Shown here: positions 1-64,000 of the stretch, piece by piece
How the letters are laid out: the number at the start of each line of letters is the position of its first letter
How positions within the stretch are numbered: the first letter of the stretch is position 1
NCBI GenBank assembly: GCA_003666485.1
Contig: CP032931.1
Coordinates: 248,001 to 312,000, forward strand
Source of the DNA: Levilactobacillus brevis
GTDB taxonomy: Bacteria; Bacillota; Bacilli; Lactobacillales; Lactobacillaceae
Length of the DNA: 64,000 nucleotides
Direction: 5' to 3'
Translations under genes and position numbers: made by a program
The notes under the pieces: model-generated
Database searches by the model: none
Told to the model about the DNA's origin: nothing
Seen by the model: only the letters and a program-made list of their open reading frames with translations

Positions 1-689
1 ACGCGGCTTTACAGCCAGCAATTTCGAAGAAGGTCAATGCACCCATTAAGTTAAAGGGTGCGGAAAATGTCCGTGACCTGGGTGGGTACAAGACCAAGAC
101 CGGTCAACGCGTGAAGAAGGACCGGTTATTACGGAGTGATTCACTGGATAAATTGACGAAGGCTGACACCAAGAAATTGGCTAAGAAGTACCATGTCAAA
201 GAGGTCTTTGACTTAAGAACCAAGTCACAGATTGCAGAAAAGCCAGACGTGAAGATTGCTGGTGCCAAGTACTTAGGGTCATCTATCTTGGGAACCAAGT
301 CCAACTACGATAACGATGACGAGGGCATGTACCGGGATATGGCCAACAAGCCAGCCGCAAAGAAGAGCTACCACAAGTTCTTAGTGGCTGCGGCCAAGAA
401 TAAGAAGGGCGCACTGTTATTCCACTGCTCCCACGGAATGGACCGGACGGGAACGTCAGCTGCCATTCTCTACACGATCCTCGGCGTTAGCAAGAAGGAT
501 ATTCAACGGGATTACTTACTGTCCAACACACAACTGAACGTGACGTGGGCCAAGCCAGACCTGTTGAACTTGTTCTACAGCGAAGTAAAGGGTCATTACG
601 GTTCCATGAACAACTACATTAAGAAGGGCTTAAAGATTACGCCAGCCCAAATCAAGCAGATCAAGGCCAACTACCTGACGAAGGCATAA
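1..689 (+). CDS. tyrosine protein phosphatase (Y_phosphatase3-type), 5' partial
   Basis: The reading frame is open from the window edge (first complete codon at base 3), so the true start lies upstream. An in-frame internal ATG or GTG should not be taken as the start because the conserved N-terminal motif ENVRDLGGY is encoded before them (bases 63-92). The catalytic P-loop is HCSHGMDRTG (Cys-x5-Arg) near base 424, as in bacterial dual-specificity/tyrosine phosphatases of the LipA/PtpB fold. Many Lys residues follow and no transmembrane segment is seen in the visible part. Lactobacillus relatives often carry an N-terminal signal peptide, which cannot be checked here. A strong terminator follows. 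The family call is secure; the substrate is unknown. Confidence 0.88.
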   Translation, partial: AALQPAISKKVNAPIKLKGAENVRDLGGYKTKTGQRVKKDRLLRSDSLDKLTKADTKKLAKKYHVKEVFDLRTKSQIAEKPDVKIAGAKYLGSSILGTKSNYDNDDEGMYRDMANKPAAKKSYHKFLVAAAKNKKGALLFHCSHGMDRTGTSAAILYTILGVSKKDIQRDYLLSNTQLNVTWAKPDLLNLFYSEVKGHYGSMNNYIKKGLKITPAQIKQIKANYLTKA

Positions 690-721
690 GTCCCTTGAAT
701 CGCTACTAATAAGACCAACAT

Positions 722-767
722 GGCAGTCCGCTTTCTCAGGTAATTTGAGAAAGCGGACTGCCTTTTA
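722..767 (+). terminator. Rho-independent terminator after the phosphatase gene
   Basis: A 16-bp perfect stem (GGCAGTCCGCTTTCTCA with its complement TGAGAAAGCGGACTGCC), a short AT-rich loop and a CTTTTAT tail lie 33 bp after the stop codon. Confidence 0.92.
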
Positions 768-980
768 TGCGGGCAATGATCACTTGGTTAAAACTGATAA
801 CTAATTAAGCCCCCTAATCACTGCTTTTCTCAAATATCGCGTATGATAGAGTCGATAGTAACGGTTGGTTAGTCAATTTGGGTTAACAAATTCGACTAAA
901 ACTAAGAGGAGGTTGGAAAAGGTAAGTTGCCAGTCATAATTTAGGATTTCGCTTGGGATAGTTAATCGTTATGCTATATA

Positions 981-994
981 TGTAAACGGTTACA
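981..994. promoter_or_regulatory. catabolite response element (cre) before the sugar cassette
   Basis: TGTAAACGGTTACA is a good, symmetric fit to the CcpA consensus TGWAARCGYTWNCA. It overlaps or follows a likely promoter (TTGGGA at 954-959, TATATG at 977-982, 17-bp spacing). CcpA bound here would block transcription of the downstream symporter/esterase/GH65 genes when glucose is present. The rest of 768-1037 shows no gene. Confidence 0.75.
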
Positions 995-1037
995 AGACGC
1001 TGATAGTACGGAAAAAGCTTTGGGGGAGGTAAGTATC

Positions 1038-2414
1038 ATGAGTAAAGCTCAGTTATGGAAACAACGAATCTTTTATGGGTCAACCGACCTAGCTGGAAAT
1101 TTGATTTGGCAAATTGTTGGGCTGTACCTGCTGTTCTACTACACCACGGTCATGGGCATCTCGCCTGCGTTTGTGGGGACTTTGTTCTTCGTGGTCAGAA
1201 TCATTGATGCCTTTGATGGTGTTGTTTATGGATTTTTGATTGACCACACCCACTCGAAATACGGGAAGGCGCGGCCGTACTTCTTATGGTTCGGGATTCC
1301 TTTAGGGATTTTGACCATGTTGCTGTTCTTCAATCCATCATTCGGTGGTAACAAGATCTTTCAGTTAGCTTGGATTTCAATTGTTTATACGTTATTCAGC
1401 TTAGTCTATTCTGGGGCTAACACGCCGATTACCGCCATTCTACCAAGCTTGACGAAGGATCCCGATGAACGGACCAACCTGGCGAGTGCACGGATGGTGA
1501 TGACCAATATCGGGACCGCAATTATCGGGGCGATTTCCTTGCCGATGGTCGCCAAATTAGGTGGTAAGGATGCTGAAAAACGCTGGATGATTTGGGGGAT
1601 CTTTATTGGGATTGCCATCATTGTTCTGTTTTTAGGGGCATTTGCCAACTTGCGTGAACAAGACGTTCAGGAGAACCGTGCCGAAGATGCGCCCGAGATT
1701 AAAGGCCATCTGTCAATTGGGGAATCTCTGAAAGGCGCGGCTAAGAACAAACCGTGGGTCACCTTGAGCCTGTGTTTCATCCTACTGCAAACGTTCTGGG
1801 TGATCCGGATGCAAACGGCGGTTTACTACCTGACCTACGTCTACCGGCGGGCTGATTTAGTTGGGGCCTTCAACGGGTTAGTGATTGTCGCCGTGATTGG
1901 GAATATCTCGATTCCATTCCTGAGTAAATTTATGAAGCACCGTAACGTCATGTTGCTGTCGATGGCCGTGTTCGCGGTTGGCGAAATCATCATGGACTTC
2001 AAGAGTATTCCGTTCTTGTTTGCCGGCAATATCATTGCGCTGATCGCCATGGGAGCGGCATTCTCCATTTCCTTCGTGATGATTGCGGACACGGTGGAAT
2101 ACGCCCGTTCTGAAATGCACATTGATGAACCCGGGATTCTTTCCTCCGTGCCAATGGTTGGTGCAAAGTTGGGCATGGGCTTTGGTGGTTTAGTTTCCGG
2201 CTGGCTGTTGTCTTGGGGTGGCTTCCAAGCCTCCGCTAAGATTCAAGGTGCCAAGGCACTGTTCGCCATTCGGACTAGCTTCGTTTGGCTGCCACTTATC
2301 CTGGCGTTGTCAATTCTGGTCATTCTGTTCTTCTTCTACCAATTGGATGAAGACGAGATTACTTCCGCTAAGGCCGTCAATACGGAAGCGTTAGACGATG
2401 ATGAAGATATTTAA
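1038..2414 (+). CDS. GPH-family sugar:cation symporter
   Basis: A 458-residue membrane protein with about 12 hydrophobic segments. The N-terminal half has the family signature of glycoside-pentoside-hexuronide transporters: an acidic DAFDG motif after helix 2 and GKARPY in the following loop (about residues 55-85). There is no PTS IIA-like C-terminal domain, so it is the short MelB/XylP-type form. The ATG at 1038 is preferred because GGGGGAGG sits 8 bases before it; an upstream in-frame TTG overlaps that ribosome binding site. The gene starts the cassette behind a cre site and overlaps the next gene by 17 bp. With a GH65 phosphorylase downstream it probably imports a disaccharide or glycoside; the exact sugar cannot be read from the sequence. 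Confidence 0.9.
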   Translation: MSKAQLWKQRIFYGSTDLAGNLIWQIVGLYLLFYYTTVMGISPAFVGTLFFVVRIIDAFDGVVYGFLIDHTHSKYGKARPYFLWFGIPLGILTMLLFFNPSFGGNKIFQLAWISIVYTLFSLVYSGANTPITAILPSLTKDPDERTNLASARMVMTNIGTAIIGAISLPMVAKLGGKDAEKRWMIWGIFIGIAIIVLFLGAFANLREQDVQENRAEDAPEIKGHLSIGESLKGAAKNKPWVTLSLCFILLQTFWVIRMQTAVYYLTYVYRRADLVGAFNGLVIVAVIGNISIPFLSKFMKHRNVMLLSMAVFAVGEIIMDFKSIPFLFAGNIIALIAMGAAFSISFVMIADTVEYARSEMHIDEPGILSSVPMVGAKLGMGFGGLVSGWLLSWGGFQASAKIQGAKALFAIRTSFVWLPLILALSILVILFFFYQLDEDEITSAKAVNTEALDDDEDI

Positions 2415-3231
2415 GTTAACGGTCGGCCAACCGGATTTCCCGGTGACCGTCACCGTCTATCAACCGGCCGCCATCGCTGATTTTAACCAGTCGCCGCGGT
2501 GGCCACTGGTGATTCTCCTACCGGGTGGCGGTTACCGGTTCTACATTGACCGCGAAAAGGAAGTCGTGGCCCTGCAGTATTTAGCGGCAGGGTATGCGGT
2601 CGCAATCGTGGCTTACCGCCTGGTTGATCAGCCACCGGTCTATCCGGCAGCGCTGTATCAATTGACCCACGTGGTCGCGGAATTTCATCAGCACGCCACG
2701 ACTTACGCGATTGATGCCCACCGAATCTTGCTAGTTGGTTTTTCAGCCGGCGGGCACCTGGCCGCATTGTACGCGGATCTGTGGCCGCAACTGGCCCAAA
2801 CGTGTCGGTTGCCTAGTGCGGACTGCGCCGTCCAAGCGCTGGTATTGGCCTATCCTGTGATTGGTCTACGCCTTGGTTGGCCGCCAGACTTGATGACGCG
2901 CCAAGCCATCAGCGGGACGTGGGACCTCACCGAAGCGGATCAGCTGGTCACGAGCCAGAATCCGCCGACGTTCATTTGGACCACGGCGACTGACGAATTG
3001 GTCCCGCCGCAAAATGCGCAGGCCTACGTTCAGGCCTTACAGCACGCGGGCGTGCCGGTGGCGGCGCACCTGTATCCGCACGGGCCACACGCGTTGAGCC
3101 TGGCCCGATTCATTACGGCGTTTCCGGCCGGTGCCACGCAGGAGGCCACGTTCGGTGACCGCTACGTCGAGCCGGCAGTGGCGACCTGGTTTGCGACGCA
3201 ATTGGCCTGGCTGCACCGGGTGTTGGGTTAA
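2398..3231 (+). CDS. alpha/beta hydrolase, carbohydrate-esterase-like
   Basis: A 277-residue cytoplasmic hydrolase of the BD-FAE/acetyl-esterase type. An oxyanion-hole motif PGGGY lies near residue 43, the nucleophile Ser116 is in GFSAGGH, a candidate Asp is in ATDELVPP and the His is in YPHGPHAL near the C-terminus, giving a complete Ser-Asp-His triad. No signal peptide is present. The start overlaps the last 17 bases of the symporter gene, so translation is probably coupled and only a weak ribosome binding site is seen. The context suggests removal of acyl groups from an imported esterified sugar; a general short-chain esterase is the alternative. Confidence 0.85.
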   Translation: MMKIFKLTVGQPDFPVTVTVYQPAAIADFNQSPRWPLVILLPGGGYRFYIDREKEVVALQYLAAGYAVAIVAYRLVDQPPVYPAALYQLTHVVAEFHQHATTYAIDAHRILLVGFSAGGHLAALYADLWPQLAQTCRLPSADCAVQALVLAYPVIGLRLGWPPDLMTRQAISGTWDLTEADQLVTSQNPPTFIWTTATDELVPPQNAQAYVQALQHAGVPVAAHLYPHGPHALSLARFITAFPAGATQEATFGDRYVEPAVATWFATQLAWLHRVLG

Positions 3232-3393
3232 CGGATAGGCAAGTCATTTGCGACGGTTTACATCAGTGAAATTCGGTGGTAAAACGTAGCCAAGAGCCCT
3301 GACGAATGGGGATTTACCAGGCATCACCGACTGCGTTAACGCATAATAAAAATCATTTCGGAGTAAAGCAGTTCATGAAAAGGGGTAGTCAAA

Positions 3394-4446
3394 ATGTTGA
3401 ATGATACGACAACCAAGCAGTCTTTGGGGTACAACGATGAGTTGCGACGACTGCAGAACATGCACGTGTCGAGCGTGGAAGATGGCGTGACCAGCTGGAT
3501 CAAGGAGCGAGACCCCATTCACACGTTTGAGCCGTTGGTTTGGGAAACTGTGGCTGAAATCGAAGAGAATCCGCAACTGCCAACAGATTTATTCAGTTTG
3601 CGGCAAGGGACGGAAACTTCGGGGCAACGGGACCTGACGAACGTGGAAATGAAAGTCGAAATGCAGCAGATTGTGTCCATGAACCGGCGGGTACGGGTGA
3701 TTCGCATCGCGCGGATGGACCGGTTGACGGCGGACAAGGCGCTGATTTATTTCCACGGCGGCGCTTACTATGGCGGGACGCCTGAAGATGTGTTGCTGGC
3801 CTTGAAGTTCGTGGCCGAACAAGCCAACTGTGTGGTGTACAACGTGGATTACGCGTTGGCGCCTGAACAAGCTTACCCAGCCGGCATTCTCGATGGGTTA
3901 GCCGTGGTTGCGGCCATGACCAAGTCCTATTCGGAGATTTCCTTAGGCGGCGACTCGGCTGGTGGGTCGATTGCCTTGGCCGTTAGCCAATTGTGCAAGT
4001 CCATGGGTATTTGTACGATTGCCAGTCACCTGCTGTTCTACCCGACCTTGATTCAGGGGTCCGACCTCAACGGACCGCTGTGGGATGACCGCAGTATTCC
4101 GATTATTGACGATCAGCGAGACGCGCTGCACCGCAGCTACCAGTTATTTGAACAGTTAGACACGATTATGAGTGGGTATTACGTGGCGGATCAGTCGCTA
4201 GACTTGACGGCGCCGCTGCTCTCACCACTGCTGGCGGACCCAAGTATTTTCCACAAGGTCACGGTGTTGGTCGGCGAGTACGATCCGTTCCGGCTACAAG
4301 ATGAAGCCTTTATCAAGAAGGTCGGCCAGGCCAACGACGACGCGACTTACTTCCGCTATGGCGGCATCAGCCACGCCTTCCTGAACTTCACGGGAAACGT
4401 ACCAGCGGTGGAAGACGCCTTAGCGACGGCTGCACGATTGATTTAA
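3394..4446 (+). CDS. alpha/beta hydrolase, HSL/Aes-type esterase
   Basis: A 350-residue hydrolase of the hormone-sensitive-lipase family. The oxyanion motif YFHGGAYYGG is followed by the nucleophile elbow GGDSAGG (Ser188), an Asp in GEYDPFR and a His in ISHAF, so the triad is complete. It has an N-terminal extension of about 100 residues, no signal peptide, and its ATG follows AAGGGGTAG. It lies between the first esterase (162-bp gap without a gene) and GH65 (22-bp gap). Two unrelated-subfamily esterases in one sugar cassette suggests deacylation of an acylated oligosaccharide or glycoside, but this is inference. Confidence 0.86.
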   Translation: MLNDTTTKQSLGYNDELRRLQNMHVSSVEDGVTSWIKERDPIHTFEPLVWETVAEIEENPQLPTDLFSLRQGTETSGQRDLTNVEMKVEMQQIVSMNRRVRVIRIARMDRLTADKALIYFHGGAYYGGTPEDVLLALKFVAEQANCVVYNVDYALAPEQAYPAGILDGLAVVAAMTKSYSEISLGGDSAGGSIALAVSQLCKSMGICTIASHLLFYPTLIQGSDLNGPLWDDRSIPIIDDQRDALHRSYQLFEQLDTIMSGYYVADQSLDLTAPLLSPLLADPSIFHKVTVLVGEYDPFRLQDEAFIKKVGQANDDATYFRYGGISHAFLNFTGNVPAVEDALATAARLI

Positions 4447-4468
4447 GAGTTATTGGGGGGAGATTATT

Positions 4469-6673
4469 TTGACTTTACGCGACTACCATTTAACGTTACG
4501 CGACGTAGCAGATCACCAACCGGAATACCTGGAAACGGTGTTCTCGCTAGCCAATGGGCATTTCGGCGTCCGCGCCAATGACCCGATCACGGGCAATCCC
4601 ATTACGGGGACGCTCATCAATGGGTTCTACGAAACGTCGCCCATCACGTACGGGGAAGCCGGTATCGGCTACGCCACCCAGAACCAAACGATTCTAAATT
4701 TACCTGACCTGCGCCACATTCACGTGGCTACGGCGACGGGCCATGACTTCACGACCAGTGAGCGGACCGGTGCTGACCTGGATTTGTCGACCGGTGCGTT
4801 GGTGGAACATTACACGTTAAAAACCTTGCAAGGCGAAACGATTACGTTGACGATGAAGTCAGCCATTGGCCAGACGCAAACGGAATTCTGGGCCGCCAGT
4901 TACCAGTTCACGGCGGACAACTACTCGGGGGGATTGGTCGTCAGCAAGGCCATCGCAGTACCAGCGGAAGCAGAAGCGATTGCGTCTGCCGACCCACGGA
5001 AGACGCGGATGGCGGGCTTACCGTTGTGTGAGACCAAATTTGTCAGTCACAATCTGCAGCGCTATCACGTGAAGACCCGGCAGACGAAGCAGACCGTGAC
5101 GATTTACCTGGGGAGTCTCACCGAGGGGAGTAGCCTGTTGCGGCAGGCAATCGACCTGAGTGACGACAGCGACCACACCCTGAGCTACGAGGTCTATGTG
5201 GGCAAGATGGGCCAGCAAAACACCATTGACCCGGCCGCACCGTTCATGGCCAATTCCTTGTCGGCGTTGTTGGCGGACAGTCGCGACTTCTGGCAGGACG
5301 TCTGGAATCGCAGTGAAGTCACGGTTGGCGGCAATGATGAGCTGGACTTAGCGATTCACTATAATCTGTTCCAACTGAATCAAGCTGCCGGTCGAGATGG
5401 GCGCACCAACATTGCGGCCAAGGGCCTGAGCGGGTCGGGCTACGAAGGCCACTACTTCTGGGACACGGAAATGTACATGCTGCCGTACTTCATTTACACG
5501 AATCAAAAGATGGCCCGGCAACTCCTGTTGTACCGCTATCAAACGCTGCCCAAGGCACGGCAACGGGCCCGGGCACTGGGCGTTTCGCAAGGCGCGCTCT
5601 TTGCTTGGCGGACCATCAACGGGGAAGAGGCCTCGGCCTACTTCCCAGCAGGGACCGCGCAGTACCACATCGACGCAGACATTGCCTACGCTGTGGGCAA
5701 GTACTACGAGATTACTCGTGACATTGACTTCATTGAACAATGTGGCTTTGAAATGGTCTTGGAAACGGCGCATTTCTGGGAAGCGTTCGGCTCCTGGCAT
5801 CAGGTGGGAACGCAGAACCGGTTTGAATTTCACACGGTGACTGGCCCTGACGAGTATACGGCGCTGGTCAATAACAACTACTACACGAATCGGTTAGCCA
5901 AGCATAATTTTGAACTCGTTACTTATTTGGCACATGAAATCTTGAAGGATGATCCGAATGGCTTGAAAAAATTTGGCATTGGCCTATCTGATCTGGACGT
6001 CTTCGACAACTTGGCCCAGCACGTTTACCTGCCGTACAGCCAAGAACTGCGGATCAACGAGCAGGATGACAGCTTCTTGAGCAAGCCGCGGTGGCCAGTT
6101 GACCGCTCGACGCCAGAGAACTTCCCGCTGTTACTGCACTACCACCCGCTGACGATTTACCGGTACCAAATTGCCAAGCAAGCCGACACGTTGCTGGCGG
6201 ACTACCTGTTCCCAGAGGACCTGTCCGTGTCGCAGTTAAAGCGGGAATACCACTACTATGAAGGCGTCACGACCCATGATTCCTCGTTGTCGCGGTCGAT
6301 CTTCAGCATTTTGGCCGCACGGATGGGGGACCCAGAAAAGGCCTACCACTACTTCATGGATACGGCGCAAATGGACCTGGTGAACCTGCAGAAGAACACG
6401 GCGGATGGCTTACATTTGGCCAATCTCGGTGGCAGTTGGTTGGCACTGGTGGCCGGCTTCTCGGGCTTCTACGTCCAAAATGAAGTCGTTCACTTCGCCA
6501 ATCATTTGCCGAAGGAACTCACCCGCTTGACTTACCGCATGAAGATTGCGGAAAGCGTTTTGGAAATTGAACTGACGGCGACGACCACCAACGTCACGGT
6601 CATCAGCGGCCCCATCCCAACGTATGGGGTCAGCGTGAATGGTCATCTGATCTCGCTGGAAAAGGTCGTTTAG
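4469..6673 (+). CDS. glycoside hydrolase family 65 phosphorylase (maltose-phosphorylase-like)
   Basis: A 734-residue GH65 protein, close to the usual length of maltose, kojibiose and nigerose phosphorylases. Family marks are GYEGHYFWDTEMY near residue 330, the general acid Glu462 in GPDEYT, and NTADGLHLANLGGSW near 640. The start is a TTG with GGGGGGAG 7 bases upstream; no earlier ATG exists. The enzyme would split a disaccharide with phosphate to beta-glucose 1-phosphate and a sugar. A beta-phosphoglucomutase gene, the usual partner, is not next to it, so that step must be encoded elsewhere. Specificity within GH65 cannot be assigned. Confidence 0.9.
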   Translation: MTLRDYHLTLRDVADHQPEYLETVFSLANGHFGVRANDPITGNPITGTLINGFYETSPITYGEAGIGYATQNQTILNLPDLRHIHVATATGHDFTTSERTGADLDLSTGALVEHYTLKTLQGETITLTMKSAIGQTQTEFWAASYQFTADNYSGGLVVSKAIAVPAEAEAIASADPRKTRMAGLPLCETKFVSHNLQRYHVKTRQTKQTVTIYLGSLTEGSSLLRQAIDLSDDSDHTLSYEVYVGKMGQQNTIDPAAPFMANSLSALLADSRDFWQDVWNRSEVTVGGNDELDLAIHYNLFQLNQAAGRDGRTNIAAKGLSGSGYEGHYFWDTEMYMLPYFIYTNQKMARQLLLYRYQTLPKARQRARALGVSQGALFAWRTINGEEASAYFPAGTAQYHIDADIAYAVGKYYEITRDIDFIEQCGFEMVLETAHFWEAFGSWHQVGTQNRFEFHTVTGPDEYTALVNNNYYTNRLAKHNFELVTYLAHEILKDDPNGLKKFGIGLSDLDVFDNLAQHVYLPYSQELRINEQDDSFLSKPRWPVDRSTPENFPLLLHYHPLTIYRYQIAKQADTLLADYLFPEDLSVSQLKREYHYYEGVTTHDSSLSRSIFSILAARMGDPEKAYHYFMDTAQMDLVNLQKNTADGLHLANLGGSWLALVAGFSGFYVQNEVVHFANHLPKELTRLTYRMKIAESVLEIELTATTTNVTVISGPIPTYGVSVNGHLISLEKVV

Positions 6674-6698
6674 GGGATACGCAAGTAGAATAGAAATG

Positions 6699-6743
6699 AA
6701 AAGCAGCTGCTCCAGCGAGGTTGTCGTTGGGGTGGCTGCTTTT
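6699..6743. terminator. bidirectional terminator
   Basis: AAAAGCAGC and GCTGCTTTT form the outer stem, extended inward with G-U pairs. The A-run and T-run on either side make it usable for GH65 (+) and for the convergent small exported protein gene (-). Confidence 0.8.
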
Positions 6744-6750
6744 GGGTGGT

Positions 6751-7245
6751 CTATTTGACGCGGTAATAATAGCGAATGGCGTGTTGCGTTGGGTGCTTGG
6801 GGTTAAAAGTGGGGTAGTAATTACGCAGTGCAGTCCGATTGTGGTGCTTGACCTTCTTGAGTAAGTATTCATCGTTACTTTGGCTCAGACCAACGGACCA
6901 GTACCCCTTGGCATTCTTGTGGTTACTGGCCATGAGGCTAGGAATGCCCAAACCTTTGGTGATTTTATTGCCACGGGCTGTATAGGAAGTAGCCGCACTC
7001 TTGTGACCGTTCTTATGGTAATTGGTGACGGTCAGCGTGTACTTCGTGATTCTCAGACGGCGCTTAAAATGGTTGGTCGAGTTACGGGCTAACCAAGTTC
7101 CGCGAATCGACTTGGGCGTGGTTACGTAGTCATGGTGCGCGGCCGCGGCTGGTGTGGCGGGAGCAATGGTCCCGATCGTGATGAGGGTGAGGCCTATAGT
7201 TCCCATAGCTAGCAGGATTAGCAATGTAGATTTGAGCAATTTCAT
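6751..7245 (-). CDS. small exported protein, P-K-x-I-R-G family
   Basis: A 164-residue protein of unknown function with a clear Sec signal peptide (Lys start, long hydrophobic core, cleavage near ATPAAAA). The mature part is small, very basic and rich in His, Lys, Tyr and Asn. Just after the signal peptide it has TPKSIRGTW, which recurs as TPKQLRGMY and FPKRFRGTW in the two exported proteins at 10.5-11.4 kb. The ATG is preceded by GAGGAGG. The other two copies are on the opposite strand and separated by three genes, so they are dispersed paralogues. A lipocalin-like beta fold is possible but unproved. Confidence 0.8.
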   Translation of the reverse strand: MKLLKSTLLILLAMGTIGLTLITIGTIAPATPAAAAHHDYVTTPKSIRGTWLARNSTNHFKRRLRITKYTLTVTNYHKNGHKSAATSYTARGNKITKGLGIPSLMASNHKNAKGYWSVGLSQSNDEYLLKKVKHHNRTALRNYYPTFNPKHPTQHAIRYYYRVK

Positions 7246-7470
7246 GGTGACGCCTCCTCAGATGATAGGCCAAGTATACCATAGGAAACGAAATTCTCGG
7301 GAAATTAAAAAGAGGATTGACCATTGGAACTAAGATTGTGTACGGGGGTTAAGGCACATTGTTTTGCAATGACGCGTTTGCTGAAAATGATGGTGTGAAC
7401 TGCCTTTGTCACCTGGTCATATTGTATGAGGTGAGCTAGTAATCTAAACCACGTATGGTATACTAATTTC

Positions 7471-8607
7471 ATGAAAAATCGGGCAGTAATCCCAGAAGAT
7501 GGCCTGCCTGAGATTGGAGACCAACGCTTCATGAATGACGTTATCGACTACTTCCAGTCCATTAAGATTCGGGGGATGGGCTGGATTTTATTAGGTTGCT
7601 TATATTTATTCGCCAACCAACCCCTCCTGATCATCGTCTACCTCTACATCGCGGTGGTGATGGTCTTACGCACCTGGCTGGCCCGCTTCCCCCATTTAGC
7701 TAAAATTGGCCTGACGGTGGTGTACGCGCTTTTGATGGCGATTCAGATTGTCTTCGTGTCGGTCGGCGTCTTTCCGTTGCGGGGCACCTTTCCCGCTTAT
7801 CTGCTAGCCAAACTCGTTGGCGTAATGCTGGTCGTACTCCCGCTGTGGGTGGAACGCTTCGTGACGACCAATGACCAAACGGCGTTTTACCTGCCAACAG
7901 TAGAGGAAGCGACCGCGGTCAGCTTCGATGAGTTGCGGCAAAGCGCCGACAAGCTCAGTGACCTCCTCAACACTGCCGCTGAGGCCAAGGACAAGGTGTC
8001 CGTTGACCACGTGAAGACGATCATTGAAGATTTGCCGCGGCACAGTGCCGTGCATTACATCAACCACGGGACCCTGACGCCGGCGTACTTTGAGGCGGTA
8101 GAGGCCACGATGGCAGATTCACGACTTTACTTAGCTGTGTCCAATACTGGGAGTGCGGCCAGTGAGATGATCTCGGTTTTTACGCGCAAACAGTTTAATC
8201 ACGTGTCACTGGCATTTGACCGGGAATTGGCGACGATTATCAGCTACAACGGGGGCGATAACGTCTACCCACCGGGGATGAATGCCAAGACGCTGGCGTT
8301 CTTCCATCAAAAGGCGGGGGCCTCGATTCTGGTTTACAGTTTACCAGTGACGGCTGCGCAAAAGCACTTTGTGGCCGATAAGATTGCCGAAATCAATCGC
8401 GAAGGCAGTGCGTATAACATGGTTGGGCTGGTGTCCAAGCACTCTGCGAAACCCAACATCATGTTCTGCTCGCAGTTCGTCTACACGATGCTCAAGCAGG
8501 CCGGCGTGGCCTATTTCGACATGAAGCCCGGAGAGGTCCGGCCGACGGATTTGATTGAACAGGATTATTATAAAAAATTGAAATTTGAATATGAATTAAA
8601 ATTTTAA
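7471..8607 (+). CDS. membrane protein with C-terminal permuted NlpC/P60 (YiiX-like) domain
   Basis: A 378-residue protein. The N-terminal part has about four hydrophobic helices (residues about 28-135), then a linker. The C-terminal 170 residues have the order His (FNHVSLAFD, His244) before Cys (MFCSQFVY, Cys333), which is the circularly permuted papain-like layout of YiiX/LRAT-type hydrolases. Such enzymes cut amide or thioester bonds, often of cell-wall peptides or lipids. The ATG is a plausible start but has only a weak ribosome binding site. It stands alone, followed by a strong terminator. The assignment rests on motif order, so the domain call is moderate and the substrate unknown. Confidence 0.65.
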   Translation: MKNRAVIPEDGLPEIGDQRFMNDVIDYFQSIKIRGMGWILLGCLYLFANQPLLIIVYLYIAVVMVLRTWLARFPHLAKIGLTVVYALLMAIQIVFVSVGVFPLRGTFPAYLLAKLVGVMLVVLPLWVERFVTTNDQTAFYLPTVEEATAVSFDELRQSADKLSDLLNTAAEAKDKVSVDHVKTIIEDLPRHSAVHYINHGTLTPAYFEAVEATMADSRLYLAVSNTGSAASEMISVFTRKQFNHVSLAFDRELATIISYNGGDNVYPPGMNAKTLAFFHQKAGASILVYSLPVTAAQKHFVADKIAEINREGSAYNMVGLVSKHSAKPNIMFCSQFVYTMLKQAGVAYFDMKPGEVRPTDLIEQDYYKKLKFEYELKF

Positions 8608-8621
8608 TCGGAGTCAATGAG

Positions 8622-8659
8622 GTGTGTCGCCAACAGTCAGTTGGTTACACACTTTTTTT
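8622..8659 (+). terminator. Rho-independent terminator
   Basis: GTGTGT-CGCCAAC and GTTGGTT-ACACAC form a stem followed by seven T residues. Confidence 0.9.
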
Positions 8660-8730
8660 GGCGGCTTGTAAGCGTGACGGGTCATAAAATAAGCGTTGTG
8701 CTCCGCAGAACTTTATGATAAATTTATATC

Positions 8731-8744
8731 TGTAAGCGCTTGCT
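8731..8744. promoter_or_regulatory. probable cre site before the exported histidine phosphatase
   Basis: TGTAAGCGCTTGCT matches 13 of 14 positions of the CcpA consensus. It lies 79 bp before the start codon of the next gene, in a region otherwise free of genes, so catabolite control of that gene is plausible. Confidence 0.55.
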
Positions 8745-8822
8745 AAAACGTTTAACCTATCTGGATAAACCGGCAATTTTAGTGTGTGTCTTATAATTTT
8801 ATACATATTACGGAGGAGATTC

Positions 8823-9653
8823 ATGATGAAGTTCGGTAAGCAAGTTCTGAGTGTCTTAGCAGTTACAGCGGGGGCCGTTGCCATGATTGGTGGCACCACC
8901 ACTGCCCAAGCCAAGAAGAAGACCACGACTAAGCCTGTGACCATTTACTTGACCCGCCACGGGGAAACGACTGGGAACGTGATGGGCCGGGTCCAAGGTT
9001 GGAGCGACTTCCCATTGACTAAGAACGGGACCAAGGTCGCTAACGATCTCGGCCGCGGGTTAAAGGGCAAGAAGTTTGTTGCTGCCTACGCTGGGAACTT
9101 GACGCGCCAACAAGTCACGGCTAAGCATGCCCTGAAGTATTCTGGCAACAAGAAGGTCAAAGTCAACGTTTCCAAGTACCTGCGTGAAGGCGGCTACGGG
9201 AGCTTTGAAGGTGACAGTATTGCTACTGACAACGCCTTGATCGCCGGCGTTTACGGCTTCAAAAATGGTGACGAGATGATGGCTAAGCAAGGTAAGAACT
9301 ACTGGACCAAGCTCCAAGACGCTTACTACAAGCTGGACAAGCAGAACAGTCAAAAGACCAAGTTGGTCAAGGCTGACCGTGCTGAAAGTTCCAAGCAAGT
9401 TGAAAAGCGGATGGCCAAGGAAATGAAGACCATTGCCAAGGCAACCAAGAAGCGTGGCGGCGGTAACGTGCTGGTCGTCAGTTCTGGGATGTCCATCAAC
9501 GAATACCTGTCAACCGTTACCAAGAAGTACAAAGGGACACCGCTGAAGAACGTTTCTGTTACCAAGCTGGTTTACAAGAACGGCAAGATTAGTGTTTCCG
9601 GAAACATTGGCTCCATGTACTATGCTAACAAGGGTGCCAAGCTCGCCAAATAA
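8823..9653 (+). CDS. exported histidine-phosphatase-superfamily protein, second catalytic His replaced
   Basis: A 276-residue protein with a signal peptide (cleavage near TTAQA-KKK). The phosphoglycerate-mutase-like motif LTRHGETTGN has the phospho-accepting His46 and Arg45, and YLREGGYGSFEG supplies the usual acidic region. The C-terminal motif that normally reads VVSHG reads VVSSG (Ser221), so the second catalytic His is missing. The mature protein is very Lys-rich. The ATG pair at 8823/8826 follows GGAGGAG; an upstream in-frame ATG at 8784 is less likely because it would spoil the signal peptide. It could be a weak phosphatase or a non-catalytic wall-binding protein. Confidence 0.85.
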   Translation: MMKFGKQVLSVLAVTAGAVAMIGGTTTAQAKKKTTTKPVTIYLTRHGETTGNVMGRVQGWSDFPLTKNGTKVANDLGRGLKGKKFVAAYAGNLTRQQVTAKHALKYSGNKKVKVNVSKYLREGGYGSFEGDSIATDNALIAGVYGFKNGDEMMAKQGKNYWTKLQDAYYKLDKQNSQKTKLVKADRAESSKQVEKRMAKEMKTIAKATKKRGGGNVLVVSSGMSINEYLSTVTKKYKGTPLKNVSVTKLVYKNGKISVSGNIGSMYYANKGAKLAK

Positions 9654-9667
9654 ATAGTGTCGTCGAA

Positions 9668-9696
9668 GCGCGTGGCCGGAATTGCCGCGCGTTTTT
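9668..9696 (+). terminator. Rho-independent terminator
   Basis: GCGCGTGGC and GCCGCGCGT form a GC-rich stem with two G-U pairs, followed by TTTTT. Confidence 0.75.
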
Positions 9697-9736
9697 GCGT
9701 ATAATGAAATTAATTATGCAAGCGAGGTGAGGCATC

Positions 9737-10291
9737 ATGCCAGTCTTCTACCACTTAGTCACGCGTCAAGCCGTCCACGAACGGCAGGTCTTTGACTTCT
9801 CAGACGGTCGGACCAACGCACAAGCCAGAGTCATCTTGGGCCGCGGGGAACAGCTTCCATGGGACCAAATTTTAAAAACGCCACGGTTGGCGCTGACACC
9901 GACGCAGACCACGCAATTGCGCGGCGACCGGGACCGCCAAGTCCATGCGTTGCGAGAAACCGTGCTGGAATTGGTCCGGTTGCGTGATCACCCCGACTAC
10001 CCCTCACGGTTGGCCTGCTTATTTGCGGCGCGGACCTATGATCACGCGTTGGCGTGGCGCGAGTTGTTTGAAAGAGAGGGCCGTCACGTTCTCCAAATGG
10101 TCCAGGTCACGACGACTGGTCCCGTATTCGCGGGGGATGCCAGGCTGTTGCCGGCCACGGATGGGTCCGCGGTGAGTGTCAAATTGGCTCAGGCCAAGCG
10201 CTACTGGGACACGCCAGCTGCCAAGGATCAGTTGAGTGAGGTATTGCTAGGTGGCCGCAGCGTGGTGACGCGAGTCGTGCGGACGTTTTAA
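9737..10291 (+). CDS. hypothetical cytoplasmic protein, possibly DUF2441-like
   Basis: A 184-residue soluble protein without signal peptide or membrane segment. It starts MPVFYHLVTRQ, which resembles the FYHVT opening of DUF2441 proteins, a family suspected to have an ADP-ribosyltransferase-like fold. The rest is rich in Arg and Leu, with RDHPDYPSRLACLF and ARTYDHALAW as the most distinctive stretches. The ATG has GAGGTGAGG 6 bases before it. It is monocistronic between two terminators. I do not recognise it with certainty and assign no function. Confidence 0.6.
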   Translation: MPVFYHLVTRQAVHERQVFDFSDGRTNAQARVILGRGEQLPWDQILKTPRLALTPTQTTQLRGDRDRQVHALRETVLELVRLRDHPDYPSRLACLFAARTYDHALAWRELFEREGRHVLQMVQVTTTGPVFAGDARLLPATDGSAVSVKLAQAKRYWDTPAAKDQLSEVLLGGRSVVTRVVRTF

Positions 10292-10306
10292 GATAAAGGA
10301 ATTTGT

Positions 10307-10330
10307 GGGTCGGTTTATACCGGCCTTTTA
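10307..10330 (+). terminator. short terminator
   Basis: GGTCGGT and ACCGGCC pair around TTAT and are followed by TTTTAT, 16 bp after the preceding stop codon. Confidence 0.65.
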
Positions 10331-10469
10331 TATTGCTTATTAATCTCGTATATAGCTGAAATATAATAAAATTTATGGAGTGAAAGTGCTTGCCAATCAC
10401 GTCTCAGTCACTTAAGATAGTAAACATCAAGAGTGATTGCAGAGGGGCATTGAGAGGAGCTGGCGACAG

Positions 10470-10895
10470 TTGAGACGAGTGATGGGGTTAGTCTTTTTGG
10501 TAGCACTATGGGGTGGCGTCGGGCTGACGACTCCCGCACAAGCGGCAACGTGGCATCACGGGACGCCGAAGCAGCTGCGCGGCATGTATCAGTCAACGAC
10601 GCCGCTGGGGAAGCATTCAGCGGCGGGATTTGCGCCGGTGGTCACGGTCAGAGCGAAGACGTTTAGCCTGAGTATTTCCAACAATCCAGAAAGCTTAGTG
10701 AAGCATCTCAAATATCAATACGTGCATGGCCATTACCAATTTAAGGGCACACTACAGCACATTGGTTTTGTGAAGGGCGGCAAGGTAACGTTTGGCTTAA
10801 AGAAGAAGGGGCACAGCCTGTATTTTGTCCAAAAGCGTAGCAACACTTTTGCCATGCCGGATCGGTTTAAGCAAACGACGCACGTGAAAGGATAG
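10470..10895 (+). CDS. small exported protein, P-K-x-L-R-G family (copy 2)
   Basis: An exported protein of about 141 residues with unknown function. The signal peptide ends near TPAQA-ATW and is followed at once by TPKQLRGMY, matching the family motif of the gene at 6751. I prefer the TTG at 10470, 9 bases after AGGAGC; an in-frame TTG at 10437 and a GTG at 10479 are alternatives. The mature part is basic and predicted beta-rich, about 110 residues. It is the first gene of a two-gene unit with another member of the same family 4 bp downstream. Confidence 0.72.
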   Translation: MRRVMGLVFLVALWGGVGLTTPAQAATWHHGTPKQLRGMYQSTTPLGKHSAAGFAPVVTVRAKTFSLSISNNPESLVKHLKYQYVHGHYQFKGTLQHIGFVKGGKVTFGLKKKGHSLYFVQKRSNTFAMPDRFKQTTHVKG

Positions 10896-10899
10896 GCGA

Positions 10900-11394
10900 A
10901 TGAAACGGTCGATTTGGTTACTCGTATTGTTGGCTGCTCTTGGTGGTGGTCTGAACACGACACAACCCGCATTAGCCCAAGGAAAGCAGACGTTACGACG
11001 GTTTCCTAAGCGGTTTCGCGGGACTTGGTACACCTACAGTGGTGGTCATTATTACTGGATGAAGATAACAGCGACTAAGATGCGGGTTAGTCACTGGACT
11101 TACAACCTGCATGCAAGACCGATAACTGCAGGAGGCGACCCCCGGTCCAAACGGCATCAACACTGGATTATTGCAACGGCTGGTAAGAAGTGGCTGTGGA
11201 CATACGGTTGGAACCAAGGCGCCGGTGCCGGCAGTTACTACAGCGAACGGCATCATCGAATTCATGGTAAGAGCTATGACACATTGCAAATGGCCAGTGG
11301 TGCGGGTGCTTGGGTTGACGGCTATGGGTATCGTAGTAAATCTGCGGCGAAACGGTTTGCTAATAAACGATTCGGTGACGAAAATTATCGTTAA
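10900..11394 (+). CDS. small exported protein, P-K-x-F-R-G family (copy 3)
   Basis: A 164-residue exported protein of unknown function. The signal peptide ends near PALAQ and the mature part begins with RFPKRFRGTWYTY, aligning with the family motif of copies 1 and 2. It is rich in Trp, Tyr, His and Gly (for example WTYGWNQGAGAG), which often marks wall or carbohydrate binding. It starts 4 bp after the preceding stop with AAAGGATAG as ribosome binding site, so the two are co-translated. The arrangement suggests a local duplication that has since diverged strongly. Confidence 0.78.
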   Translation: MKRSIWLLVLLAALGGGLNTTQPALAQGKQTLRRFPKRFRGTWYTYSGGHYYWMKITATKMRVSHWTYNLHARPITAGGDPRSKRHQHWIIATAGKKWLWTYGWNQGAGAGSYYSERHHRIHGKSYDTLQMASGAGAWVDGYGYRSKSAAKRFANKRFGDENYR

Positions 11395-11463
11395 TGAAGT
11401 TCCACTTACTGGCGGTTGGACGCGGTGTATACTGGGTACAGATAACCTTTAGGAGGAGTACCC

Positions 11464-11958
11464 ATGACCATCACTATTAATCCCGCACAGTCCCAAGATC
11501 TGGCCCAAATTATGACCATTGAAAAAGCTGGCTTCACCCCCGCCGAAGCGGCGACCGAAGCCAGCATGGCCGAACGGATTCGGCTGATTTCAGACACTTT
11601 CTTAGTTGCTAAAGATAGCGACACAATATTGGGTTATATCGTTGGCCCAGCGTTTGATCAGCGCTATTTGACTGACGAACTGTTCGCGCAATCGACCCCC
11701 AATAGGCCGACCGATCCGTACCAAACGGTCTTGAGTCTGGCCGTTAGTCCCCAGCACCAACAAGCGGGACTAGGTAGCCAACTCCTGACAGCCTTGGCCC
11801 AAGTCGCCCGCCGGCAACACCGACAAGCCATTACGCTGACCTGCCTGCAGCGGTTGGTCCCATTTTACGAGCGCAACGGATACGTCAACGAAGGCGTTTC
11901 CGCTTCAGCCCACGCAGGTGAGACCTGGTACAACTTGGTGTTGCCATTAGCTGATTAG
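11464..11958 (+). CDS. GNAT-family N-acetyltransferase
   Basis: A 164-residue acetyl-CoA-dependent acetyltransferase. The acetyl-CoA loop is QHQQAGLGSQLL near residue 100, preceded by the beta-4 strand LSLAVSP, and the C-terminal NGYVNEGV strand fits the fold. The arrangement is similar to the small arylalkylamine-acetyltransferase-like group (YPEA/PaiA-type relatives), so an amine substrate is possible. The ATG has a perfect AGGAGGAG. Its last 12 bases overlap the end of the convergent SMR gene. Confidence 0.87.
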   Translation: MTITINPAQSQDLAQIMTIEKAGFTPAEAATEASMAERIRLISDTFLVAKDSDTILGYIVGPAFDQRYLTDELFAQSTPNRPTDPYQTVLSLAVSPQHQQAGLGSQLLTALAQVARRQHRQAITLTCLQRLVPFYERNGYVNEGVSASAHAGETWYNLVLPLAD

Positions 11959-12261
11959 CTTAAGGCCCATGGTAGCTCCCAAAATCACGACGACCCACAG
12001 GAGCTTGCGCCAGTCCTTGGATTCATGGGAGAACAGCATGCCAGTGATCACACCGCCAGCGGCACCGATTCCGGTCCAGACGGCATAGGCAGTGCCCATG
12101 GGCAAGGTCTTGAGTGCCAATTCAAGCGCGCCGAAGCTCAGACTGAAGGTCACCACCATCAGGAACCAGAGCCACCATTTCTTAGCATGCAAGGCCCAGT
12201 TCATGAAGGTGACGCCCAGCATTTCGTTGAGACCAGCAAAGATTAAGAATAACCAAGCCAT
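11947..12261 (-). CDS. SMR-family guanidinium exporter subunit (YkkD-like)
   Basis: A 104-residue, four-helix small multidrug resistance protein. The essential acidic residue is in helix 1 (LNEMLGV), and helix 3 has the family motif MGTAYAVWTGIG. The ATG follows the stop of the partner gene by two bases and has AAAGGTGG as ribosome binding site. Paired SMR genes usually form an obligate heterodimer. Because the operon is led by a guanidine-I riboswitch, the pair probably exports guanidinium or a guanidino compound, not general drugs. Confidence 0.9.
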   Translation of the reverse strand: MAWLFLIFAGLNEMLGVTFMNWALHAKKWWLWFLMVVTFSLSFGALELALKTLPMGTAYAVWTGIGAAGGVITGMLFSHESKDWRKLLWVVVILGATMGLKLIS

Positions 12262-12263
12262 GA

Positions 12264-12587
12264 TCAGTGACCACCTTTCGTTGTGAATTGTAAGCCGCCG
12301 ATGCCGACCAGCAAGAGCGCAATCAGTCCAATTTTAAGCAGACTGACGGGTTCACCAAAGGCCAGCATACCCACACTGGTAGTTCCTAGTGTGCCGAGCC
12401 CGACGAAGACGGCGTAGGCTGTGCCGGCGGGGATGTGCCGACTGGCTCGAATCAGAAAATAAAAACTTAAATAAACGGCGATTCCCGTCAGTAACCATTC
12501 CCACGGGGTCGAGGCGTGCTTAAAGCCCACGACCCAGCTGACTTCAAAGACCGCGCCGAAAACAACGGTCATCCAATGTTGCCACAT
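12264..12587 (-). CDS. SMR-family guanidinium exporter subunit (Gdx/SugE-like)
   Basis: A 107-residue, four-helix protein and first gene of the two-gene SMR operon. FEVSWVVGFKHA in helix 1 is the Gdx/SugE-type signature (Glu followed by SWVVG), and PAGTAYAVFVGLG is in helix 3. The ATG has GGAGG close upstream. It follows directly on the guanidine-I riboswitch terminator, so its expression should rise when guanidine is bound. With its neighbour it would act as a proton-coupled exporter in the cytoplasmic membrane. Confidence 0.92.
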   Translation of the reverse strand: MWQHWMTVVFGAVFEVSWVVGFKHASTPWEWLLTGIAVYLSFYFLIRASRHIPAGTAYAVFVGLGTLGTTSVGMLAFGEPVSLLKIGLIALLLVGIGGLQFTTKGGH

Positions 12588-12599
12588 AGAAAATCCTCC

Positions 12600-12750
12600 T
12601 TAATCTACAGAAAAAGCCTGAGAAATTTCGTCAGTAATTGACAAAATCTCCCAGGCTTTTTCCCTTCCGTGTCTGCGGCTCAAGCCACAGGTTCTCTCTC
12701 GGACCAGACCCAATTGGCGGAACCCTAGAGAACAAAAGTATTCAGTTTGC
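12600..12750 (-). ncRNA. guanidine-I (ykkC) riboswitch
   Basis: On the minus strand the leader has the invariant blocks of the ykkC class in the correct order: CTAGGGTTCCG (12718-12728), GGTCCGAGAGA (12694-12704), ACACGGAAGGG (12662-12672) and then AAAAAGCCTGGGAGA. The last block is also the 5' arm of the terminator at 12611-12661, so ligand binding can stop terminator formation. This is the expected guanidine-ON design, and the downstream genes are Gdx-type exporters, which agrees. Confidence 0.93.
12611..12661 (-). terminator. riboswitch-controlled terminator
   Basis: On the minus strand AAAAAGCCTGGGAGATTTTG pairs with the complementary arm ending AGGCTTTTT, giving a long stem and a T-run 24 bases before the first SMR start codon. 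The 5' arm is shared with the aptamer. Confidence 0.9.
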
Positions 12751-12762
12751 TTCAGTAGCGCT

Positions 12763-12791
12763 AGTCTATCACATCTCAGAATTTGGGGCAA
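12763..12791 (-). promoter_or_regulatory. promoter of the guanidine-exporter operon
   Basis: Read on the minus strand, TTGCCC (12786-12791) and TAGACT (12763-12768) are separated by 17 bp, placing the transcript start just before the riboswitch aptamer. Confidence 0.65.
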
Positions 12792-12799
12792 GGGGCTTG

Positions 12800-12836
12800 G
12801 AAAACGTTTGATGTTAACCGTTTTCATCTTTATAAT
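12800..12836 (+). promoter_or_regulatory. gldA promoter with embedded inverted repeat
   Basis: TTGATG (12808-12813) and TATAAT (12831-12836) have exact 17-bp spacing. An inverted repeat GAAAACG ... CGTTTTC (12800-12806 and 12819-12825) straddles the -35 box, so a repressor bound there would block polymerase. The half-sites resemble cre half-sites but the spacing is wrong for CcpA. A good ribosome binding site GGAGGTG follows at about 12837. Confidence 0.7.
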
Positions 12837-12897
12837 GGAGGTGTTGTGAATAACATCACACGTAAGCTATCATAAATACAGTTAGGAGCGATTTTTA

Positions 12898-14010
12898 ATG
12901 ACACAGATGTTTGGGAGTCCCGCTTCATATGTACAAGGCAAAGGTGTTTTGTTTGATAGTGTCCAATACTTAGAAAAACTGGGGCGCAAACCGATTTTGA
13001 TGGCTGATACCGCTGTCTACAAAATCGTGGGTGACCAGTTCAAAGATTACTTAACAGAAAATAAATTTGATGTGCACAAGGTCATTTTCCGGGGTGAAGC
13101 TTCTCCAGAAGAAATTGATCGCATCACGGGCATTGGCAGCGACTTTGGCGCCGACGTGGTGATTGGTTTAGGTGGCGGGAAGGCACTGGATTCCGCCAAG
13201 GCGATTGCCGACAACCTGAAAGTTCCTGTTGCTATTCTGCCATCATTGGCCTCGACTGATGCGCCGTGCTCACGGCTGTCCGTCATTTACCATGAAGACG
13301 GGTCCTTCAAGGCTTACCGGTTCTACGACAAGAACCCTGACTTAGTATTGATCGATACCCGTTTGGTTGCCGGAGCACCAGCGCGCCTGTTGGCTTCTGG
13401 GATTGCGGATGCTTTAGCCACTAACGTTGAAGCCCAAGCCGTAGCCAAAGGGAACAGCGATAACATGCTGGGGGCCAAGCAGACCTTGGTCGGCAACGCG
13501 ATTGCCCAAAAATGTGAAGATACCCTGTTCAAGTATGGTCGGCTAGCGGTCGCATCCGTTAAGCAACACGCCGTTACCAACGCGTTGAACAAGATCGTTG
13601 AAGCCAACACCTTGATGAGTGGGGTCGGCTTTGAAAGTGGTGGCCTGTCCGCAGCTCATGCCATTCACGATGGCTTGACCGCGTTGGACGGTCCTATTCA
13701 CGAACTGACCCACGGGGAAAAGGTGGCTTACGGGACTTTGACCCAACTCTTCTTGGAAGGCCGGTCTGAAGAAGAATTCGACCGGTACTTGGCCTTTGAC
13801 TTGTCATTAGGCCTGCCAACGACCTTAGCTGACTTGAAGATTCCAAATGTTACCGATGAAGAACTCCTGAAGGTCGGTGAACAAGCCACGGCACCAGCAG
13901 ACACTATGAGCCGGATGCCGTTTGAAGTCACCCCAGACGACGTCGCCCAAGCGATGCGCGGGGTCGATGCTTATAGTCGGGCTTATCAAGCAAGAAAGAG
14001 TGTAGAGTAG
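12898..14010 (+). CDS. gldA: glycerol dehydrogenase
   Basis: A 370-residue iron/zinc-type alcohol dehydrogenase of the GldA group, normal full length. The NAD-binding motif is GLGGGKALDSAKA near residue 93, followed by LPSLASTDAPCS typical of GldA. Metal ligands are the Asp in SGIADALATN, the His in AHAIHDG and the His in THGEKVAYG. It would oxidise glycerol to dihydroxyacetone with NAD, or run in reverse as an electron sink. The gene is monocistronic behind a strong promoter. A dihydroxyacetone kinase is not present nearby, so the product's fate is decided elsewhere. Confidence 0.95.
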   Translation: MTQMFGSPASYVQGKGVLFDSVQYLEKLGRKPILMADTAVYKIVGDQFKDYLTENKFDVHKVIFRGEASPEEIDRITGIGSDFGADVVIGLGGGKALDSAKAIADNLKVPVAILPSLASTDAPCSRLSVIYHEDGSFKAYRFYDKNPDLVLIDTRLVAGAPARLLASGIADALATNVEAQAVAKGNSDNMLGAKQTLVGNAIAQKCEDTLFKYGRLAVASVKQHAVTNALNKIVEANTLMSGVGFESGGLSAAHAIHDGLTALDGPIHELTHGEKVAYGTLTQLFLEGRSEEEFDRYLAFDLSLGLPTTLADLKIPNVTDEELLKVGEQATAPADTMSRMPFEVTPDDVAQAMRGVDAYSRAYQARKSVE

Positions 14011-14410
14011 GGCGGTTAGCTGGCGAGCATTAACGGCATTAAGGGAATAACCCCGGGTTTGGGTTATTTGCTTAATGGTGTTAAGCGGAACCAGTTGCCC
14101 TACGGCGCACGTTTCGAAGGCTGCCAGTTTTCGGATGAACTGGCCAAAAGCCGTAGCTAAAGGACTTCCCCGGGTCTTTGGGGGAGTTTTTTAGCTGGGT
14201 TAAGCGCAGGAGTCTGGCTAGTGGCGCACGTTTCGGCGGCCGCCAGTTTCCGGATATATTGGCGAGAGTGGCCAGAACGCCCTGAGACAACCGCGTATTT
14301 TAGCCGGGGTTATTTGCTTAATGGTGTTAAGCGGAACCAGCTGCCCTACGGCGCACGTTTCGAAGGCTGCCAGTTTCCGGATGAACTGAGTGAAATCAGC
14401 CACTCAAACA
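14011..14410. repeat. hairpin-rich intergenic repeat cluster A (three units)
   Basis: Three partial units in the same direction (about 14011-14143, 14165-14262 and 14300-14388). A full unit has module 1, a long imperfect hairpin built from TTAACGGCATTAAGG and its near-complement CTTAATGGTGTTAA inside an AGCTGG/CCAGTT outer stem, and module 2, with the core CGCACGTTTCGAAGGC followed by CAGTTTCCGGAT. The same modules recur at 17851-18113, and module 1 at 58830. Short open frames in the cluster repeat one another and are artefacts of the repeat. The cluster starts directly after the gldA stop codon. Confidence 0.85.
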
Positions 14411-14432
14411 AACTGAATCGGTACCATCCAAG

Positions 14433-14462
14433 GCGTCCCGCCAATTAACGGGGCGCTTTTAT
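14433..14462 (+). terminator. terminator at the end of repeat cluster A
   Basis: GCGTCCCG and CGGGGCGC pair around CCAATTAA and are followed by TTTTATTAG. Confidence 0.7.
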
Positions 14463-14476
14463 TAGTTGAAATAAAA

Positions 14477-14490
14477 TGAAAGCGCTATCA
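14477..14490. promoter_or_regulatory. perfect cre site
   Basis: TGAAAGCGCTATCA fits every position of TGWAARCGYTWNCA. It lies 249 bp before the fructokinase-type start codon, at the upstream edge of an AT-rich region that must contain the promoter. CcpA control of the kinase/dehydrogenase operon is likely. Confidence 0.8.
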
Positions 14491-14659
14491 TAAATCGAAC
14501 AATTACGCTGATTTTGTTGAATAAGTGACTAATTTCACGATAAATACAATCGTTTGTATTTCGATAATCATGCGATTTCGGCGCGTTTTCTGAAAATTTT
14601 CGTGACAAAAATACCTTAAAAATCCGTAGTGAGCTTGCTATACTGAAAACGATTTAAAA

Positions 14660-14676
14660 ATGACTGTATCAGTCAT
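14660..14676. promoter_or_regulatory. candidate operator of the ROK-kinase operon
   Basis: ATGACTG-TAT-CAGTCAT is a perfect 7-bp inverted repeat 63 bp before the start codon, in the likely promoter-proximal leader. No regulator gene is linked, so the binding protein is unknown. Confidence 0.55.
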
Positions 14677-14738
14677 CATAACTTAGATAAAAGGTGCCGC
14701 GGGTCACGGCCCCCGGCGTAAATGTGGAGGTAGCAAAT

Positions 14739-15614
14739 ATGCAACTCGGAAGTATTGAAGCTGGGGGAACCAAGTTTGTTTGTGCAATCGGTAACGAAGA
14801 TTATCAGACTAAGGACAAGGTTCGGATTCCCACCACAACTCCGGAAGAAACCTTAAGCAAGACCATCGCGTACTTTAAACAGTTCCCGGAGCTAAAGGCG
14901 ATTGCCATTTCATCATTTGGCCCGATCGAACTGCGACGGAACTCACCGAAGTACGGCTATATCACCAACACGCCAAAGCCTGGCTGGGCCAACACGGATT
15001 TCGTGGGTCGGCTAAAGCAGGAGTTGGACGTGCCGATGTACTGGACGTCTGACGTGAACGGCTCTGCCTATGGTGAGTACGTGATGTCCACGCTGTTCAA
15101 CGAAAATATCGACTCGTTAGTTTACTTCACGATTGGGACCGGCGTGGGGGCCGGCGCTATCATTAACGGGCATTTCGTGGGTAGTCTGGGCCACCCTGAA
15201 ATGGGGCACGTTCGCTTGAAGCGGCATCCCGACGACTTAAATTTCGCGGGAATCTGCCCATTTCATGGGGATTGCTTGGAAGGCTTGGTCAGCGGACCAA
15301 CGTTCGACGCGCGGCTGGGGAAACCCGGTAAGGACGTTCCGTTGACCGACCACGTCTGGGACATCATGGCTTACTACGTTGCCCAAGCAGCCTTGCAAGT
15401 CACATTGATGATGCGGCCTGACAAGATCGTCTTTGGTGGCGGCGTTGTCAGTGAAGCCTTCTTGAAAAAGGTCCGGCACGAATTTGCTGAGTTATTGAAT
15501 GATTATGTCAACGTCGGCAAGCTTACGGATTACATCGTGATGCCTGCCGTCAAGGACAATGGTTCAGCCACGCTGGGTGATTTTGCCTTAGCGCTTAACG
15601 AGTACAACAAGTAA
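14739..15614 (+). CDS. ROK-family fructokinase
   Basis: A 291-residue ROK sugar kinase. The phosphate-1 motif is GSIEAGGTKF at the N-terminus, and the zinc-binding region HPEMGHVRLKRH ... ICPFHGDCLEGL (His, three Cys-type pattern) near residue 155 is typical of ScrK/YdhR-type fructokinases. It would phosphorylate fructose, or mannose, to the 6-phosphate. The ATG at 14739 has GGAGG 8 bases before it; an earlier in-frame start at 14694 lacks one. It is first in a four-gene operon with a polyol-type dehydrogenase, which suggests that the dehydrogenase delivers a ketose to this kinase. Confidence 0.9.
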   Translation: MQLGSIEAGGTKFVCAIGNEDYQTKDKVRIPTTTPEETLSKTIAYFKQFPELKAIAISSFGPIELRRNSPKYGYITNTPKPGWANTDFVGRLKQELDVPMYWTSDVNGSAYGEYVMSTLFNENIDSLVYFTIGTGVGAGAIINGHFVGSLGHPEMGHVRLKRHPDDLNFAGICPFHGDCLEGLVSGPTFDARLGKPGKDVPLTDHVWDIMAYYVAQAALQVTLMMRPDKIVFGGGVVSEAFLKKVRHEFAELLNDYVNVGKLTDYIVMPAVKDNGSATLGDFALALNEYNK

Positions 15615-15633
15615 GAGAGGAAGAATTTTAATT

Positions 15634-16635
15634 ATGAAAGCCTTAGTTTTAACTGGAACCAAAAAGATGGAGATCCAAGACGTTGCCAAGCCAGAAGTTA
15701 AGCCCAACGAAGTGTTGGTCAACACCGCTTACGCTGGTATTTGTGGGACTGACCGGGCCCTTTACGCCGGCCTTCCTGGCTCCGCAGACGCTGTGCCACC
15801 AATCGTGTTAGGCCATGAAAACTCCGGGATCGTTGCCGCTATCGGTAGTGACGTGACCAACGTGAAAGTCGGCGACCGCGTAACCGTTGACCCTAATATC
15901 TACTGTGGCCAATGTGAATACTGCCGGACCGACCGCCCAGAACTGTGTGACAACCTGTCCGCCGTTGGGGTTACCCGCGATGGTGGCTTGGAAGAATCCT
16001 TCACGGCACCTTCATCCGTCGTATACCCAATTCCTGACAACGTGTCTTTGAAGGCCGCTGCCACGACTGAACCCATCTCCTGCGCGGTTCACGGCATGAG
16101 CTTACTGAGCGTTAAGCCTTACCAAAAGGCATTGGTCATCGGCGATGGTTTCATGGGGCAATTATTCGTGCAATTATTACAAGCTTACGGCGTTCACCAA
16201 GTTGATTTTGCCGGCATCGTTGACGAAAAGCTGGCCTTCAACAAGGAAAAGTTTGGCGTTACCAACACTTACAACACCACGCGTGACAGCATTCCTGCCG
16301 ACTACGACGTTGTGATCGAAGCCGTTGGGTTGCCACAAACCCAAGAACAAGCCGTTGAAGCTACCAAGAAGGGTGCCCAAGTCCTGATGTTTGGTGTGGG
16401 TAAGCCTAACCAAACCTTCTCCATGAACACGTACGAAGTTTACCAAAAGCAATTGAAGATCCAAGGGGCCTTCATCAACCCATATGCCTTCGAAGATGGG
16501 ATTGCCCTGTTATCCAGTGGCCAATTGGATGTTGAATCCTTGATCAGCCACGAAGTTAGTTTGGAACAAGTTGAGGATGTCTTAAACGGCAAGGTTGCTG
16601 GCGTCAGCAAGGCCGTCGTTAAAGTCAGTGACTAG
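15634..16635 (+). CDS. zinc-dependent medium-chain (polyol-type) dehydrogenase
   Basis: A 333-residue alcohol dehydrogenase of the sorbitol/threonine dehydrogenase type. The catalytic zinc ligands are Cys in GICGTD and the His-Glu of LGHENSG. The structural zinc loop CGQCEYCRTDRPELC (four Cys) is complete. The Rossmann part begins with ALVIGDGFMGQ near residue 168. It lies 19 bp after the ROK kinase with GAGAGGAAG as ribosome binding site. Oxidation of a sugar alcohol to a ketose such as fructose would feed the kinase; the polyol is not known. Confidence 0.88.
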   Translation: MKALVLTGTKKMEIQDVAKPEVKPNEVLVNTAYAGICGTDRALYAGLPGSADAVPPIVLGHENSGIVAAIGSDVTNVKVGDRVTVDPNIYCGQCEYCRTDRPELCDNLSAVGVTRDGGLEESFTAPSSVVYPIPDNVSLKAAATTEPISCAVHGMSLLSVKPYQKALVIGDGFMGQLFVQLLQAYGVHQVDFAGIVDEKLAFNKEKFGVTNTYNTTRDSIPADYDVVIEAVGLPQTQEQAVEATKKGAQVLMFGVGKPNQTFSMNTYEVYQKQLKIQGAFINPYAFEDGIALLSSGQLDVESLISHEVSLEQVEDVLNGKVAGVSKAVVKVSD

Positions 16636-16653
16636 TAAAGGTAAGGGATTATT

Positions 16654-17433
16654 GTGAAAGTTGAAGCAGCAAGCGATTTGAATACGGGTGCCGACGTTAC
16701 GGTAAGTAACCAGCGGACGATTTCCATGTCCAAGGCGATTGCCTACTTCGCACTGTCACTGGTCATCAACTCGGCCGGTAACGTGTTGACGTTGGTCACG
16801 AGCGCTAAGATTCACCCGTCCTTCCTGGGGGCGGCCTACTGGTCCGCAGCCGAAGCCAACCTGGGAACGGCCTTCCATTGGAACCTATTCTGGGCGTTTC
16901 TAATCATGGGATTCTTGACGGCGGTGCTAAACGCTATCTTGATTCACCACTGGGATTGGAAACGGATTGCCGGAAACATGGTCTTCATGGTGCCATTCTC
17001 CGCGTTGATTCAAGTGTTTGAGGACTTCTTTGATGGCAAATATCCGGCGTTGTTCGCCGGGCTACCGGAAGCGCGCGGCACGGGGATGGTCATCCTCTAC
17101 GTTGCCTTGAACTTCTTGGGCGTTGCGTTTATCGCGGTGGCCATTTCCATCTACCAACGGGTCAACCTGGTGTTGCACCCCGCGGATGACTTGATGCAGA
17201 TCCTGCGTTTCCGCTACTTTAAAGGCCAAGCTTCCAAAGCGATGTGGGCGTCATACATTCCACCGACCATCATGGCGATTATTGCCTTGGTCATCACGCG
17301 GCAATTCACCAACTTTGGATTGGGAACGGTCTTTGCCTTCCTGGCCCAAGGTGGAATTACCGGGATCGCTGACAAAGTGATCTTCCCGAAGCTGAAGCAC
17401 CAAGCCGTTGATGTTGGTCAAAAGATTGAATAG
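16654..17433 (+). CDS. polytopic membrane protein, YitT/YczE-like, possible transporter
   Basis: A 259-residue protein with a polar N-terminal tail of about 30 residues and five to six hydrophobic helices. I read a GTG start at 16654 with AAGGTAAGG just before it. No nucleotide-binding site or known transport signature is visible; FFDGKYPALFAGLPEARG in the middle loop is distinctive. It sits between the dehydrogenase and a VOC protein in the kinase operon, so it could carry the substrate or product of this pathway. The YitT/YczE resemblance is a topology impression only. Confidence 0.65.
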   Translation: MKVEAASDLNTGADVTVSNQRTISMSKAIAYFALSLVINSAGNVLTLVTSAKIHPSFLGAAYWSAAEANLGTAFHWNLFWAFLIMGFLTAVLNAILIHHWDWKRIAGNMVFMVPFSALIQVFEDFFDGKYPALFAGLPEARGTGMVILYVALNFLGVAFIAVAISIYQRVNLVLHPADDLMQILRFRYFKGQASKAMWASYIPPTIMAIIALVITRQFTNFGLGTVFAFLAQGGITGIADKVIFPKLKHQAVDVGQKIE

Positions 17434-17446
17434 GAGCTAATGCAAA

Positions 17447-17839
17447 ATGGCAGTTCAAGATTTTATTACTGGAATTCAACACGTGGGCATTCCCACGGCA
17501 GATTTAGATAAGACGATGGCGTTTTACGAATCATTAGGGTTCGAACGCGCGGGATTATTCCCAAACGGTGACACCCGGTGCGCCTTCATGCGCCTGGGCA
17601 ACCTGACGATTGAAACATGGGAAGGCGACCCAACCAATCCAACGGCCGGCGCCATCAACCACATTTCGTTGAACACCACCGACGTTGACAAGGCCTTCGC
17701 CGCCGCAAAGGAACAGGGCTTAGACCTGGTCAACGACGAAATTCAATCCATCCCATCGTTCTGGGAGAAGGGAATTCGGTTCTTCAACATTTTGGGACCG
17801 AATCACGAAACGATTGAATTTTGTGAGATTCTAAAGTAA
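17447..17839 (+). CDS. VOC (glyoxalase/bleomycin-resistance) family protein
   Basis: A 130-residue single-module VOC protein, beginning GIQHVGIPTADLDKTMAFYESLGF, with the usual metal-ligand His near the N-terminus, a second His in AINHISLNT and a Glu near the C-terminus (HETIEFCE). Such proteins are metal-dependent lyases, isomerases or dioxygenases. It is the last gene of the kinase/dehydrogenase operon, 13 bp after the membrane protein, so a sugar isomerase or epimerase role is possible. Detoxification of methylglyoxal is the alternative. Confidence 0.85.
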   Translation: MAVQDFITGIQHVGIPTADLDKTMAFYESLGFERAGLFPNGDTRCAFMRLGNLTIETWEGDPTNPTAGAINHISLNTTDVDKAFAAAKEQGLDLVNDEIQSIPSFWEKGIRFFNILGPNHETIEFCEILK

Positions 17840-17850
17840 GAGTGTGGAGC

Positions 17851-18113
17851 AGGGCGCCTAGCTGGCGAGCATTAACGGCATTAAGGAAATGACCCCGGTT
17901 CTGGGTCGTTTTCTTAATGGTGTTAAGCGGAACCAGCTGCCCTGCGGAACACGTTTCGGAGGGCGCAAGTTTCCGGATATAAAAGACAAGAACGATTCCA
18001 ACGCCTTAAGCAAATATCTCCAGCAAAGACTGGGGAGTTTTCTTAGCTGGGTTAAGCGCAGGAGTCTGGCTCGCGGAACACGTTTCAGAGGCCGCAAGTT
18101 TCCGGATATAACC
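17851..18113. repeat. hairpin-rich intergenic repeat cluster B (two units)
   Basis: Two units in the same direction as cluster A. Unit 1 (17851-17980) repeats the AGCTGGCGAGCATTAACGG opening, long hairpin and GTTTCGGAGGGCGCAAG-type module 2. Unit 2 (about 18016-18113) repeats the shorter GTTAAGCGCAGGAGTCTGGC form seen at 14200. As in cluster A, the repeat begins right after a stop codon, and the preceding AGAGTGTRGAG is shared as well. A and B therefore bracket the operon 14739-17839 as direct repeats. Nothing gene-like is seen between here and 18385 except the terminator. Confidence 0.85.
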
Positions 18114-18244
18114 AGCCAAGAGCGGCCCCAACACAGCACCACCAAATCAACAGCAACAACCCACCAACCCCTTTTCCGAGCACCTCATCACTCTCGAGAA
18201 AATCAAGCCCAAAACCTTCGCGTGGACGGGTTGGTGGAGATACC

Positions 18245-18283
18245 AAAAGCGAGCTACCCCAGCCAGGGTGGTTCGCTTTTTTT
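18245..18283. terminator. bidirectional terminator
   Basis: AAAAGCGAGCTACCC and its near-complement GTGGTTCGCTTTT flank CAGCCAGG; T-run on the + strand and A-run on the other. It can serve both the repeat-bearing transcript and the convergent SDR gene. Confidence 0.82.
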
Positions 18284-18384
18284 CGGGATTTTTCCTGATA
18301 GTTTTTAGTTTACCGGATGGGTGGCGAGCTGACAAGCAGAGATGAAATAGCCTGGAATTGGTTGGACTGGCAGACGATTTTAAC

Positions 18385-19158
18385 CTACATATTTGTAAAG
18401 CCCGCATCAACAGCTAATGTTGTGCCTGTAACGTAAGAAGCCATGTCGGATGCTAGGAACAAGCTACCTTGTGCAATCTCACGGGGATCGCCAAAACGGC
18501 CTAGCTCGCTCAGTGCATCAGCGACTTGTTGCGGGTCTTGCCCAGTCTCTGCAAGTGATTGATGAAGCATAGGCGTATCAATCGCGCCTGGTGCCAAGCT
18601 GTTAACGCGAATATTATGTTTACCATTTTCAAGGGCGGCTACCTTCGTCATACCGCGAACACCATGTTTTGCGGCGACGTAGACCATATTGTTGGGTTGT
18701 GGCCGGAAGCCAGAGACGGATGAGATATTGACGATTGAGCCGCCTTTTCCTTGCTTAATCATCGTTTGTAATTCATATTTCAAACACAGGGCAGTTCCCT
18801 TTAAGTCAACACTCATCAGGCGATCCCAGTAGGATTCGTCGAATTGATCGACGGGCGCTTGGTCAGGGGCTAGAGCCGCGTTGTTGATGGCAATATTTAA
18901 TTCGCCATAAGTTTTGACGGTGGTGTCGACTAAATGTTGAACGTCGGTACTCTTAGAAATATCAACGTGAACGAATGTCGCTTCATTTCCGGCAGCAGTG
19001 ATTGCGTCGGCTACAGCCTGGCCCTTTTCATCATTAAAATCTGCGACGATAACTTTGGCTTTGGCCTCCGCAAAAAGCTTTGCGGTAGCGGCACCCATAC
19101 CCATGGCAGCACCAGTAACAATGGCAACCTTATCTTGTAAAATAGGAAAAACGGTCAT
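18385..19158 (-). CDS. short-chain dehydrogenase/reductase
   Basis: A 257-residue classical SDR. The cofactor loop is TGAAMGMGAATA near residue 15, with Asp in IVADFND after the second strand suggesting NAD over NADP. The catalytic Ser is in NISSVSG and the Tyr-x3-Lys is YVAAK. NNAA and the C-terminal GTTLAVDAG are typical. The ATG has AGGAGG upstream. It is monocistronic. Related lactobacillus proteins are annotated as glucose 1-dehydrogenase or diacetyl/alcohol reductases; the substrate cannot be fixed. Confidence 0.9.
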   Translation of the reverse strand: MTVFPILQDKVAIVTGAAMGMGAATAKLFAEAKAKVIVADFNDEKGQAVADAITAAGNEATFVHVDISKSTDVQHLVDTTVKTYGELNIAINNAALAPDQAPVDQFDESYWDRLMSVDLKGTALCLKYELQTMIKQGKGGSIVNISSVSGFRPQPNNMVYVAAKHGVRGMTKVAALENGKHNIRVNSLAPGAIDTPMLHQSLAETGQDPQQVADALSELGRFGDPREIAQGSLFLASDMASYVTGTTLAVDAGFTNM

Positions 19159-19287
19159 AACGAAAACCTCCTGTGAGCTTTGTATACACTTTCACAATAA
19201 TCATAGCACAAAATTTAATTTGACGTAAAGCGACTATCCAATCCCGCCAATTTACCGTATACTAGCTCCCAAAGGAGATGAAACGCC

Positions 19288-19920
19288 ATGAACGCCCCCA
19301 AGATTCCCACTGAAACACTGATTCCCCAGTCATTCACGACCATCACCCAGGCCGAAGACCAGTTGCTGGCCCAGGTTGCCATGAAACAAGAAACCATCGT
19401 GGAACAGCGCCTGGAACATCCACTGATTGACCAGTCGACGCTGACTAGTATGGTGTTTATGGGCGATGCTTTTAGCCGCTTTGAAGTGACCGATACGATT
19501 TTTCACAATTGTACGCTGGTTAACTGTGACTTTGACGGTATCAGCCTGTTTCGCGTCCGTTTTGAGAACTGCAAGCTGGTTGGGACGACTCTGGATCACG
19601 GCACACTAAAAGAGGTCACGTTTGTGGACTGTGACCTCTCACTGACAAATTTTAATGAAGCCAAGCTGACCCAAGTCGCGTTTCAGCGGAGTAAGCTCAC
19701 GGAACTGAACTGCTTGGGTAGCACGCTGAAACAGTGCCAATTCGATGATTGCACCCTGGACCAAGCCGATTTTTCTGAAACGTCGTTGAAACACCACGAC
19801 CTGAGCACCTGCCGATTTGACACGTTACAAGTCTCCGACTGGGCCGTGCGTGGGTGCCGTTTCAATGAAACGCAGGCCGCGTACCTGGCCCGGTTATTTC
19901 TCGGTATTACTCTAGCGTGA
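19288..19920 (+). CDS. pentapeptide-repeat protein
   Basis: A 210-residue protein. From about residue 55 to 190 the sequence follows the five-residue A(N/D)Lxx-like periodicity with Phe or Leu at the centre and frequent Cys (NCTLVNCDFDGISLF, DCDLSLTNF, QCQFDDCTLDQADF), predicting a right-handed quadrilateral beta helix. The N-terminal 55 residues are not repetitive. The ATG has AAAGGAGATG. Members such as Qnr and MfpA mimic DNA and protect gyrase, but most have no known role. The last 9 bases overlap the convergent lacI-type gene. Confidence 0.87.
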   Translation: MNAPKIPTETLIPQSFTTITQAEDQLLAQVAMKQETIVEQRLEHPLIDQSTLTSMVFMGDAFSRFEVTDTIFHNCTLVNCDFDGISLFRVRFENCKLVGTTLDHGTLKEVTFVDCDLSLTNFNEAKLTQVAFQRSKLTELNCLGSTLKQCQFDDCTLDQADFSETSLKHHDLSTCRFDTLQVSDWAVRGCRFNETQAAYLARLFLGITLA

Positions 19921-20889
19921 AATGGTGGTCGCGGCCAACCGAATCTCTTCGGGCAACAGGTCGGGGTCGTCAATCTTGGCGACTAGGCGATCGATGGCTG
20001 TTTGCCCCAGCTCGGCAATCGGCTGGCGCGCCGTGACGATGGGTTGCGGGAGAAAGTCAAACCAGTCCTGATCGTCGAAGCCGCCTAGCTGTAGGTTGGG
20101 GACGTTTAGGTCGGGGAGCTTACGCAAGACACTTTCCATAATGGTATTATCCGCGACAAACAGGCCGTCACACTTCTGGTTAATTAATAATTGCCGGGTC
20201 ATTTGCTGGACATTACTATTGTCCGTGCGAGCCGTGGCCTCGATGGCTTCGTCCGGTTCAATGCCGGCCGCAGTCAGGGCCTCTTGGTAGCCAGCCAGTC
20301 GTTCATTGGCGGTAAAAGACACGGCGCTATTGATAATCCCAACGCGGGTAGCGCCCTGGGCAATGAGCTGGGTGACGATGGCGCGGGTGCCTTGGACGTT
20401 GTCGACCAGTACCCGGTCGTACGGCGCGTGGTTGGGAGTCGGCGGCATGCGGTCAACGAAGACGGCAGGGGTAGGGCCAAGAATGGCTGCGTAGTCGGTC
20501 GGGCCACCAGCACTGGTAATAATCACGCCGTCGACTTGCTTTTCGAGTAACAGATTTAGGCCGCTGGCTTCCTTGGCCAAGTTCTCATCCGTGTTGACCA
20601 GGATCACGTCGTAGCCCGCTCGTGAGGCTGCATCCTCAATCGCACGACTCAGATGGGTGAAGAAGGCATTGAGGATGTCAGGGATGATCAACCCCAACGT
20701 GTGGGTCTGTTGGACCCGGATACTTCGTGCCAAGTCGTTGGGGTGATAGCCTAGGTTGCTGGCAATATTTTGGATTTTTTGGCTAGTATCCCGTTTGACG
20801 CGCGGACTGTGGCTGAGCGCTCGTGAGACGGTGGCTTCTGAAACGCCCGCCGCTTTGGCAACATCTTTGATGGTAACTTTTCCGGTCAA
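19912..20889 (-). CDS. LacI-family transcriptional regulator
   Basis: A 325-residue repressor. The N-terminal helix-turn-helix VTIKDVAKAAGVSEATVSRA is textbook LacI, followed by the hinge helix region PNDLARSIR and a periplasmic-binding-like sensor domain starting LGLIIPDI. I prefer the TTG at 20889 because GAGGTG lies 6 bases before it; a GTG at 20898 inside that ribosome binding site is the alternative. It is convergent with the pentapeptide gene and divergent from tRNA-Gln and the nucleoside hydrolase. The inducer is probably a sugar or nucleoside, and regulation of the nucleoside hydrolase is possible. Confidence 0.9.
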   Translation of the reverse strand: MTGKVTIKDVAKAAGVSEATVSRALSHSPRVKRDTSQKIQNIASNLGYHPNDLARSIRVQQTHTLGLIIPDILNAFFTHLSRAIEDAASRAGYDVILVNTDENLAKEASGLNLLLEKQVDGVIITSAGGPTDYAAILGPTPAVFVDRMPPTPNHAPYDRVLVDNVQGTRAIVTQLIAQGATRVGIINSAVSFTANERLAGYQEALTAAGIEPDEAIEATARTDNSNVQQMTRQLLINQKCDGLFVADNTIMESVLRKLPDLNVPNLQLGGFDDQDWFDFLPQPIVTARQPIAELGQTAIDRLVAKIDDPDLLPEEIRLAATTISR

Positions 20890-21033
20890 TGTCTTCACCT
20901 CATATAATTAATAATTGTTTATTAATATTAATAGTCATGGTCATTGGTCACATTTTTTGCTCACACCATTTATGGTAACGGTTTGATTTGGCCGGCGCAA
21001 CTAAATCCAATCGCAAAAATTTTCAAAAAAGGC

Positions 21034-21063
21034 TTGCGTTCTCCCCCTGATTAATGATAAAAT
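21034..21063 (+). promoter_or_regulatory. promoter of tRNA-Gln
   Basis: TTGCGT (21034-21039) and TAAAAT (21058-21063) with 18-bp spacing lie about 35 bp before the mature tRNA 5' end. Confidence 0.6.
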
Positions 21064-21097
21064 TTATTTCTGTTGGGTCAGTGATGACTTCAATTCT

Positions 21098-21169
21098 TGG
21101 GCTATAGCCAAGTGGTAAGGCAACGGGTTTTGATCCCGTGATGCGCTGGTTCGAACCCAGCTAGCCCAA
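21098..21169 (+). tRNA. tRNA-Gln (TTG anticodon)
   Basis: The cloverleaf closes fully: acceptor TGGGCTA/TAGCCCA, D arm with AAGTGGTAAGGC, anticodon stem ACGGG/CCCGT around the loop TTTTGAT (anticodon TTG), and T arm with GGTTCGAACCC. The discriminator is A and CCA is not encoded. A single tRNA gene with its own promoter and terminator. Confidence 0.97.
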
Positions 21170-21186
21170 TCAAATAGATTTATGGG

Positions 21187-21221
21187 TCCTCGTCGTGTTT
21201 CAGCACGGCGAGGATTTTTTT
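21187..21221 (+). terminator. terminator of tRNA-Gln
   Basis: TCCTCGTCGTG and GCACGGCGAGGA form an 11-bp stem with loop TTTCA, followed by seven T residues. Confidence 0.92.
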
Positions 21222-21230
21222 GACTGCTGG

Positions 21231-21246
21231 TGGAAAGCGCTGTCAT
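21231..21246. promoter_or_regulatory. probable cre site before the nucleoside hydrolase
   Basis: TGGAAAGCGCTGTCAT deviates at one position from the 16-base form WTGNNANCGNNNNCAW. It lies 45 bp before the start codon. Confidence 0.55.
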
Positions 21247-21291
21247 TTTCCTTTAAAATGGACTTAGTAAGCCATAGAGGAGCGAATACTG

Positions 21292-22227
21292 ATGACAACC
21301 AAGATTATTTTAGACTGCGACCCCGGCCACGATGACGCGCTGGCCATGATGCTGGCGTTGGCCAATCCAGAAATCGAACTGCTGGCCGTGACCACCTCAG
21401 CCGGTAACCAGACGCCGGAGAAGACGCTGAACAACGCCATGCGCCTGTTGACGCTGATGCACCACCAAGAGATCCCAGTGGCTGGCGGCAATCGCACGCC
21501 GCTGTTAAAGCCGCTGGAAACGGCCGGTAACGTGCACGGTAAGAGTGGGCTGGACGGTGCTGAGCTGCCCGACCCGGACTTTGCGGTGCAAGACATGACT
21601 GCCATCGAATTGATGGCCCAGACGTTGCGGAACAGCGCTGAACCGGTGACGCTGGTGGTGACGGGGCCGATGACCAATTTAGCCCTGTTCCTGCGCGTGT
21701 ACCCCGAATTGAAAGCCAAAATCGCCCGCGTCGTCTTCATGGGTGGCGCGATGGGATTGGGCAACTGGACGCCGTCGGTCGAATTTAACATCTACGTTGA
21801 TCCCGAGGCGGCCAAGATCGTGTTGAACGCCGGCATCCCACTAACGATGGCTCCGCTCAACGTGACCCACAAGGCGCAGATCTTAAAACCAGAGATCGAA
21901 GCCATCGGAAAAATCGATAATCCCGTGGCTCACGCGTTTTACGGCCTCCTGAACTTTTTTGAGCTGTACCATGAGAATCCGAAATGGGGCTTCAAAGGCG
22001 CGCCACTCCACGATCCGTGCACGATTGCCTGGTTGCTTCACCCAGAGATGTTCCACAGTGAGCTGATGAACGTGGATGTGGAAACGCAAGGTGAACTGGT
22101 TCGTGGCGAAACCGTTTGTGATTACTACGAACTGACTGGCAAGCCAAAGAACACGGACGTGCTACTTGACCTCGACCGTGACGCCTTTATTCAGCTGATC
22201 ACCACGTCTTTAGAAACATTTAACTAG
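21292..22227 (+). CDS. nucleoside hydrolase (IunH/Rih type)
   Basis: A 311-residue inosine-uridine-preferring nucleoside hydrolase of normal length. The calcium-binding signature DCDPGHDDA lies at residues 8-16, VTGPMTNLA near 120 and the conserved Asp in [11 protein letters not shown] near 240. It releases the base from ribonucleosides, giving ribose for catabolism. The ATG follows GAGGAG. A likely cre site just upstream and a LacI-type regulator nearby fit carbon-catabolite control. The particular base preference (purine, pyrimidine or nicotinamide riboside) is not readable. Confidence 0.93.
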
Positions 22228-22254
22228 CCGTGTAAACCCTTGACCCATCAGTAA

Positions 22255-22281
22255 CGGATGCCCGTTACCGGTGGGCCTTTT
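22255..22281 (+). terminator. Rho-independent terminator
   Basis: CCCATC-AGTAACGG and CCGTTACC-GGTGGG pair and are followed by CCTTTTG, after the nucleoside hydrolase. Confidence 0.85.
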
Positions 22282-22355
22282 GGGCGTCCTTGGAAAAACT
22301 TAAACAATTTCACTTATACTAAAAGGACGAAATTTTTGTGTAGGGGTGAATGATA

Positions 22356-23036
22356 GTGAGACAGAAAGCTTTTCCAGTACATGAGGAGTTGATCTTCGGG
22401 AGTGGACTGACCATGATTGCCGGGGCGCTCGATGCTTATTCTTACCTGGAACATGGCGCCGTCTTTGCGGGCCTACAGACGGGAAATTTGATTCTGCTGG
22501 GGATCAACTTTGGCCACCTCCAATTGGCACAAATGGGGCGGTATTTGACGGCCCTGTTGGCCTTCGCCTTGGGTACGGCGCTGGCCCGGTTATTGCAGCA
22601 CTTTTTAGCCCAGCGAAAGACTAGCCCACAGAGCGTGGCGTTGTGGGTCGAGTTTGCCATTTTAATTGTCGCCTTAGCCACCACCAACGTGATTCCGGAT
22701 TGGGCGGCGACCGCGTTACTGTCCTTGGCAGCGGCCGTTGAGCTCCAGGAATTTCGCCGCATCAAAGGGGCACCGTTCACGCCCTTGATGATGACCGGTA
22801 ATCTCCGTACGGCCACGGAATCATTGGTCGACGGTCTGCGTTATCACGACCGCGAAGCCCGCGGCAAGGCTATCGACACGTTTGCCGTTCTGGGCAGCTT
22901 CATCGTCGGCGCCGTGCTAGTCGCAGCCTTCAGCCACCTGCTGGCGGGTTACGCCATTCTGGTGCCCATCTTGTTGGTGGCAGCGCTGATTTTCTGGCTT
23001 TACCAACAGAGCCACCGGCGACAGTGGAAACACTGA
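22356..23036 (+). CDS. YoaK/DUF1275 membrane protein
   Basis: A 226-residue protein with six predicted helices. The DUF1275 signature is AGALDAYSYLEHG ... AGLQTGNLILLG in the first third and MMTGNLRTATESL in the second half, an internal duplication of the TGN motif. The GTG at 22356 is placed 6 bases after AGGGGTGA; the ATG two codons earlier lies too close to that site. The family is widespread and without an established role, sometimes suspected to be a transporter. It is monocistronic. Positions 23037-23212 hold no gene. Confidence 0.85.
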   Translation: MRQKAFPVHEELIFGSGLTMIAGALDAYSYLEHGAVFAGLQTGNLILLGINFGHLQLAQMGRYLTALLAFALGTALARLLQHFLAQRKTSPQSVALWVEFAILIVALATTNVIPDWAATALLSLAAAVELQEFRRIKGAPFTPLMMTGNLRTATESLVDGLRYHDREARGKAIDTFAVLGSFIVGAVLVAAFSHLLAGYAILVPILLVAALIFWLYQQSHRRQWKH

Positions 23037-23212
23037 TGCACATTTGGCGAGCTAGCTTCTAGCTTTAAGACTAAGTCGTTCCACTCTGTGATTTGGTCAC
23101 CGATTCCCACTACCTGAATTGCCAGCTTGACGGTAAGATAGTCAGAGCTGTCTTTGGATTACGTGTGTACGAGATGCTATAATGCACACAAAAATTAAGG
23201 AAGGGACTCCCT

Positions 23213-23473
23213 ATGACTAATCCAGAAAAACTAAACGGGCCAGTAAAGTTAGTTAAGACTGGAAATGCCTATGCTTTTCGGCTTTCTAAAAGTGATTGTG
23301 AGTTTTTAGATGTAGACGGCGATACGACTTTTGAAAAAATCATATCGCCAGATGGTAAGGAAATTACTTTTAGAAAGATCGAGCTAGTTAGAGCAAACAT
23401 TTTGGCAACGGCTAACGAATTGTTTGATGAGCATGAGGACTTGATGAAGAGACTAGATGGACTATTTACGTAA
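23213..23473 (+). CDS. MazE/AbrB-type antitoxin-like protein without partner
   Basis: An 86-residue protein. The N-terminal half GPVKLVKTGNAYAFRLSKSD is a SpoVT/AbrB-like swapped-hairpin DNA-binding start as in MazE/PemI antitoxins, and the acidic helical C-terminus (ANELFDEHEDLMKRLDGL) fits a toxin-binding tail. The ATG has AAGGAAGGG. Normally a MazF/PemK toxin would follow within a few bases. Here the next 270 bp have only a terminator and no toxin frame on either strand, and I saw no toxin remnant. Either it is an orphan antitoxin or a solitary regulator. Confidence 0.7.
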   Translation: MTNPEKLNGPVKLVKTGNAYAFRLSKSDCEFLDVDGDTTFEKIISPDGKEITFRKIELVRANILATANELFDEHEDLMKRLDGLFT

Positions 23474-23591
23474 TTGAAAGGATTCACAGCTAGTGGAAGT
23501 GGACTAACTTAATATTCATGAACTCTTTTAACAGGGTGTTATCAGAAACTATTGTATGTACAACTTTTAGCTTTAGCTATAGATGTAGTTA

Positions 23592-23632
23592 GGCTAGAAT
23601 TTTCTTTGAGTAGAAAATTCTAGCCGCTTTTT
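23592..23632 (+). terminator. Rho-independent terminator
   Basis: GGCTAGAATTTTCT and AGAAAATTCTAGCC form a 14-bp stem, followed by GCTTTTTC. It ends the antitoxin-like transcript. Confidence 0.88.
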
Positions 23633-23744
23633 CTCTTTAAATAATTGAATGTAATTTATATATGTACATTGAATTGGTGCTATTATGAAAATATGAGCAA
23701 GCTTAAAATGTTGTTGGATAATATTCATTAGAAGGGGTGGCACT

Positions 23745-25688
23745 TTGAATTGGAAAAGGAATATTTTCATTGGCATTCTTGTTGGATTTTTATTGGGATT
23801 TTGGGGTGGATTTAGCCAAATACAGAATGGACCATTGTTCCTAAAGGAGGTAACTACAAATGCTGAGACTGTAAATCAAGCTGAAGGCATTGATGGGACC
23901 TGTCAATGGTATTTAACACAAGATGGTGTTTTACATATTGGAGCAGGAAACCTAGCAGAACCAACTTCAACAGTATCAAACATGAATGCTAGTCAAGTTG
24001 GTTATATGATTGCACAGTCGTTACCAGAGGGGGCGGCCAATCCGACGAATAGTCAGGCAACGGCAGCAGCGATGTTGGTGAAACGGGTCGTTCTGGATGG
24101 TAAAGTACAGGCACCGATTAATTCAGCTAATTTGTTTGCACAGATGGGAAATGTAACCGCATTTGATAATTTGTCGGATTTGGATACTAGTCAAACCACA
24201 AATATGGCGTACATGTTTATGAATAATTTGACTATAACGAACATAGACTGGCTGACCGCTTTAGATCTTTCAAACTTCGATACATCTAAAGTAACTGACA
24301 TGGATTGGATGTTTGGTGGGCTAGATTTACAGCATATCGATTTGTCCAGTTTTGACACATCTAAGGTAACCAGCATGATGTCCATGTTTAACGGAGATAG
24401 CAATTTACAAGAGGCTAATCTATCTAGCTTCGATGGGTCGTCAATGAAGTCCGGTCAAGGTCAAACCACGTTCTTCATGTTCTATCAGAACCATTCTCTT
24501 CGGAAAGTCTCGTTTGGTCCACGGATGAATTTTGTGGCGGATCCCTTTCTAGGTGTACGTGGGTACGATGTAGGACAGCTTCCTGTTGCTGATGACACCT
24601 ACACGGGCAAATGGCAGGCGGTAGGCGATGGTTCAGATGTTAATCCGTTAGGAACAAAGTTTGATTCAGCTGCAGACATTGTTAAATTGTACACTGAAAA
24701 TTCCCGACCAACTGAAGTTGAAACTTATGTTTGGGAGCCAGTAACGCGACAGACCCGGGTTACAGCTAAATATACCGATGAGAATGGTCGGCAGATTGCC
24801 GATGATGTTGTAACAGCATATGGGAAAGTTGGGGAAAATGATCCTGGGTACGCGACAGAACAATTAGCAATAAAAGGTTATACTTTTGATAAGGTTTTAG
24901 GCGATACGAATGGCGCATATCCGAAAAACGATGCGACTGTAACCTACGTTTATAAGAAAAATACGTCAGTAATTTCGTCGGCTGACACGAATAAGACACT
25001 TCAAGTCAAGCCAGTAACCGTTCAGTTTTTAAATGAAAATGGACAGAAGGTAGCACCAAGTGAGTCGCTCACGGGAAGTTATGGCGCAGCTTATCAAGCA
25101 AGGAAACGTAATTTAGAGGGCTACACCTTGGTGAAGGACTCAGGAAATACGACAGGGATATTTACGACCGAACCACAGACCGTCACGTATACGTATCAAC
25201 GTGTACAAGCGCTCAAGGCGGGTCGCACATATATGGTAGTTTCTTCCACCAAGAAGATTGGATTGTACCGTACTAAGAATTTCAATCCTAAGCGGCGTAT
25301 TTGCTGGTACTTGCGCAAGTCGCGGACAAAGTGGCCAATGTTTATTGTAACTGGGCAAGTGACTTCTAATCAGGGTCACGTGCGTTATCATGTCCGTGAT
25401 GTTAACCATGGTTCAGCAACATTTGGTAAAACAGGGTATATCACGGCAAAGGCACAATATGTAGTCTCAACGTACTATCAGCACTTTTCACAGGCCGTGA
25501 GGGTGTTGAGCAAGTCTGGTCTGAACACTTATCGGCAGGATAGTCTGAAGAAAAAGGTTAACCATTATCGGATTAACCGCACTTTAAAGATTAAGCGGAT
25601 TGTCCATTATCATCGGACAACACGTTTCCAGATTGCGAATGGTCAATATATCTCGGCTAATAAAAAACTAGTGAAGATTGTTAAGTAG
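23745..25688 (+). CDS. BspA-type surface protein with MucBP-like and DUF5776-like domains
   Basis: A 647-residue exported protein. An N-terminal hydrophobic signal (residues about 6-25) is followed by a domain with BspA/DUF285-type repeats (LSNFDTSKVTDMDWMF, LSSFDTSKVTSMMSMF) at about 140-240. Two MucBP-like modules follow at about 345-405 and 425-485 (VTAKYTDENG, VTVQFLNENGQK, each closing with VTYTY-like strands). The basic C-terminus (from about 490) matches the DUF5776-type repeats of the protein at 60680. There is no LPxTG, so wall attachment is probably non-covalent through the basic end. The TTG start follows AAGGGGTGG. The gene is more AT-rich than its surroundings. A mucus or matrix adhesin is likely. 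Confidence 0.85.
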   Translation: MNWKRNIFIGILVGFLLGFWGGFSQIQNGPLFLKEVTTNAETVNQAEGIDGTCQWYLTQDGVLHIGAGNLAEPTSTVSNMNASQVGYMIAQSLPEGAANPTNSQATAAAMLVKRVVLDGKVQAPINSANLFAQMGNVTAFDNLSDLDTSQTTNMAYMFMNNLTITNIDWLTALDLSNFDTSKVTDMDWMFGGLDLQHIDLSSFDTSKVTSMMSMFNGDSNLQEANLSSFDGSSMKSGQGQTTFFMFYQNHSLRKVSFGPRMNFVADPFLGVRGYDVGQLPVADDTYTGKWQAVGDGSDVNPLGTKFDSAADIVKLYTENSRPTEVETYVWEPVTRQTRVTAKYTDENGRQIADDVVTAYGKVGENDPGYATEQLAIKGYTFDKVLGDTNGAYPKNDATVTYVYKKNTSVISSADTNKTLQVKPVTVQFLNENGQKVAPSESLTGSYGAAYQARKRNLEGYTLVKDSGNTTGIFTTEPQTVTYTYQRVQALKAGRTYMVVSSTKKIGLYRTKNFNPKRRICWYLRKSRTKWPMFIVTGQVTSNQGHVRYHVRDVNHGSATFGKTGYITAKAQYVVSTYYQHFSQAVRVLSKSGLNTYRQDSLKKKVNHYRINRTLKIKRIVHYHRTTRFQIANGQYISANKKLVKIVK

Positions 25689-25719
25689 TTAGTGAACTTA
25701 GCAAATTATGAGACAAGAA

Positions 25720-25754
25720 AAAACACCCCTGAGAAAAAAATCTCAGGGGTGTTT
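25720..25754. terminator. bidirectional terminator
   Basis: AAACACCCCTGAGA and TCTCAGGGGTGTTT form a perfect 14-bp stem around an A-run; it serves the two convergent genes on either side. Confidence 0.93.
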
Positions 25755-25770
25755 CACGTGAAACTAAATC

Positions 25771-27504
25771 CTATTTCGTCGCATCAAATTGGTAATCGGC
25801 ACTGTAGAACGGTACCCGGTAAGCCCGGTAGGCGTAGGCCTTGTCCGCCGCGCTTTGCATGGTGGCGTTGAAGACTTGCTTGCCTGACTTGGTAACTTCA
25901 ATGACGTTACTTTGCGCACCGTTGTGCTTGTAACCGAAGTCAATCAGCGTGTTGCCATTTGGTTGTCGTTCGGCGTACCCGATGACGTAGGTGAAGTTGT
26001 CCTTCCCTAAGGACTTCCCGTAAGACCAGGTCGTCTTGATGGTCATCTTCTTGGCATCCACGTGGTATTGCACGGCTTGAGAGTACTTCCCGGACGTCTT
26101 TTTGTTCCCATTGGTGACGGCAATGTTGTTGTCGTATAACAGGAAGTCTTCGCTATCCGCGGAGTTCTTGCCGCCGTTGTTCAGCAGGTAGATTCCGTGT
26201 TGACCACCAGTGATGACCGTGCCCTTTTCCGGCTTCAACAGGTATGGCCGGTAAGCCTTAGGCCAAGTGGAGGTCTTCTTACCAGAGTAGATCCACTTGA
26301 TGTGGTCGGTCTTGTAGTCCAGCTTCATGATCATGTCTTGGTTCCGGCTAGAAATGACGATGGACTTGTCATTCTTATCGTAGTCCACGGCATTTTGGTG
26401 GAGCCAGTCAATCTTGCCGTCCGCACCCTTGGCGTACTTGGTCCACATGGACTTCGGCAACAACTTCTTCATGTCGATGACCTTCACGATTTTCCCAGTC
26501 TTGTGAGAAACTTCGATCATGGTGTCTTCCTTGTACTTGGATCCGTCGGAAACGGTGGCTAAGAAGTTGTGGTTGGGGAGTTCGACCAGGTCATGGTGAA
26601 TGACAGTGGTTTCGCTATTGGCCTTGGCCGCGGCCTTACTGATGCTGGCGGCGTCTGAACTACTGGTATTGGCCGCGAAACTGTATTCCTTGTACACGCG
26701 TCCCAGGTAGTCGGTTTCAAGTAAATCGTTATAAACGTCGGAGTCGACGTCCTTCTTGGACAGCATCATGATATTACCGCCCGTCCACTGTTCAATCGTG
26801 TGTTGGGAGTAATCCGTGCTGTACCACCGGACTGTTCCGTCTGCGTCGATGGCAAAGGGTTGCTTGGTGGTCCGGTTCATGATGGTCAATTTGTTTTTAC
26901 CGATCTCCATCTTGGACTTGTCCACGTTTTTCGTGGTGACCGTGGCGTTGGCAACGTAGGTCGGTAATTTGCCGGTCTGCATCTTCAGCGTCTTGGTCTG
27001 TGTCTTGCCGTCCTTGTTGGTGGCGGTGATCTTCACCGTGTTGTTGGTGTCAGCGTACAAGCCAACCACTGGTACCTGATGCGTCGTGGTGTAGCCACCC
27101 GCCACGGTGTTGGTGATAGACGTCTTGTCAGACTTGCCGACGACGGTGTAGCTGACCTTTTCGGCGTCCTTAGTTTTAAATGTGACTAACGCGGACAGTG
27201 GGGACGTCTTGTAAGGGTTGACCTTGACGTAGGGACTGTCTAACGTGTATTTGCTGTTTTGCGCTGCTGCTTTATAAGTTGCGGTCAAACGCTTCTGACT
27301 GTCTTGACGGGTCGTGATGAGCTTGGTATCCAGATTCTTCTTGATCTGGGTATCCGTCAACACGGATTTGTTCGTCTTGATCTTGTAACTCGCCGCCGAT
27401 GAGGTTGACGAGCTCTTGGTACTGGAACAACCGGCCAAACCAACTGTCAGAACTGCCAGGGAGGCAACAGCAAGCGTTACCATCCGGGGGTGTTTGAATT
27501 GCAA
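25771..27504 (-). CDS. arylsulfate sulfotransferase (ASST)-family lipoprotein
   Basis: A 577-residue exported lipoprotein: hydrophobic start and lipobox LAGCSS, then a Ser/Thr linker. The body is the six-bladed ASST beta-propeller. The catalytic residues known from E. coli AssT have good counterparts: His in DWLHQNAVDYD, His in GGQHGIYLL and Arg in IGYAERQPNGN. Such enzymes move sulfate from one phenol to another without PAPS. I place the start at a TTG 9 bases after AAAGGAG; the ATG three codons earlier abuts the ribosome binding site. It is divergent from the acyltransferase operon, and a terminator-like hairpin lies in its leader. A link to the SsuABC-type transporter is plausible. Confidence 0.88.
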   Translation of the reverse strand: MQFKHPRMVTLAVASLAVLTVGLAGCSSTKSSSTSSAASYKIKTNKSVLTDTQIKKNLDTKLITTRQDSQKRLTATYKAAAQNSKYTLDSPYVKVNPYKTSPLSALVTFKTKDAEKVSYTVVGKSDKTSITNTVAGGYTTTHQVPVVGLYADTNNTVKITATNKDGKTQTKTLKMQTGKLPTYVANATVTTKNVDKSKMEIGKNKLTIMNRTTKQPFAIDADGTVRWYSTDYSQHTIEQWTGGNIMMLSKKDVDSDVYNDLLETDYLGRVYKEYSFAANTSSSDAASISKAAAKANSETTVIHHDLVELPNHNFLATVSDGSKYKEDTMIEVSHKTGKIVKVIDMKKLLPKSMWTKYAKGADGKIDWLHQNAVDYDKNDKSIVISSRNQDMIMKLDYKTDHIKWIYSGKKTSTWPKAYRPYLLKPEKGTVITGGQHGIYLLNNGGKNSADSEDFLLYDNNIAVTNGNKKTSGKYSQAVQYHVDAKKMTIKTTWSYGKSLGKDNFTYVIGYAERQPNGNTLIDFGYKHNGAQSNVIEVTKSGKQVFNATMQSAADKAYAYRAYRVPFYSADYQFDATK

Positions 27505-27531
27505 ATGAGCCATCTCCTTTAAAAATTGTCG

Positions 27532-27569
27532 AAAAAAAGGGGGAGTGGTCACTAAGACCAATCTCCCCC
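27532..27569 (-). terminator. leader terminator (attenuator) before the ASST gene
   Basis: On the minus strand GGGGGAG-ATTGGTC and GACCACTCCCCC pair, followed by seven T residues, only 27 bases before the ASST start codon. No gene lies upstream on this strand (the next gene is divergent), so the hairpin must act inside the ASST leader or on + strand read-in. A -10-like TATATT lies at about 27590 on the minus strand. Confidence 0.7.
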
Positions 27570-27737
27570 AATGCTATGTAACACCTTACAATATACGCTT
27601 TTGCCGGAAGCGTTTTGTTAATAAATGCTGACTCTTTTGTGAACAAACTGTGAACTTTATGAATTCTACTATAATTAGCAGGTTATAAAGTGTAATGTGA
27701 AAAATGGATGGTTTTTTAAGCGGCGGATAACGTTATC

Positions 27738-27750
27738 TAAGAAATTCTTA
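27738..27750. promoter_or_regulatory. shared operator, site 1 (acyltransferase operon)
   Basis: TAAGAAATTCTTA is a 13-bp palindrome about 100 bp before the acyltransferase start. With its flanks it matches the site at 45634-45646 before ssuC over about 30 bases when compared on opposite strands. The remaining 27570-27847 shows no gene. Confidence 0.65.
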
Positions 27751-27847
27751 TTTCTTGTTTAGAAAACCATCAGGACGTCGACGTTAATCACATGATATAA
27801 CTAAAGACGTATTAATTACGGGGCGACCCGTTAGAAGAGGTGAGACC

Positions 27848-29026
27848 GTGGCCGAACGGAAAAAACGGCGGTATTTACATGAAGTTGATCTCATGCGGGT
27901 CATGTTTATCGGTGGGGTGTTGTTAAATCACACCACGACGGCATTTGAGAACCGCTTAGTCGATACCACGAATAGTCAGTTACTGTTGGAAGCCACCCAC
28001 TTGGCCCTGCATTTTACCCGGATGGGCTTTATGTTTATGACCGGGTTAGTGTTGGTCCTGAATTATTATAACCGTGACCATCAGTGGCTACGCTTTTGGA
28101 AGAAGCGTTACATCAGTTCCGGGGTCCCCTACATTGCCTGGAACGCAATCATCATGATCGTGGCGACCCTGATTGCCAGCGGCGGCATTGATTGGCCGAA
28201 GTACTGGGCCCATCTGGGCAACGCGCTGCAGTATGGGAATGAGTATTACATGTATTATATCGTGGTCACTTTCCAGCTGTACCTGTTGTTCCCCGCCATT
28301 GTGTATATGTTTAAGAAACTCCCGACGCACCATCTGGCCATCATCGGCATCAGTGGGGCGGTCCAGCTGTTCCTGATTACGGGAATCAAGTACTGGCTCC
28401 CACACATTGACACCAGCAACTGGCTGTGGTGGTTCCGGGCCTACGGGAACAACGTGTTTGTGTACCAATTCTACTTCGTGGTCGGTGGCTTCGTGGCCAT
28501 TCACTACGACGATGTGGTTGCCTTCATTGAAAAGCACCACAAGTTCATCAACTGGATGGCGGGACTGCTGGCGATTGGCACGGTCTTCTTATTCTTCGGT
28601 GACCGTGACATCTTGCAGCTGAGTCGCAAGGCCGTGTTCTCCGTGCACCAACCGTTCATCTTCATTTACGACTGTTTTATGATTTTATTTGTTCTCTGGT
28701 TCGGCCTGCAGTACGCCAAAGCGCGCCAACACGGCCTGCCGGACTGGTTAGACAACCTGATTCAGGCCTTCTCCAAGGTTTCCTTCGGGATCTACCTCTG
28801 TCAAAGTTTACCGATCTTTGCCTTAAATGCCATCTTGGCACACATGAGTCTTCCCGCCTGGTTGCTGCTGTTGCTGCTGCCAGTGGGTTACCTCTTCGTT
28901 GCCGGGGGCGCCTTACTGATTTCTTGGTTCTGCTTCAAGGTGCCACCATTCGGTATCTTGATTGGCCGGCCCCAATGGCACTTGTTCTCGAAAGGAGCAC
29001 GTTCACATGTCAAAAGTAACGCTTAA
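27848..29026 (+). CDS. membrane acyltransferase, acyltransferase-3 (OafA/WecH) family
   Basis: A 392-residue integral membrane protein with about ten hydrophobic helices. The family marks are a catalytic-type His in helix 1 (GGVLLNHTT) and an Arg plus Gly motif in HFTRMGFMFMTG. The GTG start has AGAGGTGAG just before it. It overlaps the acyl-CoA ligase gene by 20 bp, and the ligase overlaps the SsuA-like gene by 4 bp, so all three are co-translated. Such enzymes move an acyl group onto a sugar, wall or lipid acceptor across the membrane; here the acyl group could come from the co-encoded ligase. The acceptor is unknown. Confidence 0.87.
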   Translation: MAERKKRRYLHEVDLMRVMFIGGVLLNHTTTAFENRLVDTTNSQLLLEATHLALHFTRMGFMFMTGLVLVLNYYNRDHQWLRFWKKRYISSGVPYIAWNAIIMIVATLIASGGIDWPKYWAHLGNALQYGNEYYMYYIVVTFQLYLLFPAIVYMFKKLPTHHLAIIGISGAVQLFLITGIKYWLPHIDTSNWLWWFRAYGNNVFVYQFYFVVGGFVAIHYDDVVAFIEKHHKFINWMAGLLAIGTVFLFFGDRDILQLSRKAVFSVHQPFIFIYDCFMILFVLWFGLQYAKARQHGLPDWLDNLIQAFSKVSFGIYLCQSLPIFALNAILAHMSLPAWLLLLLLPVGYLFVAGGALLISWFCFKVPPFGILIGRPQWHLFSKGARSHVKSNA

Positions 29027-30533
29027 ATTAACCAATCAATTGAAAAAGCACGCTAACGATAAAATTATCAAAGACGAAGCCCGCGACCAATGGTACACCG
29101 GTGCGGAACTGGCAGCCGATGTCGATCAACTCGACGATCAGCTGCGCGGCCTGCACGTGGGTCACGGCGACGTCGTTTACGTTTGCCTGCCCAACTCGGG
29201 GATGTACCCCGTTTTGACGCAAGCCATCTGGGAGATTGGGGCCATCATGAACCCCGTTTCCGCCAACACGCCAGCCGCTGAAATGCTCGCCGACTTGAAG
29301 GAACACGACTACGCGGCCGTTATCGTGGCTGACGACCTGGTCGATGCTGTCTTGGCTGACCGGCAGACACAACGCGCCGATTTGACGCTCAACACGGCCG
29401 ACAACTTGACCGTTATTCGGGATACCAAGGTGGCCGGTCACGTGGCCGCAACGCCGACCGAAGAGGACTTAGCGCTCATCCTGCACACGTCCGGGACCAC
29501 CGGGAAGCCTAAGCGGGTCGGCTTGACCCACGACTTGATTCGCCACGGTGCCCAACACGACATCGACGCGCACCGGTTGACGGCGGCCGACACGACCCTG
29601 ATCACCATGCCGATGTTCCACATCAACGCGCAGGTCGTTTCCGTTCTGTCCACGCGCCTGTCTGACGGCAAAATGGTCATCACGCCGAAGTTTTCCGCGA
29701 GCCGCTTCTGGCCACAAGTACAAAACAACGGCGTGACCTGGGCATCCGTCGTGCCAACCATCATCAACATCTTACTGTTAAACAACAAGGCCAAGGCGGC
29801 CTACAACGACCAGACCCATTTGCGGTTCGTGCGTTGTTCCTCCTTCTCCTTGCCACTAGAAAAACTGACCGACTTCGAAGACACGTACCACACGCGCATC
29901 TTGGAAGGTTACGGTATGACCGAAACTGCCAGCCAATGCACCTTGAACCCATTTGACAAGCCTAAGGTCGGTTCCGTGGGCCTGCCAGTAGGGACCGATA
30001 TGGCAATCTTGGTCGATGGCGAATTTACCACGACCCCTGGCCAATCCGGTGAGATTGCGGTTCGTGGTGATCACGTCATCAAGTCCTACCTGGACCCACA
30101 TCCTGATTCCTTCAAGGATGGCTGGTTCTTGACCGGTGACTTGGGTTACTTCGACGACGATGGGTACCTCTACATCAACGGTCGGAAGAAGGATATCATC
30201 AGTGTTGGTGGCGAAAAGGTCGCCCCAGCACGGGTAGAAAATGTTCTGAGTGAACTGGACTTCATCAAGGAAATCACAGTCATTGGGACCCCCGACGACC
30301 TGTACGGTGAAGCGGTGACCGCCGTTGTCATCAGTCGGCCAAACAGTGGCTCTCAAAAAGACCAAGAACAGGCCATTTTTGATCAAGCTAAGAAGGCCCT
30401 GGCCGGCTACGAACAACCGAAGCACGTGTTATTCGTTCATGATTACCCACGGAACGCCACGGGCAAGGTCGTCCGGCCAAAGCTACGGGACCTGGTCGTT
30501 AACGATCCGGTGAAGTTGGGTGCTAGCGCATGA
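29007..30533 (+). CDS. AMP-forming acyl-CoA ligase
   Basis: A 508-residue ANL-superfamily enzyme with all core motifs: LHTSGTTGKPKRV (phosphate loop, about residue 158), EGYGMTETA, the Asp/Arg hinge YLYINGRKKDIISVGGEK and the C-terminal catalytic Lys in NATGKVVRP. It activates a carboxylic acid to the acyl-AMP and then a thioester. The ATG at 29007 has AAAGGAGC 10 bases before it and lies inside the end of the acyltransferase gene. Lactobacilli seldom have free acyl-CoA ligases of this kind, so its close link with a membrane acyltransferase and an SsuA-like binding protein is informative. The acid may be short-chain or aromatic. Confidence 0.9.
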   Translation: MSKVTLKLTNQLKKHANDKIIKDEARDQWYTGAELAADVDQLDDQLRGLHVGHGDVVYVCLPNSGMYPVLTQAIWEIGAIMNPVSANTPAAEMLADLKEHDYAAVIVADDLVDAVLADRQTQRADLTLNTADNLTVIRDTKVAGHVAATPTEEDLALILHTSGTTGKPKRVGLTHDLIRHGAQHDIDAHRLTAADTTLITMPMFHINAQVVSVLSTRLSDGKMVITPKFSASRFWPQVQNNGVTWASVVPTIINILLLNNKAKAAYNDQTHLRFVRCSSFSLPLEKLTDFEDTYHTRILEGYGMTETASQCTLNPFDKPKVGSVGLPVGTDMAILVDGEFTTTPGQSGEIAVRGDHVIKSYLDPHPDSFKDGWFLTGDLGYFDDDGYLYINGRKKDIISVGGEKVAPARVENVLSELDFIKEITVIGTPDDLYGEAVTAVVISRPNSGSQKDQEQAIFDQAKKALAGYEQPKHVLFVHDYPRNATGKVVRPKLRDLVVNDPVKLGASA

Positions 30534-31516
30534 GTCGGACCAAGCGAACCGTTTTAAAATGGCTAGTTGGCATCGTGTTGGTCTTGTGGGTCGGGGTGGC
30601 CTTTTACGGCTACCAACAAACGGATGGCGCTAAGAGTAGCCATACCAACGGCTTGACCACGGTGACGGTCGGTTATCAAAAGGGGGATCCCTTTGATATC
30701 GCCAAGCAACGCGGCAAGCTGGTCAAGAAGATGAAGGCCAAGGGCTACCGGTTGGTACTCAAGCAGTTCCAAGACGGGAATGCGCTGATGCAGGCGCTGA
30801 AGTCCGGCAGTATCGACTACGCGCGGGCCGGCGATACGCCACCCGTTACGGCGCAGTCAGCGGGAACTGATCTGGCTTACGTCGGCGTGGGCTCCACCAA
30901 GGCCAAGGGTTCCGGTATCCTGGTCAAGAAGAACAGCGGCATCAACTCGCTGAAGGACTTGAAGGGCAAGAAGATTGCTTACACCAAGGGGACCAGTTCC
31001 CAGTACCTGCTCTTGCAGCTGATTGAAAAGGCGGGGCTTGAGGTCAATGACGTCGATTGGGTCAACATGGACCAATCAGCGGCTAGTGTGGCCTTTGCCA
31101 AGGGCAAGATCGATGCGTGGGTCACCTGGGATCCGTACACGGCCCAAGCAGAGTTGACGCAAAATGCCAAGGCCCTGAGCAATGGGGTCGGCATGAGCAA
31201 CAACCGGGACTACATTTTGTCAATGCAGACCTATGCTAAGTCGCACAAGACGGTATCAAAATACCTAGTGGACTATCTGGAAGATGATATGCACTGGGCC
31301 GATACCCACCACAAGCAGTTGACGACCATGCTCAGCAAGTCGCTGAAGCTGAAGAAGTCAGTGGTCAAGAAAATGGTTGACCGCCGGCGTTACAGCATTC
31401 GCGGCATGTACGCCAGCGTTGTCAAGGAACAACAGGAAATGGCCGATAACTTCTACAAGAACGGCATTACCACCAAGAAAATTAACGTTAAGAGCGCTGT
31501 GACTTATCTGAAATAG
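30530..31516 (+). CDS. SsuA/TauA-like ABC transporter substrate-binding protein
   Basis: A 328-residue extracellular binding protein with an uncleaved or Sec N-terminal helix (residues about 8-28) and no lipobox Cys, so it is probably membrane-anchored. VTVGYQKGDPFDIAKQRG, SGSIDYARAGDTPPV and GKIDAWVTWDPY are diagnostic of the aliphatic sulfonate/taurine/nitrate group. The ATG overlaps the ligase stop as ATGA. No permease or ATPase follows; a terminator comes 10 bp later. The likely partners SsuC and SsuB are encoded at 43956-45505 on the other strand and share an upstream palindrome with this operon. Confidence 0.9.
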   Translation: MSRTKRTVLKWLVGIVLVLWVGVAFYGYQQTDGAKSSHTNGLTTVTVGYQKGDPFDIAKQRGKLVKKMKAKGYRLVLKQFQDGNALMQALKSGSIDYARAGDTPPVTAQSAGTDLAYVGVGSTKAKGSGILVKKNSGINSLKDLKGKKIAYTKGTSSQYLLLQLIEKAGLEVNDVDWVNMDQSAASVAFAKGKIDAWVTWDPYTAQAELTQNAKALSNGVGMSNNRDYILSMQTYAKSHKTVSKYLVDYLEDDMHWADTHHKQLTTMLSKSLKLKKSVVKKMVDRRRYSIRGMYASVVKEQQEMADNFYKNGITTKKINVKSAVTYLK

Positions 31517-31525
31517 GTCACGTGC

Positions 31526-31560
31526 GGGGTCGCCAATCAGTGAGTTGGCGGCCCTTTTTT
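31526..31560 (+). terminator. Rho-independent terminator
   Basis: GGGTCGCCAA and TTGGCGGCCC pair around TCAGTGAG and are followed by TTTTTT. From here to 31769 no gene is seen, and the sequence turns AT-rich. Confidence 0.88.
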
Positions 31561-31769
31561 GCGTTAGCAAAAAAGGGTGTCTACGGTTACTAACGAAATT
31601 GGTGGGGATTTTGTGTAGGGGTTGAGGGAATGTTAAGGGTTATTTAAGAGTTATCTGGTGATAGGTGATGGTGGGATAAGAAAAACAAATATTTCCCAAC
31701 ATTCTACATAGTTGAAATCATTGTGTTAATAGCGGTTCAAAGTTGTATTTGATTAGAAAAGGGATGATT

Positions 31770-32849
31770 CTACGAATTGGCAGTGGCTACTGGCTTTGAA
31801 TTATCCTGATAAAGCTGCTTTTTGAAATAGAGATACCCCAAATAGAGTTCAAATAATTCAACAGTTTTATGTGGGTCTAGATTGAAACTTTGCTTAATAC
31901 GTTCTAGACGGTAACTGAGTGTGTTTCGGTGTATATGTAAAGCCGCTGCAGTATGAACCATACTACCATTATTGTGAATAAATGCGCTTAAAGTTTCAAT
32001 AAGTTCATTTCCTGACTCAGACTTATGCTCTTTCTCAAAGAGTCTTTCAAGATTTGTAAATGATAGTTCGCTATTAAGAAGTCTATCAACAAAGGCAACT
32101 TGCTGATAGTAAATCAAGTCTGATCGGTTAAAAATAGTACTGATTTGAAGAGCCTGAGTAGCCTGTTGAATAGACTTTCCGATGTTGCGTGTCGCTAAAC
32201 CGATACCAAGACGAATTCTTTTTGCACGACAATACTTGATTAGACGATCAATAGTGGCATTCAAACGAGTTAAAATAATTGTTGTTTTAGTATCAAGAAT
32301 AATTTTATAGTCTGTGCCATCCATGATACCAATGGGAAGATTTTGTCTTTCAATGGCAATTGCGGTGCGCGGCTTTAATATATCGATTTTTAACTGACTA
32401 GCTTCTAAGAGCAGTTCCGTTTTAGATTCAATATCGCTAGTAACCTGTGACCACTGATAAAGAAAGCGATTGAGTGTATTTTCTCTCTTCTTTTCTTTCA
32501 AGTTACTTTCATTTTGACTCAATAATAGTTCTGTTGCAATTCTTAATAGAGAAGCTAAGGGGGTGACTTTGTCGGGATCACCAGTTATTCCGATGACACC
32601 GACAATTTCATTGTCAAAAAAGATGGGCATATTTATTCCTGGCTGTCCATGTTGTCCAAATGAGCGTGCCATTGGCAATGTCTTTTTTTGCTCAATTGCA
32701 TCAAGCGCGCCGACATGCAATGTATTAATTCGAGAACTATCACCACTGGCGATAACGTAGCCGTTTTGGTCCATAAGATTAACGTTATAAGGAATCTGTG
32801 CCATCATTTTATTCACAATTGATTGTGCAAGTACTGGGTCGATTTTCAT
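31770..32849 (-). CDS. CdaR-type sugar-diacid regulator
   Basis: A 359-residue regulator. The N-terminal domain IDPVLAQSIVNKM ... NLMDQNGYVIASGD is the sugar-diacid-recognition module. The C-terminal helix-turn-helix of the PucR/CdaR type includes HNNGSMVHTAAALHIHRNTLSYRLERI. The ATG at 32849 has AAGGCGGG upstream. In E. coli CdaR activates glucarate/galactarate genes; here it is divergent from a glucarate catabolic cluster, so the same role fits. TTGTGCAATTG sequences lie between the divergent genes. Codon use is AT-rich like the island it heads. Confidence 0.9.
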   Translation of the reverse strand: MKIDPVLAQSIVNKMMAQIPYNVNLMDQNGYVIASGDSSRINTLHVGALDAIEQKKTLPMARSFGQHGQPGINMPIFFDNEIVGVIGITGDPDKVTPLASLLRIATELLLSQNESNLKEKKRENTLNRFLYQWSQVTSDIESKTELLLEASQLKIDILKPRTAIAIERQNLPIGIMDGTDYKIILDTKTTIILTRLNATIDRLIKYCRAKRIRLGIGLATRNIGKSIQQATQALQISTIFNRSDLIYYQQVAFVDRLLNSELSFTNLERLFEKEHKSESGNELIETLSAFIHNNGSMVHTAAALHIHRNTLSYRLERIKQSFNLDPHKTVELFELYLGYLYFKKQLYQDNSKPVATANS

Positions 32850-32935
32850 AGTATGTCCCGCCTTCAATTTATTACAGAGCGTCATTGGATGAAGTGTAAT
32901 TATTTAGTTAATAGACTAGTTTCAATCAATAAATT

Positions 32936-32950
32936 TGTGCAATTGACAGA
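32936..32950. promoter_or_regulatory. candidate CdaR operator, site 1
   Basis: TTGTGCAATTGACAG, 87 bp before cdaR, shares its first 11 bases with the site at 33249 and with the near-perfect palindrome at 36420. Confidence 0.5.
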
Positions 32951-33248
32951 TAAGCAGTTAAGTTTCGTAAGTAACTATAAATGTTGGCGTAATTTTAATC
33001 AGAAAAATGAAAGCGCCTCCACATTATTTAAACGCAGAAATTCAACTTTTTCAAGTACAAGTGGTAATCGCAATTTTAGAGCTGGTGGGAGCCTTAACTT
33101 TGGATTGATGGGTTTTTATACCAAAAATTGCTAAACTGAGGCGGCTACTACAAGCCTGTTAATTACTCAGAGCAATGTATGGCAACATATCCTTGGGGGT
33201 AGTCATGGTCCTGCCTTGAGTGTTTAACCAAAGTTAGTTGTTTAAAGT

Positions 33249-33262
33249 TTGTGCAATTGCAT
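33249..33262. promoter_or_regulatory. candidate CdaR operator, site 2
   Basis: TTGTGCAATTGCAT, 152 bp before the first 2-hydroxyacid dehydrogenase gene, matches 13 bases of the palindrome TTGTGCAATTGCACAA. Just after it, about 33257-33302 resembles 41101-41147 before the second dehydrogenase gene. The rest of the 564-bp gap 32850-33413 shows no gene. Confidence 0.55.
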
Positions 33263-33413
33263 ACATGATTAGGCTTTGTTATGTAATAAACTAAGACTTG
33301 TAAAAACGAAGTAACAATTTTTTTGATAGATGTGTTCACAATTTCACTTTTGTTGAAGGGGTTATGGGCCCACGCTCCTTCTAAATTTTGAAGGGAAAGA
33401 AGTGCGGTACGAT

Positions 33414-34364
33414 ATGGCAAAAATTGTATATATTCCAGAAGATATTGCTAACGTTGGCAAGAAATTTTTAAAGGATAAAGGTTATGATGTGATCCTTGGA
33501 ACCGGGACTGATGCACAGACAATCTTACGGGAAGGTAAGGATGCAGAAGGAATCATCTTACGGACTTCACAATTTGGAAAAGACATCATTGACGGTTTAC
33601 CAAACGTTCAGATTATTGCACGACACGGTGTTGGTTTTGATAATGTTGATGTAGATGCTGCAACGGCGGCTGGGAAATGGGTAACAAATACACCTTTAGC
33701 TAATGCAAGTTCAGTTGCGGAGACAGCAACGAGTTTATTATTAGCAATGGCAAAGAATCTGAAAAATGATATTACACATATGGCTGATGATGACTTTTTC
33801 TATAAGAATTCGCATAAAGGAATGGATTTAGAAGGAAAGACATTAGGCATCGTAGGCTATGGCAAAATTGGAAAAATGTTTGCAAAAAAGGTTCAGGGAT
33901 TAGATATGAATATCTTGATTTATGATCCTTTTATTTCGGAAGTAGAGACAGGCAAATTGGTCTCACGTAAAGAATTGTTAGAGTCATCCGATTTTGTGTC
34001 GCTACATTTGCCAGCTAATGCTCAAACGAAGGAATCTTTTGGAGAAGAAGAATTCAAGCTGATGAAAAAGACAGCATATTTGATTAATTTATCACGAGGT
34101 AGTGTTGTAAATGAAAGCGCTTTAATAAATGCGCTTGAATCTAAAACAATTGCTGGGGCAGCGCTAGATGTTTATTCACAGGAACCTCTACCAATGAATA
34201 GTCCATTATTTTCTTTGGAAAACGTAACTTTAACGCCGCATATTGCATCAAACACAGGAGAAACGATGGACAGAATGGCATTACATGCCGCTATGGAAGT
34301 TGATCGAGTTTTATCCGGTAATGAGCCTAAATGGGCAGTTAATCAGGTACTAGCTAAAAATTAA
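33414..34364 (+). CDS. D-2-hydroxyacid dehydrogenase (PGDH-like), copy 1
   Basis: A 316-residue D-isomer-specific 2-hydroxyacid dehydrogenase. The NAD loop is LGIVGYGKIGKMF near residue 144; the catalytic Arg is in NLSRGS, the Glu in VYSQEPLP and the His in LTPHIASN. It closely resembles the product at 41239. The ATG at 33414 is preferred since it aligns with the paralogue's start; a GTG at 33402 with better ribosome-site spacing is the alternative, but the paralogue has GCG there. It begins the unit dehydrogenase-YhcH-DASS transporter. A substrate such as a sugar-acid-derived hydroxy or keto acid is likely. Confidence 0.9.
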   Translation: MAKIVYIPEDIANVGKKFLKDKGYDVILGTGTDAQTILREGKDAEGIILRTSQFGKDIIDGLPNVQIIARHGVGFDNVDVDAATAAGKWVTNTPLANASSVAETATSLLLAMAKNLKNDITHMADDDFFYKNSHKGMDLEGKTLGIVGYGKIGKMFAKKVQGLDMNILIYDPFISEVETGKLVSRKELLESSDFVSLHLPANAQTKESFGEEEFKLMKKTAYLINLSRGSVVNESALINALESKTIAGAALDVYSQEPLPMNSPLFSLENVTLTPHIASNTGETMDRMALHAAMEVDRVLSGNEPKWAVNQVLAKN

Positions 34365-34381
34365 TATACGGAGATGAAATT

Positions 34382-34834
34382 ATGATTTACGATACGATTA
34401 AAGGTTTTGAAGAAAATAATTTATATGACGCGAAGACAAAGTTAGTTTTGGATTATGTGAAAAATAATGATATTTCAACATTGGAAGTAGGGAGCCATAA
34501 AATTGATGGTGATAATTTCTATGTAAACGTTTTAAGTTACGATACTGAAAGTGAGACAAATCGTTCATGGGAGAGCCATGATAAGTATATTGATGTTCAT
34601 GTGTTAGCTTCTGGTACCGAGGGCTTAGCTTTAAATGATACTGCTAATATGAAGCGAGAAGAATACAATATCAAGAAGGATAAGGCAACTTTAACGGGAG
34701 ATAAAAATGTTTCTTTGACGCTGAGACCAGGTCAAATTTTAATCTGCTATCCGGAAGACGGCCATAAAACGGGAATTCAGGTTACGGAACAACCTAGTCA
34801 TTTAAAAAAATGTGTTTTCAAAGTTAAGCTTTAG
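34382..34834 (+). CDS. YhcH/YjgK/YiaL-family protein
   Basis: A 150-residue beta-sandwich (cupin-like) protein. The family pattern is seen in WESHDKYIDVHVLASGTEGL (metal-type His and the conserved DVH) and LICYPEDGHKTG near the end. Members occur in sialic acid, gulonate and other sugar-acid operons and are suspected anomerases or isomerases. It starts 17 bp after the dehydrogenase gene with a moderate CGGAGA ribosome binding site, and is followed by the anion transporter, so it probably handles the same imported acid sugar. Confidence 0.85.
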   Translation: MIYDTIKGFEENNLYDAKTKLVLDYVKNNDISTLEVGSHKIDGDNFYVNVLSYDTESETNRSWESHDKYIDVHVLASGTEGLALNDTANMKREEYNIKKDKATLTGDKNVSLTLRPGQILICYPEDGHKTGIQVTEQPSHLKKCVFKVKL

Positions 34835-34888
34835 TCAGTTGGGTAATCAGAAATTAAGATCGACTAATATGAAATGAGGTTCTCAACT

Positions 34889-36322
34889 TTGGAAGATGCT
34901 CAGAAGAAAAAATCATTTAACAAAAAGCGTTGGGTTTCGATGCTAATTAGCATTATCTTAGGAATTATCATCTGGTTTATTCCAGTTCCAGGTAATTTCT
35001 CGGTCAGTGCATGGCATTTGTTTGCAATCTTTGTTGCCACAGCTTTTGGGTTCATGCTACGGCCATTCCCATCAGGGGTAGTTACGCTGATTGCGTTGAC
35101 GATGACTATGGTAACAGGAATTTTACAGGTTCCTGAAGCATTTGAAGGTTTTAGTTCAGATACGATTTGGTTAATTGTTTCCGCCTTCCTCTTCTCGAGA
35201 GGTTTGATTAAAACGGGACTGGGACGGAGAATTGCTTATTTTTTGATGGCTCGCTTTGGCTCAAGTTCGTTGAAGTTAAGTTATTCACTTTCGCTAGGTG
35301 ACTTGATTATTAGCGCCTTTGTTCCTTCGAATACGGCTCGATCGGGTGGGATTATGTACCCAATTGTTCGTAGTATTGCAGGTGTTGCTGGCTCAGAACC
35401 GGATAAGGAACCACGCAAGATAGGTGCATATCTTATTATGTCCTTGGTACATAACGATAATATTGCCAGTGGATTAACTATGACAGCGTGTGCAGGTAAC
35501 TTGTTAGTTGTAACTTTTGCTGCCAAAATTGCAAATATACATCTATCTTGGTTCTCTTGGTTTTTGATGGCATCAGTTCCTGCGTTAGTTGCATTCATTG
35601 CGACGCCATGGATCCTTTATAAAATTTTCCCACCAACCATGAAAAAGACGCCTGAAGCTCGTATAGCAGCACAACAGGCGTTGAGTGAAATGGGGAAAAT
35701 GAGCTCTGAAGAAAAGTTATTATCCCTGATTTTTGCTATTACGATTATTGGATGGGCGACTACTGGGATTACAGGCTTAAGTTCGACGGTAGTTGCTTTA
35801 GTGGGACTGTCACTGATGACTTTGACCGGAATTCTGAAATGGCAAGATATTACTACTGAAAAAGGTGCCTGGGACGTAATGTTCTGGATGGGTGGTATGT
35901 ATAGTCTGGCTGATAATCTTTCAAAGATGAACTTTTTCAAAATATTTGCACAGTATGTTGCACGGGACTTGCATGGTATCAGTTGGCCTCTAGGGTTAGC
36001 TATTCTGATTTTCATTTTTATTGCAACAACATATGGATTTGCAAGTGGTATTTCTCACTTACTAGCTATGTATCCAGTGTTCTTGACTGTAGCTATTGGA
36101 ATTGGTGTTCCACCATTTCTAGCAGTTATGTCACTAGGAATTTGCACGGTCCTCTATCAAACGTTAACGCATTATGCTTCCGGACCAGCGGCAGTTTATT
36201 TTGGCGGTGGTTATGTCGAACAAGGTACTTGGTGGCGTTTAGGGATTGAAATGTTACTCATGAACTTCGTTATCTGGGGATTTGTTGGATTTACTTGGTG
36301 GAAGATTCTGGGACTCTGGTAG
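34889..36322 (+). CDS. DASS/SLC13-family anion symporter (di-acid transporter)
   Basis: A 477-residue membrane protein with about 12 helices. The family marks include SAFVPSNTARSGGIMYPI (the Ser-Asn-Thr carboxylate motif) and a related repeat in the second half (AIGIGVPPFLAVMSLGI, TLTHYASGPA). I prefer the TTG at 34889, 9 bases after GAGG; the ATG at 34874 overlaps that ribosome binding site. It would bring in a dicarboxylate, most plausibly glucarate or galactarate given the linked CdaR and GudD. It lacks a GudP-type MFS relative nearby, so this may be the diacid importer of the locus. Confidence 0.88.
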   Translation: MEDAQKKKSFNKKRWVSMLISIILGIIIWFIPVPGNFSVSAWHLFAIFVATAFGFMLRPFPSGVVTLIALTMTMVTGILQVPEAFEGFSSDTIWLIVSAFLFSRGLIKTGLGRRIAYFLMARFGSSSLKLSYSLSLGDLIISAFVPSNTARSGGIMYPIVRSIAGVAGSEPDKEPRKIGAYLIMSLVHNDNIASGLTMTACAGNLLVVTFAAKIANIHLSWFSWFLMASVPALVAFIATPWILYKIFPPTMKKTPEARIAAQQALSEMGKMSSEEKLLSLIFAITIIGWATTGITGLSSTVVALVGLSLMTLTGILKWQDITTEKGAWDVMFWMGGMYSLADNLSKMNFFKIFAQYVARDLHGISWPLGLAILIFIFIATTYGFASGISHLLAMYPVFLTVAIGIGVPPFLAVMSLGICTVLYQTLTHYASGPAAVYFGGGYVEQGTWWRLGIEMLLMNFVIWGFVGFTWWKILGLW

Positions 36323-36328
36323 CACTAA

Positions 36329-36376
36329 ATTGGTTCATCCGACAGGCGACTGTATGGATGAGCCAATTTGTGTTTT
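36329..36376 (+). terminator. Rho-independent terminator
   Basis: ATTGGTTCATCC and GGATGAGCCAAT form a 12-bp stem, followed by a T-rich TTGTGTTTT. It ends the dehydrogenase-YhcH-transporter unit. Confidence 0.8.
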
Positions 36377-36419
36377 GACTGATAAATAATAGTAATTTAA
36401 AGAAGAAAGCGGTAACAAA

Positions 36420-36435
36420 TTGTGTAATTGCACAA
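36420..36435. promoter_or_regulatory. candidate CdaR operator, site 3 (best palindrome)
   Basis: TTGTGTAATTGCACAA differs by one symmetric base pair from a perfect 16-bp palindrome. It lies 111 bp before garR and about 55 bp before a TATACT -10-like box (36490-36495). Related half-matched sites lie at 32936 and 33249. Confidence 0.62.
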
Positions 36436-36530
36436 ATAAATACAAGTAAGTTAGATGCTTTGGGTAATATATTTGTGTGAAATTTATCTTATACTCGTAA
36501 GTGTAGAAAAGTTGAAAGGGGTTTTATATT

Positions 36531-37412
36531 ATGAAACTTGGATTTGTTGGATTAGGTATTATGGGCAAGCCAATGGCAAAGAACTTAGTAAAAGCGGGGC
36601 ATGATCTAACTGTATTTGATTTTAAAGATGAAGCAGTTAATGAACTAGTTGAATTAGGGGCGACGGCAGCCACAGATGGAAAATCAGTTGCAGAAAACTC
36701 TGATGTTATTTTCACGATGGTGCCTAACTCACCTAACGTTGAAGCGGCTTTATTCAACGATGGCGGTATTGTTGAAGGCTTGAGTGCTGGTAAGACGGTT
36801 ATTGATATGAGTTCAATCAACCCACTGGCTAGCCAAGACTTTGCTAAGCGTTTGGCTAAGTTAAATGTTGGTTTCTTGGATGCCCCTGTTTCGGGTGGGG
36901 AACCCAAGGCTATTGATGGCTCAATTGCCTTCATGGTTGGTGGTGACAAGGATCTCTTTGATAAGAACAAAGAATTATTAGATGTTATGGGTGGCTCTGT
37001 AACCTACGTTGGGGCTGTTGGCGCTGGTAACACGACGAAGTTAGCCAACCAAGTTATTGTTGCTTTGAACATTGCCGCCGTTAGTGAAGGGTTTGCTTTG
37101 GCTAAGAAGGCCGGCTTAGATCCGAAGATGGTTTTTGATGCCATTCATACTGGTCTAGCTGGTAGTACTGTTATGGACGCTAAGGTACCAATGATGATTG
37201 CTCGGAACTTCGAACCTGGATTCCGTGTAGACTTGCACATCAAAGACTTACAAAACGCCTTGGATACTTCCCATTCACTACATGTTGGTCTTCCACTGAC
37301 TGCTGAGGTTATGGAAATTCTCCAATCAGTTAAGAATGATGGTAATGGTAGTGATGATCATTCTGCTATTGCTAAGTTCTATGAGAAGATGAATGATTTG
37401 ACGATTGAATAG
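36531..37412 (+). CDS. garR: tartronate semialdehyde reductase (2-hydroxy-3-oxopropionate reductase)
   Basis: A 293-residue beta-hydroxyacid dehydrogenase of the normal GarR length. The cofactor loop is GFVGLGIMGKPMAKNL at the start. DAPVSGGEPKA marks the substrate region and GAGNTTKLANQ contains the catalytic Lys. It reduces tartronate semialdehyde to glycerate. The ATG has AAAGGGG. It opens the second unit of the island, garR-gudD-lyase-glycerate kinase, which forms a near complete glucarate route. Codon use here is closer to highly expressed genes than in the first unit. Confidence 0.93.
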   Translation: MKLGFVGLGIMGKPMAKNLVKAGHDLTVFDFKDEAVNELVELGATAATDGKSVAENSDVIFTMVPNSPNVEAALFNDGGIVEGLSAGKTVIDMSSINPLASQDFAKRLAKLNVGFLDAPVSGGEPKAIDGSIAFMVGGDKDLFDKNKELLDVMGGSVTYVGAVGAGNTTKLANQVIVALNIAAVSEGFALAKKAGLDPKMVFDAIHTGLAGSTVMDAKVPMMIARNFEPGFRVDLHIKDLQNALDTSHSLHVGLPLTAEVMEILQSVKNDGNGSDDHSAIAKFYEKMNDLTIE

Positions 37413-37499
37413 TCAGAAAAGCTAATCTGGCAAGTAAAGGAAATGGGATTTAAAACCGTCCTTTTTTCTTTTTCGCCAAAAAGTGAAAGGATAGGTAAT

Positions 37500-38828
37500 A
37501 TGTCAGTTCCTAAGATTGTTAAAATGGACGTTTATCCAGTCGCTGGATATGATAGTATGCTACTAAATTTGAGCGGTGCGCATGGACCATACTTTACTAG
37601 AAATATCGTTATCTTAACGACAGACACGGACGAAGTTGGGGTTGGGGAAATCCCAGGTGGGGAGAAGATAACCAATACGTTGAACGATGCTAGGCCTTTA
37701 GTTTTAGGCAAGACATTGGGAGAGTACAAAGAGGTTTTGCAAACAATTCGAACTAAATTTTCGGATCGAGATTCAGGTGGTCGGGGATTACAAACCTTTG
37801 ATTTACGAACGACAATTCATGTTGTGACTGCTATTGAAGCTGCGTTCTTAGATCTATTGGGGAAATATTTACATGTTCCAGCAGCAGCATTGCTTGGAGA
37901 TGGGCAACAACGCGAAAAGGTCGACGTTCTAGGCTATCTTTTCTATATTGGAGATAAGTCAAAGACAGATTTGAATTATATTAGCCATGATGATGATTCG
38001 GATGCTTGGGGACGAATTCGTCGAGAACCTGCACTCACACCAGCAGCTATCGTTAAAGAAGCACAAGCTGCGTACGATCGTTACGGTTTCAAGACCTTTA
38101 AGCTTAAGGGCGGTGTCTTCGACGGTGAACAAGAAGTTGCAGCCATCAAGGCCTTGCACAAGGCTTTCCCAGATGCCAAGCTTGATCTTGACCCGAATGG
38201 TGCTTGGTCATTAAAAGATGCCATCCACTATGCATCAGAGCTCAAGGGTATCTTGACTTATGCTGAAGATCCTTGTGGTGCTGAAGAAGGCTTCTCTGGT
38301 CGGGAAATCTTATCCGAATTCCGGAAAGCAACCTTCTTACCAACCGCTACGAACATGGTTGACACTGACTGGCGGCAAATGTCTCATGCCATTGCCTTAG
38401 ATAGTGTCTCTGTACCATTGGCTGACCCTCACTTCTGGACTATGGAAGGTTCTGTCCGAGTTGCTCAACTTTGCCATGAATTTGGGTTAAACTGGGGAAT
38501 TCATTCCAACAACCACTTTGATATTTCCTTGGCGATGGTTGCCAATACTGCTGCAGCGGCTCCTGGTGACATTTATGCGGTTGATACGCATTGGATTTGG
38601 CAAGATGGTCAGAATCTGACTAAGAACCCATATCAAATTAAGGACGGGCAATTATCAGTGCCTGCAACCAATGAGGGATTAGGCGTTGAAATTGATTTGG
38701 ATGCTATCAAGGAAGCTAATAAGGTATACATTGAAAACAACTTGGGTGCGCGGGATGATGCCAAGACCATGCAATACTTGGTTCCTAACTGGAAATTCGA
38801 TCCTAAGAAGCCTGCATTAGTTCGTTAA
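37500..38828 (+). CDS. gudD: glucarate dehydratase
   Basis: A 442-residue enolase-superfamily enzyme closely resembling E. coli GudD over its whole length (for example [39 protein letters not shown]). The acid/base Lys motif FKLKGG is near residue 203, metal ligands lie in LDPNGAW and [15 protein letters not shown], and the catalytic His is in [11 protein letters not shown]. It dehydrates D-glucarate to 5-keto-4-deoxyglucarate. The ATG has AAAGGATAGG. The first 550 bases are noticeably AT-richer than the rest, as if the gene were a mosaic. Confidence 0.96.
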
Positions 38829-38846
38829 TAGAAAGGATAGATAGTC

Positions 38847-39752
38847 GTGGATATTAGTCGGATCAAAGGTATTATTGTCCCATTGTTAATCCCAGTTAAT
38901 GATGACGAGAGTGTCAATGAACCTAAATTACGCGAAGTTATTGATCATGTGATTGATGGCGGTGTACAAGGTATCTTGGCATTTGGTAGTAATTCAGAAT
39001 TCTACATGTTTACTGATGAAGAAATGACTGAAATCTTTAAGATCATTGTTGACGAGACAAATGGCAGAGTTCCTGTCTTCTTCGGAATGGGGCCAATTCG
39101 GACCAGTCATGGGGTTAAGCTGGCTAAGTTGGCTGAAAAGCTGGGTGCCGACGGAATCTCAGTCTTACAGCCAATGTTCCTCAAGCCAACGGATGAAGAA
39201 TTGTATGGTCACTTTAAGGCGATTGCGAATGCTGTGCCTAACTTGCCAATGCTGTTGTACAATAATCCACGAGTGGGTTACCGTTTGAATGCTTCTCTGG
39301 TTAGTGACTTGGCCCACAATGTTGAAAATATTATTGGGGTTAAGGATTCAAGTGGTGATATGACTTACTTCAGCGAAGTCGTTCGGTTAACGCAGGATAT
39401 TGAGTTCCGTGCATTCACTGGTAAAGATACATTGATTTACTTAGGATTATGCGCAGGTTCATGGGGCAGTGTCTGCTCGACAGCTAATGGCTTGGTAAAA
39501 GAAGTTGTCGATATTTACGACAAATTCGAAGCCGGCGATTACAAAGGTTCTCGTGAAGCGCAATACAAGTTTAATCCAGCACGATTGGTTCAAAATAAGG
39601 CTAGCTTCCCAGTAGCTACAAAGGATATGGCTAATTTGCTTGGCATGAATGTTGGCAAGCCAATCCTCCCAAGTCTACCTTCTGATGGTGCAGTCCTTGA
39701 CGGCATGAAGACGGAGATTGATAAACTGGTGGGGACTAAGACCACGAATTGA
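38847..39752 (+). CDS. DapA-family lyase, probable 5-keto-4-deoxyglucarate aldolase or dehydratase
   Basis: A 301-residue class I (Schiff-base) lyase of the dihydrodipicolinate synthase superfamily. The Schiff-base Lys is in GVKDSSGDM and the catalytic Tyr in LLYNNPRVGY; GSNSEFYM replaces the usual GTTGE. The GTG start has AAAGGATAG. By position it should act on the GudD product. DapA-family KdgD enzymes make 2-oxoglutarate semialdehyde from it, but the genes on both sides (garR, glycerate kinase) need tartronate semialdehyde. So it probably works as an aldolase giving pyruvate and tartronate semialdehyde, standing in for the unrelated GarL, which is absent here. Confidence 0.85.
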   Translation: MDISRIKGIIVPLLIPVNDDESVNEPKLREVIDHVIDGGVQGILAFGSNSEFYMFTDEEMTEIFKIIVDETNGRVPVFFGMGPIRTSHGVKLAKLAEKLGADGISVLQPMFLKPTDEELYGHFKAIANAVPNLPMLLYNNPRVGYRLNASLVSDLAHNVENIIGVKDSSGDMTYFSEVVRLTQDIEFRAFTGKDTLIYLGLCAGSWGSVCSTANGLVKEVVDIYDKFEAGDYKGSREAQYKFNPARLVQNKASFPVATKDMANLLGMNVGKPILPSLPSDGAVLDGMKTEIDKLVGTKTTN

Positions 39753-39762
39753 GGTTTTTCTT

Positions 39763-40905
39763 ATGACAAGGGTACTAATTGCATCGGATTCGTTTAAAGG
39801 AAGTGCAACGTCAAACGAGGTAGCCGATTATATCGCAACGGGGGCGCATCAAGCTGACCCGACAATTCAGGTCACAACCATTCCGATTGCGGATGGTGGC
39901 GAAGGGACAGTTAGTAGTGTCTTAACCGCTGTTGGCGGTCAAACCTACACAGCTTCGGTCGTTGGTCCGTTGGGGCAGACGGTTGATGCTCATTGGGGGA
40001 TGATTGATCAGAAGACTGCGATTGTTGAGGTTGCTGAAGCGGCTGGATTAAATCTAGCCAAGAGTGATCTTGATCCCATGTTGACGACAACATATGGTGT
40101 TGGTCAAATGATTCAGGCTGCTTTGGATCGTGGTGCTTCTAAAATCTATATTGGTCTTGGTGGCAGTGCCACTAATGACGGCGGCATTGGGATGGCTCAG
40201 GCACTCGGTGGACACTTCTATGATAGCGCCAATCATGAGTTAGCTTATGGTGGCAACGGACTGTTGCAGTTAGACCATGTCGATTTGTCAAAAATGGATT
40301 CACGGCTAGCTGGCGCAACCATTATTGGTCTAACAGATGTTGCCAATCCATTAACCGGGCCTCAAGGGGCATCAGCAATTTTTGGTCCCCAAAAAGGTGC
40401 AGACCAGAACAAGATTCAACAGCTGGACAAGGGGCTAGCGCTTCTGAACCAGATTTTGAAAACACAGTTGGATATTAACTGTGGTGATGTTCCTGGGGCT
40501 GGCGCTGCTGGTGGGACTGGATTTGGGATTCTCAGTTTCCTTGGTGGCCGGTTGAAACCGGGAATAGAAGAAATTATGCGCTTGACCAAGTTGGAAGAAC
40601 GGGTTGCCGAAGCAGATTTGGTTATCACTGGCGAAGGTCAGATTGATGGGCAATCTCTGATGGGCAAGGCGCCAATTGGAATAGCACAACTTGCTAAATC
40701 ACATGAACTACCAGTGGTGTTAATTGCTGGCAGCATCGGTGATAATATTCAGGCAGTCTATGCTGCCGGCGTGGACCTGGTTCTCTCGTCTACAGTATCG
40801 CCGATGAGTGTAGAGCAAGCAATCGCCAACGTTCGTCCGCTTCTAACGCAAGCGGGTTACACTGCAATGCGTGCGTTTAACCTTAATCAGGTTTTGACGC
40901 ACTAA
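39763..40905 (+). CDS. glxK: glycerate kinase
   Basis: A 380-residue type-1 (GarK/GlxK) glycerate kinase. It starts VLIASDSFKGSATSNEVA, and has GGSATNDGGIGMAQALGG near residue 130 and VITGEGQIDGQSLMGKAP near 290. It phosphorylates glycerate, normally to 2-phosphoglycerate in this family, delivering the last product of the glucarate route to glycolysis. The ATG at 39763 is placed 8 bases after GAGG, which overlaps the stop of the lyase gene. It closes the unit, with two terminators behind it. Confidence 0.93.
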   Translation: MTRVLIASDSFKGSATSNEVADYIATGAHQADPTIQVTTIPIADGGEGTVSSVLTAVGGQTYTASVVGPLGQTVDAHWGMIDQKTAIVEVAEAAGLNLAKSDLDPMLTTTYGVGQMIQAALDRGASKIYIGLGGSATNDGGIGMAQALGGHFYDSANHELAYGGNGLLQLDHVDLSKMDSRLAGATIIGLTDVANPLTGPQGASAIFGPQKGADQNKIQQLDKGLALLNQILKTQLDINCGDVPGAGAAGGTGFGILSFLGGRLKPGIEEIMRLTKLEERVAEADLVITGEGQIDGQSLMGKAPIGIAQLAKSHELPVVLIAGSIGDNIQAVYAAGVDLVLSSTVSPMSVEQAIANVRPLLTQAGYTAMRAFNLNQVLTH

Positions 40906-40945
40906 GCAATAATGAAACACTCCTTCAGATTATAAAAACAAATGG

Positions 40946-40978
40946 ACGATACCTCTTTGCCAGGAGGTGTCGTTTTTT
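40946..40978 (+). terminator. terminator 1 after glycerate kinase
   Basis: ACGATACCTCT and AGGAGGTGTCGT pair, followed by TTTTTT. Confidence 0.85.
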
Positions 40979-40981
40979 AAT

Positions 40982-41030
40982 AACCCGGGAAATACATGGC
41001 CATTGAGATATATTTCCTGGGTTATTTTTT
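40982..41030 (+). terminator. terminator 2 after glycerate kinase
   Basis: AACCCGGGAAATA and TATTTCCTGGGTT form a 13-bp stem followed by ATTTTTT, directly after terminator 1. The remaining 41031-41238 carries a stretch (41101-41147) similar to 33257-33302 before the paralogous dehydrogenase gene. Confidence 0.85.
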
Positions 41031-41238
41031 GTTCAATCGAGGCTAGAACGGAAAATTGTGATATACGAATGCGCCAACATTGACTGTTAATACTTGTTCA
41101 CCTGCATATATTGAATAGCCTTGTGATGTAATACACTGAAGCTGATAAGAGAAATAGAGTTGATTGGTTCGTACTGTTTGATAGCTTATTCTTTGGTGGT
41201 GGCATTCTATATATGAAAAGAAAGAAGCGCGAAAAGGT

Positions 41239-42177
41239 ATGAGTAAAGTTGTATATTTACCAGAAGATATTGCCAGTGCAGGTAAAAAATTTTTGCAAGA
41301 AAATGGTTGTCAGGTGGTTTTGGGTACTGCTTCAGATGCAAATACGATATTGCGGGAAGCGAAAGATGCAGATGGTATTGTTTTGCGGACAGCAATGTTT
41401 GGGAAAGAAATAATTGACGGATTACCCAAGTTAAAAATTATTGCACGACATGGCGTTGGATTTGATAATATCGATGTAAAAGCTGCAACAACGGCCGGAA
41501 AATGGGTAACGAACACGCCTTTGGCTAATGCTAGTTCGGTTGCGGAAACGGCAACTGGTTTGATGCTAGCATTGGCGAAAAACTTGAAAAACAATGTTAA
41601 TCATATGGCCAGTGGTGATTTTTCCTATAAAGCCACGCATAAGGGAATTGACCTAGAAGGGAAAACGCTAGGTATTATTGGTTATGGTAAGATTGGCAAA
41701 ATGTTTGCTAAGAAGGTTCAAGGATTAGAGATGAATGTTCTGGTCTATGATCCCTTTGTTTCAGAAGTAAAAAATGGTAAATTAGTTTCACGAGAAGAAC
41801 TCTTAAAGTCATCTGATTTTGTCTCCTTGCATCTACCAGCCAATGACCAGACGAAAGGAACATTTGGTGCAAATGAGTTGAAGATGATGAAGAATTCAGC
41901 TTATCTTATGAACTTAGCACGAGGAAGCATCGTAGACGAGCCTGCCTTGATAGCAGCATTGAAAGATGGTGAGATTGCTGGCGCTGCGTTGGATGTCTAT
42001 TCCCAAGAGCCGTTGCCACTAGATAATCCGTTATTTAGTTTGGAGAACGTTATCTTGACGCCACATGTTGCATCGAATACGGATGAGACAATGGACCGCA
42101 TGGCCTTACATGCTGCGATGGAGGTCAACCGTGTATTGTCAGGTAACCAGCCGAAGTGGCCAGTAAATAAAATATAA
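41239..42177 (+). CDS. D-2-hydroxyacid dehydrogenase (PGDH-like), copy 2
   Basis: A 312-residue protein very similar to the product at 33414, sharing long stretches such as ARHGVGFDN, WVTNTPLANASSVAETAT and GKIGKMFAKKVQGLE. The NAD loop is LGIIGYGKIGKMF; Arg in NLARGS, Glu in VYSQEPLPL and His in LTPHVASN complete the active site. The ATG has AAAAGG close before it. It is monocistronic at the far end of the island, so the two copies bracket the glucarate genes. The upstream regions are also alike, so duplication probably included the control region. Confidence 0.9.
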   Translation: MSKVVYLPEDIASAGKKFLQENGCQVVLGTASDANTILREAKDADGIVLRTAMFGKEIIDGLPKLKIIARHGVGFDNIDVKAATTAGKWVTNTPLANASSVAETATGLMLALAKNLKNNVNHMASGDFSYKATHKGIDLEGKTLGIIGYGKIGKMFAKKVQGLEMNVLVYDPFVSEVKNGKLVSREELLKSSDFVSLHLPANDQTKGTFGANELKMMKNSAYLMNLARGSIVDEPALIAALKDGEIAGAALDVYSQEPLPLDNPLFSLENVILTPHVASNTDETMDRMALHAAMEVNRVLSGNQPKWPVNKI

Positions 42178-42256
42178 TAATTTCAACTTAATTGGAGAAA
42201 ATCCTTGCTCATCACGTCGCGTCGCCCGCTATAACTAGAGTCAGGAGGTGAGATTC

Positions 42257-42988
42257 ATGTCAACTTACACGACGGGCGAACTTGCGAAAAGCGCCGGTGT
42301 CTCTGTGCGAACGCTTCAGTACTATGATCAAAAAGATGTATTGAAGCCAACGGCTACGACTGATGGTGGCCGGCGCATTTACACCGAGACGGATGCTGAA
42401 ACACTCAAGCTGATTTTGCTGCTGAAAAGCATGGGCTTGAAGCTGGCGGCAATTCGCAAAATTCTAGCCAGCGATAACGCGCAACCAATTCTAGAGCTCC
42501 TGCTGGCAGAACAGGCCAAACGGTTGACCCATGACCGGGACCAAGCGACGGCACAATTGCGGACGGTAACGGCTGTTCAGAAGAGCTTAACCGGTGCGGC
42601 AGGAGTGGCCCTCAAATCCATTAAAGACATGGATCGACTGATGAATAATCGACAAGCGTTGAAACGGGTACATGGGCAACTGATCATTGGTGGTTTACTG
42701 ATGGACGTTTTAGAAGTCGCGGGGTTGGTCTATGCTTGGGTTACCGGCAACTGGTGGGTCTTCGCCGGTGTGATGGCCATCGCCATTGTGGTCGCTGCTG
42801 GCCTGAGCCACCACTATTTCCAACGGGTGGCCTACACCTGCCCGCACTGCCACACGACCTTTAAACCACGCTTCTGGCAGGAGTTTTGGGCCGGTCACAG
42901 TCCCCGTACGCGCAGACTGACTTGTCCGCACTGTGGGCAAACGGATTACTGCATCGAAGTGTTTGCTGAATCAAGTGAATTGTCCTAA
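42257..42988 (+). CDS. MerR-type regulator with membrane helices and zinc-ribbon-like end
   Basis: A 243-residue protein with an unusual build. The N-terminus is a classical MerR helix-turn-helix (YTTGELAKSAGVSVRTLQYY) followed by a coiled dimerisation helix to about residue 130. Then come two hydrophobic helices (about 147-190; LLMDVLEVAGLVYAWV and WWVFAGVMAIAIVVAAGL). The C-terminus has two CPHC pairs (YTCPHCHTTFK, LTCPHCGQTDYC), as in a zinc ribbon. The ATG has AGGAGGTGA. It is 41 bp upstream of the arginase-fold gene, so they may be co-transcribed. The signal sensed is unknown. Confidence 0.8.
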   Translation: MSTYTTGELAKSAGVSVRTLQYYDQKDVLKPTATTDGGRRIYTETDAETLKLILLLKSMGLKLAAIRKILASDNAQPILELLLAEQAKRLTHDRDQATAQLRTVTAVQKSLTGAAGVALKSIKDMDRLMNNRQALKRVHGQLIIGGLLMDVLEVAGLVYAWVTGNWWVFAGVMAIAIVVAAGLSHHYFQRVAYTCPHCHTTFKPRFWQEFWAGHSPRTRRLTCPHCGQTDYCIEVFAESSELS

Positions 42989-43029
42989 ACTGGGACTAGT
43001 TAAGTCGTTCACAGAAAGGTGGAATTTTG

Positions 43030-43899
43030 ATGAGTGAGCAACGAACCGTCCGTTTGATTTTGCCGCAATGGCAAGGGGGCGTGAACCCCGATTACCTGTT
43101 TGGTGCGCAGTTACTGGCAATTGTCTTGCCGCCAGATGACCAGGCCGAAACGATCCATGTGCCGGTCTCAACGAATCTTGCGGCGAGCCAAACAGCGACC
43201 GATGGCGTGGATGGCAAGCCTGTTTTGCTGCAACAGATGGCGGAAACCGAGTCGATTTTAAACGTCAAACAGCCGGACCGCGTGATTACGGCCGGCGGTG
43301 ACTGCTCCATCTCAGAAGCGCCCTTCGACTACCTCAGCGGCAAGTACGGTGAGCATCTGGGCGTGTTGTGGCTGGACGTGCACCCAGATATTTCGGACCC
43401 CAGCACGTCGCAACACGTGCATGAAATGGTTGTGGCCAACCTGTTGGGCAAGGGCGACCCGGACTTCAGTAAGGCCGTGGCCCATCCCATCTTACCACGA
43501 CAGTTGATGTATGGCGGCTTGGACCATGGTGCGTTGCGACCGATGGATCAGGCGGTGGACACGTTGGGGATTCGTTACGCCACGCCGGAAGACTTGGCCA
43601 GTGATAGTCAATCGATCCTTGATTGGTTGGCGGCCGAAAAGATCACGCACTTGGCAGTGCACCTGGACTTGGATGTGCTAACGCCCGCTGATTTCCGGTC
43701 GATCTTACCCGCACAACCCCATACGGACGTGAACAATTTCGGGGCTGCGGTTGGCCAGATGGCCTTGCGCCAAATCGTCCGCGTCATGCACGATGTCAGC
43801 CAACAGGCCGAGGTCGTCGGCTTCAGCATCGCCGAGCACATGCCGTGGGACGCGATTAATTTGCGGAAGGCGTTGCAGGAAATTTCGATTTTTAAGTAA
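43030..43899 (+). CDS. arginase-fold (ureohydrolase superfamily) protein
   Basis: A 289-residue protein with the ureohydrolase metal motifs in order: GGDCS near residue 96, WLDVHPD near 117 and HLDLDVL near 220. In true arginases and agmatinases the first motif is GGDHS; here Cys replaces the first Mn-ligand His, as in several uncharacterised members. Hydrolysis of a guanidino or formimino compound remains possible but should not be assumed. The ATG has AAAGGTGG 8 bases before it. It follows the MerR-type gene closely and ends at a bidirectional terminator. Confidence 0.85.
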   Translation: MSEQRTVRLILPQWQGGVNPDYLFGAQLLAIVLPPDDQAETIHVPVSTNLAASQTATDGVDGKPVLLQQMAETESILNVKQPDRVITAGGDCSISEAPFDYLSGKYGEHLGVLWLDVHPDISDPSTSQHVHEMVVANLLGKGDPDFSKAVAHPILPRQLMYGGLDHGALRPMDQAVDTLGIRYATPEDLASDSQSILDWLAAEKITHLAVHLDLDVLTPADFRSILPAQPHTDVNNFGAAVGQMALRQIVRVMHDVSQQAEVVGFSIAEHMPWDAINLRKALQEISIFK

Positions 43900-43905
43900 C
43901 CAGAA

Positions 43906-43949
43906 AAAATCCCAGCCACTGGCAACCATGCCAATGTGACTGGGATTTT
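43906..43949. terminator. bidirectional terminator
   Basis: AAAATCCCAG and CTGGGATTTT form the outer stem, with an inner TGGCA/TGCCA pairing. It separates the + strand arginase-fold gene from convergent ssuB. Confidence 0.88.
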
Positions 43950-43955
43950 CGCAAC

Positions 43956-44684
43956 TTATGATTCTACTTTGTCGTGTAAAATAGCTTCCAACACGTCTTC
44001 GGCGACCAGGCCGACTTGGCCGGCGTCGTGGCGGTCGGTGGGACCGTTGAACTCGGCGTAGTTGGTCTCGTGTTTCATGACCACGATGCGGTCCGCCATG
44101 CGGGCAGCTTCGTTGACGTCGTGGGTAACCAGAACTGTCGTGAGCTGTTGCTGCTCACAGATGCGCAGAATCAGGTCCTGCATTTTCCGGCGGGTCAAGG
44201 CGTCTAGGGCACCCAATGGTTCATCGAGCAATAAGACTTGCGGATGTGACATCAAGGCGCGGGCCAAGGCGACCCGTTGCTTTTGCCCACCAGACAATTG
44301 GTTCGGGAATTGTTGGGCGAAGTCGTCCAAGTCGACCAGGTGCAAGAGCTTCTTAGCCTCGGCCTGTTGTGTCGCGTCGTGACTCTTGAATGACAGGTTG
44401 TCGAGCACCGTCATCCACGGCAATAATCGGTCTTCTTGGAACATCACGCGGATCACGACCGCGGAATCTTCGCGGGATTCGTGGTTGAACAGCACGTGGC
44501 CACGCGTTGGGGCTTCCAATCCAGCAATCATCCGCAGCAGCGTACTTTTCCCGCCACCACTCATCCCGACTAGCGCGAGGAATTCGCCGGGTTCGATATT
44601 AAAGTTCACGTCGCCCAGGGCAGTGATTTGGCCGTAGTCTTTGCCGATGTGGTCGATGGTGATTTCTGGTTTTGTGGTTGTCAT
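43956..44684 (-). CDS. ssuB: SsuB-like ABC transporter ATPase
   Basis: A 242-residue ATPase of the nitrate/sulfonate/taurine importer group. Walker A is GMSGGGKST, the Q-loop MFQEDRLLPW is typical of SsuB/TauB, the signature is LSGGQKQR, and Walker B is VLLLDEPLGALD with the switch His in LVTHDVNEAA. Its ATG shares one base with the stop of the permease gene (TAATG). With SsuC it makes the engine of a sulfonate-type importer; no binding protein is encoded here, and the best candidate is the SsuA-like protein at 30530. Confidence 0.92.
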   Translation of the reverse strand: MTTTKPEITIDHIGKDYGQITALGDVNFNIEPGEFLALVGMSGGGKSTLLRMIAGLEAPTRGHVLFNHESREDSAVVIRVMFQEDRLLPWMTVLDNLSFKSHDATQQAEAKKLLHLVDLDDFAQQFPNQLSGGQKQRVALARALMSHPQVLLLDEPLGALDALTRRKMQDLILRICEQQQLTTVLVTHDVNEAARMADRIVVMKHETNYAEFNGPTDRHDAGQVGLVAEDVLEAILHDKVES

Positions 44685-45505
44685 TATTTACTGCTCCTTC
44701 CCAGCGTTTGCCAGTCGAGGAAGAGCGTTTCAAAACTCTTGGCGACCAGGTCAGAGATCTTCCCGAGAATGGCGTAGATCACGATACACAAGATGACCGT
44801 TTCCATGTCCACGAAGTCCTCGGCGTTGGTTGACATGTAGCCGATTCCCGAGTTGGCAGAAATGGTTTCGGCCACGATCAAGGTGGTCCACATCACCCCT
44901 AAGGCGTAACGCACGCCGACCAACACTTGGGGCAGCGCTGCGGGGAAGATGATCTTTTGAAAAAGTTGGCGTTTCGATAAATTGTAGGACTGGCCCATCT
45001 CAATCAGGTCGGGGTCGACGTTGCGAATCCCGTTGAATGTGTTGATGTAGACCGGGAACATCGTCCCGATGGCCACCAGGGAGATCTTGGCGGATTCATT
45101 GATGCCCAGCCAGATGATGATCAGCGGAATCAACGCCAGATGGGGCACGTTCCGGACCATTTGGATGGATGAGTCAAACAGCAAGCGGGCGGTGTTGGAC
45201 ATCCCGTTGACAAAGCCCAAGATGAACCCCAGGCCACCACCGATGACCAGACCCAGTGTGGCCCGGTACAGGCTGATACTCATGTTCTTTGGCAGTTCGC
45301 CGCTTTGCGTCAGCTTGACACCATCCTGTAAGACGGCCCACGGTGAGGGCAAAATATTGGTCGACAGCCAGCCCAGACTACTGCTGAGCTGCCAGACAAC
45401 GACGACGAGTACGGGAATTAGAAATGGCAAGAACCCTTTAAACGAGAAGGACCGCGTCTTCGGTTTCGGCGGAAGCGCGGGGGATAGGGCAACAGTTTTT
45501 TGCAT
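44684..45505 (-). CDS. ssuC: SsuC-like ABC transporter permease
   Basis: A 273-residue permease with about six helices. The coupling-helix (EAA) region is MGQSYNLSKRQLFQKIIFPAALPQ, with the sequence GVRYALGVMWTTLIVAETI after it, as in SsuC/TauC/NrtB. The ATG has AGGAGG 10 bases before it. It is the first gene of ssuC-ssuB. About 130 bp upstream lies TAAGAATTTCTTA, which matches the palindrome before the acyltransferase/ligase/SsuA-like operon on the opposite strand. Confidence 0.92.
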   Translation of the reverse strand: MQKTVALSPALPPKPKTRSFSFKGFLPFLIPVLVVVVWQLSSSLGWLSTNILPSPWAVLQDGVKLTQSGELPKNMSISLYRATLGLVIGGGLGFILGFVNGMSNTARLLFDSSIQMVRNVPHLALIPLIIIWLGINESAKISLVAIGTMFPVYINTFNGIRNVDPDLIEMGQSYNLSKRQLFQKIIFPAALPQVLVGVRYALGVMWTTLIVAETISANSGIGYMSTNAEDFVDMETVILCIVIYAILGKISDLVAKSFETLFLDWQTLGRSSK

Positions 45506-45633
45506 TGAAAAGAGCCTCCTAGGCAGGAATAATCAAAATTAAATGTTGTGGCGGTGCTGAAGATTACCGCCATGCTACCCGTAGTTTACAAGTAATTTCG
45601 GGCCACAACTATTGTCGTTTTCTAAGTGTTAAA

Positions 45634-45646
45634 TAAGAATTTCTTA
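45634..45646. promoter_or_regulatory. shared operator, site 2 (ssuCB operon)
   Basis: TAAGAATTTCTTA, a 13-bp palindrome. The longer context TTTTCTAA-(7 nt)-AAATAAGAATTTCTTAGA is repeated, reverse-complemented, at 27735-27768. Confidence 0.65.
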
Positions 45647-45683
45647 GAAAGGTGGGATGTGGCGACTTTTAGAAAAACCGCCA

Positions 45684-45720
45684 CAACAAAAGCGGCCACC
45701 CCACAATTGAGGTGACCGCT
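45684..45720 (-). terminator. terminator of the NlpC/P60 gene
   Basis: On the minus strand AGCGGTCACC and GGTGGCCGCT pair around TCAATTGTGG and are followed by TTTTGTTGT. Confidence 0.85.
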
Positions 45721-45733
45721 GAATTGTTAATGC

Positions 45734-46771
45734 TTAATGGAATACCCGAGCAATCCCGGCAACGTAAGAGCGTTGACCGTTCTTGATCGGTTGCACCATG
45801 ATGCGTGGTGGCCAGCTTTCGATGACCTTGCCCTTGCCTAAGTAAAGGGCAACGTGCCAGATGGTGTGGGTGCCTGGTTGATAGTAGAAGACCAGGTCGC
45901 CCCGACGTTTGTGACTGTAAGCCACGTGCTGGAACTTCTTGCTAGCCCAGAGGTTGCGGGAGTTCCACTCGTTACCAGGGAAGGCGTGGTGAATCGCGCT
46001 GACCGGCCTGGGGTTGATGCCACCGGCGTACAGTGCCTGCATGACCAGTCCGGAGCAGTCTGTGCCGTAGATTGGCTTGGAAGAAGAGCCAACCAGGTAT
46101 GGATTGCCCTTGTATTTGTAGGCCTGCTTGATCATGGCCTCGACGTGTTCCTTGCGGCCGTTCCAAGCGTGCGCACCCAGTGGGGCCACGTAGGAGTCGA
46201 TGCTGGTCCAGCTAGACTTGGAGAAGCCCAACTTGACCCAGGTCTTTTCGTTAACGGTCCCAGTGACTTTCAAATGATGTTTGCGTTGGAAATTCTTAAC
46301 GGCGTAGACCGTAGCCGAATTGTACTTGTTGTAGCCATTGGCCGTGCCCAAACGACGCATGATTTTCCAGGTCTTGATGCCTTCGTAGCCGCGTTTAACG
46401 GTGTAGCCGACCTTACCGTAAGGCTTAATTTGTTTGTAGTTCACTTGGTAATACTTCTTGGGGTTCTGGTAGCCCTTGGTCTTGGCAACAAACGCCTTGT
46501 TGGCCGTGACGTATTTGCCAGTGTTGGTCTTTAAAACGGGTGCGTGGCCCTTGACCGTGACGACCTTAGAAATCTTGGCGTAGTGGCCCTTGTGAATCGT
46601 GGTCACATGGTGCTTCTTAGCCGCGTCCTTGTAGTAGGCGACCGTCTTCTTGACCCGGATGATGCCCGGGTTCTTGGTGTAGTAGTCAGTCTTGGCTTGT
46701 GCGGAGGTGGTGACCCCAACACTGGCTAGGCCGGCGATGACGAGTAATGCAGATAGCCAGGTTTTCTTCAT
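45734..46771 (-). CDS. exported NlpC/P60 cell-wall endopeptidase
   Basis: A 345-residue exported protein. The signal peptide ends near TSAQA. An N-terminal basic module (about 30-95) with GKYVTANKAFVA resembles the DUF5776-type repeats of the large surface proteins in this window. A peptidoglycan-binding-1-like module (about 105-185, ATVYAVKNFQRKHHLKVTG) follows. The NlpC/P60 domain has the nucleophile Cys in IYGTDCSGLV and the His in HTIWHVALYLG. It should cut the wall peptide, probably at the gamma-D-Glu-diamino-acid bond. The ATG has GGGGAGCG. It stands just downstream of a C39-like protein gene on the same strand. Confidence 0.9.
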   Translation of the reverse strand: MKKTWLSALLVIAGLASVGVTTSAQAKTDYYTKNPGIIRVKKTVAYYKDAAKKHHVTTIHKGHYAKISKVVTVKGHAPVLKTNTGKYVTANKAFVAKTKGYQNPKKYYQVNYKQIKPYGKVGYTVKRGYEGIKTWKIMRRLGTANGYNKYNSATVYAVKNFQRKHHLKVTGTVNEKTWVKLGFSKSSWTSIDSYVAPLGAHAWNGRKEHVEAMIKQAYKYKGNPYLVGSSSKPIYGTDCSGLVMQALYAGGINPRPVSAIHHAFPGNEWNSRNLWASKKFQHVAYSHKRRGDLVFYYQPGTHTIWHVALYLGKGKVIESWPPRIMVQPIKNGQRSYVAGIARVFH

Positions 46772-46791
46772 GATTTTCGCTCCCCTTTAAT

Positions 46792-47757
46792 TTAATAACT
46801 CAATGCCCGATAGGCATCATGTTTGCGGTGATTGTGTAAATTGGCCAACGTCATGCTGGTCTTTTTCTTGGTCCACGGATCGTTGTAGTAGGCCCGCTTA
46901 CTGCTGTAGCCGGACAAGGTGATGGCGTGATTGACGAAGCCGTCAACGCCTGCCACCCAGATGACCACGGGATGCCCTTGATTGATTTGGCCCTTCATCT
47001 TCTTAAATGAGGCGCCGGTCATATTCGTGGCGGACCCGAGGTGCTTCTTCACGGTCGACATGAGGCCCTTGGGATAGATCCACCAGCCAGAGCGTGAGTA
47101 GGGACTGCCAACGAAGCCTTTGTTCGGGTTCGAACTACGTGGCATTTCCTTGGCCAATGACATCTTGGTGACCTTGGCGCCGGCGTATTGCAGCATCATG
47201 GTCGTCGCCGTGATTTCACAACCGGTCGGCAATTCTGGCCGTTGGGCGATCAATGGAATCTTCAGCCAGCGATAGGATTTGACCGTGCCATTGCGGTGAA
47301 TCCAGCCGGTCTGGGTGTGCTTGTAGGTAAATTTCAACCAAGTGCCATCACTCATTTTTTCTTCGCGGGTGATGTGGACCTTCAAGTTGGCGTAGTTTCT
47401 GCCAGTCGAAATGGCCTTCATGTTCTTGGCTGAGGACTTGGCACCACCGGACTTGTAGACCTTGTAGTTGTGCTTTTGGTTGGTCCCGATTTTGGTGTAA
47501 TAGTTGACGACCTGCTTGCTCAAGACTTTACGGTAAGTTGGCCTGGGTTTGGGTGTCGACGAAGATGAAGACGACACACTAGATTCCGATTCAGATGACG
47601 CAGAAGAGGATTCCTGATTGGACACGCTTTCATCAGTTGTCTTGCTAGTCGTCGTCGCACTGGACGTCGCCGTCTTCGCGTACGCCAAACCGTTGGGAGC
47701 AGTGCCCAGTAAAAGCCCCAAACTAAGGGCAGCTAGGCTCCCGATAAACTTTCTCAT
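46792..47757 (-). CDS. exported C39-like (Peptidase_C39_2) protein
   Basis: A 321-residue exported protein: signal peptide ending near AYAKT, a long Ser/Thr-rich linker (about 30-75), a basic SH3-like region, then a C39-type papain-fold domain. The candidate nucleophile Cys is in LPTGCEITATTM, the His in FVNHAITLSGY and the Asp in YYNDPW. Such single-domain C39_2 proteins are common at the surface of lactobacilli and are thought to be peptidases, though the substrate is unknown. The ATG follows AGGTGGCC. It is 20 bp upstream of the NlpC/P60 gene, so the two wall proteins probably share a transcript. Confidence 0.85.
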   Translation of the reverse strand: MRKFIGSLAALSLGLLLGTAPNGLAYAKTATSSATTTSKTTDESVSNQESSSASSESESSVSSSSSSTPKPRPTYRKVLSKQVVNYYTKIGTNQKHNYKVYKSGGAKSSAKNMKAISTGRNYANLKVHITREEKMSDGTWLKFTYKHTQTGWIHRNGTVKSYRWLKIPLIAQRPELPTGCEITATTMMLQYAGAKVTKMSLAKEMPRSSNPNKGFVGSPYSRSGWWIYPKGLMSTVKKHLGSATNMTGASFKKMKGQINQGHPVVIWVAGVDGFVNHAITLSGYSSKRAYYNDPWTKKKTSMTLANLHNHRKHDAYRALSY

Positions 47758-48120
47758 ATAAATTGGCCACCTTTGTATGTATTGATAAGGTATAATACAA
47801 CTAAATATATGCCCTAACAAGGATTATTTTACTGCTCACAGAACCGGAAAACAACAAAAAATACGATGCTTGTGGGTTTTGCTAGCAGATAAACCGCCTG
47901 AATAACGGTTTTTTACAAGCCCCATTTTACCGCTGATGGGGTGCGAAAACAATAGGGATAATGAGAGAAATCCTTGTGATGACGGTATTTGACATGACGT
48001 CTATAAGGTGGAATTCAAGGTGTTTTCGTTGGCGAGACACAATAGATTTTCAGCAAAATTATTTGTATAATTAATCATGTTATCAAAATATTTAATACAT
48101 AGTCATTTGGAGGCATTAAT
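47758..48120. other. intergenic region between divergent wall-protein genes
   Basis: No gene is seen in this 363-bp gap. A TATAAT box at 48066-48071 is a likely -10 of the CAP-domain gene downstream. The middle part has short hairpins (around AACCGCCTGAATAACGGTT at 47890) without a clear terminator. Confidence 0.5.
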
Positions 48121-49407
48121 ATGAAATTGTATTCGCGAATCATCGCGACTGGCTTGGTCATCCTGGCAGTTGGTAGTATTGGGGGAACAACACCTGCTCA
48201 GGCGAAGGTCAGTGGATTGGAATGGGCGTCATCGATGTGGGCGAAACAGTATATTGTGACGAAGGGGCCGATTTACAAGTCGCTAAGTTTAAAAAAGAAG
48301 TCCAAAGCCAAACAAAAAATTTTCTGGTCAGACACCATGTATACCTTAAATTTCACCAACGGAAAGCACGCCAGCTATCGTCAGCTGGTTAAAAAGAACG
48401 GCCACCTAGTGGGTTACGTTGCCAAGAGTCGCGTTAAAAAGTTAAAGGATAGCGATCACCGGTCCGCAGCTTATAAAAACAAAGTTAAAAAAGCTAAGGC
48501 CAAAGCAAAGAAGGCTAAGGCAGCTGAAAAAAAGGCATTCACCACTAGCGAGCGTAAACAGATTGCGACATACCGCCGGCAAGTGAAACAGATTGCCAAT
48601 ACCACCAAGGGGATGTACGCGCAAAAGCCTTCTGTGAAGAGCCATTTTACACCGGGTAAGTTGAGTGCCAAATACGTGAACGCAACAGTCGATTCGATTA
48701 ACTTTTACCGGAGTATGTATGGGTTGCCACGCGTGACGGCCGATGCCAGCTGGAACACTGAGGCCCAGTATGGTGCAGCGACGTTGGCCGCGGCAGACAA
48801 GGGACTGTCTCACGGATTAGTTGGTCTCAATAGACCCAGTTTCGTGTCGACAACCGATTGGCAACGGGGCGTCGATGCAACGAACTCGAGTAATTTGAGC
48901 GAGGGATTAGCTAAACCGTACGATAATATTTTAGGGTACGTGAATGACGGCAACAACATGACGACCATAGTTCCAGGACATCGGGAGTGGGTCTTGGGTG
49001 GTATCGCTAAAGTTGGCGTTGGTCAGGCCAATGACTATAATGATCTGAAGGTCTTCGGGAGTCACGATGGCAGCTATACACCGTCAACTGTGGCCTTCCC
49101 TAAAGCGGGTGTCTTTCCGAAACAGGCCGCGACGGGAACGGTTTGGTCCGTGTCATTTGGTCACGACTTGGGGTCAAATGCCGCGAAACCCACAGTTGAG
49201 GTTACGGATAATACGAGTCATAAGAATGTTCATGTTTCTCAAGTGGGTATCAGCGGCGACGCGTACGGCCAGTTTGGGACCACAGTTTATTATCAGCCAG
49301 CTGATAGTCAAGTTAAGCGGAACCATACCTACACGATTAAGATTAGCAATATTGCGCATCAGCCAGATATGACTTATAAAACGAAATTGTTTGATTTGAA
49401 AAAATAA
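48121..49407 (+). CDS. exported CAP-domain (SCP-like) protein
   Basis: A 428-residue exported protein. The signal peptide ends near TPAQA. A basic SH3-like part (about 30-110) is followed by a Lys/Ala-rich helical linker (residues about 115-145). The CAP domain (about 185-320) is marked by INFYRSMYGLPRV, GLSHGL, NLSEGL and GHREWVLGG, and a beta-rich tail follows. CAP proteins are found on many Gram-positive surfaces; their role is not settled. The ATG has TTTGGAGG. It is monocistronic with a strong terminator behind. Confidence 0.88.
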   Translation: MKLYSRIIATGLVILAVGSIGGTTPAQAKVSGLEWASSMWAKQYIVTKGPIYKSLSLKKKSKAKQKIFWSDTMYTLNFTNGKHASYRQLVKKNGHLVGYVAKSRVKKLKDSDHRSAAYKNKVKKAKAKAKKAKAAEKKAFTTSERKQIATYRRQVKQIANTTKGMYAQKPSVKSHFTPGKLSAKYVNATVDSINFYRSMYGLPRVTADASWNTEAQYGAATLAAADKGLSHGLVGLNRPSFVSTTDWQRGVDATNSSNLSEGLAKPYDNILGYVNDGNNMTTIVPGHREWVLGGIAKVGVGQANDYNDLKVFGSHDGSYTPSTVAFPKAGVFPKQAATGTVWSVSFGHDLGSNAAKPTVEVTDNTSHKNVHVSQVGISGDAYGQFGTTVYYQPADSQVKRNHTYTIKISNIAHQPDMTYKTKLFDLKK

Positions 49408-49423
49408 TGGGTAAACGATTATT

Positions 49424-49487
49424 CCAGCTAAAGTATAGTAAACAAAACGGTCACACCGGAATTTTGGCGTGACCGTTTTGTTAGAAT
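49424..49487 (+). terminator. terminator within a 64-bp repeat, copy 1
   Basis: AACAAAACGGTCAC and GTGACCGTTTTGTT form the stem. The whole 64-bp block, including CCAGCTAAAGTATAGTA before the stem, recurs at 52578-52641 on the other side of the dehydratase/OppA pair. Confidence 0.88.
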
Positions 49488-49553
49488 CAAGCAGGAATTA
49501 AAAAATAAGCGGATAAATATTTTTGCGAGCTTGTTCATAGGGTTCATAGAGTC

Positions 49554-50729
49554 CTATTTAATTGTCTCACAGCGAGATTCACGAATGGCTTCATCACCGA
49601 GTTCTTGACCGATACCTGGTCGGTTGGAGAACGTGAATTTCCCATGATCTGGTTGTTCTGAATACTTACCAATCCATTGATTATCTGGCTTTAACGCAAT
49701 TTCGTGTTGTTCGTGAATAAAACAGTTGGGAACGGCTGCTTCAACCTGCAATGCCATGGCAGTGGCAATTGGTGTGCCACAAGTGTGTAGCTGTACGCCA
49801 ATATCAAATGCTGAAGCCATGTCACAAATTTTCTTGGTTTCGCTGATGCCACCACAGATAGCTACGTCTGGCTGAATGACATCCAGAAGACGACTGGTAA
49901 TGAAAGGCTGAAAGCCATACCTGGTGGTAATCCGCTCGCCACTTGCAAGGGGCATCGTAGTGACTGCCTTCAATTGTTTGGTGAGTTCTGGACTGAGGGG
50001 CGAGCAGGGCTCTTCAAGGTAGAAGATGTTCAGTGGCTCAATCAATGGTAGAAATTGTTTAGCTGAGTTTACATCAAGTCCAGCGTGACACTCAACAATC
50101 AAATTAATTTTAGGCCCTACAGCTTCACGAATGGCTTTTAGCCGAGCAACAGGGAGTGCGAGTTCAGCATAGTCCTGTAACCCAATCAATTTCTGACCAA
50201 AGTGACCCTGTTCATCGAGCATAAAGGGGTCAATCTTAAGTGTCTGATACCCTTCGGCAACAGCCTTTTGAGCGACCTTGGCGTATTCATCAGGTTGTGA
50301 CAAATACTTCGTCTCTAGGTGCCAGCCAAATTGTAACTGACTAGCATACGCGGGAATACTTTCTCGGGTTTGGCCGCCTAATAGCTGATAGACTGGAACA
50401 CCTAACGACTTGCCCTTAATGTCCCAGAGCGCTGTGTCAATCGCACTAACGGCGGCGTAGAAGGTTGTTCCACTACCTTTTCCCCAGAAGGTTCGCTGGT
50501 AGAATTGTTGCCAGATTTTTTCAATATTTTGTGGGTTCTGGCCGATAATTAGGTGGGAGAGATCTTTGAGACTCCCCAAGGCGCCGTATTCACCGTCACC
50601 GTAGAAGATGCCTGACTCACCGAAGCCACTGATGCCGCTATCGGTATTCACCCGAATGACAATTGGATGCCAAGCGCCATATTGTCGATTCCACTTAACT
50701 TGAAAAATATCAACACTCGTAATTTTCAT
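49554..50729 (-). CDS. enolase-superfamily sugar-acid dehydratase (galactonate-dehydratase-like)
   Basis: A 391-residue mandelate racemase/muconate lactonising enzyme of the GalD type. A Lys region KIDPF is near residue 165, metal ligands lie in LIVECHAGLD, YLEEPCSP and ASGERITTRY, and the catalytic His region is QLHTCGTPIA. The GalD-like order is clear, though DFHG of DgoD is ECHAG here, so the substrate may be another aldonic acid. The ATG has AGGAGG. It follows an OppA-type lipoprotein gene by 14 bp, an unusual pairing. Downstream aldolase or kinase genes are absent, so the pathway is incomplete here. Confidence 0.82.
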   Translation of the reverse strand: MKITSVDIFQVKWNRQYGAWHPIVIRVNTDSGISGFGESGIFYGDGEYGALGSLKDLSHLIIGQNPQNIEKIWQQFYQRTFWGKGSGTTFYAAVSAIDTALWDIKGKSLGVPVYQLLGGQTRESIPAYASQLQFGWHLETKYLSQPDEYAKVAQKAVAEGYQTLKIDPFMLDEQGHFGQKLIGLQDYAELALPVARLKAIREAVGPKINLIVECHAGLDVNSAKQFLPLIEPLNIFYLEEPCSPLSPELTKQLKAVTTMPLASGERITTRYGFQPFITSRLLDVIQPDVAICGGISETKKICDMASAFDIGVQLHTCGTPIATAMALQVEAAVPNCFIHEQHEIALKPDNQWIGKYSEQPDHGKFTFSNRPGIGQELGDEAIRESRCETIK

Positions 50730-50743
50730 AACGATACAACCTC

Positions 50744-52405
50744 CTACTTGGTCACGTACATGTACTTGTAGTTCCACTGGGCACCAGTTGTATTGTGCGT
50801 AATGCCGTGTAAGGTGGAGCGTTTCAGGTAGTAATTATAGTTTTGATATAACGGGGTTAGTGCCTGTTGATCAGACAGGAGCTTTTCGGCCTGGAGTAGC
50901 TTTTGCCAACGACCGGTTGCACTGAGATTATCTGTGGTAGAGTCATCAATTAGCTTATCATAGGTCTTATTTTTCCAACGGCCATAGTTTTGTGGATTAT
51001 TACTAAGTACTGGCTGAAGAAATTCGATAGGGTCGGCAATATCAGCACCGCGGCCACCTAAATAAGCGTCAAATTGGCCTTCAGTGGCCCGTTGGTAGGC
51101 AATCTGGTCGGGGACGTTTTGCAATTTGATGGTCAAGCCAGGAAGGTTCTTTTCAGCGTTGGCCTTGATCAGTTCTGCTAGCTTACTGGACGTGTCACCG
51201 GTTGAAGTCATCAGGGTAAATTTGAGTGAATTGATGCTGAGTTGTGCTAGTCCTTTTTTCCAATAGGATTTAGCTAACTTAGTATCGTACTTGACGCTTT
51301 GACCGCCATCCTGAAGTTTTGCAAAGTCTTGATTTTTGGCATTATAGCCGAGATAGCGTGTCACAACGCCGGTTGGTTCGAGCCCAGAACCGTGCAACAG
51401 GTCCGTCACGATTTGTTTGCGATTGATGGTTAGCGAAATGGCCTTGCGGATATTAACGTTACTGAAAGCTTTTTTCAGCTGGGCATCCGTAGAAGCTTGA
51501 TTGTAGATTAAATAATTCATGTAAGAGTAAGGACCAGCATAGAGTTGCTTACTGTTCTTGAAGTTTTGATACTGATCACTGGTTAGAATGGTGAAATCAA
51601 GTTTTTTGGCTTGATAGAGATTCAGACTAGTCTGGGCATCCGCTTCAAAGAACATGTTGATGCGGTGCATTTTGACTTGGTCTTTATCCCAATACTTGTT
51701 ATTTTTTACAAATGACCAGGTAGTCCCTTGTGGCTTCCAATTTGTCATGTTGTATGGACCAGAAAAGACGACTTTTTCTGGCGTCGTACCGTAGTCTTTG
51801 CCGTACTTATCGACAATCTTTTTATCTTGCGGCGAGAAGGCTTGATAAGTCATCAACTTATTAAAGTAGGCAATCGGATGATCCAAGGTGACCACCAAAG
51901 TGTGATCGTCGGTAGCCTTAGCCCCTAACTTGCTGACGGGAAGCTTGCCAGCGTTAATGGCCATAGCATTCTTAATCCCCTTAAATAGATAGGGATGCAG
52001 AGACTTCGTGCTGGGCTTCAATGAGCGTTGCCAAGAATAAACAAAGCTTTGTGCCGTGATGGGATCGCCATTGCTGAAAGTAGCACCCTGACGGATTTTG
52101 AACGTGTAAGTCTTACCATCTTTAGAGACAGTTGACTTAGTTGCTAGGGCAGGTGCGACCTGATGCTGTTTATTCAAATAAAATAAACTATCAAACATAT
52201 TGCCGGCTTGGTCGAACCCGCGGGACTTAGAAATATCCAATGTTGAGATAACGAAGTTGGCAGAGATGTTGGTCGTCCGAACCAGTTTCTGTGGTGAATC
52301 AGCGGAAGAGGACTTAGACCCACACCCGGCAAGCGTCACCAAAAGAGCCATAGCCGTGACCACCACAGTCACTGGCTTATGACGATATAAACTAAAATGT
52401 CTCAT
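50744..52405 (-). CDS. OppA-like extracellular solute-binding lipoprotein
   Basis: A 553-residue lipoprotein of the SBP_bac_5 family. The lipobox is LVTLAGCGS. The body has TFKIRQGATFSNGDPITAQSF near residue 105 and KAISLTINRKQIV near 320, which are typical of oligopeptide-binding proteins. The ATG has GGAGG 6 bases before it. No OppBCDF permease or ATPase genes are adjacent, so it must share another system or be an orphan. It is co-transcribed with a sugar-acid dehydratase, which suggests a non-peptide ligand is possible. Confidence 0.92.
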   Translation of the reverse strand: MRHFSLYRHKPVTVVVTAMALLVTLAGCGSKSSSADSPQKLVRTTNISANFVISTLDISKSRGFDQAGNMFDSLFYLNKQHQVAPALATKSTVSKDGKTYTFKIRQGATFSNGDPITAQSFVYSWQRSLKPSTKSLHPYLFKGIKNAMAINAGKLPVSKLGAKATDDHTLVVTLDHPIAYFNKLMTYQAFSPQDKKIVDKYGKDYGTTPEKVVFSGPYNMTNWKPQGTTWSFVKNNKYWDKDQVKMHRINMFFEADAQTSLNLYQAKKLDFTILTSDQYQNFKNSKQLYAGPYSYMNYLIYNQASTDAQLKKAFSNVNIRKAISLTINRKQIVTDLLHGSGLEPTGVVTRYLGYNAKNQDFAKLQDGGQSVKYDTKLAKSYWKKGLAQLSINSLKFTLMTSTGDTSSKLAELIKANAEKNLPGLTIKLQNVPDQIAYQRATEGQFDAYLGGRGADIADPIEFLQPVLSNNPQNYGRWKNKTYDKLIDDSTTDNLSATGRWQKLLQAEKLLSDQQALTPLYQNYNYYLKRSTLHGITHNTTGAQWNYKYMYVTK

Positions 52406-52577
52406 AATAAACCTCCAATAAAAAGTATTAACCAAACCATCCTTAAAAGTGTTATTCTTAAAGATGGAACCGATACCATTATACTCATAACTTTGTGAAT
52501 TCGACAATCTTTATTTGCGATTAAACAATGTATGTATCTCCAAAACACTGGCTTAATAAAAGACTGAGTGTACTTGC

Positions 52578-52641
52578 CCAGCCAAATTACAGTAAACAAA
52601 ACGGTCACGCCAAAATGCTGGTGTGGCCGTTCTTTTAGAAT
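52578..52641 (-). repeat. terminator-bearing 64-bp repeat, copy 2
   Basis: CCAGCCAAATTACAGTAAAC followed by ACGGTCAC and GTGGCCGT matches copy 1 at 49424-49487 in the same orientation, with a few compensating changes in the stem. It can terminate the minus-strand isochorismatase-type gene. It lies upstream of the OppA promoter region; 52406-52577 has no gene. Confidence 0.8.
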
Positions 52642-52645
52642 GTGG

Positions 52646-53197
52646 TTAAATCAATTTTGCGCCTAAACAAGTCTTGAAGTGATTCAATGCCCAAGCGTGA
52701 CCGGCGGGGTCGAAGCTGGCGACGGCATTTTGGGGGATGATGAGGCGATAGCCCAGGTTGTAGGCGTCCACGGCCGTATGCAGCACGCAAATGTCCGTGC
52801 AGACACCAGTCAGAATCAATGTGTCTACGTGGCGCTCGCGCAGGCGTAGATCGAGGTCAGTGCCGGCAAAGGAACTGTAGCGGGTCTTGTCGAATTGCCA
52901 GACGTCATCAGCTTTTTGGTTGGTCTCGTACCAGTCTTTGAGCGGCCCAAATAGTTCCCGACCCCAGCTGCCGCGAACGTTGTGTTGTGGAAAGAGCTTG
53001 GTCTCGGGATGGTAGGGGTCATTGGGTGTGTGCACGTCGGTGGGCAACAGAACCCAACCGTCCTGTTTGTGGGTTTCCTCGGCCAATTGGACGATTTTGG
53101 GCGCCAAGGCCTGTCCTGGTTGCCCGCAGGTTAAACTCCCCTGGTCCGCTACAAAATCATTGGTATAGTCGATGATCAACAATGCTTGATTTGTCAT
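52646..53197 (-). CDS. isochorismatase-family cysteine hydrolase (nicotinamidase-like)
   Basis: A 183-residue hydrolase. The catalytic Asp is in LLIIDYTNDF, the Lys in FDKTRYSSF and the nucleophile Cys in TGVCTDICVLHTA with the family cis-peptide region before it. TDVHTPNDPYHPE holds the metal-type Asp and His residues used by nicotinamidases (PncA), which turn nicotinamide into nicotinate for NAD salvage. The ATG has GGGGGAA upstream. It is monocistronic. Another amidase of the same fold cannot be excluded. Confidence 0.9.
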   Translation of the reverse strand: MTNQALLIIDYTNDFVADQGSLTCGQPGQALAPKIVQLAEETHKQDGWVLLPTDVHTPNDPYHPETKLFPQHNVRGSWGRELFGPLKDWYETNQKADDVWQFDKTRYSSFAGTDLDLRLRERHVDTLILTGVCTDICVLHTAVDAYNLGYRLIIPQNAVASFDPAGHAWALNHFKTCLGAKLI

Positions 53198-53535
53198 GAA
53201 AATTCCCCCATTTTCAGTTGTTTCCACTAGTATGCCGAAGCCGGGTGGGGAAGTCAAAGGATTATGTTATTCGATTTATTTGTAAAACTAACTGATTAGG
53301 CATCGCGCCATACGTTTAAAACGACTGTGGAATCTGGAATTCAGTGTCAGCTGTAAAGACAGAGCTGGATTGGAGGTGCTTCGTCTAAAATCCCTGTAGC
53401 GGCAGGCTCGCAACCTGCTTTGCAACCGTGACGGGCGCAACTCGCTCGGGCAAAGTGCAGGTTGTTTGGTGCAATTCGCTAGTTTGCCTGTGAAATCTGG
53501 GGTACGATTAAGCTAAATTAAAGGGGATGAGAAGC
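53198..53535. other. intergenic region, no gene seen
   Basis: This 338-bp gap contains GCAACCTGC/GCAGGTTG inverted segments (53409 and 53457) and no open frame with a ribosome binding site. Promoters for the divergent hydrolase and XRE genes must lie here, but I could not fix them. Confidence 0.4.
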
Positions 53536-53892
53536 ATGGAAAATGTCTTCAGTCAGCAGCTCGTCAAATTACGACGACAGCAAAATTTGTCACAGGAACA
53601 GCTAGCGCGTGAACTCTTTGTTTCGCGACAGTCTATTTCGAAATGGGAACAGGGTACAACGACGCCGGATCTGGATACGGTCGTCAAATTGGCGAATCTT
53701 CTGCAGGTCGATCTCAACGAGTTGGTAGGTGGTCAAACGACCATGGCCCAGTCCCAATCAGCTGAATCACACAGTGTGTTACCGGAAGGACAGCGACCGA
53801 TGAATGGCTGGGAGTTCCTTTCTAAAAATTGGTGGATGATTTTTCCGCTGTTGGTTGCTCTGGGTTGGGTCGTAGCGATGTTTCAGCATTAA
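53536..53892 (+). CDS. XRE-family regulator with C-terminal membrane helix
   Basis: A 118-residue protein. Residues 1-65 form a classical HTH_3 (LSQEQLARELFVSRQSISKWEQG). A polar linker follows, then one hydrophobic helix at about 98-116 (WWMIFPLLVALGWVVAMF). The helix suggests a membrane-tethered repressor or one that couples to membrane state. The ATG at 53536 is preferred, as the ATG at 53527 sits directly on AAGGGG. No membrane partner gene is adjacent. Monocistronic. Confidence 0.85.
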   Translation: MENVFSQQLVKLRRQQNLSQEQLARELFVSRQSISKWEQGTTTPDLDTVVKLANLLQVDLNELVGGQTTMAQSQSAESHSVLPEGQRPMNGWEFLSKNWWMIFPLLVALGWVVAMFQH

Positions 53893-53954
53893 TTTAGAAA
53901 TGTTCCTGTAGTGTAAGCACCTAATAACTGACCGTATTGAAATATAAATTAAAA

Positions 53955-53997
53955 AGAGATGGACCGTCCTCGGCTTTTGAGGATGGGCCATCTCTTC
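53955..53997. terminator. Rho-independent terminator
   Basis: AAGAGATGGACCGTCCTC and GAGGATGGGCCATCTCTT pair around GGCTTTT, after the XRE gene; near symmetric and so usable in both directions. Confidence 0.85.
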
Positions 53998-54059
53998 CAT
54001 GCCTGAAGCGGCTATTACATTGAGTTCTTCGCGGTTATCAAGTCCCGATTGATAAAATT

Positions 54060-54165
54060 CTATGGTAAATAAGTTTCCAGATCGTCCTTTTTCGCAAAGT
54101 CTGGGAGTTGTGGCACTTTGTTTAATAGGTAAGTCATGTAATCACCATCGCCTGGCACATTCGTA
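54060..54165 (-). pseudogene. IS66-type transposase C-terminal remnant
   Basis: Read on the minus strand, the frame from 54165 to the TAG at 54060-54062 gives FTNVPGDGDYMTYLLNKVPQ followed by LPDFAKKDDLETYLP and stop. This resembles the conserved last 30 residues of IS66-family transposases (Y[LM]TYLLEK[IV]PxLPDF...YLP). An in-frame stop lies just upstream, and no further transposase sequence was seen. So only the very end of the gene survives. Confidence 0.6.
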
Positions 54166-54231
54166 AACTATGTATGGATAATAAATTACCATTTTAACTG
54201 TGACTCCTGAGCCGATTGATAACTTAAATAA

Positions 54232-54390
54232 TCATTTATCGAACGCTTTAAATAAAGCGTTTTGCAAAATATACACGGCTATTACAATTATCAAAAACAG
54301 AGTGTAATTTCCCTTAACTAAGAAAAGGGCCATTAAAATCAACACCGTCAAAATAAAATTGATAATTATCCGTATTCTCTTTTTATTCAC
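54232..54390 (-). CDS. small two-helix membrane protein
   Basis: A 52-residue protein of unknown function. Basic residues at the start (VNKKRIRI) are followed by two hydrophobic helices (about 9-24 and 28-45) joined by a short GNYT turn, then a basic end. The GTG at 54390 has GGGAG 8 bases before it, a better start than an ATG 33 bases upstream. It lies alone in an AT-rich region next to a transposase remnant. Confidence 0.6.
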   Translation of the reverse strand: MNKKRIRIIINFILTVLILMALFLVKGNYTLFLIIVIAVYILQNALFKAFDK

Positions 54391-54599
54391 GGTATTCACT
54401 CCCAAATTATTGTTTACATCCACATCATATCATAGCCACTCACTGACGACTAATAGCTAGCCTTGTCATTGTTAAAGCAGGTTGGCACCAGGTTGAACAA
54501 ACAACATTGAACCATACCGCCAATTAATGGGGTGGATTTTAATGTATCTAGACTTGCGTTACAATTATTAGATAGGAACTATATTAGGGGGTAATTGGA

Positions 54600-55472
54600 T
54601 TGTTCAAAATTAACAAGATAGGGGCAATTTGGCTAATGCTGCTTGGCGCTGTGACGGGGAGCATGGCCGTAACCAACGCTAGTGCCAAAACAATAAAGTC
54701 ATATCCGTGGAACTTTGGAAGAAAAGGTTATTCATGGACAGCGCCAAAGGATGACGCTGCACCATTGTACTATACGAACGCTAAGCGGCATGGCTATATT
54801 TGGAATAAAGGTTTCACGAAGAAACTACATAATACCAAAAATTATCCTAATCGGTCGTGGTATGTCCAGAAATCTTTCAAACGAAACGGAAAGGTCTATT
54901 ACAAAGTTTATGGTGGTAAGGCTTCCGGATATGTATGGCACGGTTTCGTCAAGCCTGCAATTTCTAAGAGGATTGACACGTTTACTTCAGATAGTCAGTA
55001 TACCCATTACTTGAAAAGCAATAAGTCACAAAAGCTATCTCGTGCGGTATTGAAGTATTTTCCGGGTGCAAAAGTGAATTTAGATGCATCAAGACGTGGA
55101 GCAGGTCAACTTATTGGTAGTGGGCCAGTGCTGTCGTCTATGAATCTTGATAATTACTCAAGTAGTATTGATTTAACGAAGCTTGAAATGGAGACGCATG
55201 ATTCAATGGGTAACGGTTCGCTGACTGTGTTAAATGCGTTACAAGATCCTATTTTAACCAGTAATGCTGATAAAGCTAAACAGGTCAATAAGATATTAAA
55301 GAAGAATGGCTATAATCAAAATAAAATTAAGTCTTTGATTGCGGATGGGTATCAACTGGGAATATACATGAATGATGGAGCTGGAATTCACAGCGGAAAG
55401 AAAGGTTATCCATGGACTATTGACACATTCACGAATACTTTTAGTAATTATGCCTTAGTTTTAGTGAAATAA
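54600..55472 (+). CDS. exported protein of unknown function
   Basis: A 290-residue exported protein. The signal peptide ends near TNASAKT. The N-terminal mature part (about 32-125) has SH3-like, Trp/Tyr-rich strands (WYVQKSFKRNGKVYYKVYGG) typical of lactobacillus surface binding modules. The C-terminal half has no recognised motif; LEMETHDSMGNGSLTVLNAL and GIYMNDGAGIH are distinctive. I read a TTG start at 54600 with AGGGGG about 8 bases before it. AT-richer than the backbone. A C-terminal hydrolase domain is possible but no catalytic set is visible. Confidence 0.72.
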   Translation: MFKINKIGAIWLMLLGAVTGSMAVTNASAKTIKSYPWNFGRKGYSWTAPKDDAAPLYYTNAKRHGYIWNKGFTKKLHNTKNYPNRSWYVQKSFKRNGKVYYKVYGGKASGYVWHGFVKPAISKRIDTFTSDSQYTHYLKSNKSQKLSRAVLKYFPGAKVNLDASRRGAGQLIGSGPVLSSMNLDNYSSSIDLTKLEMETHDSMGNGSLTVLNALQDPILTSNADKAKQVNKILKKNGYNQNKIKSLIADGYQLGIYMNDGAGIHSGKKGYPWTIDTFTNTFSNYALVLVK

Positions 55473-55552
55473 TCAGATGAAGTATTTCAGGTGAAACTGT
55501 CAGAGCAGTGACAGACCTATAATTATAATGATCAGATGCTCAAATTGAATGC

Positions 55553-55593
55553 AAAAACGGCCTCACGCCGCCAACCCGTGAGGCCGTTTTTGC
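55553..55593. terminator. Rho-independent terminator
   Basis: AAAAACGGCCTCACG and CGTGAGGCCGTTTTT form a 15-bp perfect stem around CCGCCAACC. Confidence 0.93.
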
Positions 55594-55614
55594 ATCCAAT
55601 CTATCCCCGAGCTC

Positions 55615-55643
55615 TTGACAACCATTACCCACTATCGTATATT
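55615..55643 (+). promoter_or_regulatory. promoter of the padR operon
   Basis: TTGACA (55615-55620) and TATATT (55638-55643) with 17-bp spacing. Confidence 0.82.
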
Positions 55644-55654
55644 GTAAGTGAATT

Positions 55655-55677
55655 GATATTATATGCGATATAGTATC
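55655..55677. promoter_or_regulatory. PadR operator (autoregulatory)
   Basis: Two 10-bp arms, GATATTATAT and ATATAGTATC, are inverted around GCG with 9 of 10 positions paired. The site sits just after the transcription start and before the ribosome binding site of padR, ideal for autorepression, and fits the AT-rich palindromes bound by PadR-s2 regulators. Confidence 0.75.
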
Positions 55678-55695
55678 AGAAAAGGAGGCAGTCAC

Positions 55696-56013
55696 ATGGC
55701 CATTCAGGTACCAACAGAGTTGTTAGACGGCAGTGTGCTGGGCTTACTGACGCGTGAGGACCACTACGGGTATACGTTGACGCAAGAGGTGCGGGCGCTG
55801 ATTCCCATTTCCGAATCGACCCTGTATCCGGTCTTGCGTCGGTTGAAGAAGAATGGCTGGCTGGAAACCTATGACGAACCCTTTCAGGGGCGAAATCGCC
55901 GTTACTACCGGTTGACCGCCAGTGGTCGGGAGCGACTCGCGGAGATTCAAGCGGAGTGGCAGGACTTCAATCAGGCCATTACCAAGTTATTAGGGGGCAA
56001 CCAAGATGAATGA
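55696..56013 (+). CDS. PadR-family transcriptional regulator
   Basis: A 105-residue short (subfamily 2) PadR protein with winged helix: LLDGSVLGLLTREDHYGYTL, then the recognition region ISESTLYPVLRRLKKNGWL and wing GRNRRYYRLTASG. The ATG at 55696 has AAAGGAGG 7 bases upstream. It overlaps the DUF1700 gene by 8 bp. In this three-gene arrangement PadR usually controls its own operon and responds to envelope stress or cationic compounds; a palindrome just upstream fits this. Confidence 0.92.
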   Translation: MAIQVPTELLDGSVLGLLTREDHYGYTLTQEVRALIPISESTLYPVLRRLKKNGWLETYDEPFQGRNRRYYRLTASGRERLAEIQAEWQDFNQAITKLLGGNQDE

Positions 56014-56641
56014 TTACATTCAAGCCGTGCAGCGCTTGCTCGGCCAGCTAACGACGGCGGAACAGCAAGAAGTCGTCGAATATTATCGAGAATACTTATT
56101 GGACGCCGGCATTGCGACCTACGAACAGGCCGTTGATGAGCTGGGCACGCCACGGTCCTTGGCCCGTAAAGTTTTGGCGGATTATTCCATTCGGCTCACG
56201 GAGCAAGATGGCGGCGAATCCGCGCAGTCCCGGTCGTCCGTACAGGCGACCAAGGCCAACGTGAAAACGGTGTGGCTGATTATTCTAGCCTTACTGTCGA
56301 CGCCGGTGACGATTCCCATCATGATTGTGATCTTGGCGCTGTTTGTGGCCTTTGCTGCGGTCCTATTCAGTCTGGTCGTTGCCGCACTGGCCGTCTTCTT
56401 GAGCGTGATCTTGGTCGGGGCGATGGGCGTCGTCGTCGGCATTGCCACTATTTGGCAGGCGCCGTGGACCGGGATGTTTTACCTGGGTGTGGGGTTTGCA
56501 GCGCTGGGAATCAGCTGGCTGGGCTGGTTGATTCTGAAATGGCTGGGGAGCAAGGTAGCCTGGGCGTTGACTTGGGCAGCCAAGAAAATTTACAACCGCT
56601 TCATTCCACGGAGTCGGGCAGAACGGGGGCGTAAGCTATGA
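56006..56641 (+). CDS. DUF1700 membrane protein
   Basis: A 211-residue protein. The N-terminal helical region (YIQAVQRLLGQLTTAEQQEV, then YYREYLLDA and the ELGTPRSLA motif) is the DUF1700 signature. Four or so hydrophobic helices follow at about 88-190 with a basic tail. It starts within the end of padR and its stop overlaps the next ATG (ATGA), so the three genes are co-translated. Members are thought to act with PadR and DUF4097 proteins as an envelope-stress module. Confidence 0.9.
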   Translation: MNDYIQAVQRLLGQLTTAEQQEVVEYYREYLLDAGIATYEQAVDELGTPRSLARKVLADYSIRLTEQDGGESAQSRSSVQATKANVKTVWLIILALLSTPVTIPIMIVILALFVAFAAVLFSLVVAALAVFLSVILVGAMGVVVGIATIWQAPWTGMFYLGVGFAALGISWLGWLILKWLGSKVAWALTWAAKKIYNRFIPRSRAERGRKL

Positions 56642-57597
56642 AACGAACAACGAAACTTGCGATAGTACTGGTGGTCCTGGGGGCCATTTTAATGGGAATC
56701 GGCTGGCTGAATCATGGCAATAAGGGCGTCGTGTGGTCTAGTCAGACGCGCCGATTTCAGGTGATTAAACACAGCACGGCGAGTTATCAGCCAGCGGCCT
56801 ACAACAAGATCGTGGTCAACGCCCACGTGCCGGTGACCATTGAGGCCGGCGACACCAATCGTGTGCGTATTAGCCGAATCGGCAATGGTCAGGGGCAACC
56901 CAAGGCTACGGTCGATCAGGGCACGCTGACCATTACAGGCAGTAGCGCGACCGAACACCTCAGCAATACCATCTTTGGCTTTAGCGAAGGCGACTATCGC
57001 CGGGGCGTGCTGGTCACGGTACCACGGGATAAGCAGCTGACGGCCATCACTGTCAAACGCGCGGGCGACGTCTCCATCAGCGACCTACAGACAAAGCAGC
57101 TCACCGCGCATACCGGGGATGACTTGAGCCTCTTTAATTTGACGGTTGACCAGGATGTGAACATTCAGTCCGACAATGGGGATATTTGGGCCGATAACCT
57201 ACGTGCCCAGCAGTTGAAGCTCCAGGCAGGAAATGGCGACGTCGGCTTGAGCAATAGCCGCTTGGCCAGTCGCCACAACCAAGTGGATGCGGGTAACGGG
57301 GATATCCGCATGACGAAGACCAAGCTCGGTGGTGGTAAGCTTACGGCGGACAACGGGGACATTCATCTGCTGAACAACCGCTTGAACCGTGTGCTGACAG
57401 CCTATACGGACGACGGTGACATCACCGCGCACATTGATAGCTCGGCTGGGGCTAGGGTCGCGGTCAAGGACGCCGACATGGGCGACATCAAGGTGCTAGG
57501 TCAGACACGCCACAGCGGGTATCGGCTACACCCGAAGGCCCAAGCACAGTACCGCTTGACGTCGGCGGATGGGGATGTGACGGTCAGTACGAAGTAG
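56638..57597 (+). CDS. DUF4097-family beta-strand repeat protein
   Basis: A 319-residue protein with an N-terminal membrane anchor (residues about 5-24) and an extracytoplasmic beta-helix made of repeats around NGD (for example DNGDIWADN, AGNGDVGLSNS, AGNGDIRMTK, DNGDIHLLN) at about 175-265. This is the DUF4097/LiaX-C-like fold, often found in proteins that sense or buffer envelope stress. It begins by an ATGA overlap with the DUF1700 gene and ends the operon. Confidence 0.9.
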   Translation: MKRTTKLAIVLVVLGAILMGIGWLNHGNKGVVWSSQTRRFQVIKHSTASYQPAAYNKIVVNAHVPVTIEAGDTNRVRISRIGNGQGQPKATVDQGTLTITGSSATEHLSNTIFGFSEGDYRRGVLVTVPRDKQLTAITVKRAGDVSISDLQTKQLTAHTGDDLSLFNLTVDQDVNIQSDNGDIWADNLRAQQLKLQAGNGDVGLSNSRLASRHNQVDAGNGDIRMTKTKLGGGKLTADNGDIHLLNNRLNRVLTAYTDDGDITAHIDSSAGARVAVKDADMGDIKVLGQTRHSGYRLHPKAQAQYRLTSADGDVTVSTK

Positions 57598-57649
57598 CGG
57601 GGAAAAGTCGGACTAAGATTGACCAACTAATAATTGAATCAACTACCCC

Positions 57650-57681
57650 AAGTGGCGTCCCTAATCTGGACGCCACTTTTT
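57650..57681. terminator. Rho-independent terminator
   Basis: AAGTGGCGTCC and GGACGCCACTT form an 11-bp stem with loop CTAATCT, followed by TTTA. Confidence 0.88.
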
Positions 57682-57811
57682 AATCGTGACCACCCGCACA
57701 AACTCCGGCACCAATCGGTTTTTCTGGTATTCCTTGGCAAACGTGGTAAAATATATGGACTGCGTTAAACCGGACTAAACATCAAATTTAACTACACAAG
57801 GAGATTTTATC

Positions 57812-58807
57812 GTGTCTGATTCATCTTACTGGCAAAAAATTGCGGACCACGCGCGTTCGGAAAACCGGCCCTTCTTTAGCTTAGCGCCGATGGAGGCCGT
57901 GACCAATGCTATCTTCCGCCGCGTTGTGGCCCGGGCCGCGGCGCCCGACGTTTTCTTTACGGAATTCACCAATGCCATCAGCGTGACCCATCCCAAGGCC
58001 AAATTCACCGTTCAAGGCCGCCTGTACGTGGCGCCAGAAGAGGCGCACATGCCGGTCGCCCAACTTTGGGGCAATGACCCGGACGCTTTTGCCCGTGCGG
58101 CCGTCGCCGTGAAAGATCTGGGCTACGAAGCCATCGATATGAACATGGGTTGCCCCGATTCCACGGTCATCAAGAACCACGGGGGCAGCGATTTGATTCG
58201 CAATTTTGACAGTGCTGCGGCCGTGATTGCCGGCGCCAAGGAAGCCGGATTGCCCGTCAGCGTTAAGACGCGACTGGGCTACAGCCGGTTGGATGAATGG
58301 CGGGATTGGCTCACGTTCTTATTTGAACAAGACATCCCCTTGCTGACGATCCACCTGCGGACCAAGAAGGAAATGAGTCGCGTGCCCGCGCACTTCGAGC
58401 TGATCGACGACATCGTGAAGCTCCGCGATGAGGTGGCACCAAACACGCTGCTGCAGATCAACGGGGACATCGAGAATTACCAGGAGGGGGTCAAACTGGC
58501 CCAGGAACATCCTGGCGTCGACGGCATCATGATTGGCCGGGGCATCTTCACCAGCCCGTTTGCCTTTGAAAAGGACCCCCAGGAACACGATATCAAGGAG
58601 CTGTTGGGGCTGTTAAATTACCAGTTGGACCTGTACGACGACTTTGAAAAGCGTTTTGACACGTCGCGGTTCGCCTCGCTGAAGCGGTTCTTCAAGATCT
58701 ACGTCCGCAACCAGCGCAACGCTGCTAGCCTGCGGAATGCGATGATGGAGACGCACACGACGGATGAGGTTCGCAAGTTGCTGGCGGAATCTGAATTTAC
58801 TGATTAA
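57812..58807 (+). CDS. dus: tRNA-dihydrouridine synthase
   Basis: A 331-residue FMN enzyme. It opens with SLAPMEAVTNAIFRR (FMN-binding Ala-Pro-Met), has the catalytic Cys114 in NMGCPDSTV with the following Lys and GGSDLI, then VKTRLGY, LLTIHLRTKKEMSR and IMIGRGIFTSP. It reduces uridine in tRNA D-loops with NADPH. It is not the DusB-type linked with lysyl-tRNA synthetase; rather it resembles a shorter group common in lactobacilli. The GTG start has AAGGAG. Monocistronic. Confidence 0.93.
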   Translation: MSDSSYWQKIADHARSENRPFFSLAPMEAVTNAIFRRVVARAAAPDVFFTEFTNAISVTHPKAKFTVQGRLYVAPEEAHMPVAQLWGNDPDAFARAAVAVKDLGYEAIDMNMGCPDSTVIKNHGGSDLIRNFDSAAAVIAGAKEAGLPVSVKTRLGYSRLDEWRDWLTFLFEQDIPLLTIHLRTKKEMSRVPAHFELIDDIVKLRDEVAPNTLLQINGDIENYQEGVKLAQEHPGVDGIMIGRGIFTSPFAFEKDPQEHDIKELLGLLNYQLDLYDDFEKRFDTSRFASLKRFFKIYVRNQRNAASLRNAMMETHTTDEVRKLLAESEFTD

Positions 58808-58816
58808 ATCAAGGAG

Positions 58817-58989
58817 AGTGGGACAAAAGGCGGTTAGCTGGCGAGCATTAAGGCTGATAAGCGAATAATCCCGGGCTTGGATTGTTTGCTTATCAGTTTT
58901 AAGCGGAACCAGCTGCCTTTTGGCCCAGGTTTCAACACCAGATGTTCGGAGACACAAAGGGCCTGAGACTTTTGTCCCAGACCCTTTTT
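58817..58989. repeat. intergenic repeat copy C with terminator
   Basis: Module 1 of the repeat family (GGCGGTTAGCTGGCGAGC, then a long TAAGCGAATAATCC/GGATTGTTTGCTTA hairpin, then AAGCGGAACCAGCTGCC) lies inside an outer inverted repeat GTGGGACAAAAG ... CTTTTGTCCCAG. The final part (58957-58989, AAAGGGCCTGAGA with its complement and a T-run) looks like a terminator of the dus gene. Module 2 is not intact here. The following 58990-59284 shows no gene. Confidence 0.8.
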
Positions 58990-59284
58990 GTGTGCAGTGA
59001 ACACAGTCTGAGTTGGCCGCTTGCCGTCCGCCCACCGCGTTCCGGCTCATATTTGGCGAACGGTAAGGCGACCAGCACCGATCACATGACATTCAAAGAC
59101 TAATTTTGTCCCTGTAAGCCCTGGTGTCATCATAAAGCTTGCTTTCAATCTTGCAACCTTTAGGTGTGTCAACAAATAACCAGCCTTGTTGGCTGAGTGC
59201 TGGCAGGTTTTAACGGGCAAATTGTTACCGTTTTCTTGGCCAGAAGTGGTAAGTTAGAGGAAAGACCCTAGGAGGGGAAATGGT

Positions 59285-60487
59285 ATGACACAGCTGACGT
59301 TTACGGAAAAAATCGATGGCAACGTGGCCCGGTCGGTGAATCCACTGGGTTTGCAACGGATGATGGCCCAACAGATTGCGACGGTCACTAGGGAACCGCA
59401 CTATGCCGGCGCGAAACACGCGTTGATTCTGGGCGGATCGTCTAGTTACGGCTTAGCCAGTCGCATTACTGCGGCGTTTGGTATGGGGGCTGCGACCCTG
59501 TCCGTGGGGTATGAGCGGCCACCGCGGCCTGATTTTCTCGGGACCGCTGGCTGGTGGAATCAACGTTTCTTCAAGCAAGCTGCCAATGAGGCCGGTTTGG
59601 TCGCTAGTAATTTGAATGCGGACATTTTCTTGCCGGAAACCAAACAGGAAGTCATTCAATATATTCGCAACCGTTTTGGTGGGCAACTGGACCTGTTGGT
59701 GTACTCCATTGCGGCGCCCAAGCGCAAGAATCCGGATAACCCCGCTGAAGCGTGGCGGTCGGTCATTAAGCCGCTGGGCAATCCCGTGACCGACTACACG
59801 TTAGACCTCGAACACGAGCGGTTGGTCAAGGCCACGCTGGAACCCGCGACCGTAGCCGAAGTGGCAACGACTAACCACGTCATGGGCGGCGAGGACTGGG
59901 AGCTGTGGATCGACGCACTCCAAGAAGCTGGCGTATTGGCACCGGACTTTAAGACAATCTTGTTCTCGTACGAGGGTCCCCGCGTCACGGCGCCAATCTA
60001 TCACGACGGCACGCTGGGCCAGGCCAAGCGGGCGGCTGAAGCCAGTGCTCACCAGATTCAAGCCAAATTGGCCAAGACTGGCGGCGAGGCGCTGATCAGC
60101 GTCAACCGGTCCGTCACGACCAAGGCATCCGTGGTCATTCCGGGCTTTTCGCGCTACTGCATGGCGCTGTATCAAGTTGAACAGCAACGCGGTGGCCACG
60201 AGCAACCCGTCGATCACATTGACCGGTTATTCCGCGACATGGTTTACGGCAACCGCCGGGTAGTCGATAGCCGCGGTCGCTTGCGGCCAGACGCCACGGA
60301 GCTGTCGCCAGCGGTTCAGGGCGCGGTGGAAGATTTATTGCCACAGCTCACGCCGGATAACTTCACGACCGACCTGCCCGGCTACCAACAATTCCGCCGC
60401 GAGTTCCGGCAACTGAACGGGTTTGACGTCCCCGGGGTGCCGAACACGATGGACAGCGATGCATTGACGGAACTGATGACGGATTAA
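59285..60487 (+). CDS. fabV: trans-2-enoyl-CoA/ACP reductase
   Basis: A 400-residue FabV/TER-type reductase of normal length. The NAD region is GGSSSYGLASRI near residue 50; YSIAAPKRKNP is near 140; the catalytic Tyr-x8-Lys is YHDGTLGQAK near 240. FabV enzymes reduce the double bond of enoyl-thioesters with NADH and are resistant to triclosan-type inhibition. The ATG has AGGAGGGG 8 bases before it. It is monocistronic and not in a fatty acid synthesis cluster, so it may act on exogenous or odd acyl chains. Confidence 0.93.
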   Translation: MTQLTFTEKIDGNVARSVNPLGLQRMMAQQIATVTREPHYAGAKHALILGGSSSYGLASRITAAFGMGAATLSVGYERPPRPDFLGTAGWWNQRFFKQAANEAGLVASNLNADIFLPETKQEVIQYIRNRFGGQLDLLVYSIAAPKRKNPDNPAEAWRSVIKPLGNPVTDYTLDLEHERLVKATLEPATVAEVATTNHVMGGEDWELWIDALQEAGVLAPDFKTILFSYEGPRVTAPIYHDGTLGQAKRAAEASAHQIQAKLAKTGGEALISVNRSVTTKASVVIPGFSRYCMALYQVEQQRGGHEQPVDHIDRLFRDMVYGNRRVVDSRGRLRPDATELSPAVQGAVEDLLPQLTPDNFTTDLPGYQQFRREFRQLNGFDVPGVPNTMDSDALTELMTD

Positions 60488-60523
60488 TTGATTTTGTGAA
60501 ATATGCGTAAAGTAGACAAAAAG

Positions 60524-60564
60524 TCCCTTCAGAAATTGTGACACTGATTTCTGAGGGGATTTTA
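60524..60564 (+). terminator. Rho-independent terminator
   Basis: TCCCTTCAGAAAT and ATTTCTGAGGGGA pair around TGTGACACTG, followed by TTTTAG. The next 60565-60679 has no gene. Confidence 0.88.
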
Positions 60565-60679
60565 GATTATATGGCTTAAAAGTATGGGTTGTCTCGTCCC
60601 AGACGCCCTTTTTTTCTGGCGGTACGATTTTTGGCGGTCGGAAACAATCAGTGAGTTGCTGACCAGTTCACGCCAGAGA

Positions 60680-62560
60680 TTACTTGATTGTCTGAACGTA
60701 TTTGGCGTTGGCTGTCACGTACCCACCGGCGACACGGTAGCGTAGGGCGCCGAAAGTCTTTAAGTTATCGGCATGTGAGTAGGTCCAGCCCGTGACTTTT
60801 AGTCGCGTGCCTTTAGCGTAGGTGCCTTTCTTACCAGTTAGGTTCGCGGTTCGGTACTGGTGAATCCGCGTCTTCGTACGGATGGCCTGGGGCATGGTGT
60901 GTTTGCCACTCATCACTAATTTCCGGTTCGCCGTGATGTAGCGACCATTACTGAGTTTAAAGCGTGTCGTCAAATGATAGGTCTTCAGGCCCACTACCTT
61001 GAGGACAGCGCCTTGCCGGTAGTGAATGCCTTTGCCGCTGAGGCTGCGGTTACGGTAAGCGTTGACCCCTTGCGGATTGATTACGGTGATTTTCGCGTGC
61101 TTATCCTGGTAGTAGACCGGCGTCGTGTAGTGCTTATTTGCCGTGACGTAGCCGGTCTTGCCAGCAGTCTTACTGTGATGATTGACGTCCTTGACCAGGT
61201 ACCGTTGGCGACCAGCCTTGGATTGGGCGTAGCCGGTGACCACAAACATCGGCCGATTGATCCTGGGTTGCTTGGCGTATTTGACCTGCCGCCCTTTGAT
61301 TGTGAACGTCGGGTGCTGGTAGAGGTAGATGGCCTTGGTTGCGTAAACGACGGTGCCCTTAGGAATCGCTGTATCAGCCGCACCGCCGGAAATGACTGAA
61401 TTGGCGGAGCTGGTGGCTGTCGTAGGGGTGCTACTGGAACTACTGCCAGTGGTTCCAGATGATGTTTCCGAAGAAGAACTTGATTCTGCGGGCGCCTTTT
61501 CCCATTTGAGGGGGTAGTAAATCTGACCATCTACGGTCATGTCGCTACCGTCTGGATAGTAAGTGGGGTCTAAATCAGGGAAGTTCGCAGTCTTATACTG
61601 ATGATCTATGACCAGATATCGGGTAGGCTGGCCCGTTGCGTCGAATTGATCAATGTCTTTCACCAGGGCATCCGAGCCGTCCATCGTTAAGGTTCCAGTG
61701 GCATTGTAGTAAACGTGGGTGCTAGTCTGCACGGGGTCGCCGTTGAGGTCCTTCCACACTGCTGGTAACCGAACCGTGGTGTCCTGAGAAAAGGTGGCAG
61801 GATCGATGTAAGTTGGCTTTTGAACTACGGTATACTGACCCGTGGCGAGTAGACTGACTGCGCCGAATTGCTTGAAAAATGAAAAGTCAGTTAAGCGTTG
61901 GCTGTTAACCGTAATGAGCAGTGGCCCCTGATGATTTTTGTGTTGCGCAAATTGGCTAAACAACGGTTTGAGCTGTTGAATTTCTGTGTCCGTTAAGCCC
62001 TGGGTATTGGCATATCTGTCTGCATTTGTACCAGACACACTGACGCGGCGTAATTGATCTTTCAGGGGATCATCCAAAACGTGAAGCTGGTTTAACGGCG
62101 TCAAATCCTCTCCGTGCATCCCTGGTTGCGCTAGTGAAAACATGCCAGAAACGGGTAGACCACTAAAGGGTGCTAACGAGGTGCCTTTGGTTAAGTCCAT
62201 TTGCATTTTGATGCCAATTCCTGCGGGCAACTGCTGTAAACTTTGTATGCCATTTAAAGATGTCACGGCTGCATGACCGGCGCCATTTAAATAGGGCTGT
62301 TTGCCTTGATAATGACGAATATCGCCGTATGTAACCTGATTGGTCTTTAACTCTAGGGCCTTAGCAACGATGGTGGCCAAGGTAGGATCTGTAAAGTCGA
62401 CCTGGTCCTGATCGGCGTGACTATCGGTAGTTGTCTGGCTAGTCGTGTCGTCAGCGGCCTGGGCAGTGACTGACGTTAGGGTCATGCCACCCACAGATAG
62501 CGCAACACCTAGAGTACCAATGAGCCAAAGATTTTTAAATCGATTATGGGTTTTCATCAT
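60680..62560 (-). CDS. large surface protein with C-terminal DUF5776-like repeats
   Basis: A 626-residue exported protein. The signal peptide ends near TAQAADD. The N-terminal 340 residues include an LRR-like opening (AAVTSLNGIQSLQQLPAGIG) and beta-rich parts with no enzyme motif. A Ser/Thr linker (about 370-395) separates a very basic C-terminal half of three to four DUF5776-type repeats (YLVKDVNHHS, GKTGYVTANKHY, NGRYITANRKL, GGYVTANAKYV). There is no LPxTG. The C-terminal half resembles that of the protein at 23745. The ATG at 62560 follows GGAGG by 5 bases; the next ATG is equally possible. Confidence 0.83.
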   Translation of the reverse strand: MMKTHNRFKNLWLIGTLGVALSVGGMTLTSVTAQAADDTTSQTTTDSHADQDQVDFTDPTLATIVAKALELKTNQVTYGDIRHYQGKQPYLNGAGHAAVTSLNGIQSLQQLPAGIGIKMQMDLTKGTSLAPFSGLPVSGMFSLAQPGMHGEDLTPLNQLHVLDDPLKDQLRRVSVSGTNADRYANTQGLTDTEIQQLKPLFSQFAQHKNHQGPLLITVNSQRLTDFSFFKQFGAVSLLATGQYTVVQKPTYIDPATFSQDTTVRLPAVWKDLNGDPVQTSTHVYYNATGTLTMDGSDALVKDIDQFDATGQPTRYLVIDHQYKTANFPDLDPTYYPDGSDMTVDGQIYYPLKWEKAPAESSSSSETSSGTTGSSSSSTPTTATSSANSVISGGAADTAIPKGTVVYATKAIYLYQHPTFTIKGRQVKYAKQPRINRPMFVVTGYAQSKAGRQRYLVKDVNHHSKTAGKTGYVTANKHYTTPVYYQDKHAKITVINPQGVNAYRNRSLSGKGIHYRQGAVLKVVGLKTYHLTTRFKLSNGRYITANRKLVMSGKHTMPQAIRTKTRIHQYRTANLTGKKGTYAKGTRLKVTGWTYSHADNLKTFGALRYRVAGGYVTANAKYVQTIK

Positions 62561-63163
62561 GAACGCCTCCAAGTTTAATCTATGTAAGAAATCGGTATTT
62601 CATAAATTTCGTTATAATTGTAACAGTCTTTAGAAAACGTTACAATATTGACCTATAATTATTGAAAGTCGTTGATTATTTCATTTACAATTATTATGTG
62701 ATGACTACTATAAACGCAGTAACAGCAAGAATAGTAGTCAATTTGCCAAAGTGGTGCTGCATCGAGAAACTAAGAAACTAGTTTTCTTGATTAACGTTAG
62801 ATGCTATATACGATAAGACAAATTGATCAATAAAATAATATGCTGTTGCTAAATGATTGTACGGCGAATTAATTTGGGAAAATAAACGGTTCCTTAACTA
62901 AAATTCAGACGAATACCCCGGTAATTTTCACAAGAGTCAACCAGCAGTCGTTGCCCGCCAACCACTAAGGTCGTTGACAGAACAAACGACCGATACAGTC
63001 TGCGTGGTGGTGGCGTTTCTTTGCAACCGCCATCAATTAAAAATCGGCGAGAAAAGGGTCTTTTTGCTAGGGAATTTGTGGAAAAAGGGCTATAATATTC
63101 AGCAGTTTCCAGTTTGCCCGCATGTGGCAGGCTGGTGGAATCAGATCGAGAGGGACTTTAACT
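62561..63163. other. AT-rich intergenic region, no gene seen
   Basis: A 603-bp gap. It holds an inverted repeat TGACTACTAT ... ATAGTAGTCA (62702-62711 and 62731-62740) without a T-run, and a TATAAT box at 63091-63096 that may serve the flavodoxin gene. An open frame from 62974 has no ribosome binding site and runs into the flavodoxin gene in another frame, so it is not called. Confidence 0.5.
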
Positions 63164-63610
63164 ATGACACCATCCATTCAAATCATTTACGCCAGTCAAT
63201 CTGGCCGCAACCAAGCCATTGCCGGTCACTTGCAGGCGCAACTGGCTTCTCAGGCGCAGACGCTGGTCACCGAGGTGTCGCAAGCCGATGCCTTTGACTT
63301 ACCAGCCAACGATGCCGTCATCGTAGTCAGCTACACGTTCCACGACGGTGACCTGCCCGACGAAGCCCAAGACTTCTTTGCTGACCTAAAAGAAGTCGAC
63401 TTGGCGCGGACAAAATTTGCCGTGCTGGGGTCTAGCTCAAAGACCCATATCCATTTCGGCCGGGCCGTTGATTACCTGACAATGCAACTGAATTCCAGCA
63501 ATGGGGAACAGGTTGCCGACTCGGTCAAGATCGACCAGGACCCCGATGATGCTGATTGGGCGCGCGTTGACCAACTGGCCCAGCGCGTATTGGCCAGTTT
63601 GGCTGAGTAA
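63164..63610 (+). CDS. flavodoxin-like protein
   Basis: A 148-residue flavodoxin-fold protein. The FMN phosphate loop is IIYASQSGRNQAIA at the N-terminus, the second FMN loop is VVSYTFHDGDLPDE near 50, and FAVLGSSSKTHIHFGRAVDYL near 85 fits the third. As the second loop is atypical, it may bind FMN weakly. It would act as a cytoplasmic electron carrier. The ATG at 63164 has GAGAGGGA about 9 bases before it. A GNAT gene follows 29 bp later and may be co-transcribed. Confidence 0.87.
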   Translation: MTPSIQIIYASQSGRNQAIAGHLQAQLASQAQTLVTEVSQADAFDLPANDAVIVVSYTFHDGDLPDEAQDFFADLKEVDLARTKFAVLGSSSKTHIHFGRAVDYLTMQLNSSNGEQVADSVKIDQDPDDADWARVDQLAQRVLASLAE

Positions 63611-63639
63611 GAAAAAATTTAAGATGAGGTGAAACCACC

Positions 63640-64000
63640 ATGTATTTACGGAAAGCAAAGATTGAAGAATTAGACTTAGTTTGTGACATTATCGAAGACG
63701 GCAAGAAGCAACTCGCCGATGCCGGCATCGACCAATGGCAAAATGAATACCCGAACCGCAACGTTATCAAGGGCGATATCGAAGACGGCCGGGCAGTGAT
63801 TTACAACAGTGACGACCACGAAACGTTGGGCGTCGCTGCCGTCATCGAGGCGCCAGACCACGCCTACGATACGCTTCAAGGGGAATGGCAAAAGGATACC
63901 GATAAGTACGTGACGGTTCACCGGGTCGCCATCTTCTCCCATCATCAAGGGAAGGGCTACGCATCCCAGTTGTTCCGCGACTTATTCGATTACATTGCCA
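63640..64000 (+). CDS. GNAT-family N-acetyltransferase, 3' partial
   Basis: The first 120 residues of a GNAT acetyltransferase cut by the window end. It opens MYLRKAKIEELDLVCDIIED, and the acetyl-CoA loop HHQGKGYASQLF follows VTVHRVAIFS near residue 105. The ATG has GATGAGGTG about 10 bases before it. It is 29 bp behind the flavodoxin gene. Substrate unknown. Confidence 0.88.
   Translation, partial: MYLRKAKIEELDLVCDIIEDGKKQLADAGIDQWQNEYPNRNVIKGDIEDGRAVIYNSDDHETLGVAAVIEAPDHAYDTLQGEWQKDTDKYVTVHRVAIFSHHQGKGYASQLFRDLFDYIA

Follow-up and report, generated by a model that had tools for sequence, protein, structure and literature searches.

The locus raises the question of whether a binding protein and a permease/ATPase pair that are encoded apart belong to one importer, and of what would tie their expression together. 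In the window, i.e., the 64,000-nucleotide stretch of Levilactobacillus brevis DNA that was analysed, the gene for an SsuA-like binding protein (30530) has neither a permease nor an ATPase gene beside it, and the genes for SsuC and SsuB (43956-45505) have no binding-protein gene beside them, as the original prediction had noted. From sequence, we consider it probable, at roughly 0.83, that one importer, together with a ligase and an acyltransferase, is encoded by two operons that are activated by one response regulator through a shared box. The genes of the two operons are as follows.

27848..29026, plus strand: membrane acyltransferase (Pfam Acyl_transf_3), first gene of operon 1
28962..30533, plus strand: AMP-forming acyl-CoA ligase (AMP-binding), closest among solved structures to oxalyl-CoA synthetases; the true start is probably slightly downstream of 28962
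30530..31516, plus strand: SsuA-like substrate-binding protein (TIGR01728)
43956..44684, minus strand: SsuB-like ATPase (ABC ATPase)
44684..45505, minus strand: SsuC-like permease, first gene of operon 2

SsuA scores 203.6 bits against TIGR01728, above the cut-off of 163.5, while SsuC falls below the cut-off of its closest model, PRK11365 (322.4 bits versus 347), and SsuB below the SsuB equivalog cut-off of its best model (227.7 bits versus 395). In an alignment to the 3e4r chain, whose numbering we take to follow X. citri SsuA, the window SsuA retains the residues that coordinate the sulfonate as Q50, G83, G101 and S156, together with the pocket residue W200; among nine Levilactobacillus SsuA proteins S156 is variable and the other four are invariant. 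In the X. citri protein the coordinating residues are Gln36, Gly68, Gly86 and Ser141, with Trp185 in the pocket (PMC3839906). The score and these residues are the likeness to the aliphatic sulfonate importer SsuABC of E. coli, X. citri and B. subtilis. Unlike in that system, SsuA appears to be membrane-anchored (an N-terminal anchor is seen by eye), operon 1 includes an AMP-forming ligase and a membrane acyltransferase, control is probably exerted by a two-component system, and a search of the genome with TIGR03565 yielded no match to an SsuD-type desulfonation enzyme (alkanesulfonate monooxygenase). A control search with the same model gave matches in 8 of 14 genomes, including those of E. 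coli and B. subtilis.

Among 49 named loci analysed, 16 have the acyltransferase, the AMP-forming ligase, SsuA, SsuB and SsuC in one contiguous operon; these loci belong to Loigolactobacillus, Lacticaseibacillus, Schleiferilactobacillus, Pediococcus, Weissella, Liquorilactobacillus and Ligilactobacillus. Because the five genes make up one operon in these other genera of the Lactobacillaceae, the two halves are most likely one system, as judged from gene order. It is very improbable that the halves are functionally unrelated despite their common box, with SsuA served by another permease/ATPase and SsuBC by another binding protein: the genome does hold two distant permeases (26-30% identity), and L. 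fujinensis (G016) has SsuA without SsuBC, but against this stand the single operon in seven other genera and the finding of only one SsuA of this type and one close SsuC in the L. brevis genome. The earlier proposal of a single transporter thus gains from both gene content and gene order, and the genome yielded no other partner set of SsuA and SsuBC.

In Levilactobacillus and Companilactobacillus the five genes are found in two convergent operons. In the window a glucarate-type island and a further regulator gene lie between these operons.

31770..40905, strand not assigned: glucarate-type island, absent from the compact G014 locus; it comprises a CdaR-like regulator (minus strand) and, on the plus strand, a DASS transporter, tartronate semialdehyde reductase, glucarate dehydratase-like and aldolase-like proteins and glycerate kinase
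42248..42988, plus strand: MerR-family regulator, also found between the halves in the compact G014 locus; it is probably not what controls the box

The original prediction was of an ancestral locus interrupted by this island. An insertion that itself caused the convergent split is extremely unlikely: the island does lie between the halves in the window, in G030 and in G019, but the halves of G014 and of all 13 Companilactobacillus-type loci are convergent and close together (403-5,500 bp apart), with no glucarate genes between them. The split thus appears to be older than the island, which would only have widened the gap; with this refinement, the compact loci support the proposal of an interrupted locus. 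The direction of change, which we infer, would be from fused to split.

What links the two halves in the split lineages is found in front of the operons. The claimed 13-bp palindrome is present exactly, in the window letters, as TAAGAAATTCTTA at 27738-27750 and as TAAGAATTTCTTA at 45634-45646, and alignment of the upstream regions confirmed the wider similarity of about 30 bases on opposite strands, of the form CTAAGAAATTCTTATTT-N4/5-TTAGAAAAC. By chance, 0.10 matches to the 13-mer at up to one mismatch would be expected in the window, as estimated from shuffles. The promoter elements are these.

27738..27750, plus strand: 13-bp element TAAGAAATTCTTA, box of the acyltransferase-ligase-ssuA operon
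27759..27761, plus strand: second conserved element of operon 1, TTA (of TTAGAAA), 8 bp after the 13-mer
27796..27801, plus strand: -10 hexamer of operon 1, TATAAC, 45 bp after the 13-mer
45634..45646, minus strand: 13-bp element of the ssuC-ssuB operon box, reading TAAGAAATTCTTA on this strand
45623..45625, minus strand: second conserved element of operon 2, TTA (of TTAGAAA), 8 bp after the 13-mer
45583..45588, minus strand: -10 hexamer of operon 2 (ssuC), TAAACT, 45 bp after the 13-mer and matching at only 4 of 6 positions

Judged from these alignments, a longer box, CTAAGAAWTTCTTA-N8-TTA, contains the "palindrome", and the -10 hexamer follows 45 bp after the 13-mer. As a shared operator it is indeed common to both promoters, but it covers only part of the site: its right half is the least conserved part, unlike the second CTTA, which is conserved. 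The spacing is nearly fixed. When 106 distinct sites were selected irrespective of spacing, 65 had a -10 of at least 5/6 at 45 bp, five had one at 44 bp and two had one at any other spacing from 34 to 57 bp.

The whole 3.1-Mb genome contains three exact copies of the 13-mer. The third (genome position 1096296) is flanked by convergent genes that by eye encode a TetR-type regulator and a hydrolase; it was rejected as a member of the regulon, the TTA, the -10 and the rest of the box being missing, and is probably a chance occurrence. The shorter TAAGAAATTC is found in 15 copies, and exactly five of these have the TTA and the -10 in place: those of the two window operons and of three small genes, two of which are beside a two-component system, while the third is a relative of one of those two. 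Rather than occurring at many unrelated promoters, the box defines a small putative regulon of five; it is present at both ssu promoters, as proposed, but is not private to them.

In the split lineages the box, counted as present at a composite score of at least 17 of 21, precedes all operons examined, i.e., 26 of 26 that begin with the acyltransferase (Levilactobacillus 9/9, Companilactobacillus-type loci 16/16, Agrilactobacillus 1/1) and 20 of 20 with ssuC (7/7 and 13/13 in the first two groups). A count limited to 300 bp upstream missed several boxes, partly through wrong predicted starts, and wider counts found them. Loss of the acyltransferase box in G016 was considered and rejected, the box being kept about 550 bp further upstream, with about 550 bp between box and gene. 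Homologous promoters that carry the box do not represent independent events. At the same threshold, 24 loci of other lineages (434,587 bases) contain two matches and 14 more distant loci (291,883 bases) none; within 300 bp of the start in the contiguous-operon genera, composite scores are no better than those of shuffles in 19 of 19 cases (at least 17% of shuffles reach them). The presence of the same box and the same promoter geometry before both halves in two genera supports the single regulon that had been proposed.

A candidate regulator is encoded outside the window, beside two of the small-gene box promoters.

477565-478257 (genome coordinates), reverse strand: response-regulator gene, with a histidine kinase gene downstream

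The tandem genes encode a PhoB/YycF-like regulator and a PhoR/WalK-like kinase, both of which score below the equivalog cut-offs. All 30 Levilactobacillus loci examined have the 13-mer (up to two mismatches) upstream of the regulator gene, and 27 of them have the full composite box. The box at the regulator locus points toward a divergent small gene rather than clearly toward the regulator gene itself. A LysR-type regulator was considered first, since the 13-mer conforms to T-N11-A and is located near -64, the usual recognition position of such proteins; the genome has 14 LysR-type genes, and in L057 a LysR-looking gene is found near the site. This reading was demoted once the two-component locus was found to carry the site, and we regard it as quite unlikely, given also the poorly conserved right half of the palindrome next to a conserved second CTTA. 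A screen of the split lineages identified no clear LysR gene beside the ssu genes, but it was rough, with several ORFs wrongly picked (e.g., an aldo-keto reductase labelled as LysR), and is given little weight.

The response regulator of this two-component system is instead the probable activator of the box promoters, to judge from gene layout and phylogeny. Of the 13 Companilactobacillus-type loci with ssuC, 11 have the system next to ssuC, with its kinase gene upstream of ligase-ssuC-ssuB; the two others, L087 and L089, have no such kinase beside ssuC. Regulators of Levilactobacillus, Companilactobacillus and Agrilactobacillus form a clade with support of 100/98, which matches the lineages that use the box, and those from boxless genera fall outside. 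Two Levilactobacillus genomes, G016 and G005 (72% complete), have SsuA without SsuC, and in these same two the regulator was not found at 85% identity or more; G016 retains the acyltransferase operon without ssuBC. The same genome encodes two paralogues with about 60% identity to the regulator, and one of these, or a global regulator, could use the box, with the two-component system merely a target. We consider this unlikely in view of the matching clade and of the two genomes that lack both SsuC and this particular regulator. The regulator is present in all 26 Levilactobacillus genomes (of 35) without this SsuA, i.e., it is far more widespread than the transporter, so that ssu would be an accessory target. 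The Companilactobacillus kinase is 38-40% identical to that of L. brevis, hardly closer than the latter's own paralogues (33-37%), so the signal may differ.

In activator boxes of the PhoB/OmpR type, elements repeated in tandem every 11 bp precede promoters with a weak -35. The box described here shares this arrangement but differs in the nearly fixed distance of 45 bp from the 13-mer to the -10. CiaRH of streptococci likewise has an OmpR-type regulator and a direct-repeat site of 11-bp period; the published CiaR site is TTTAAG-N5-TTTAAG, with NTTAAG-N5-WTTAAG at CiaR target promoters. In S. mutans the operon includes one more small gene, ciaX, for a further component of the system (PMC8317062), comparable to the small genes that appear as targets at the regulator locus here. 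In contrast to the CiaR site, the split-lineage box has a different sequence, is found upstream of the -35 position and includes an extra inverted TAAGAA element. The contiguous-operon genera lack the split-lineage box, and some of them have a different direct repeat instead: TTTAAG-N5-TTTAAG (up to one mismatch) matches 10 of the 20 upstream stretches treated as belonging to contiguous ssu operons and none of the 43 treated as not contiguous.

From the gene sets, the box, its geometry and conservation, and the adjacency to the two-component system, all observed in the sequence, we infer the following mechanism. The five genes would have become divided between two convergent operons that each carry a copy of the box, and in some Levilactobacillus the glucarate island would later have widened the gap. 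The phosphorylated OmpR/PhoB-type regulator would bind CTAAGAAWTTCTTA-N5-AACCTTAA, a site whose CTTA elements recur with an 11-bp period, between about -70 and -43, and would activate both operons by bringing polymerase to promoters in which the -10 is good but the -35 poor. Their co-expression would supply SsuA, SsuB and SsuC for assembly into one sulfonate-type ABC importer, together with the cytoplasmic AMP-forming ligase and the membrane acyltransferase, which presumably acts in the same system.

A more speculative alternative, which we hold only tentatively and as rather unlikely when all its parts are taken jointly, is that the five genes form an envelope-modification pathway rather than one for sulfur scavenging. 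The importer would take up a small organosulfonate (or similar oxyanion-bearing acid), the ligase would convert it to a CoA thioester, and the acyltransferase would move the acid onto an extracytoplasmic polymer; the two-component system would sense the envelope and induce the genes, with small secreted proteins feeding back on the kinase. The promoter would outlive the lost operon in some species, among them those of the genomes G001, G007 and G010, possibly as a small-RNA gene.

In one literature library, no title or abstract opening on lactobacilli and sulfonates, or on such a two-component regulon, describes the system, and a search for the 13-mer itself gave one unrelated plant paper. In the reading of two co-regulated operons, a binding protein and a permease/ATPase pair that both seemed orphans become parts of one probable system with a likely regulator and an exactly defined DNA box, and a split gene set stays under one rigid promoter architecture in two genera. 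That a sulfonate-type importer is linked to a ligase and a membrane acyltransferase, in a bacterium where no SsuD-type enzyme was detected, suggests that sulfonates or related acids serve some purpose other than sulfur supply.

The acyltransferase−ligase−ssuA and ssuC−ssuB operons of the window are each preceded by the same 13-bp palindrome:

27738−27750, forward strand: 13-mer before the acyltransferase operon
27848−31516, forward strand: acyltransferase, AMP-forming ligase and ssuA genes
45505−43956, reverse strand: ssuC and ssuB genes
45634−45646, reverse strand: 13-mer before the ssuC operon

Re-examination of the sequence and gene calls confirmed the 13-mers, their positions and both gene sets. 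The exact 13-mer is present twice in the window (G000:C1:248001−312000) and, in the genome-wide search proposed with the original prediction, three times in the 3.1-Mb genome; shuffles gave a chance expectation of 0.10 in the window with up to one mismatch allowed. The split ssu set and its box form a genuine regulatory unit that is well conserved; its details are new, its parts of known kinds. Judged from sequence, one importer is probably encoded in two operons, both under one predicted two-component regulator (probability about 0.83, and not higher because the regulator is spread much more widely and the kinase gene is not adjacent in two Companilactobacillus-type loci).

The palindrome is indeed common to both promoters, but alignment across relatives revealed a pattern longer than the palindrome originally described. 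In the consensus, CTAAGAAaTTCttA-N5-aacCTTAa (87 distinct sites), the CTTA element repeats at 11 bp; TAAGAA-TTC, the closing A and the second TTA are nearly invariant, while the TT of the right half varies. A pool of 106 distinct sites was chosen regardless of spacing from promoter and regulator loci, reverse readings included. Here, a −10 hexamer matching at least 5/6 positions lies 45 bp after the 13-mer in 65 sites, at 44 bp in 5 and at other spacings (34−57 bp) in 2; the remaining sites, including the ssuC promoters with a −10 of only 4/6, lack such a hexamer.

With the threshold set at a composite score of 17 (maximum 21), the box was found upstream of the acyltransferase operon in 9/9 Levilactobacillus, 16/16 Companilactobacillus-type and 1/1 Agrilactobacillus loci; upstream of the ssuC operon it was found in 7/7 Levilactobacillus and 13/13 Companilactobacillus-type loci. 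The distance to the gene is 333 bp in one locus (L089) and about 670 bp in L. fujinensis (G016; L084 6633−7307), where an additional stretch of about 550 bp that contains no long gene lies between the box with its −10 and the acyltransferase gene. In two loci (L095, L101) the box comes after the predicted gene start, which was most likely called in the wrong place. The 38 matches in 17 Companilactobacillus-type loci comprise 29 at the ssu promoters, 6 reverse readings of the same palindromes and 3 off-target matches, all scoring 17. The 24 other lactic or bacillar loci (434,587 bases) yielded two matches, including one ahead of an acyltransferase gene in L102; 14 more loci, 13 from Enterobacterales and one from Paenibacillus (291,883 bases), yielded none.

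Three Levilactobacillus genomes in which this SsuA and SsuC were not found (G001, G007, G010) retain an ssuC-type box and −10 (L055 1501−1735; around the site in L059 and L065). A strong hairpin lies some way downstream (in L055 about 110 nt past the −10, fold z-score −4.46), and the region has no Rfam match; the retained promoter is either a relic directed at the terminator of the MerR gene or part of a gene for a small RNA. Elsewhere in the window there is a Guanidine-I riboswitch (12646−12739, reverse strand; 84 bits, gathering score 63).

The proposal that SsuA and SsuBC would form one transporter is supported by their partner sets. The genome encodes a single SsuA of this kind, the runner-up having E 1.2e-4, and a single close SsuC, followed by matches with 26% and 30% identity. 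Within the genus, this SsuA (at least 61% identity) is found in 9/35 genomes and this SsuC (at least 75%) in 7/35, all seven of which have the SsuA; one genome (G004) holds a separate, distant SsuC-SsuA-SsuB set at one place (27−36% identity). An SsuA-alignment scan of named genomes yielded at least 67 loci, the closest named records among the matches listed being Levilactobacillus angrenensis, L. suantsaiihabitans and L. cerevisiae. The operon analysis covered 49 of these (48 Lactobacillaceae records and one Bacillus, L124), leaving out 18 (14 Enterobacterales, 4 Bacillales). All five genes form one operon in 16/49 loci (Liquorilactobacillus mali counted twice), ordered ssuC-ssuB-acyltransferase-ligase-ssuA in Loigolactobacillus, Lacticaseibacillus, Schleiferilactobacillus and Pediococcus, and otherwise in Weissella, Liquorilactobacillus and Ligilactobacillus. 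Two convergent operons are found in 13 Companilactobacillus-type loci (12 so named and L087, an uncultured Lactobacillus record), the window, G014, G019 and G030; in Companilactobacillus a second ligase, about 40−48% identical, heads the ssuC operon.

The original prediction also suggested that a glucarate island had interrupted the locus. The genes between the halves include:

within 31770−40905: CdaR-like regulator
within 31770−40905: DASS transporter, tartronate semialdehyde reductase and glycerate kinase (profile scores above cut-offs)
within 31770−40905: glucarate dehydratase-like protein (746.6 bits, below the cut-off of 828.7)

G014 shares the window's flanking genes and has the order acyltransferase-ligase-SsuA, MerR, then SsuB-SsuC reversed, with no glucarate genes between the halves. 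The ssuA-to-ssuB gap is 403−5,500 bp in 13/13 Companilactobacillus-type loci, and no ORF in these gaps matched an island protein at E 1e-3. The halves lie close together in these loci, which are convergent without the island, so the split itself appears to be the older event. G016 retains the island beside SsuA, with neither SsuBC nor the MerR gene within the stretch read. In L. cerevisiae (G019; L069 4208−5719) a galactarate dehydratase-like gene (688.5 bits, cut-off 730.85) adjoins ssuA.

The candidate regulator is encoded outside the window:

genome 477565−478257: response regulator, OmpR/PhoB type by profile match, histidine kinase gene downstream

It is found at 85% identity or more in 33/35 genomes of the genus, including all 26 without this SsuA, and its role is therefore wider than ssu. 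In 30/30 loci obtained (of the 33), the 13-mer (at most two mismatches) lies upstream of the regulator gene, and in 27 the full composite points toward a divergent small gene; the exceptions are L190 and L196, whose 13-mer lies on the border of the 420-bp stretch examined or outside it, and L203, with the 13-mer without the rest. Many regulator loci carry a second site past the kinase gene. In 11/13 Companilactobacillus-type loci ligase-ssuC-ssuB is preceded by the kinase gene in the same orientation, sometimes with a small intervening ORF, and in 9 the regulator gene adjoins the kinase gene. A tree of 24 regulators places those of Levilactobacillus, Companilactobacillus and Agrilactobacillus in one clade (100/98), which excludes the genome's own paralogues and regulators of genera without the box. 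The two genomes lacking the regulator at this identity, G016 and G005, have SsuA without SsuC; as G005 is only 72% complete, it is G016 alone that speaks for co-absence.

The 10-mer TAAGAAATTC occurs 15 times in the genome. Exactly five copies have TTA 8 bp past the 13-mer and a −10 at 45 bp (one at 44), a count covering sites that contain this 10-mer; two-mismatch matches were read for it only, so divergent sites may be missed. The other ten have neither TTA nor −10 in place. The first two full sites precede the window's operons, the others the following genes:

L206 5231−5479, reverse strand: short gene (MLIDDNPKIK...) downstream of the histidine kinase
L206 8427−8735: secreted-looking 102-aa protein, divergent from the response regulator of that system
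L217 1108−1410: second, related 100-aa protein, elsewhere in the genome

The short gene is conserved and recurs at the equivalent position in L207, L208 and L210. Both proteins of about 100 aa have a signal-like start, the first has no NCBIfam match, and the two may be partners of the kinase in feedback.

In genera whose five genes form one operon, TTTAAG-N5-TTTAAG with at most one mismatch lies upstream of the first ssu-operon gene in 10/20 stretches scanned as contiguous (L102, L103, L105, L108, L111, L113, L114, L119, L122, L123); the other ten have 2−4 mismatches. This direct repeat matches the streptococcal CiaR site as published (PMC3091779). An exact copy lies just upstream of a related regulator gene in Loigolactobacillus bifermentans, but none was seen at the remaining best regulator loci from these genera. 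Together, the ten stretches and the L. bifermentans copy suggest, as a lead, that related regulators may drive the contiguous operon via a different box.

SsuA belongs to its family by profile score and conserves the sulfonate-coordinating residues. Oxalyl-CoA synthetases are nearest to the ligase among solved structures, the acyltransferase has no solved structure related by sequence, and SsuD was not found in the genome. The importer therefore likely takes up a sulfonate or a similar acid, which is unlikely to serve as a sulfur source via SsuD; that the five genes may serve envelope modification is a conjecture.
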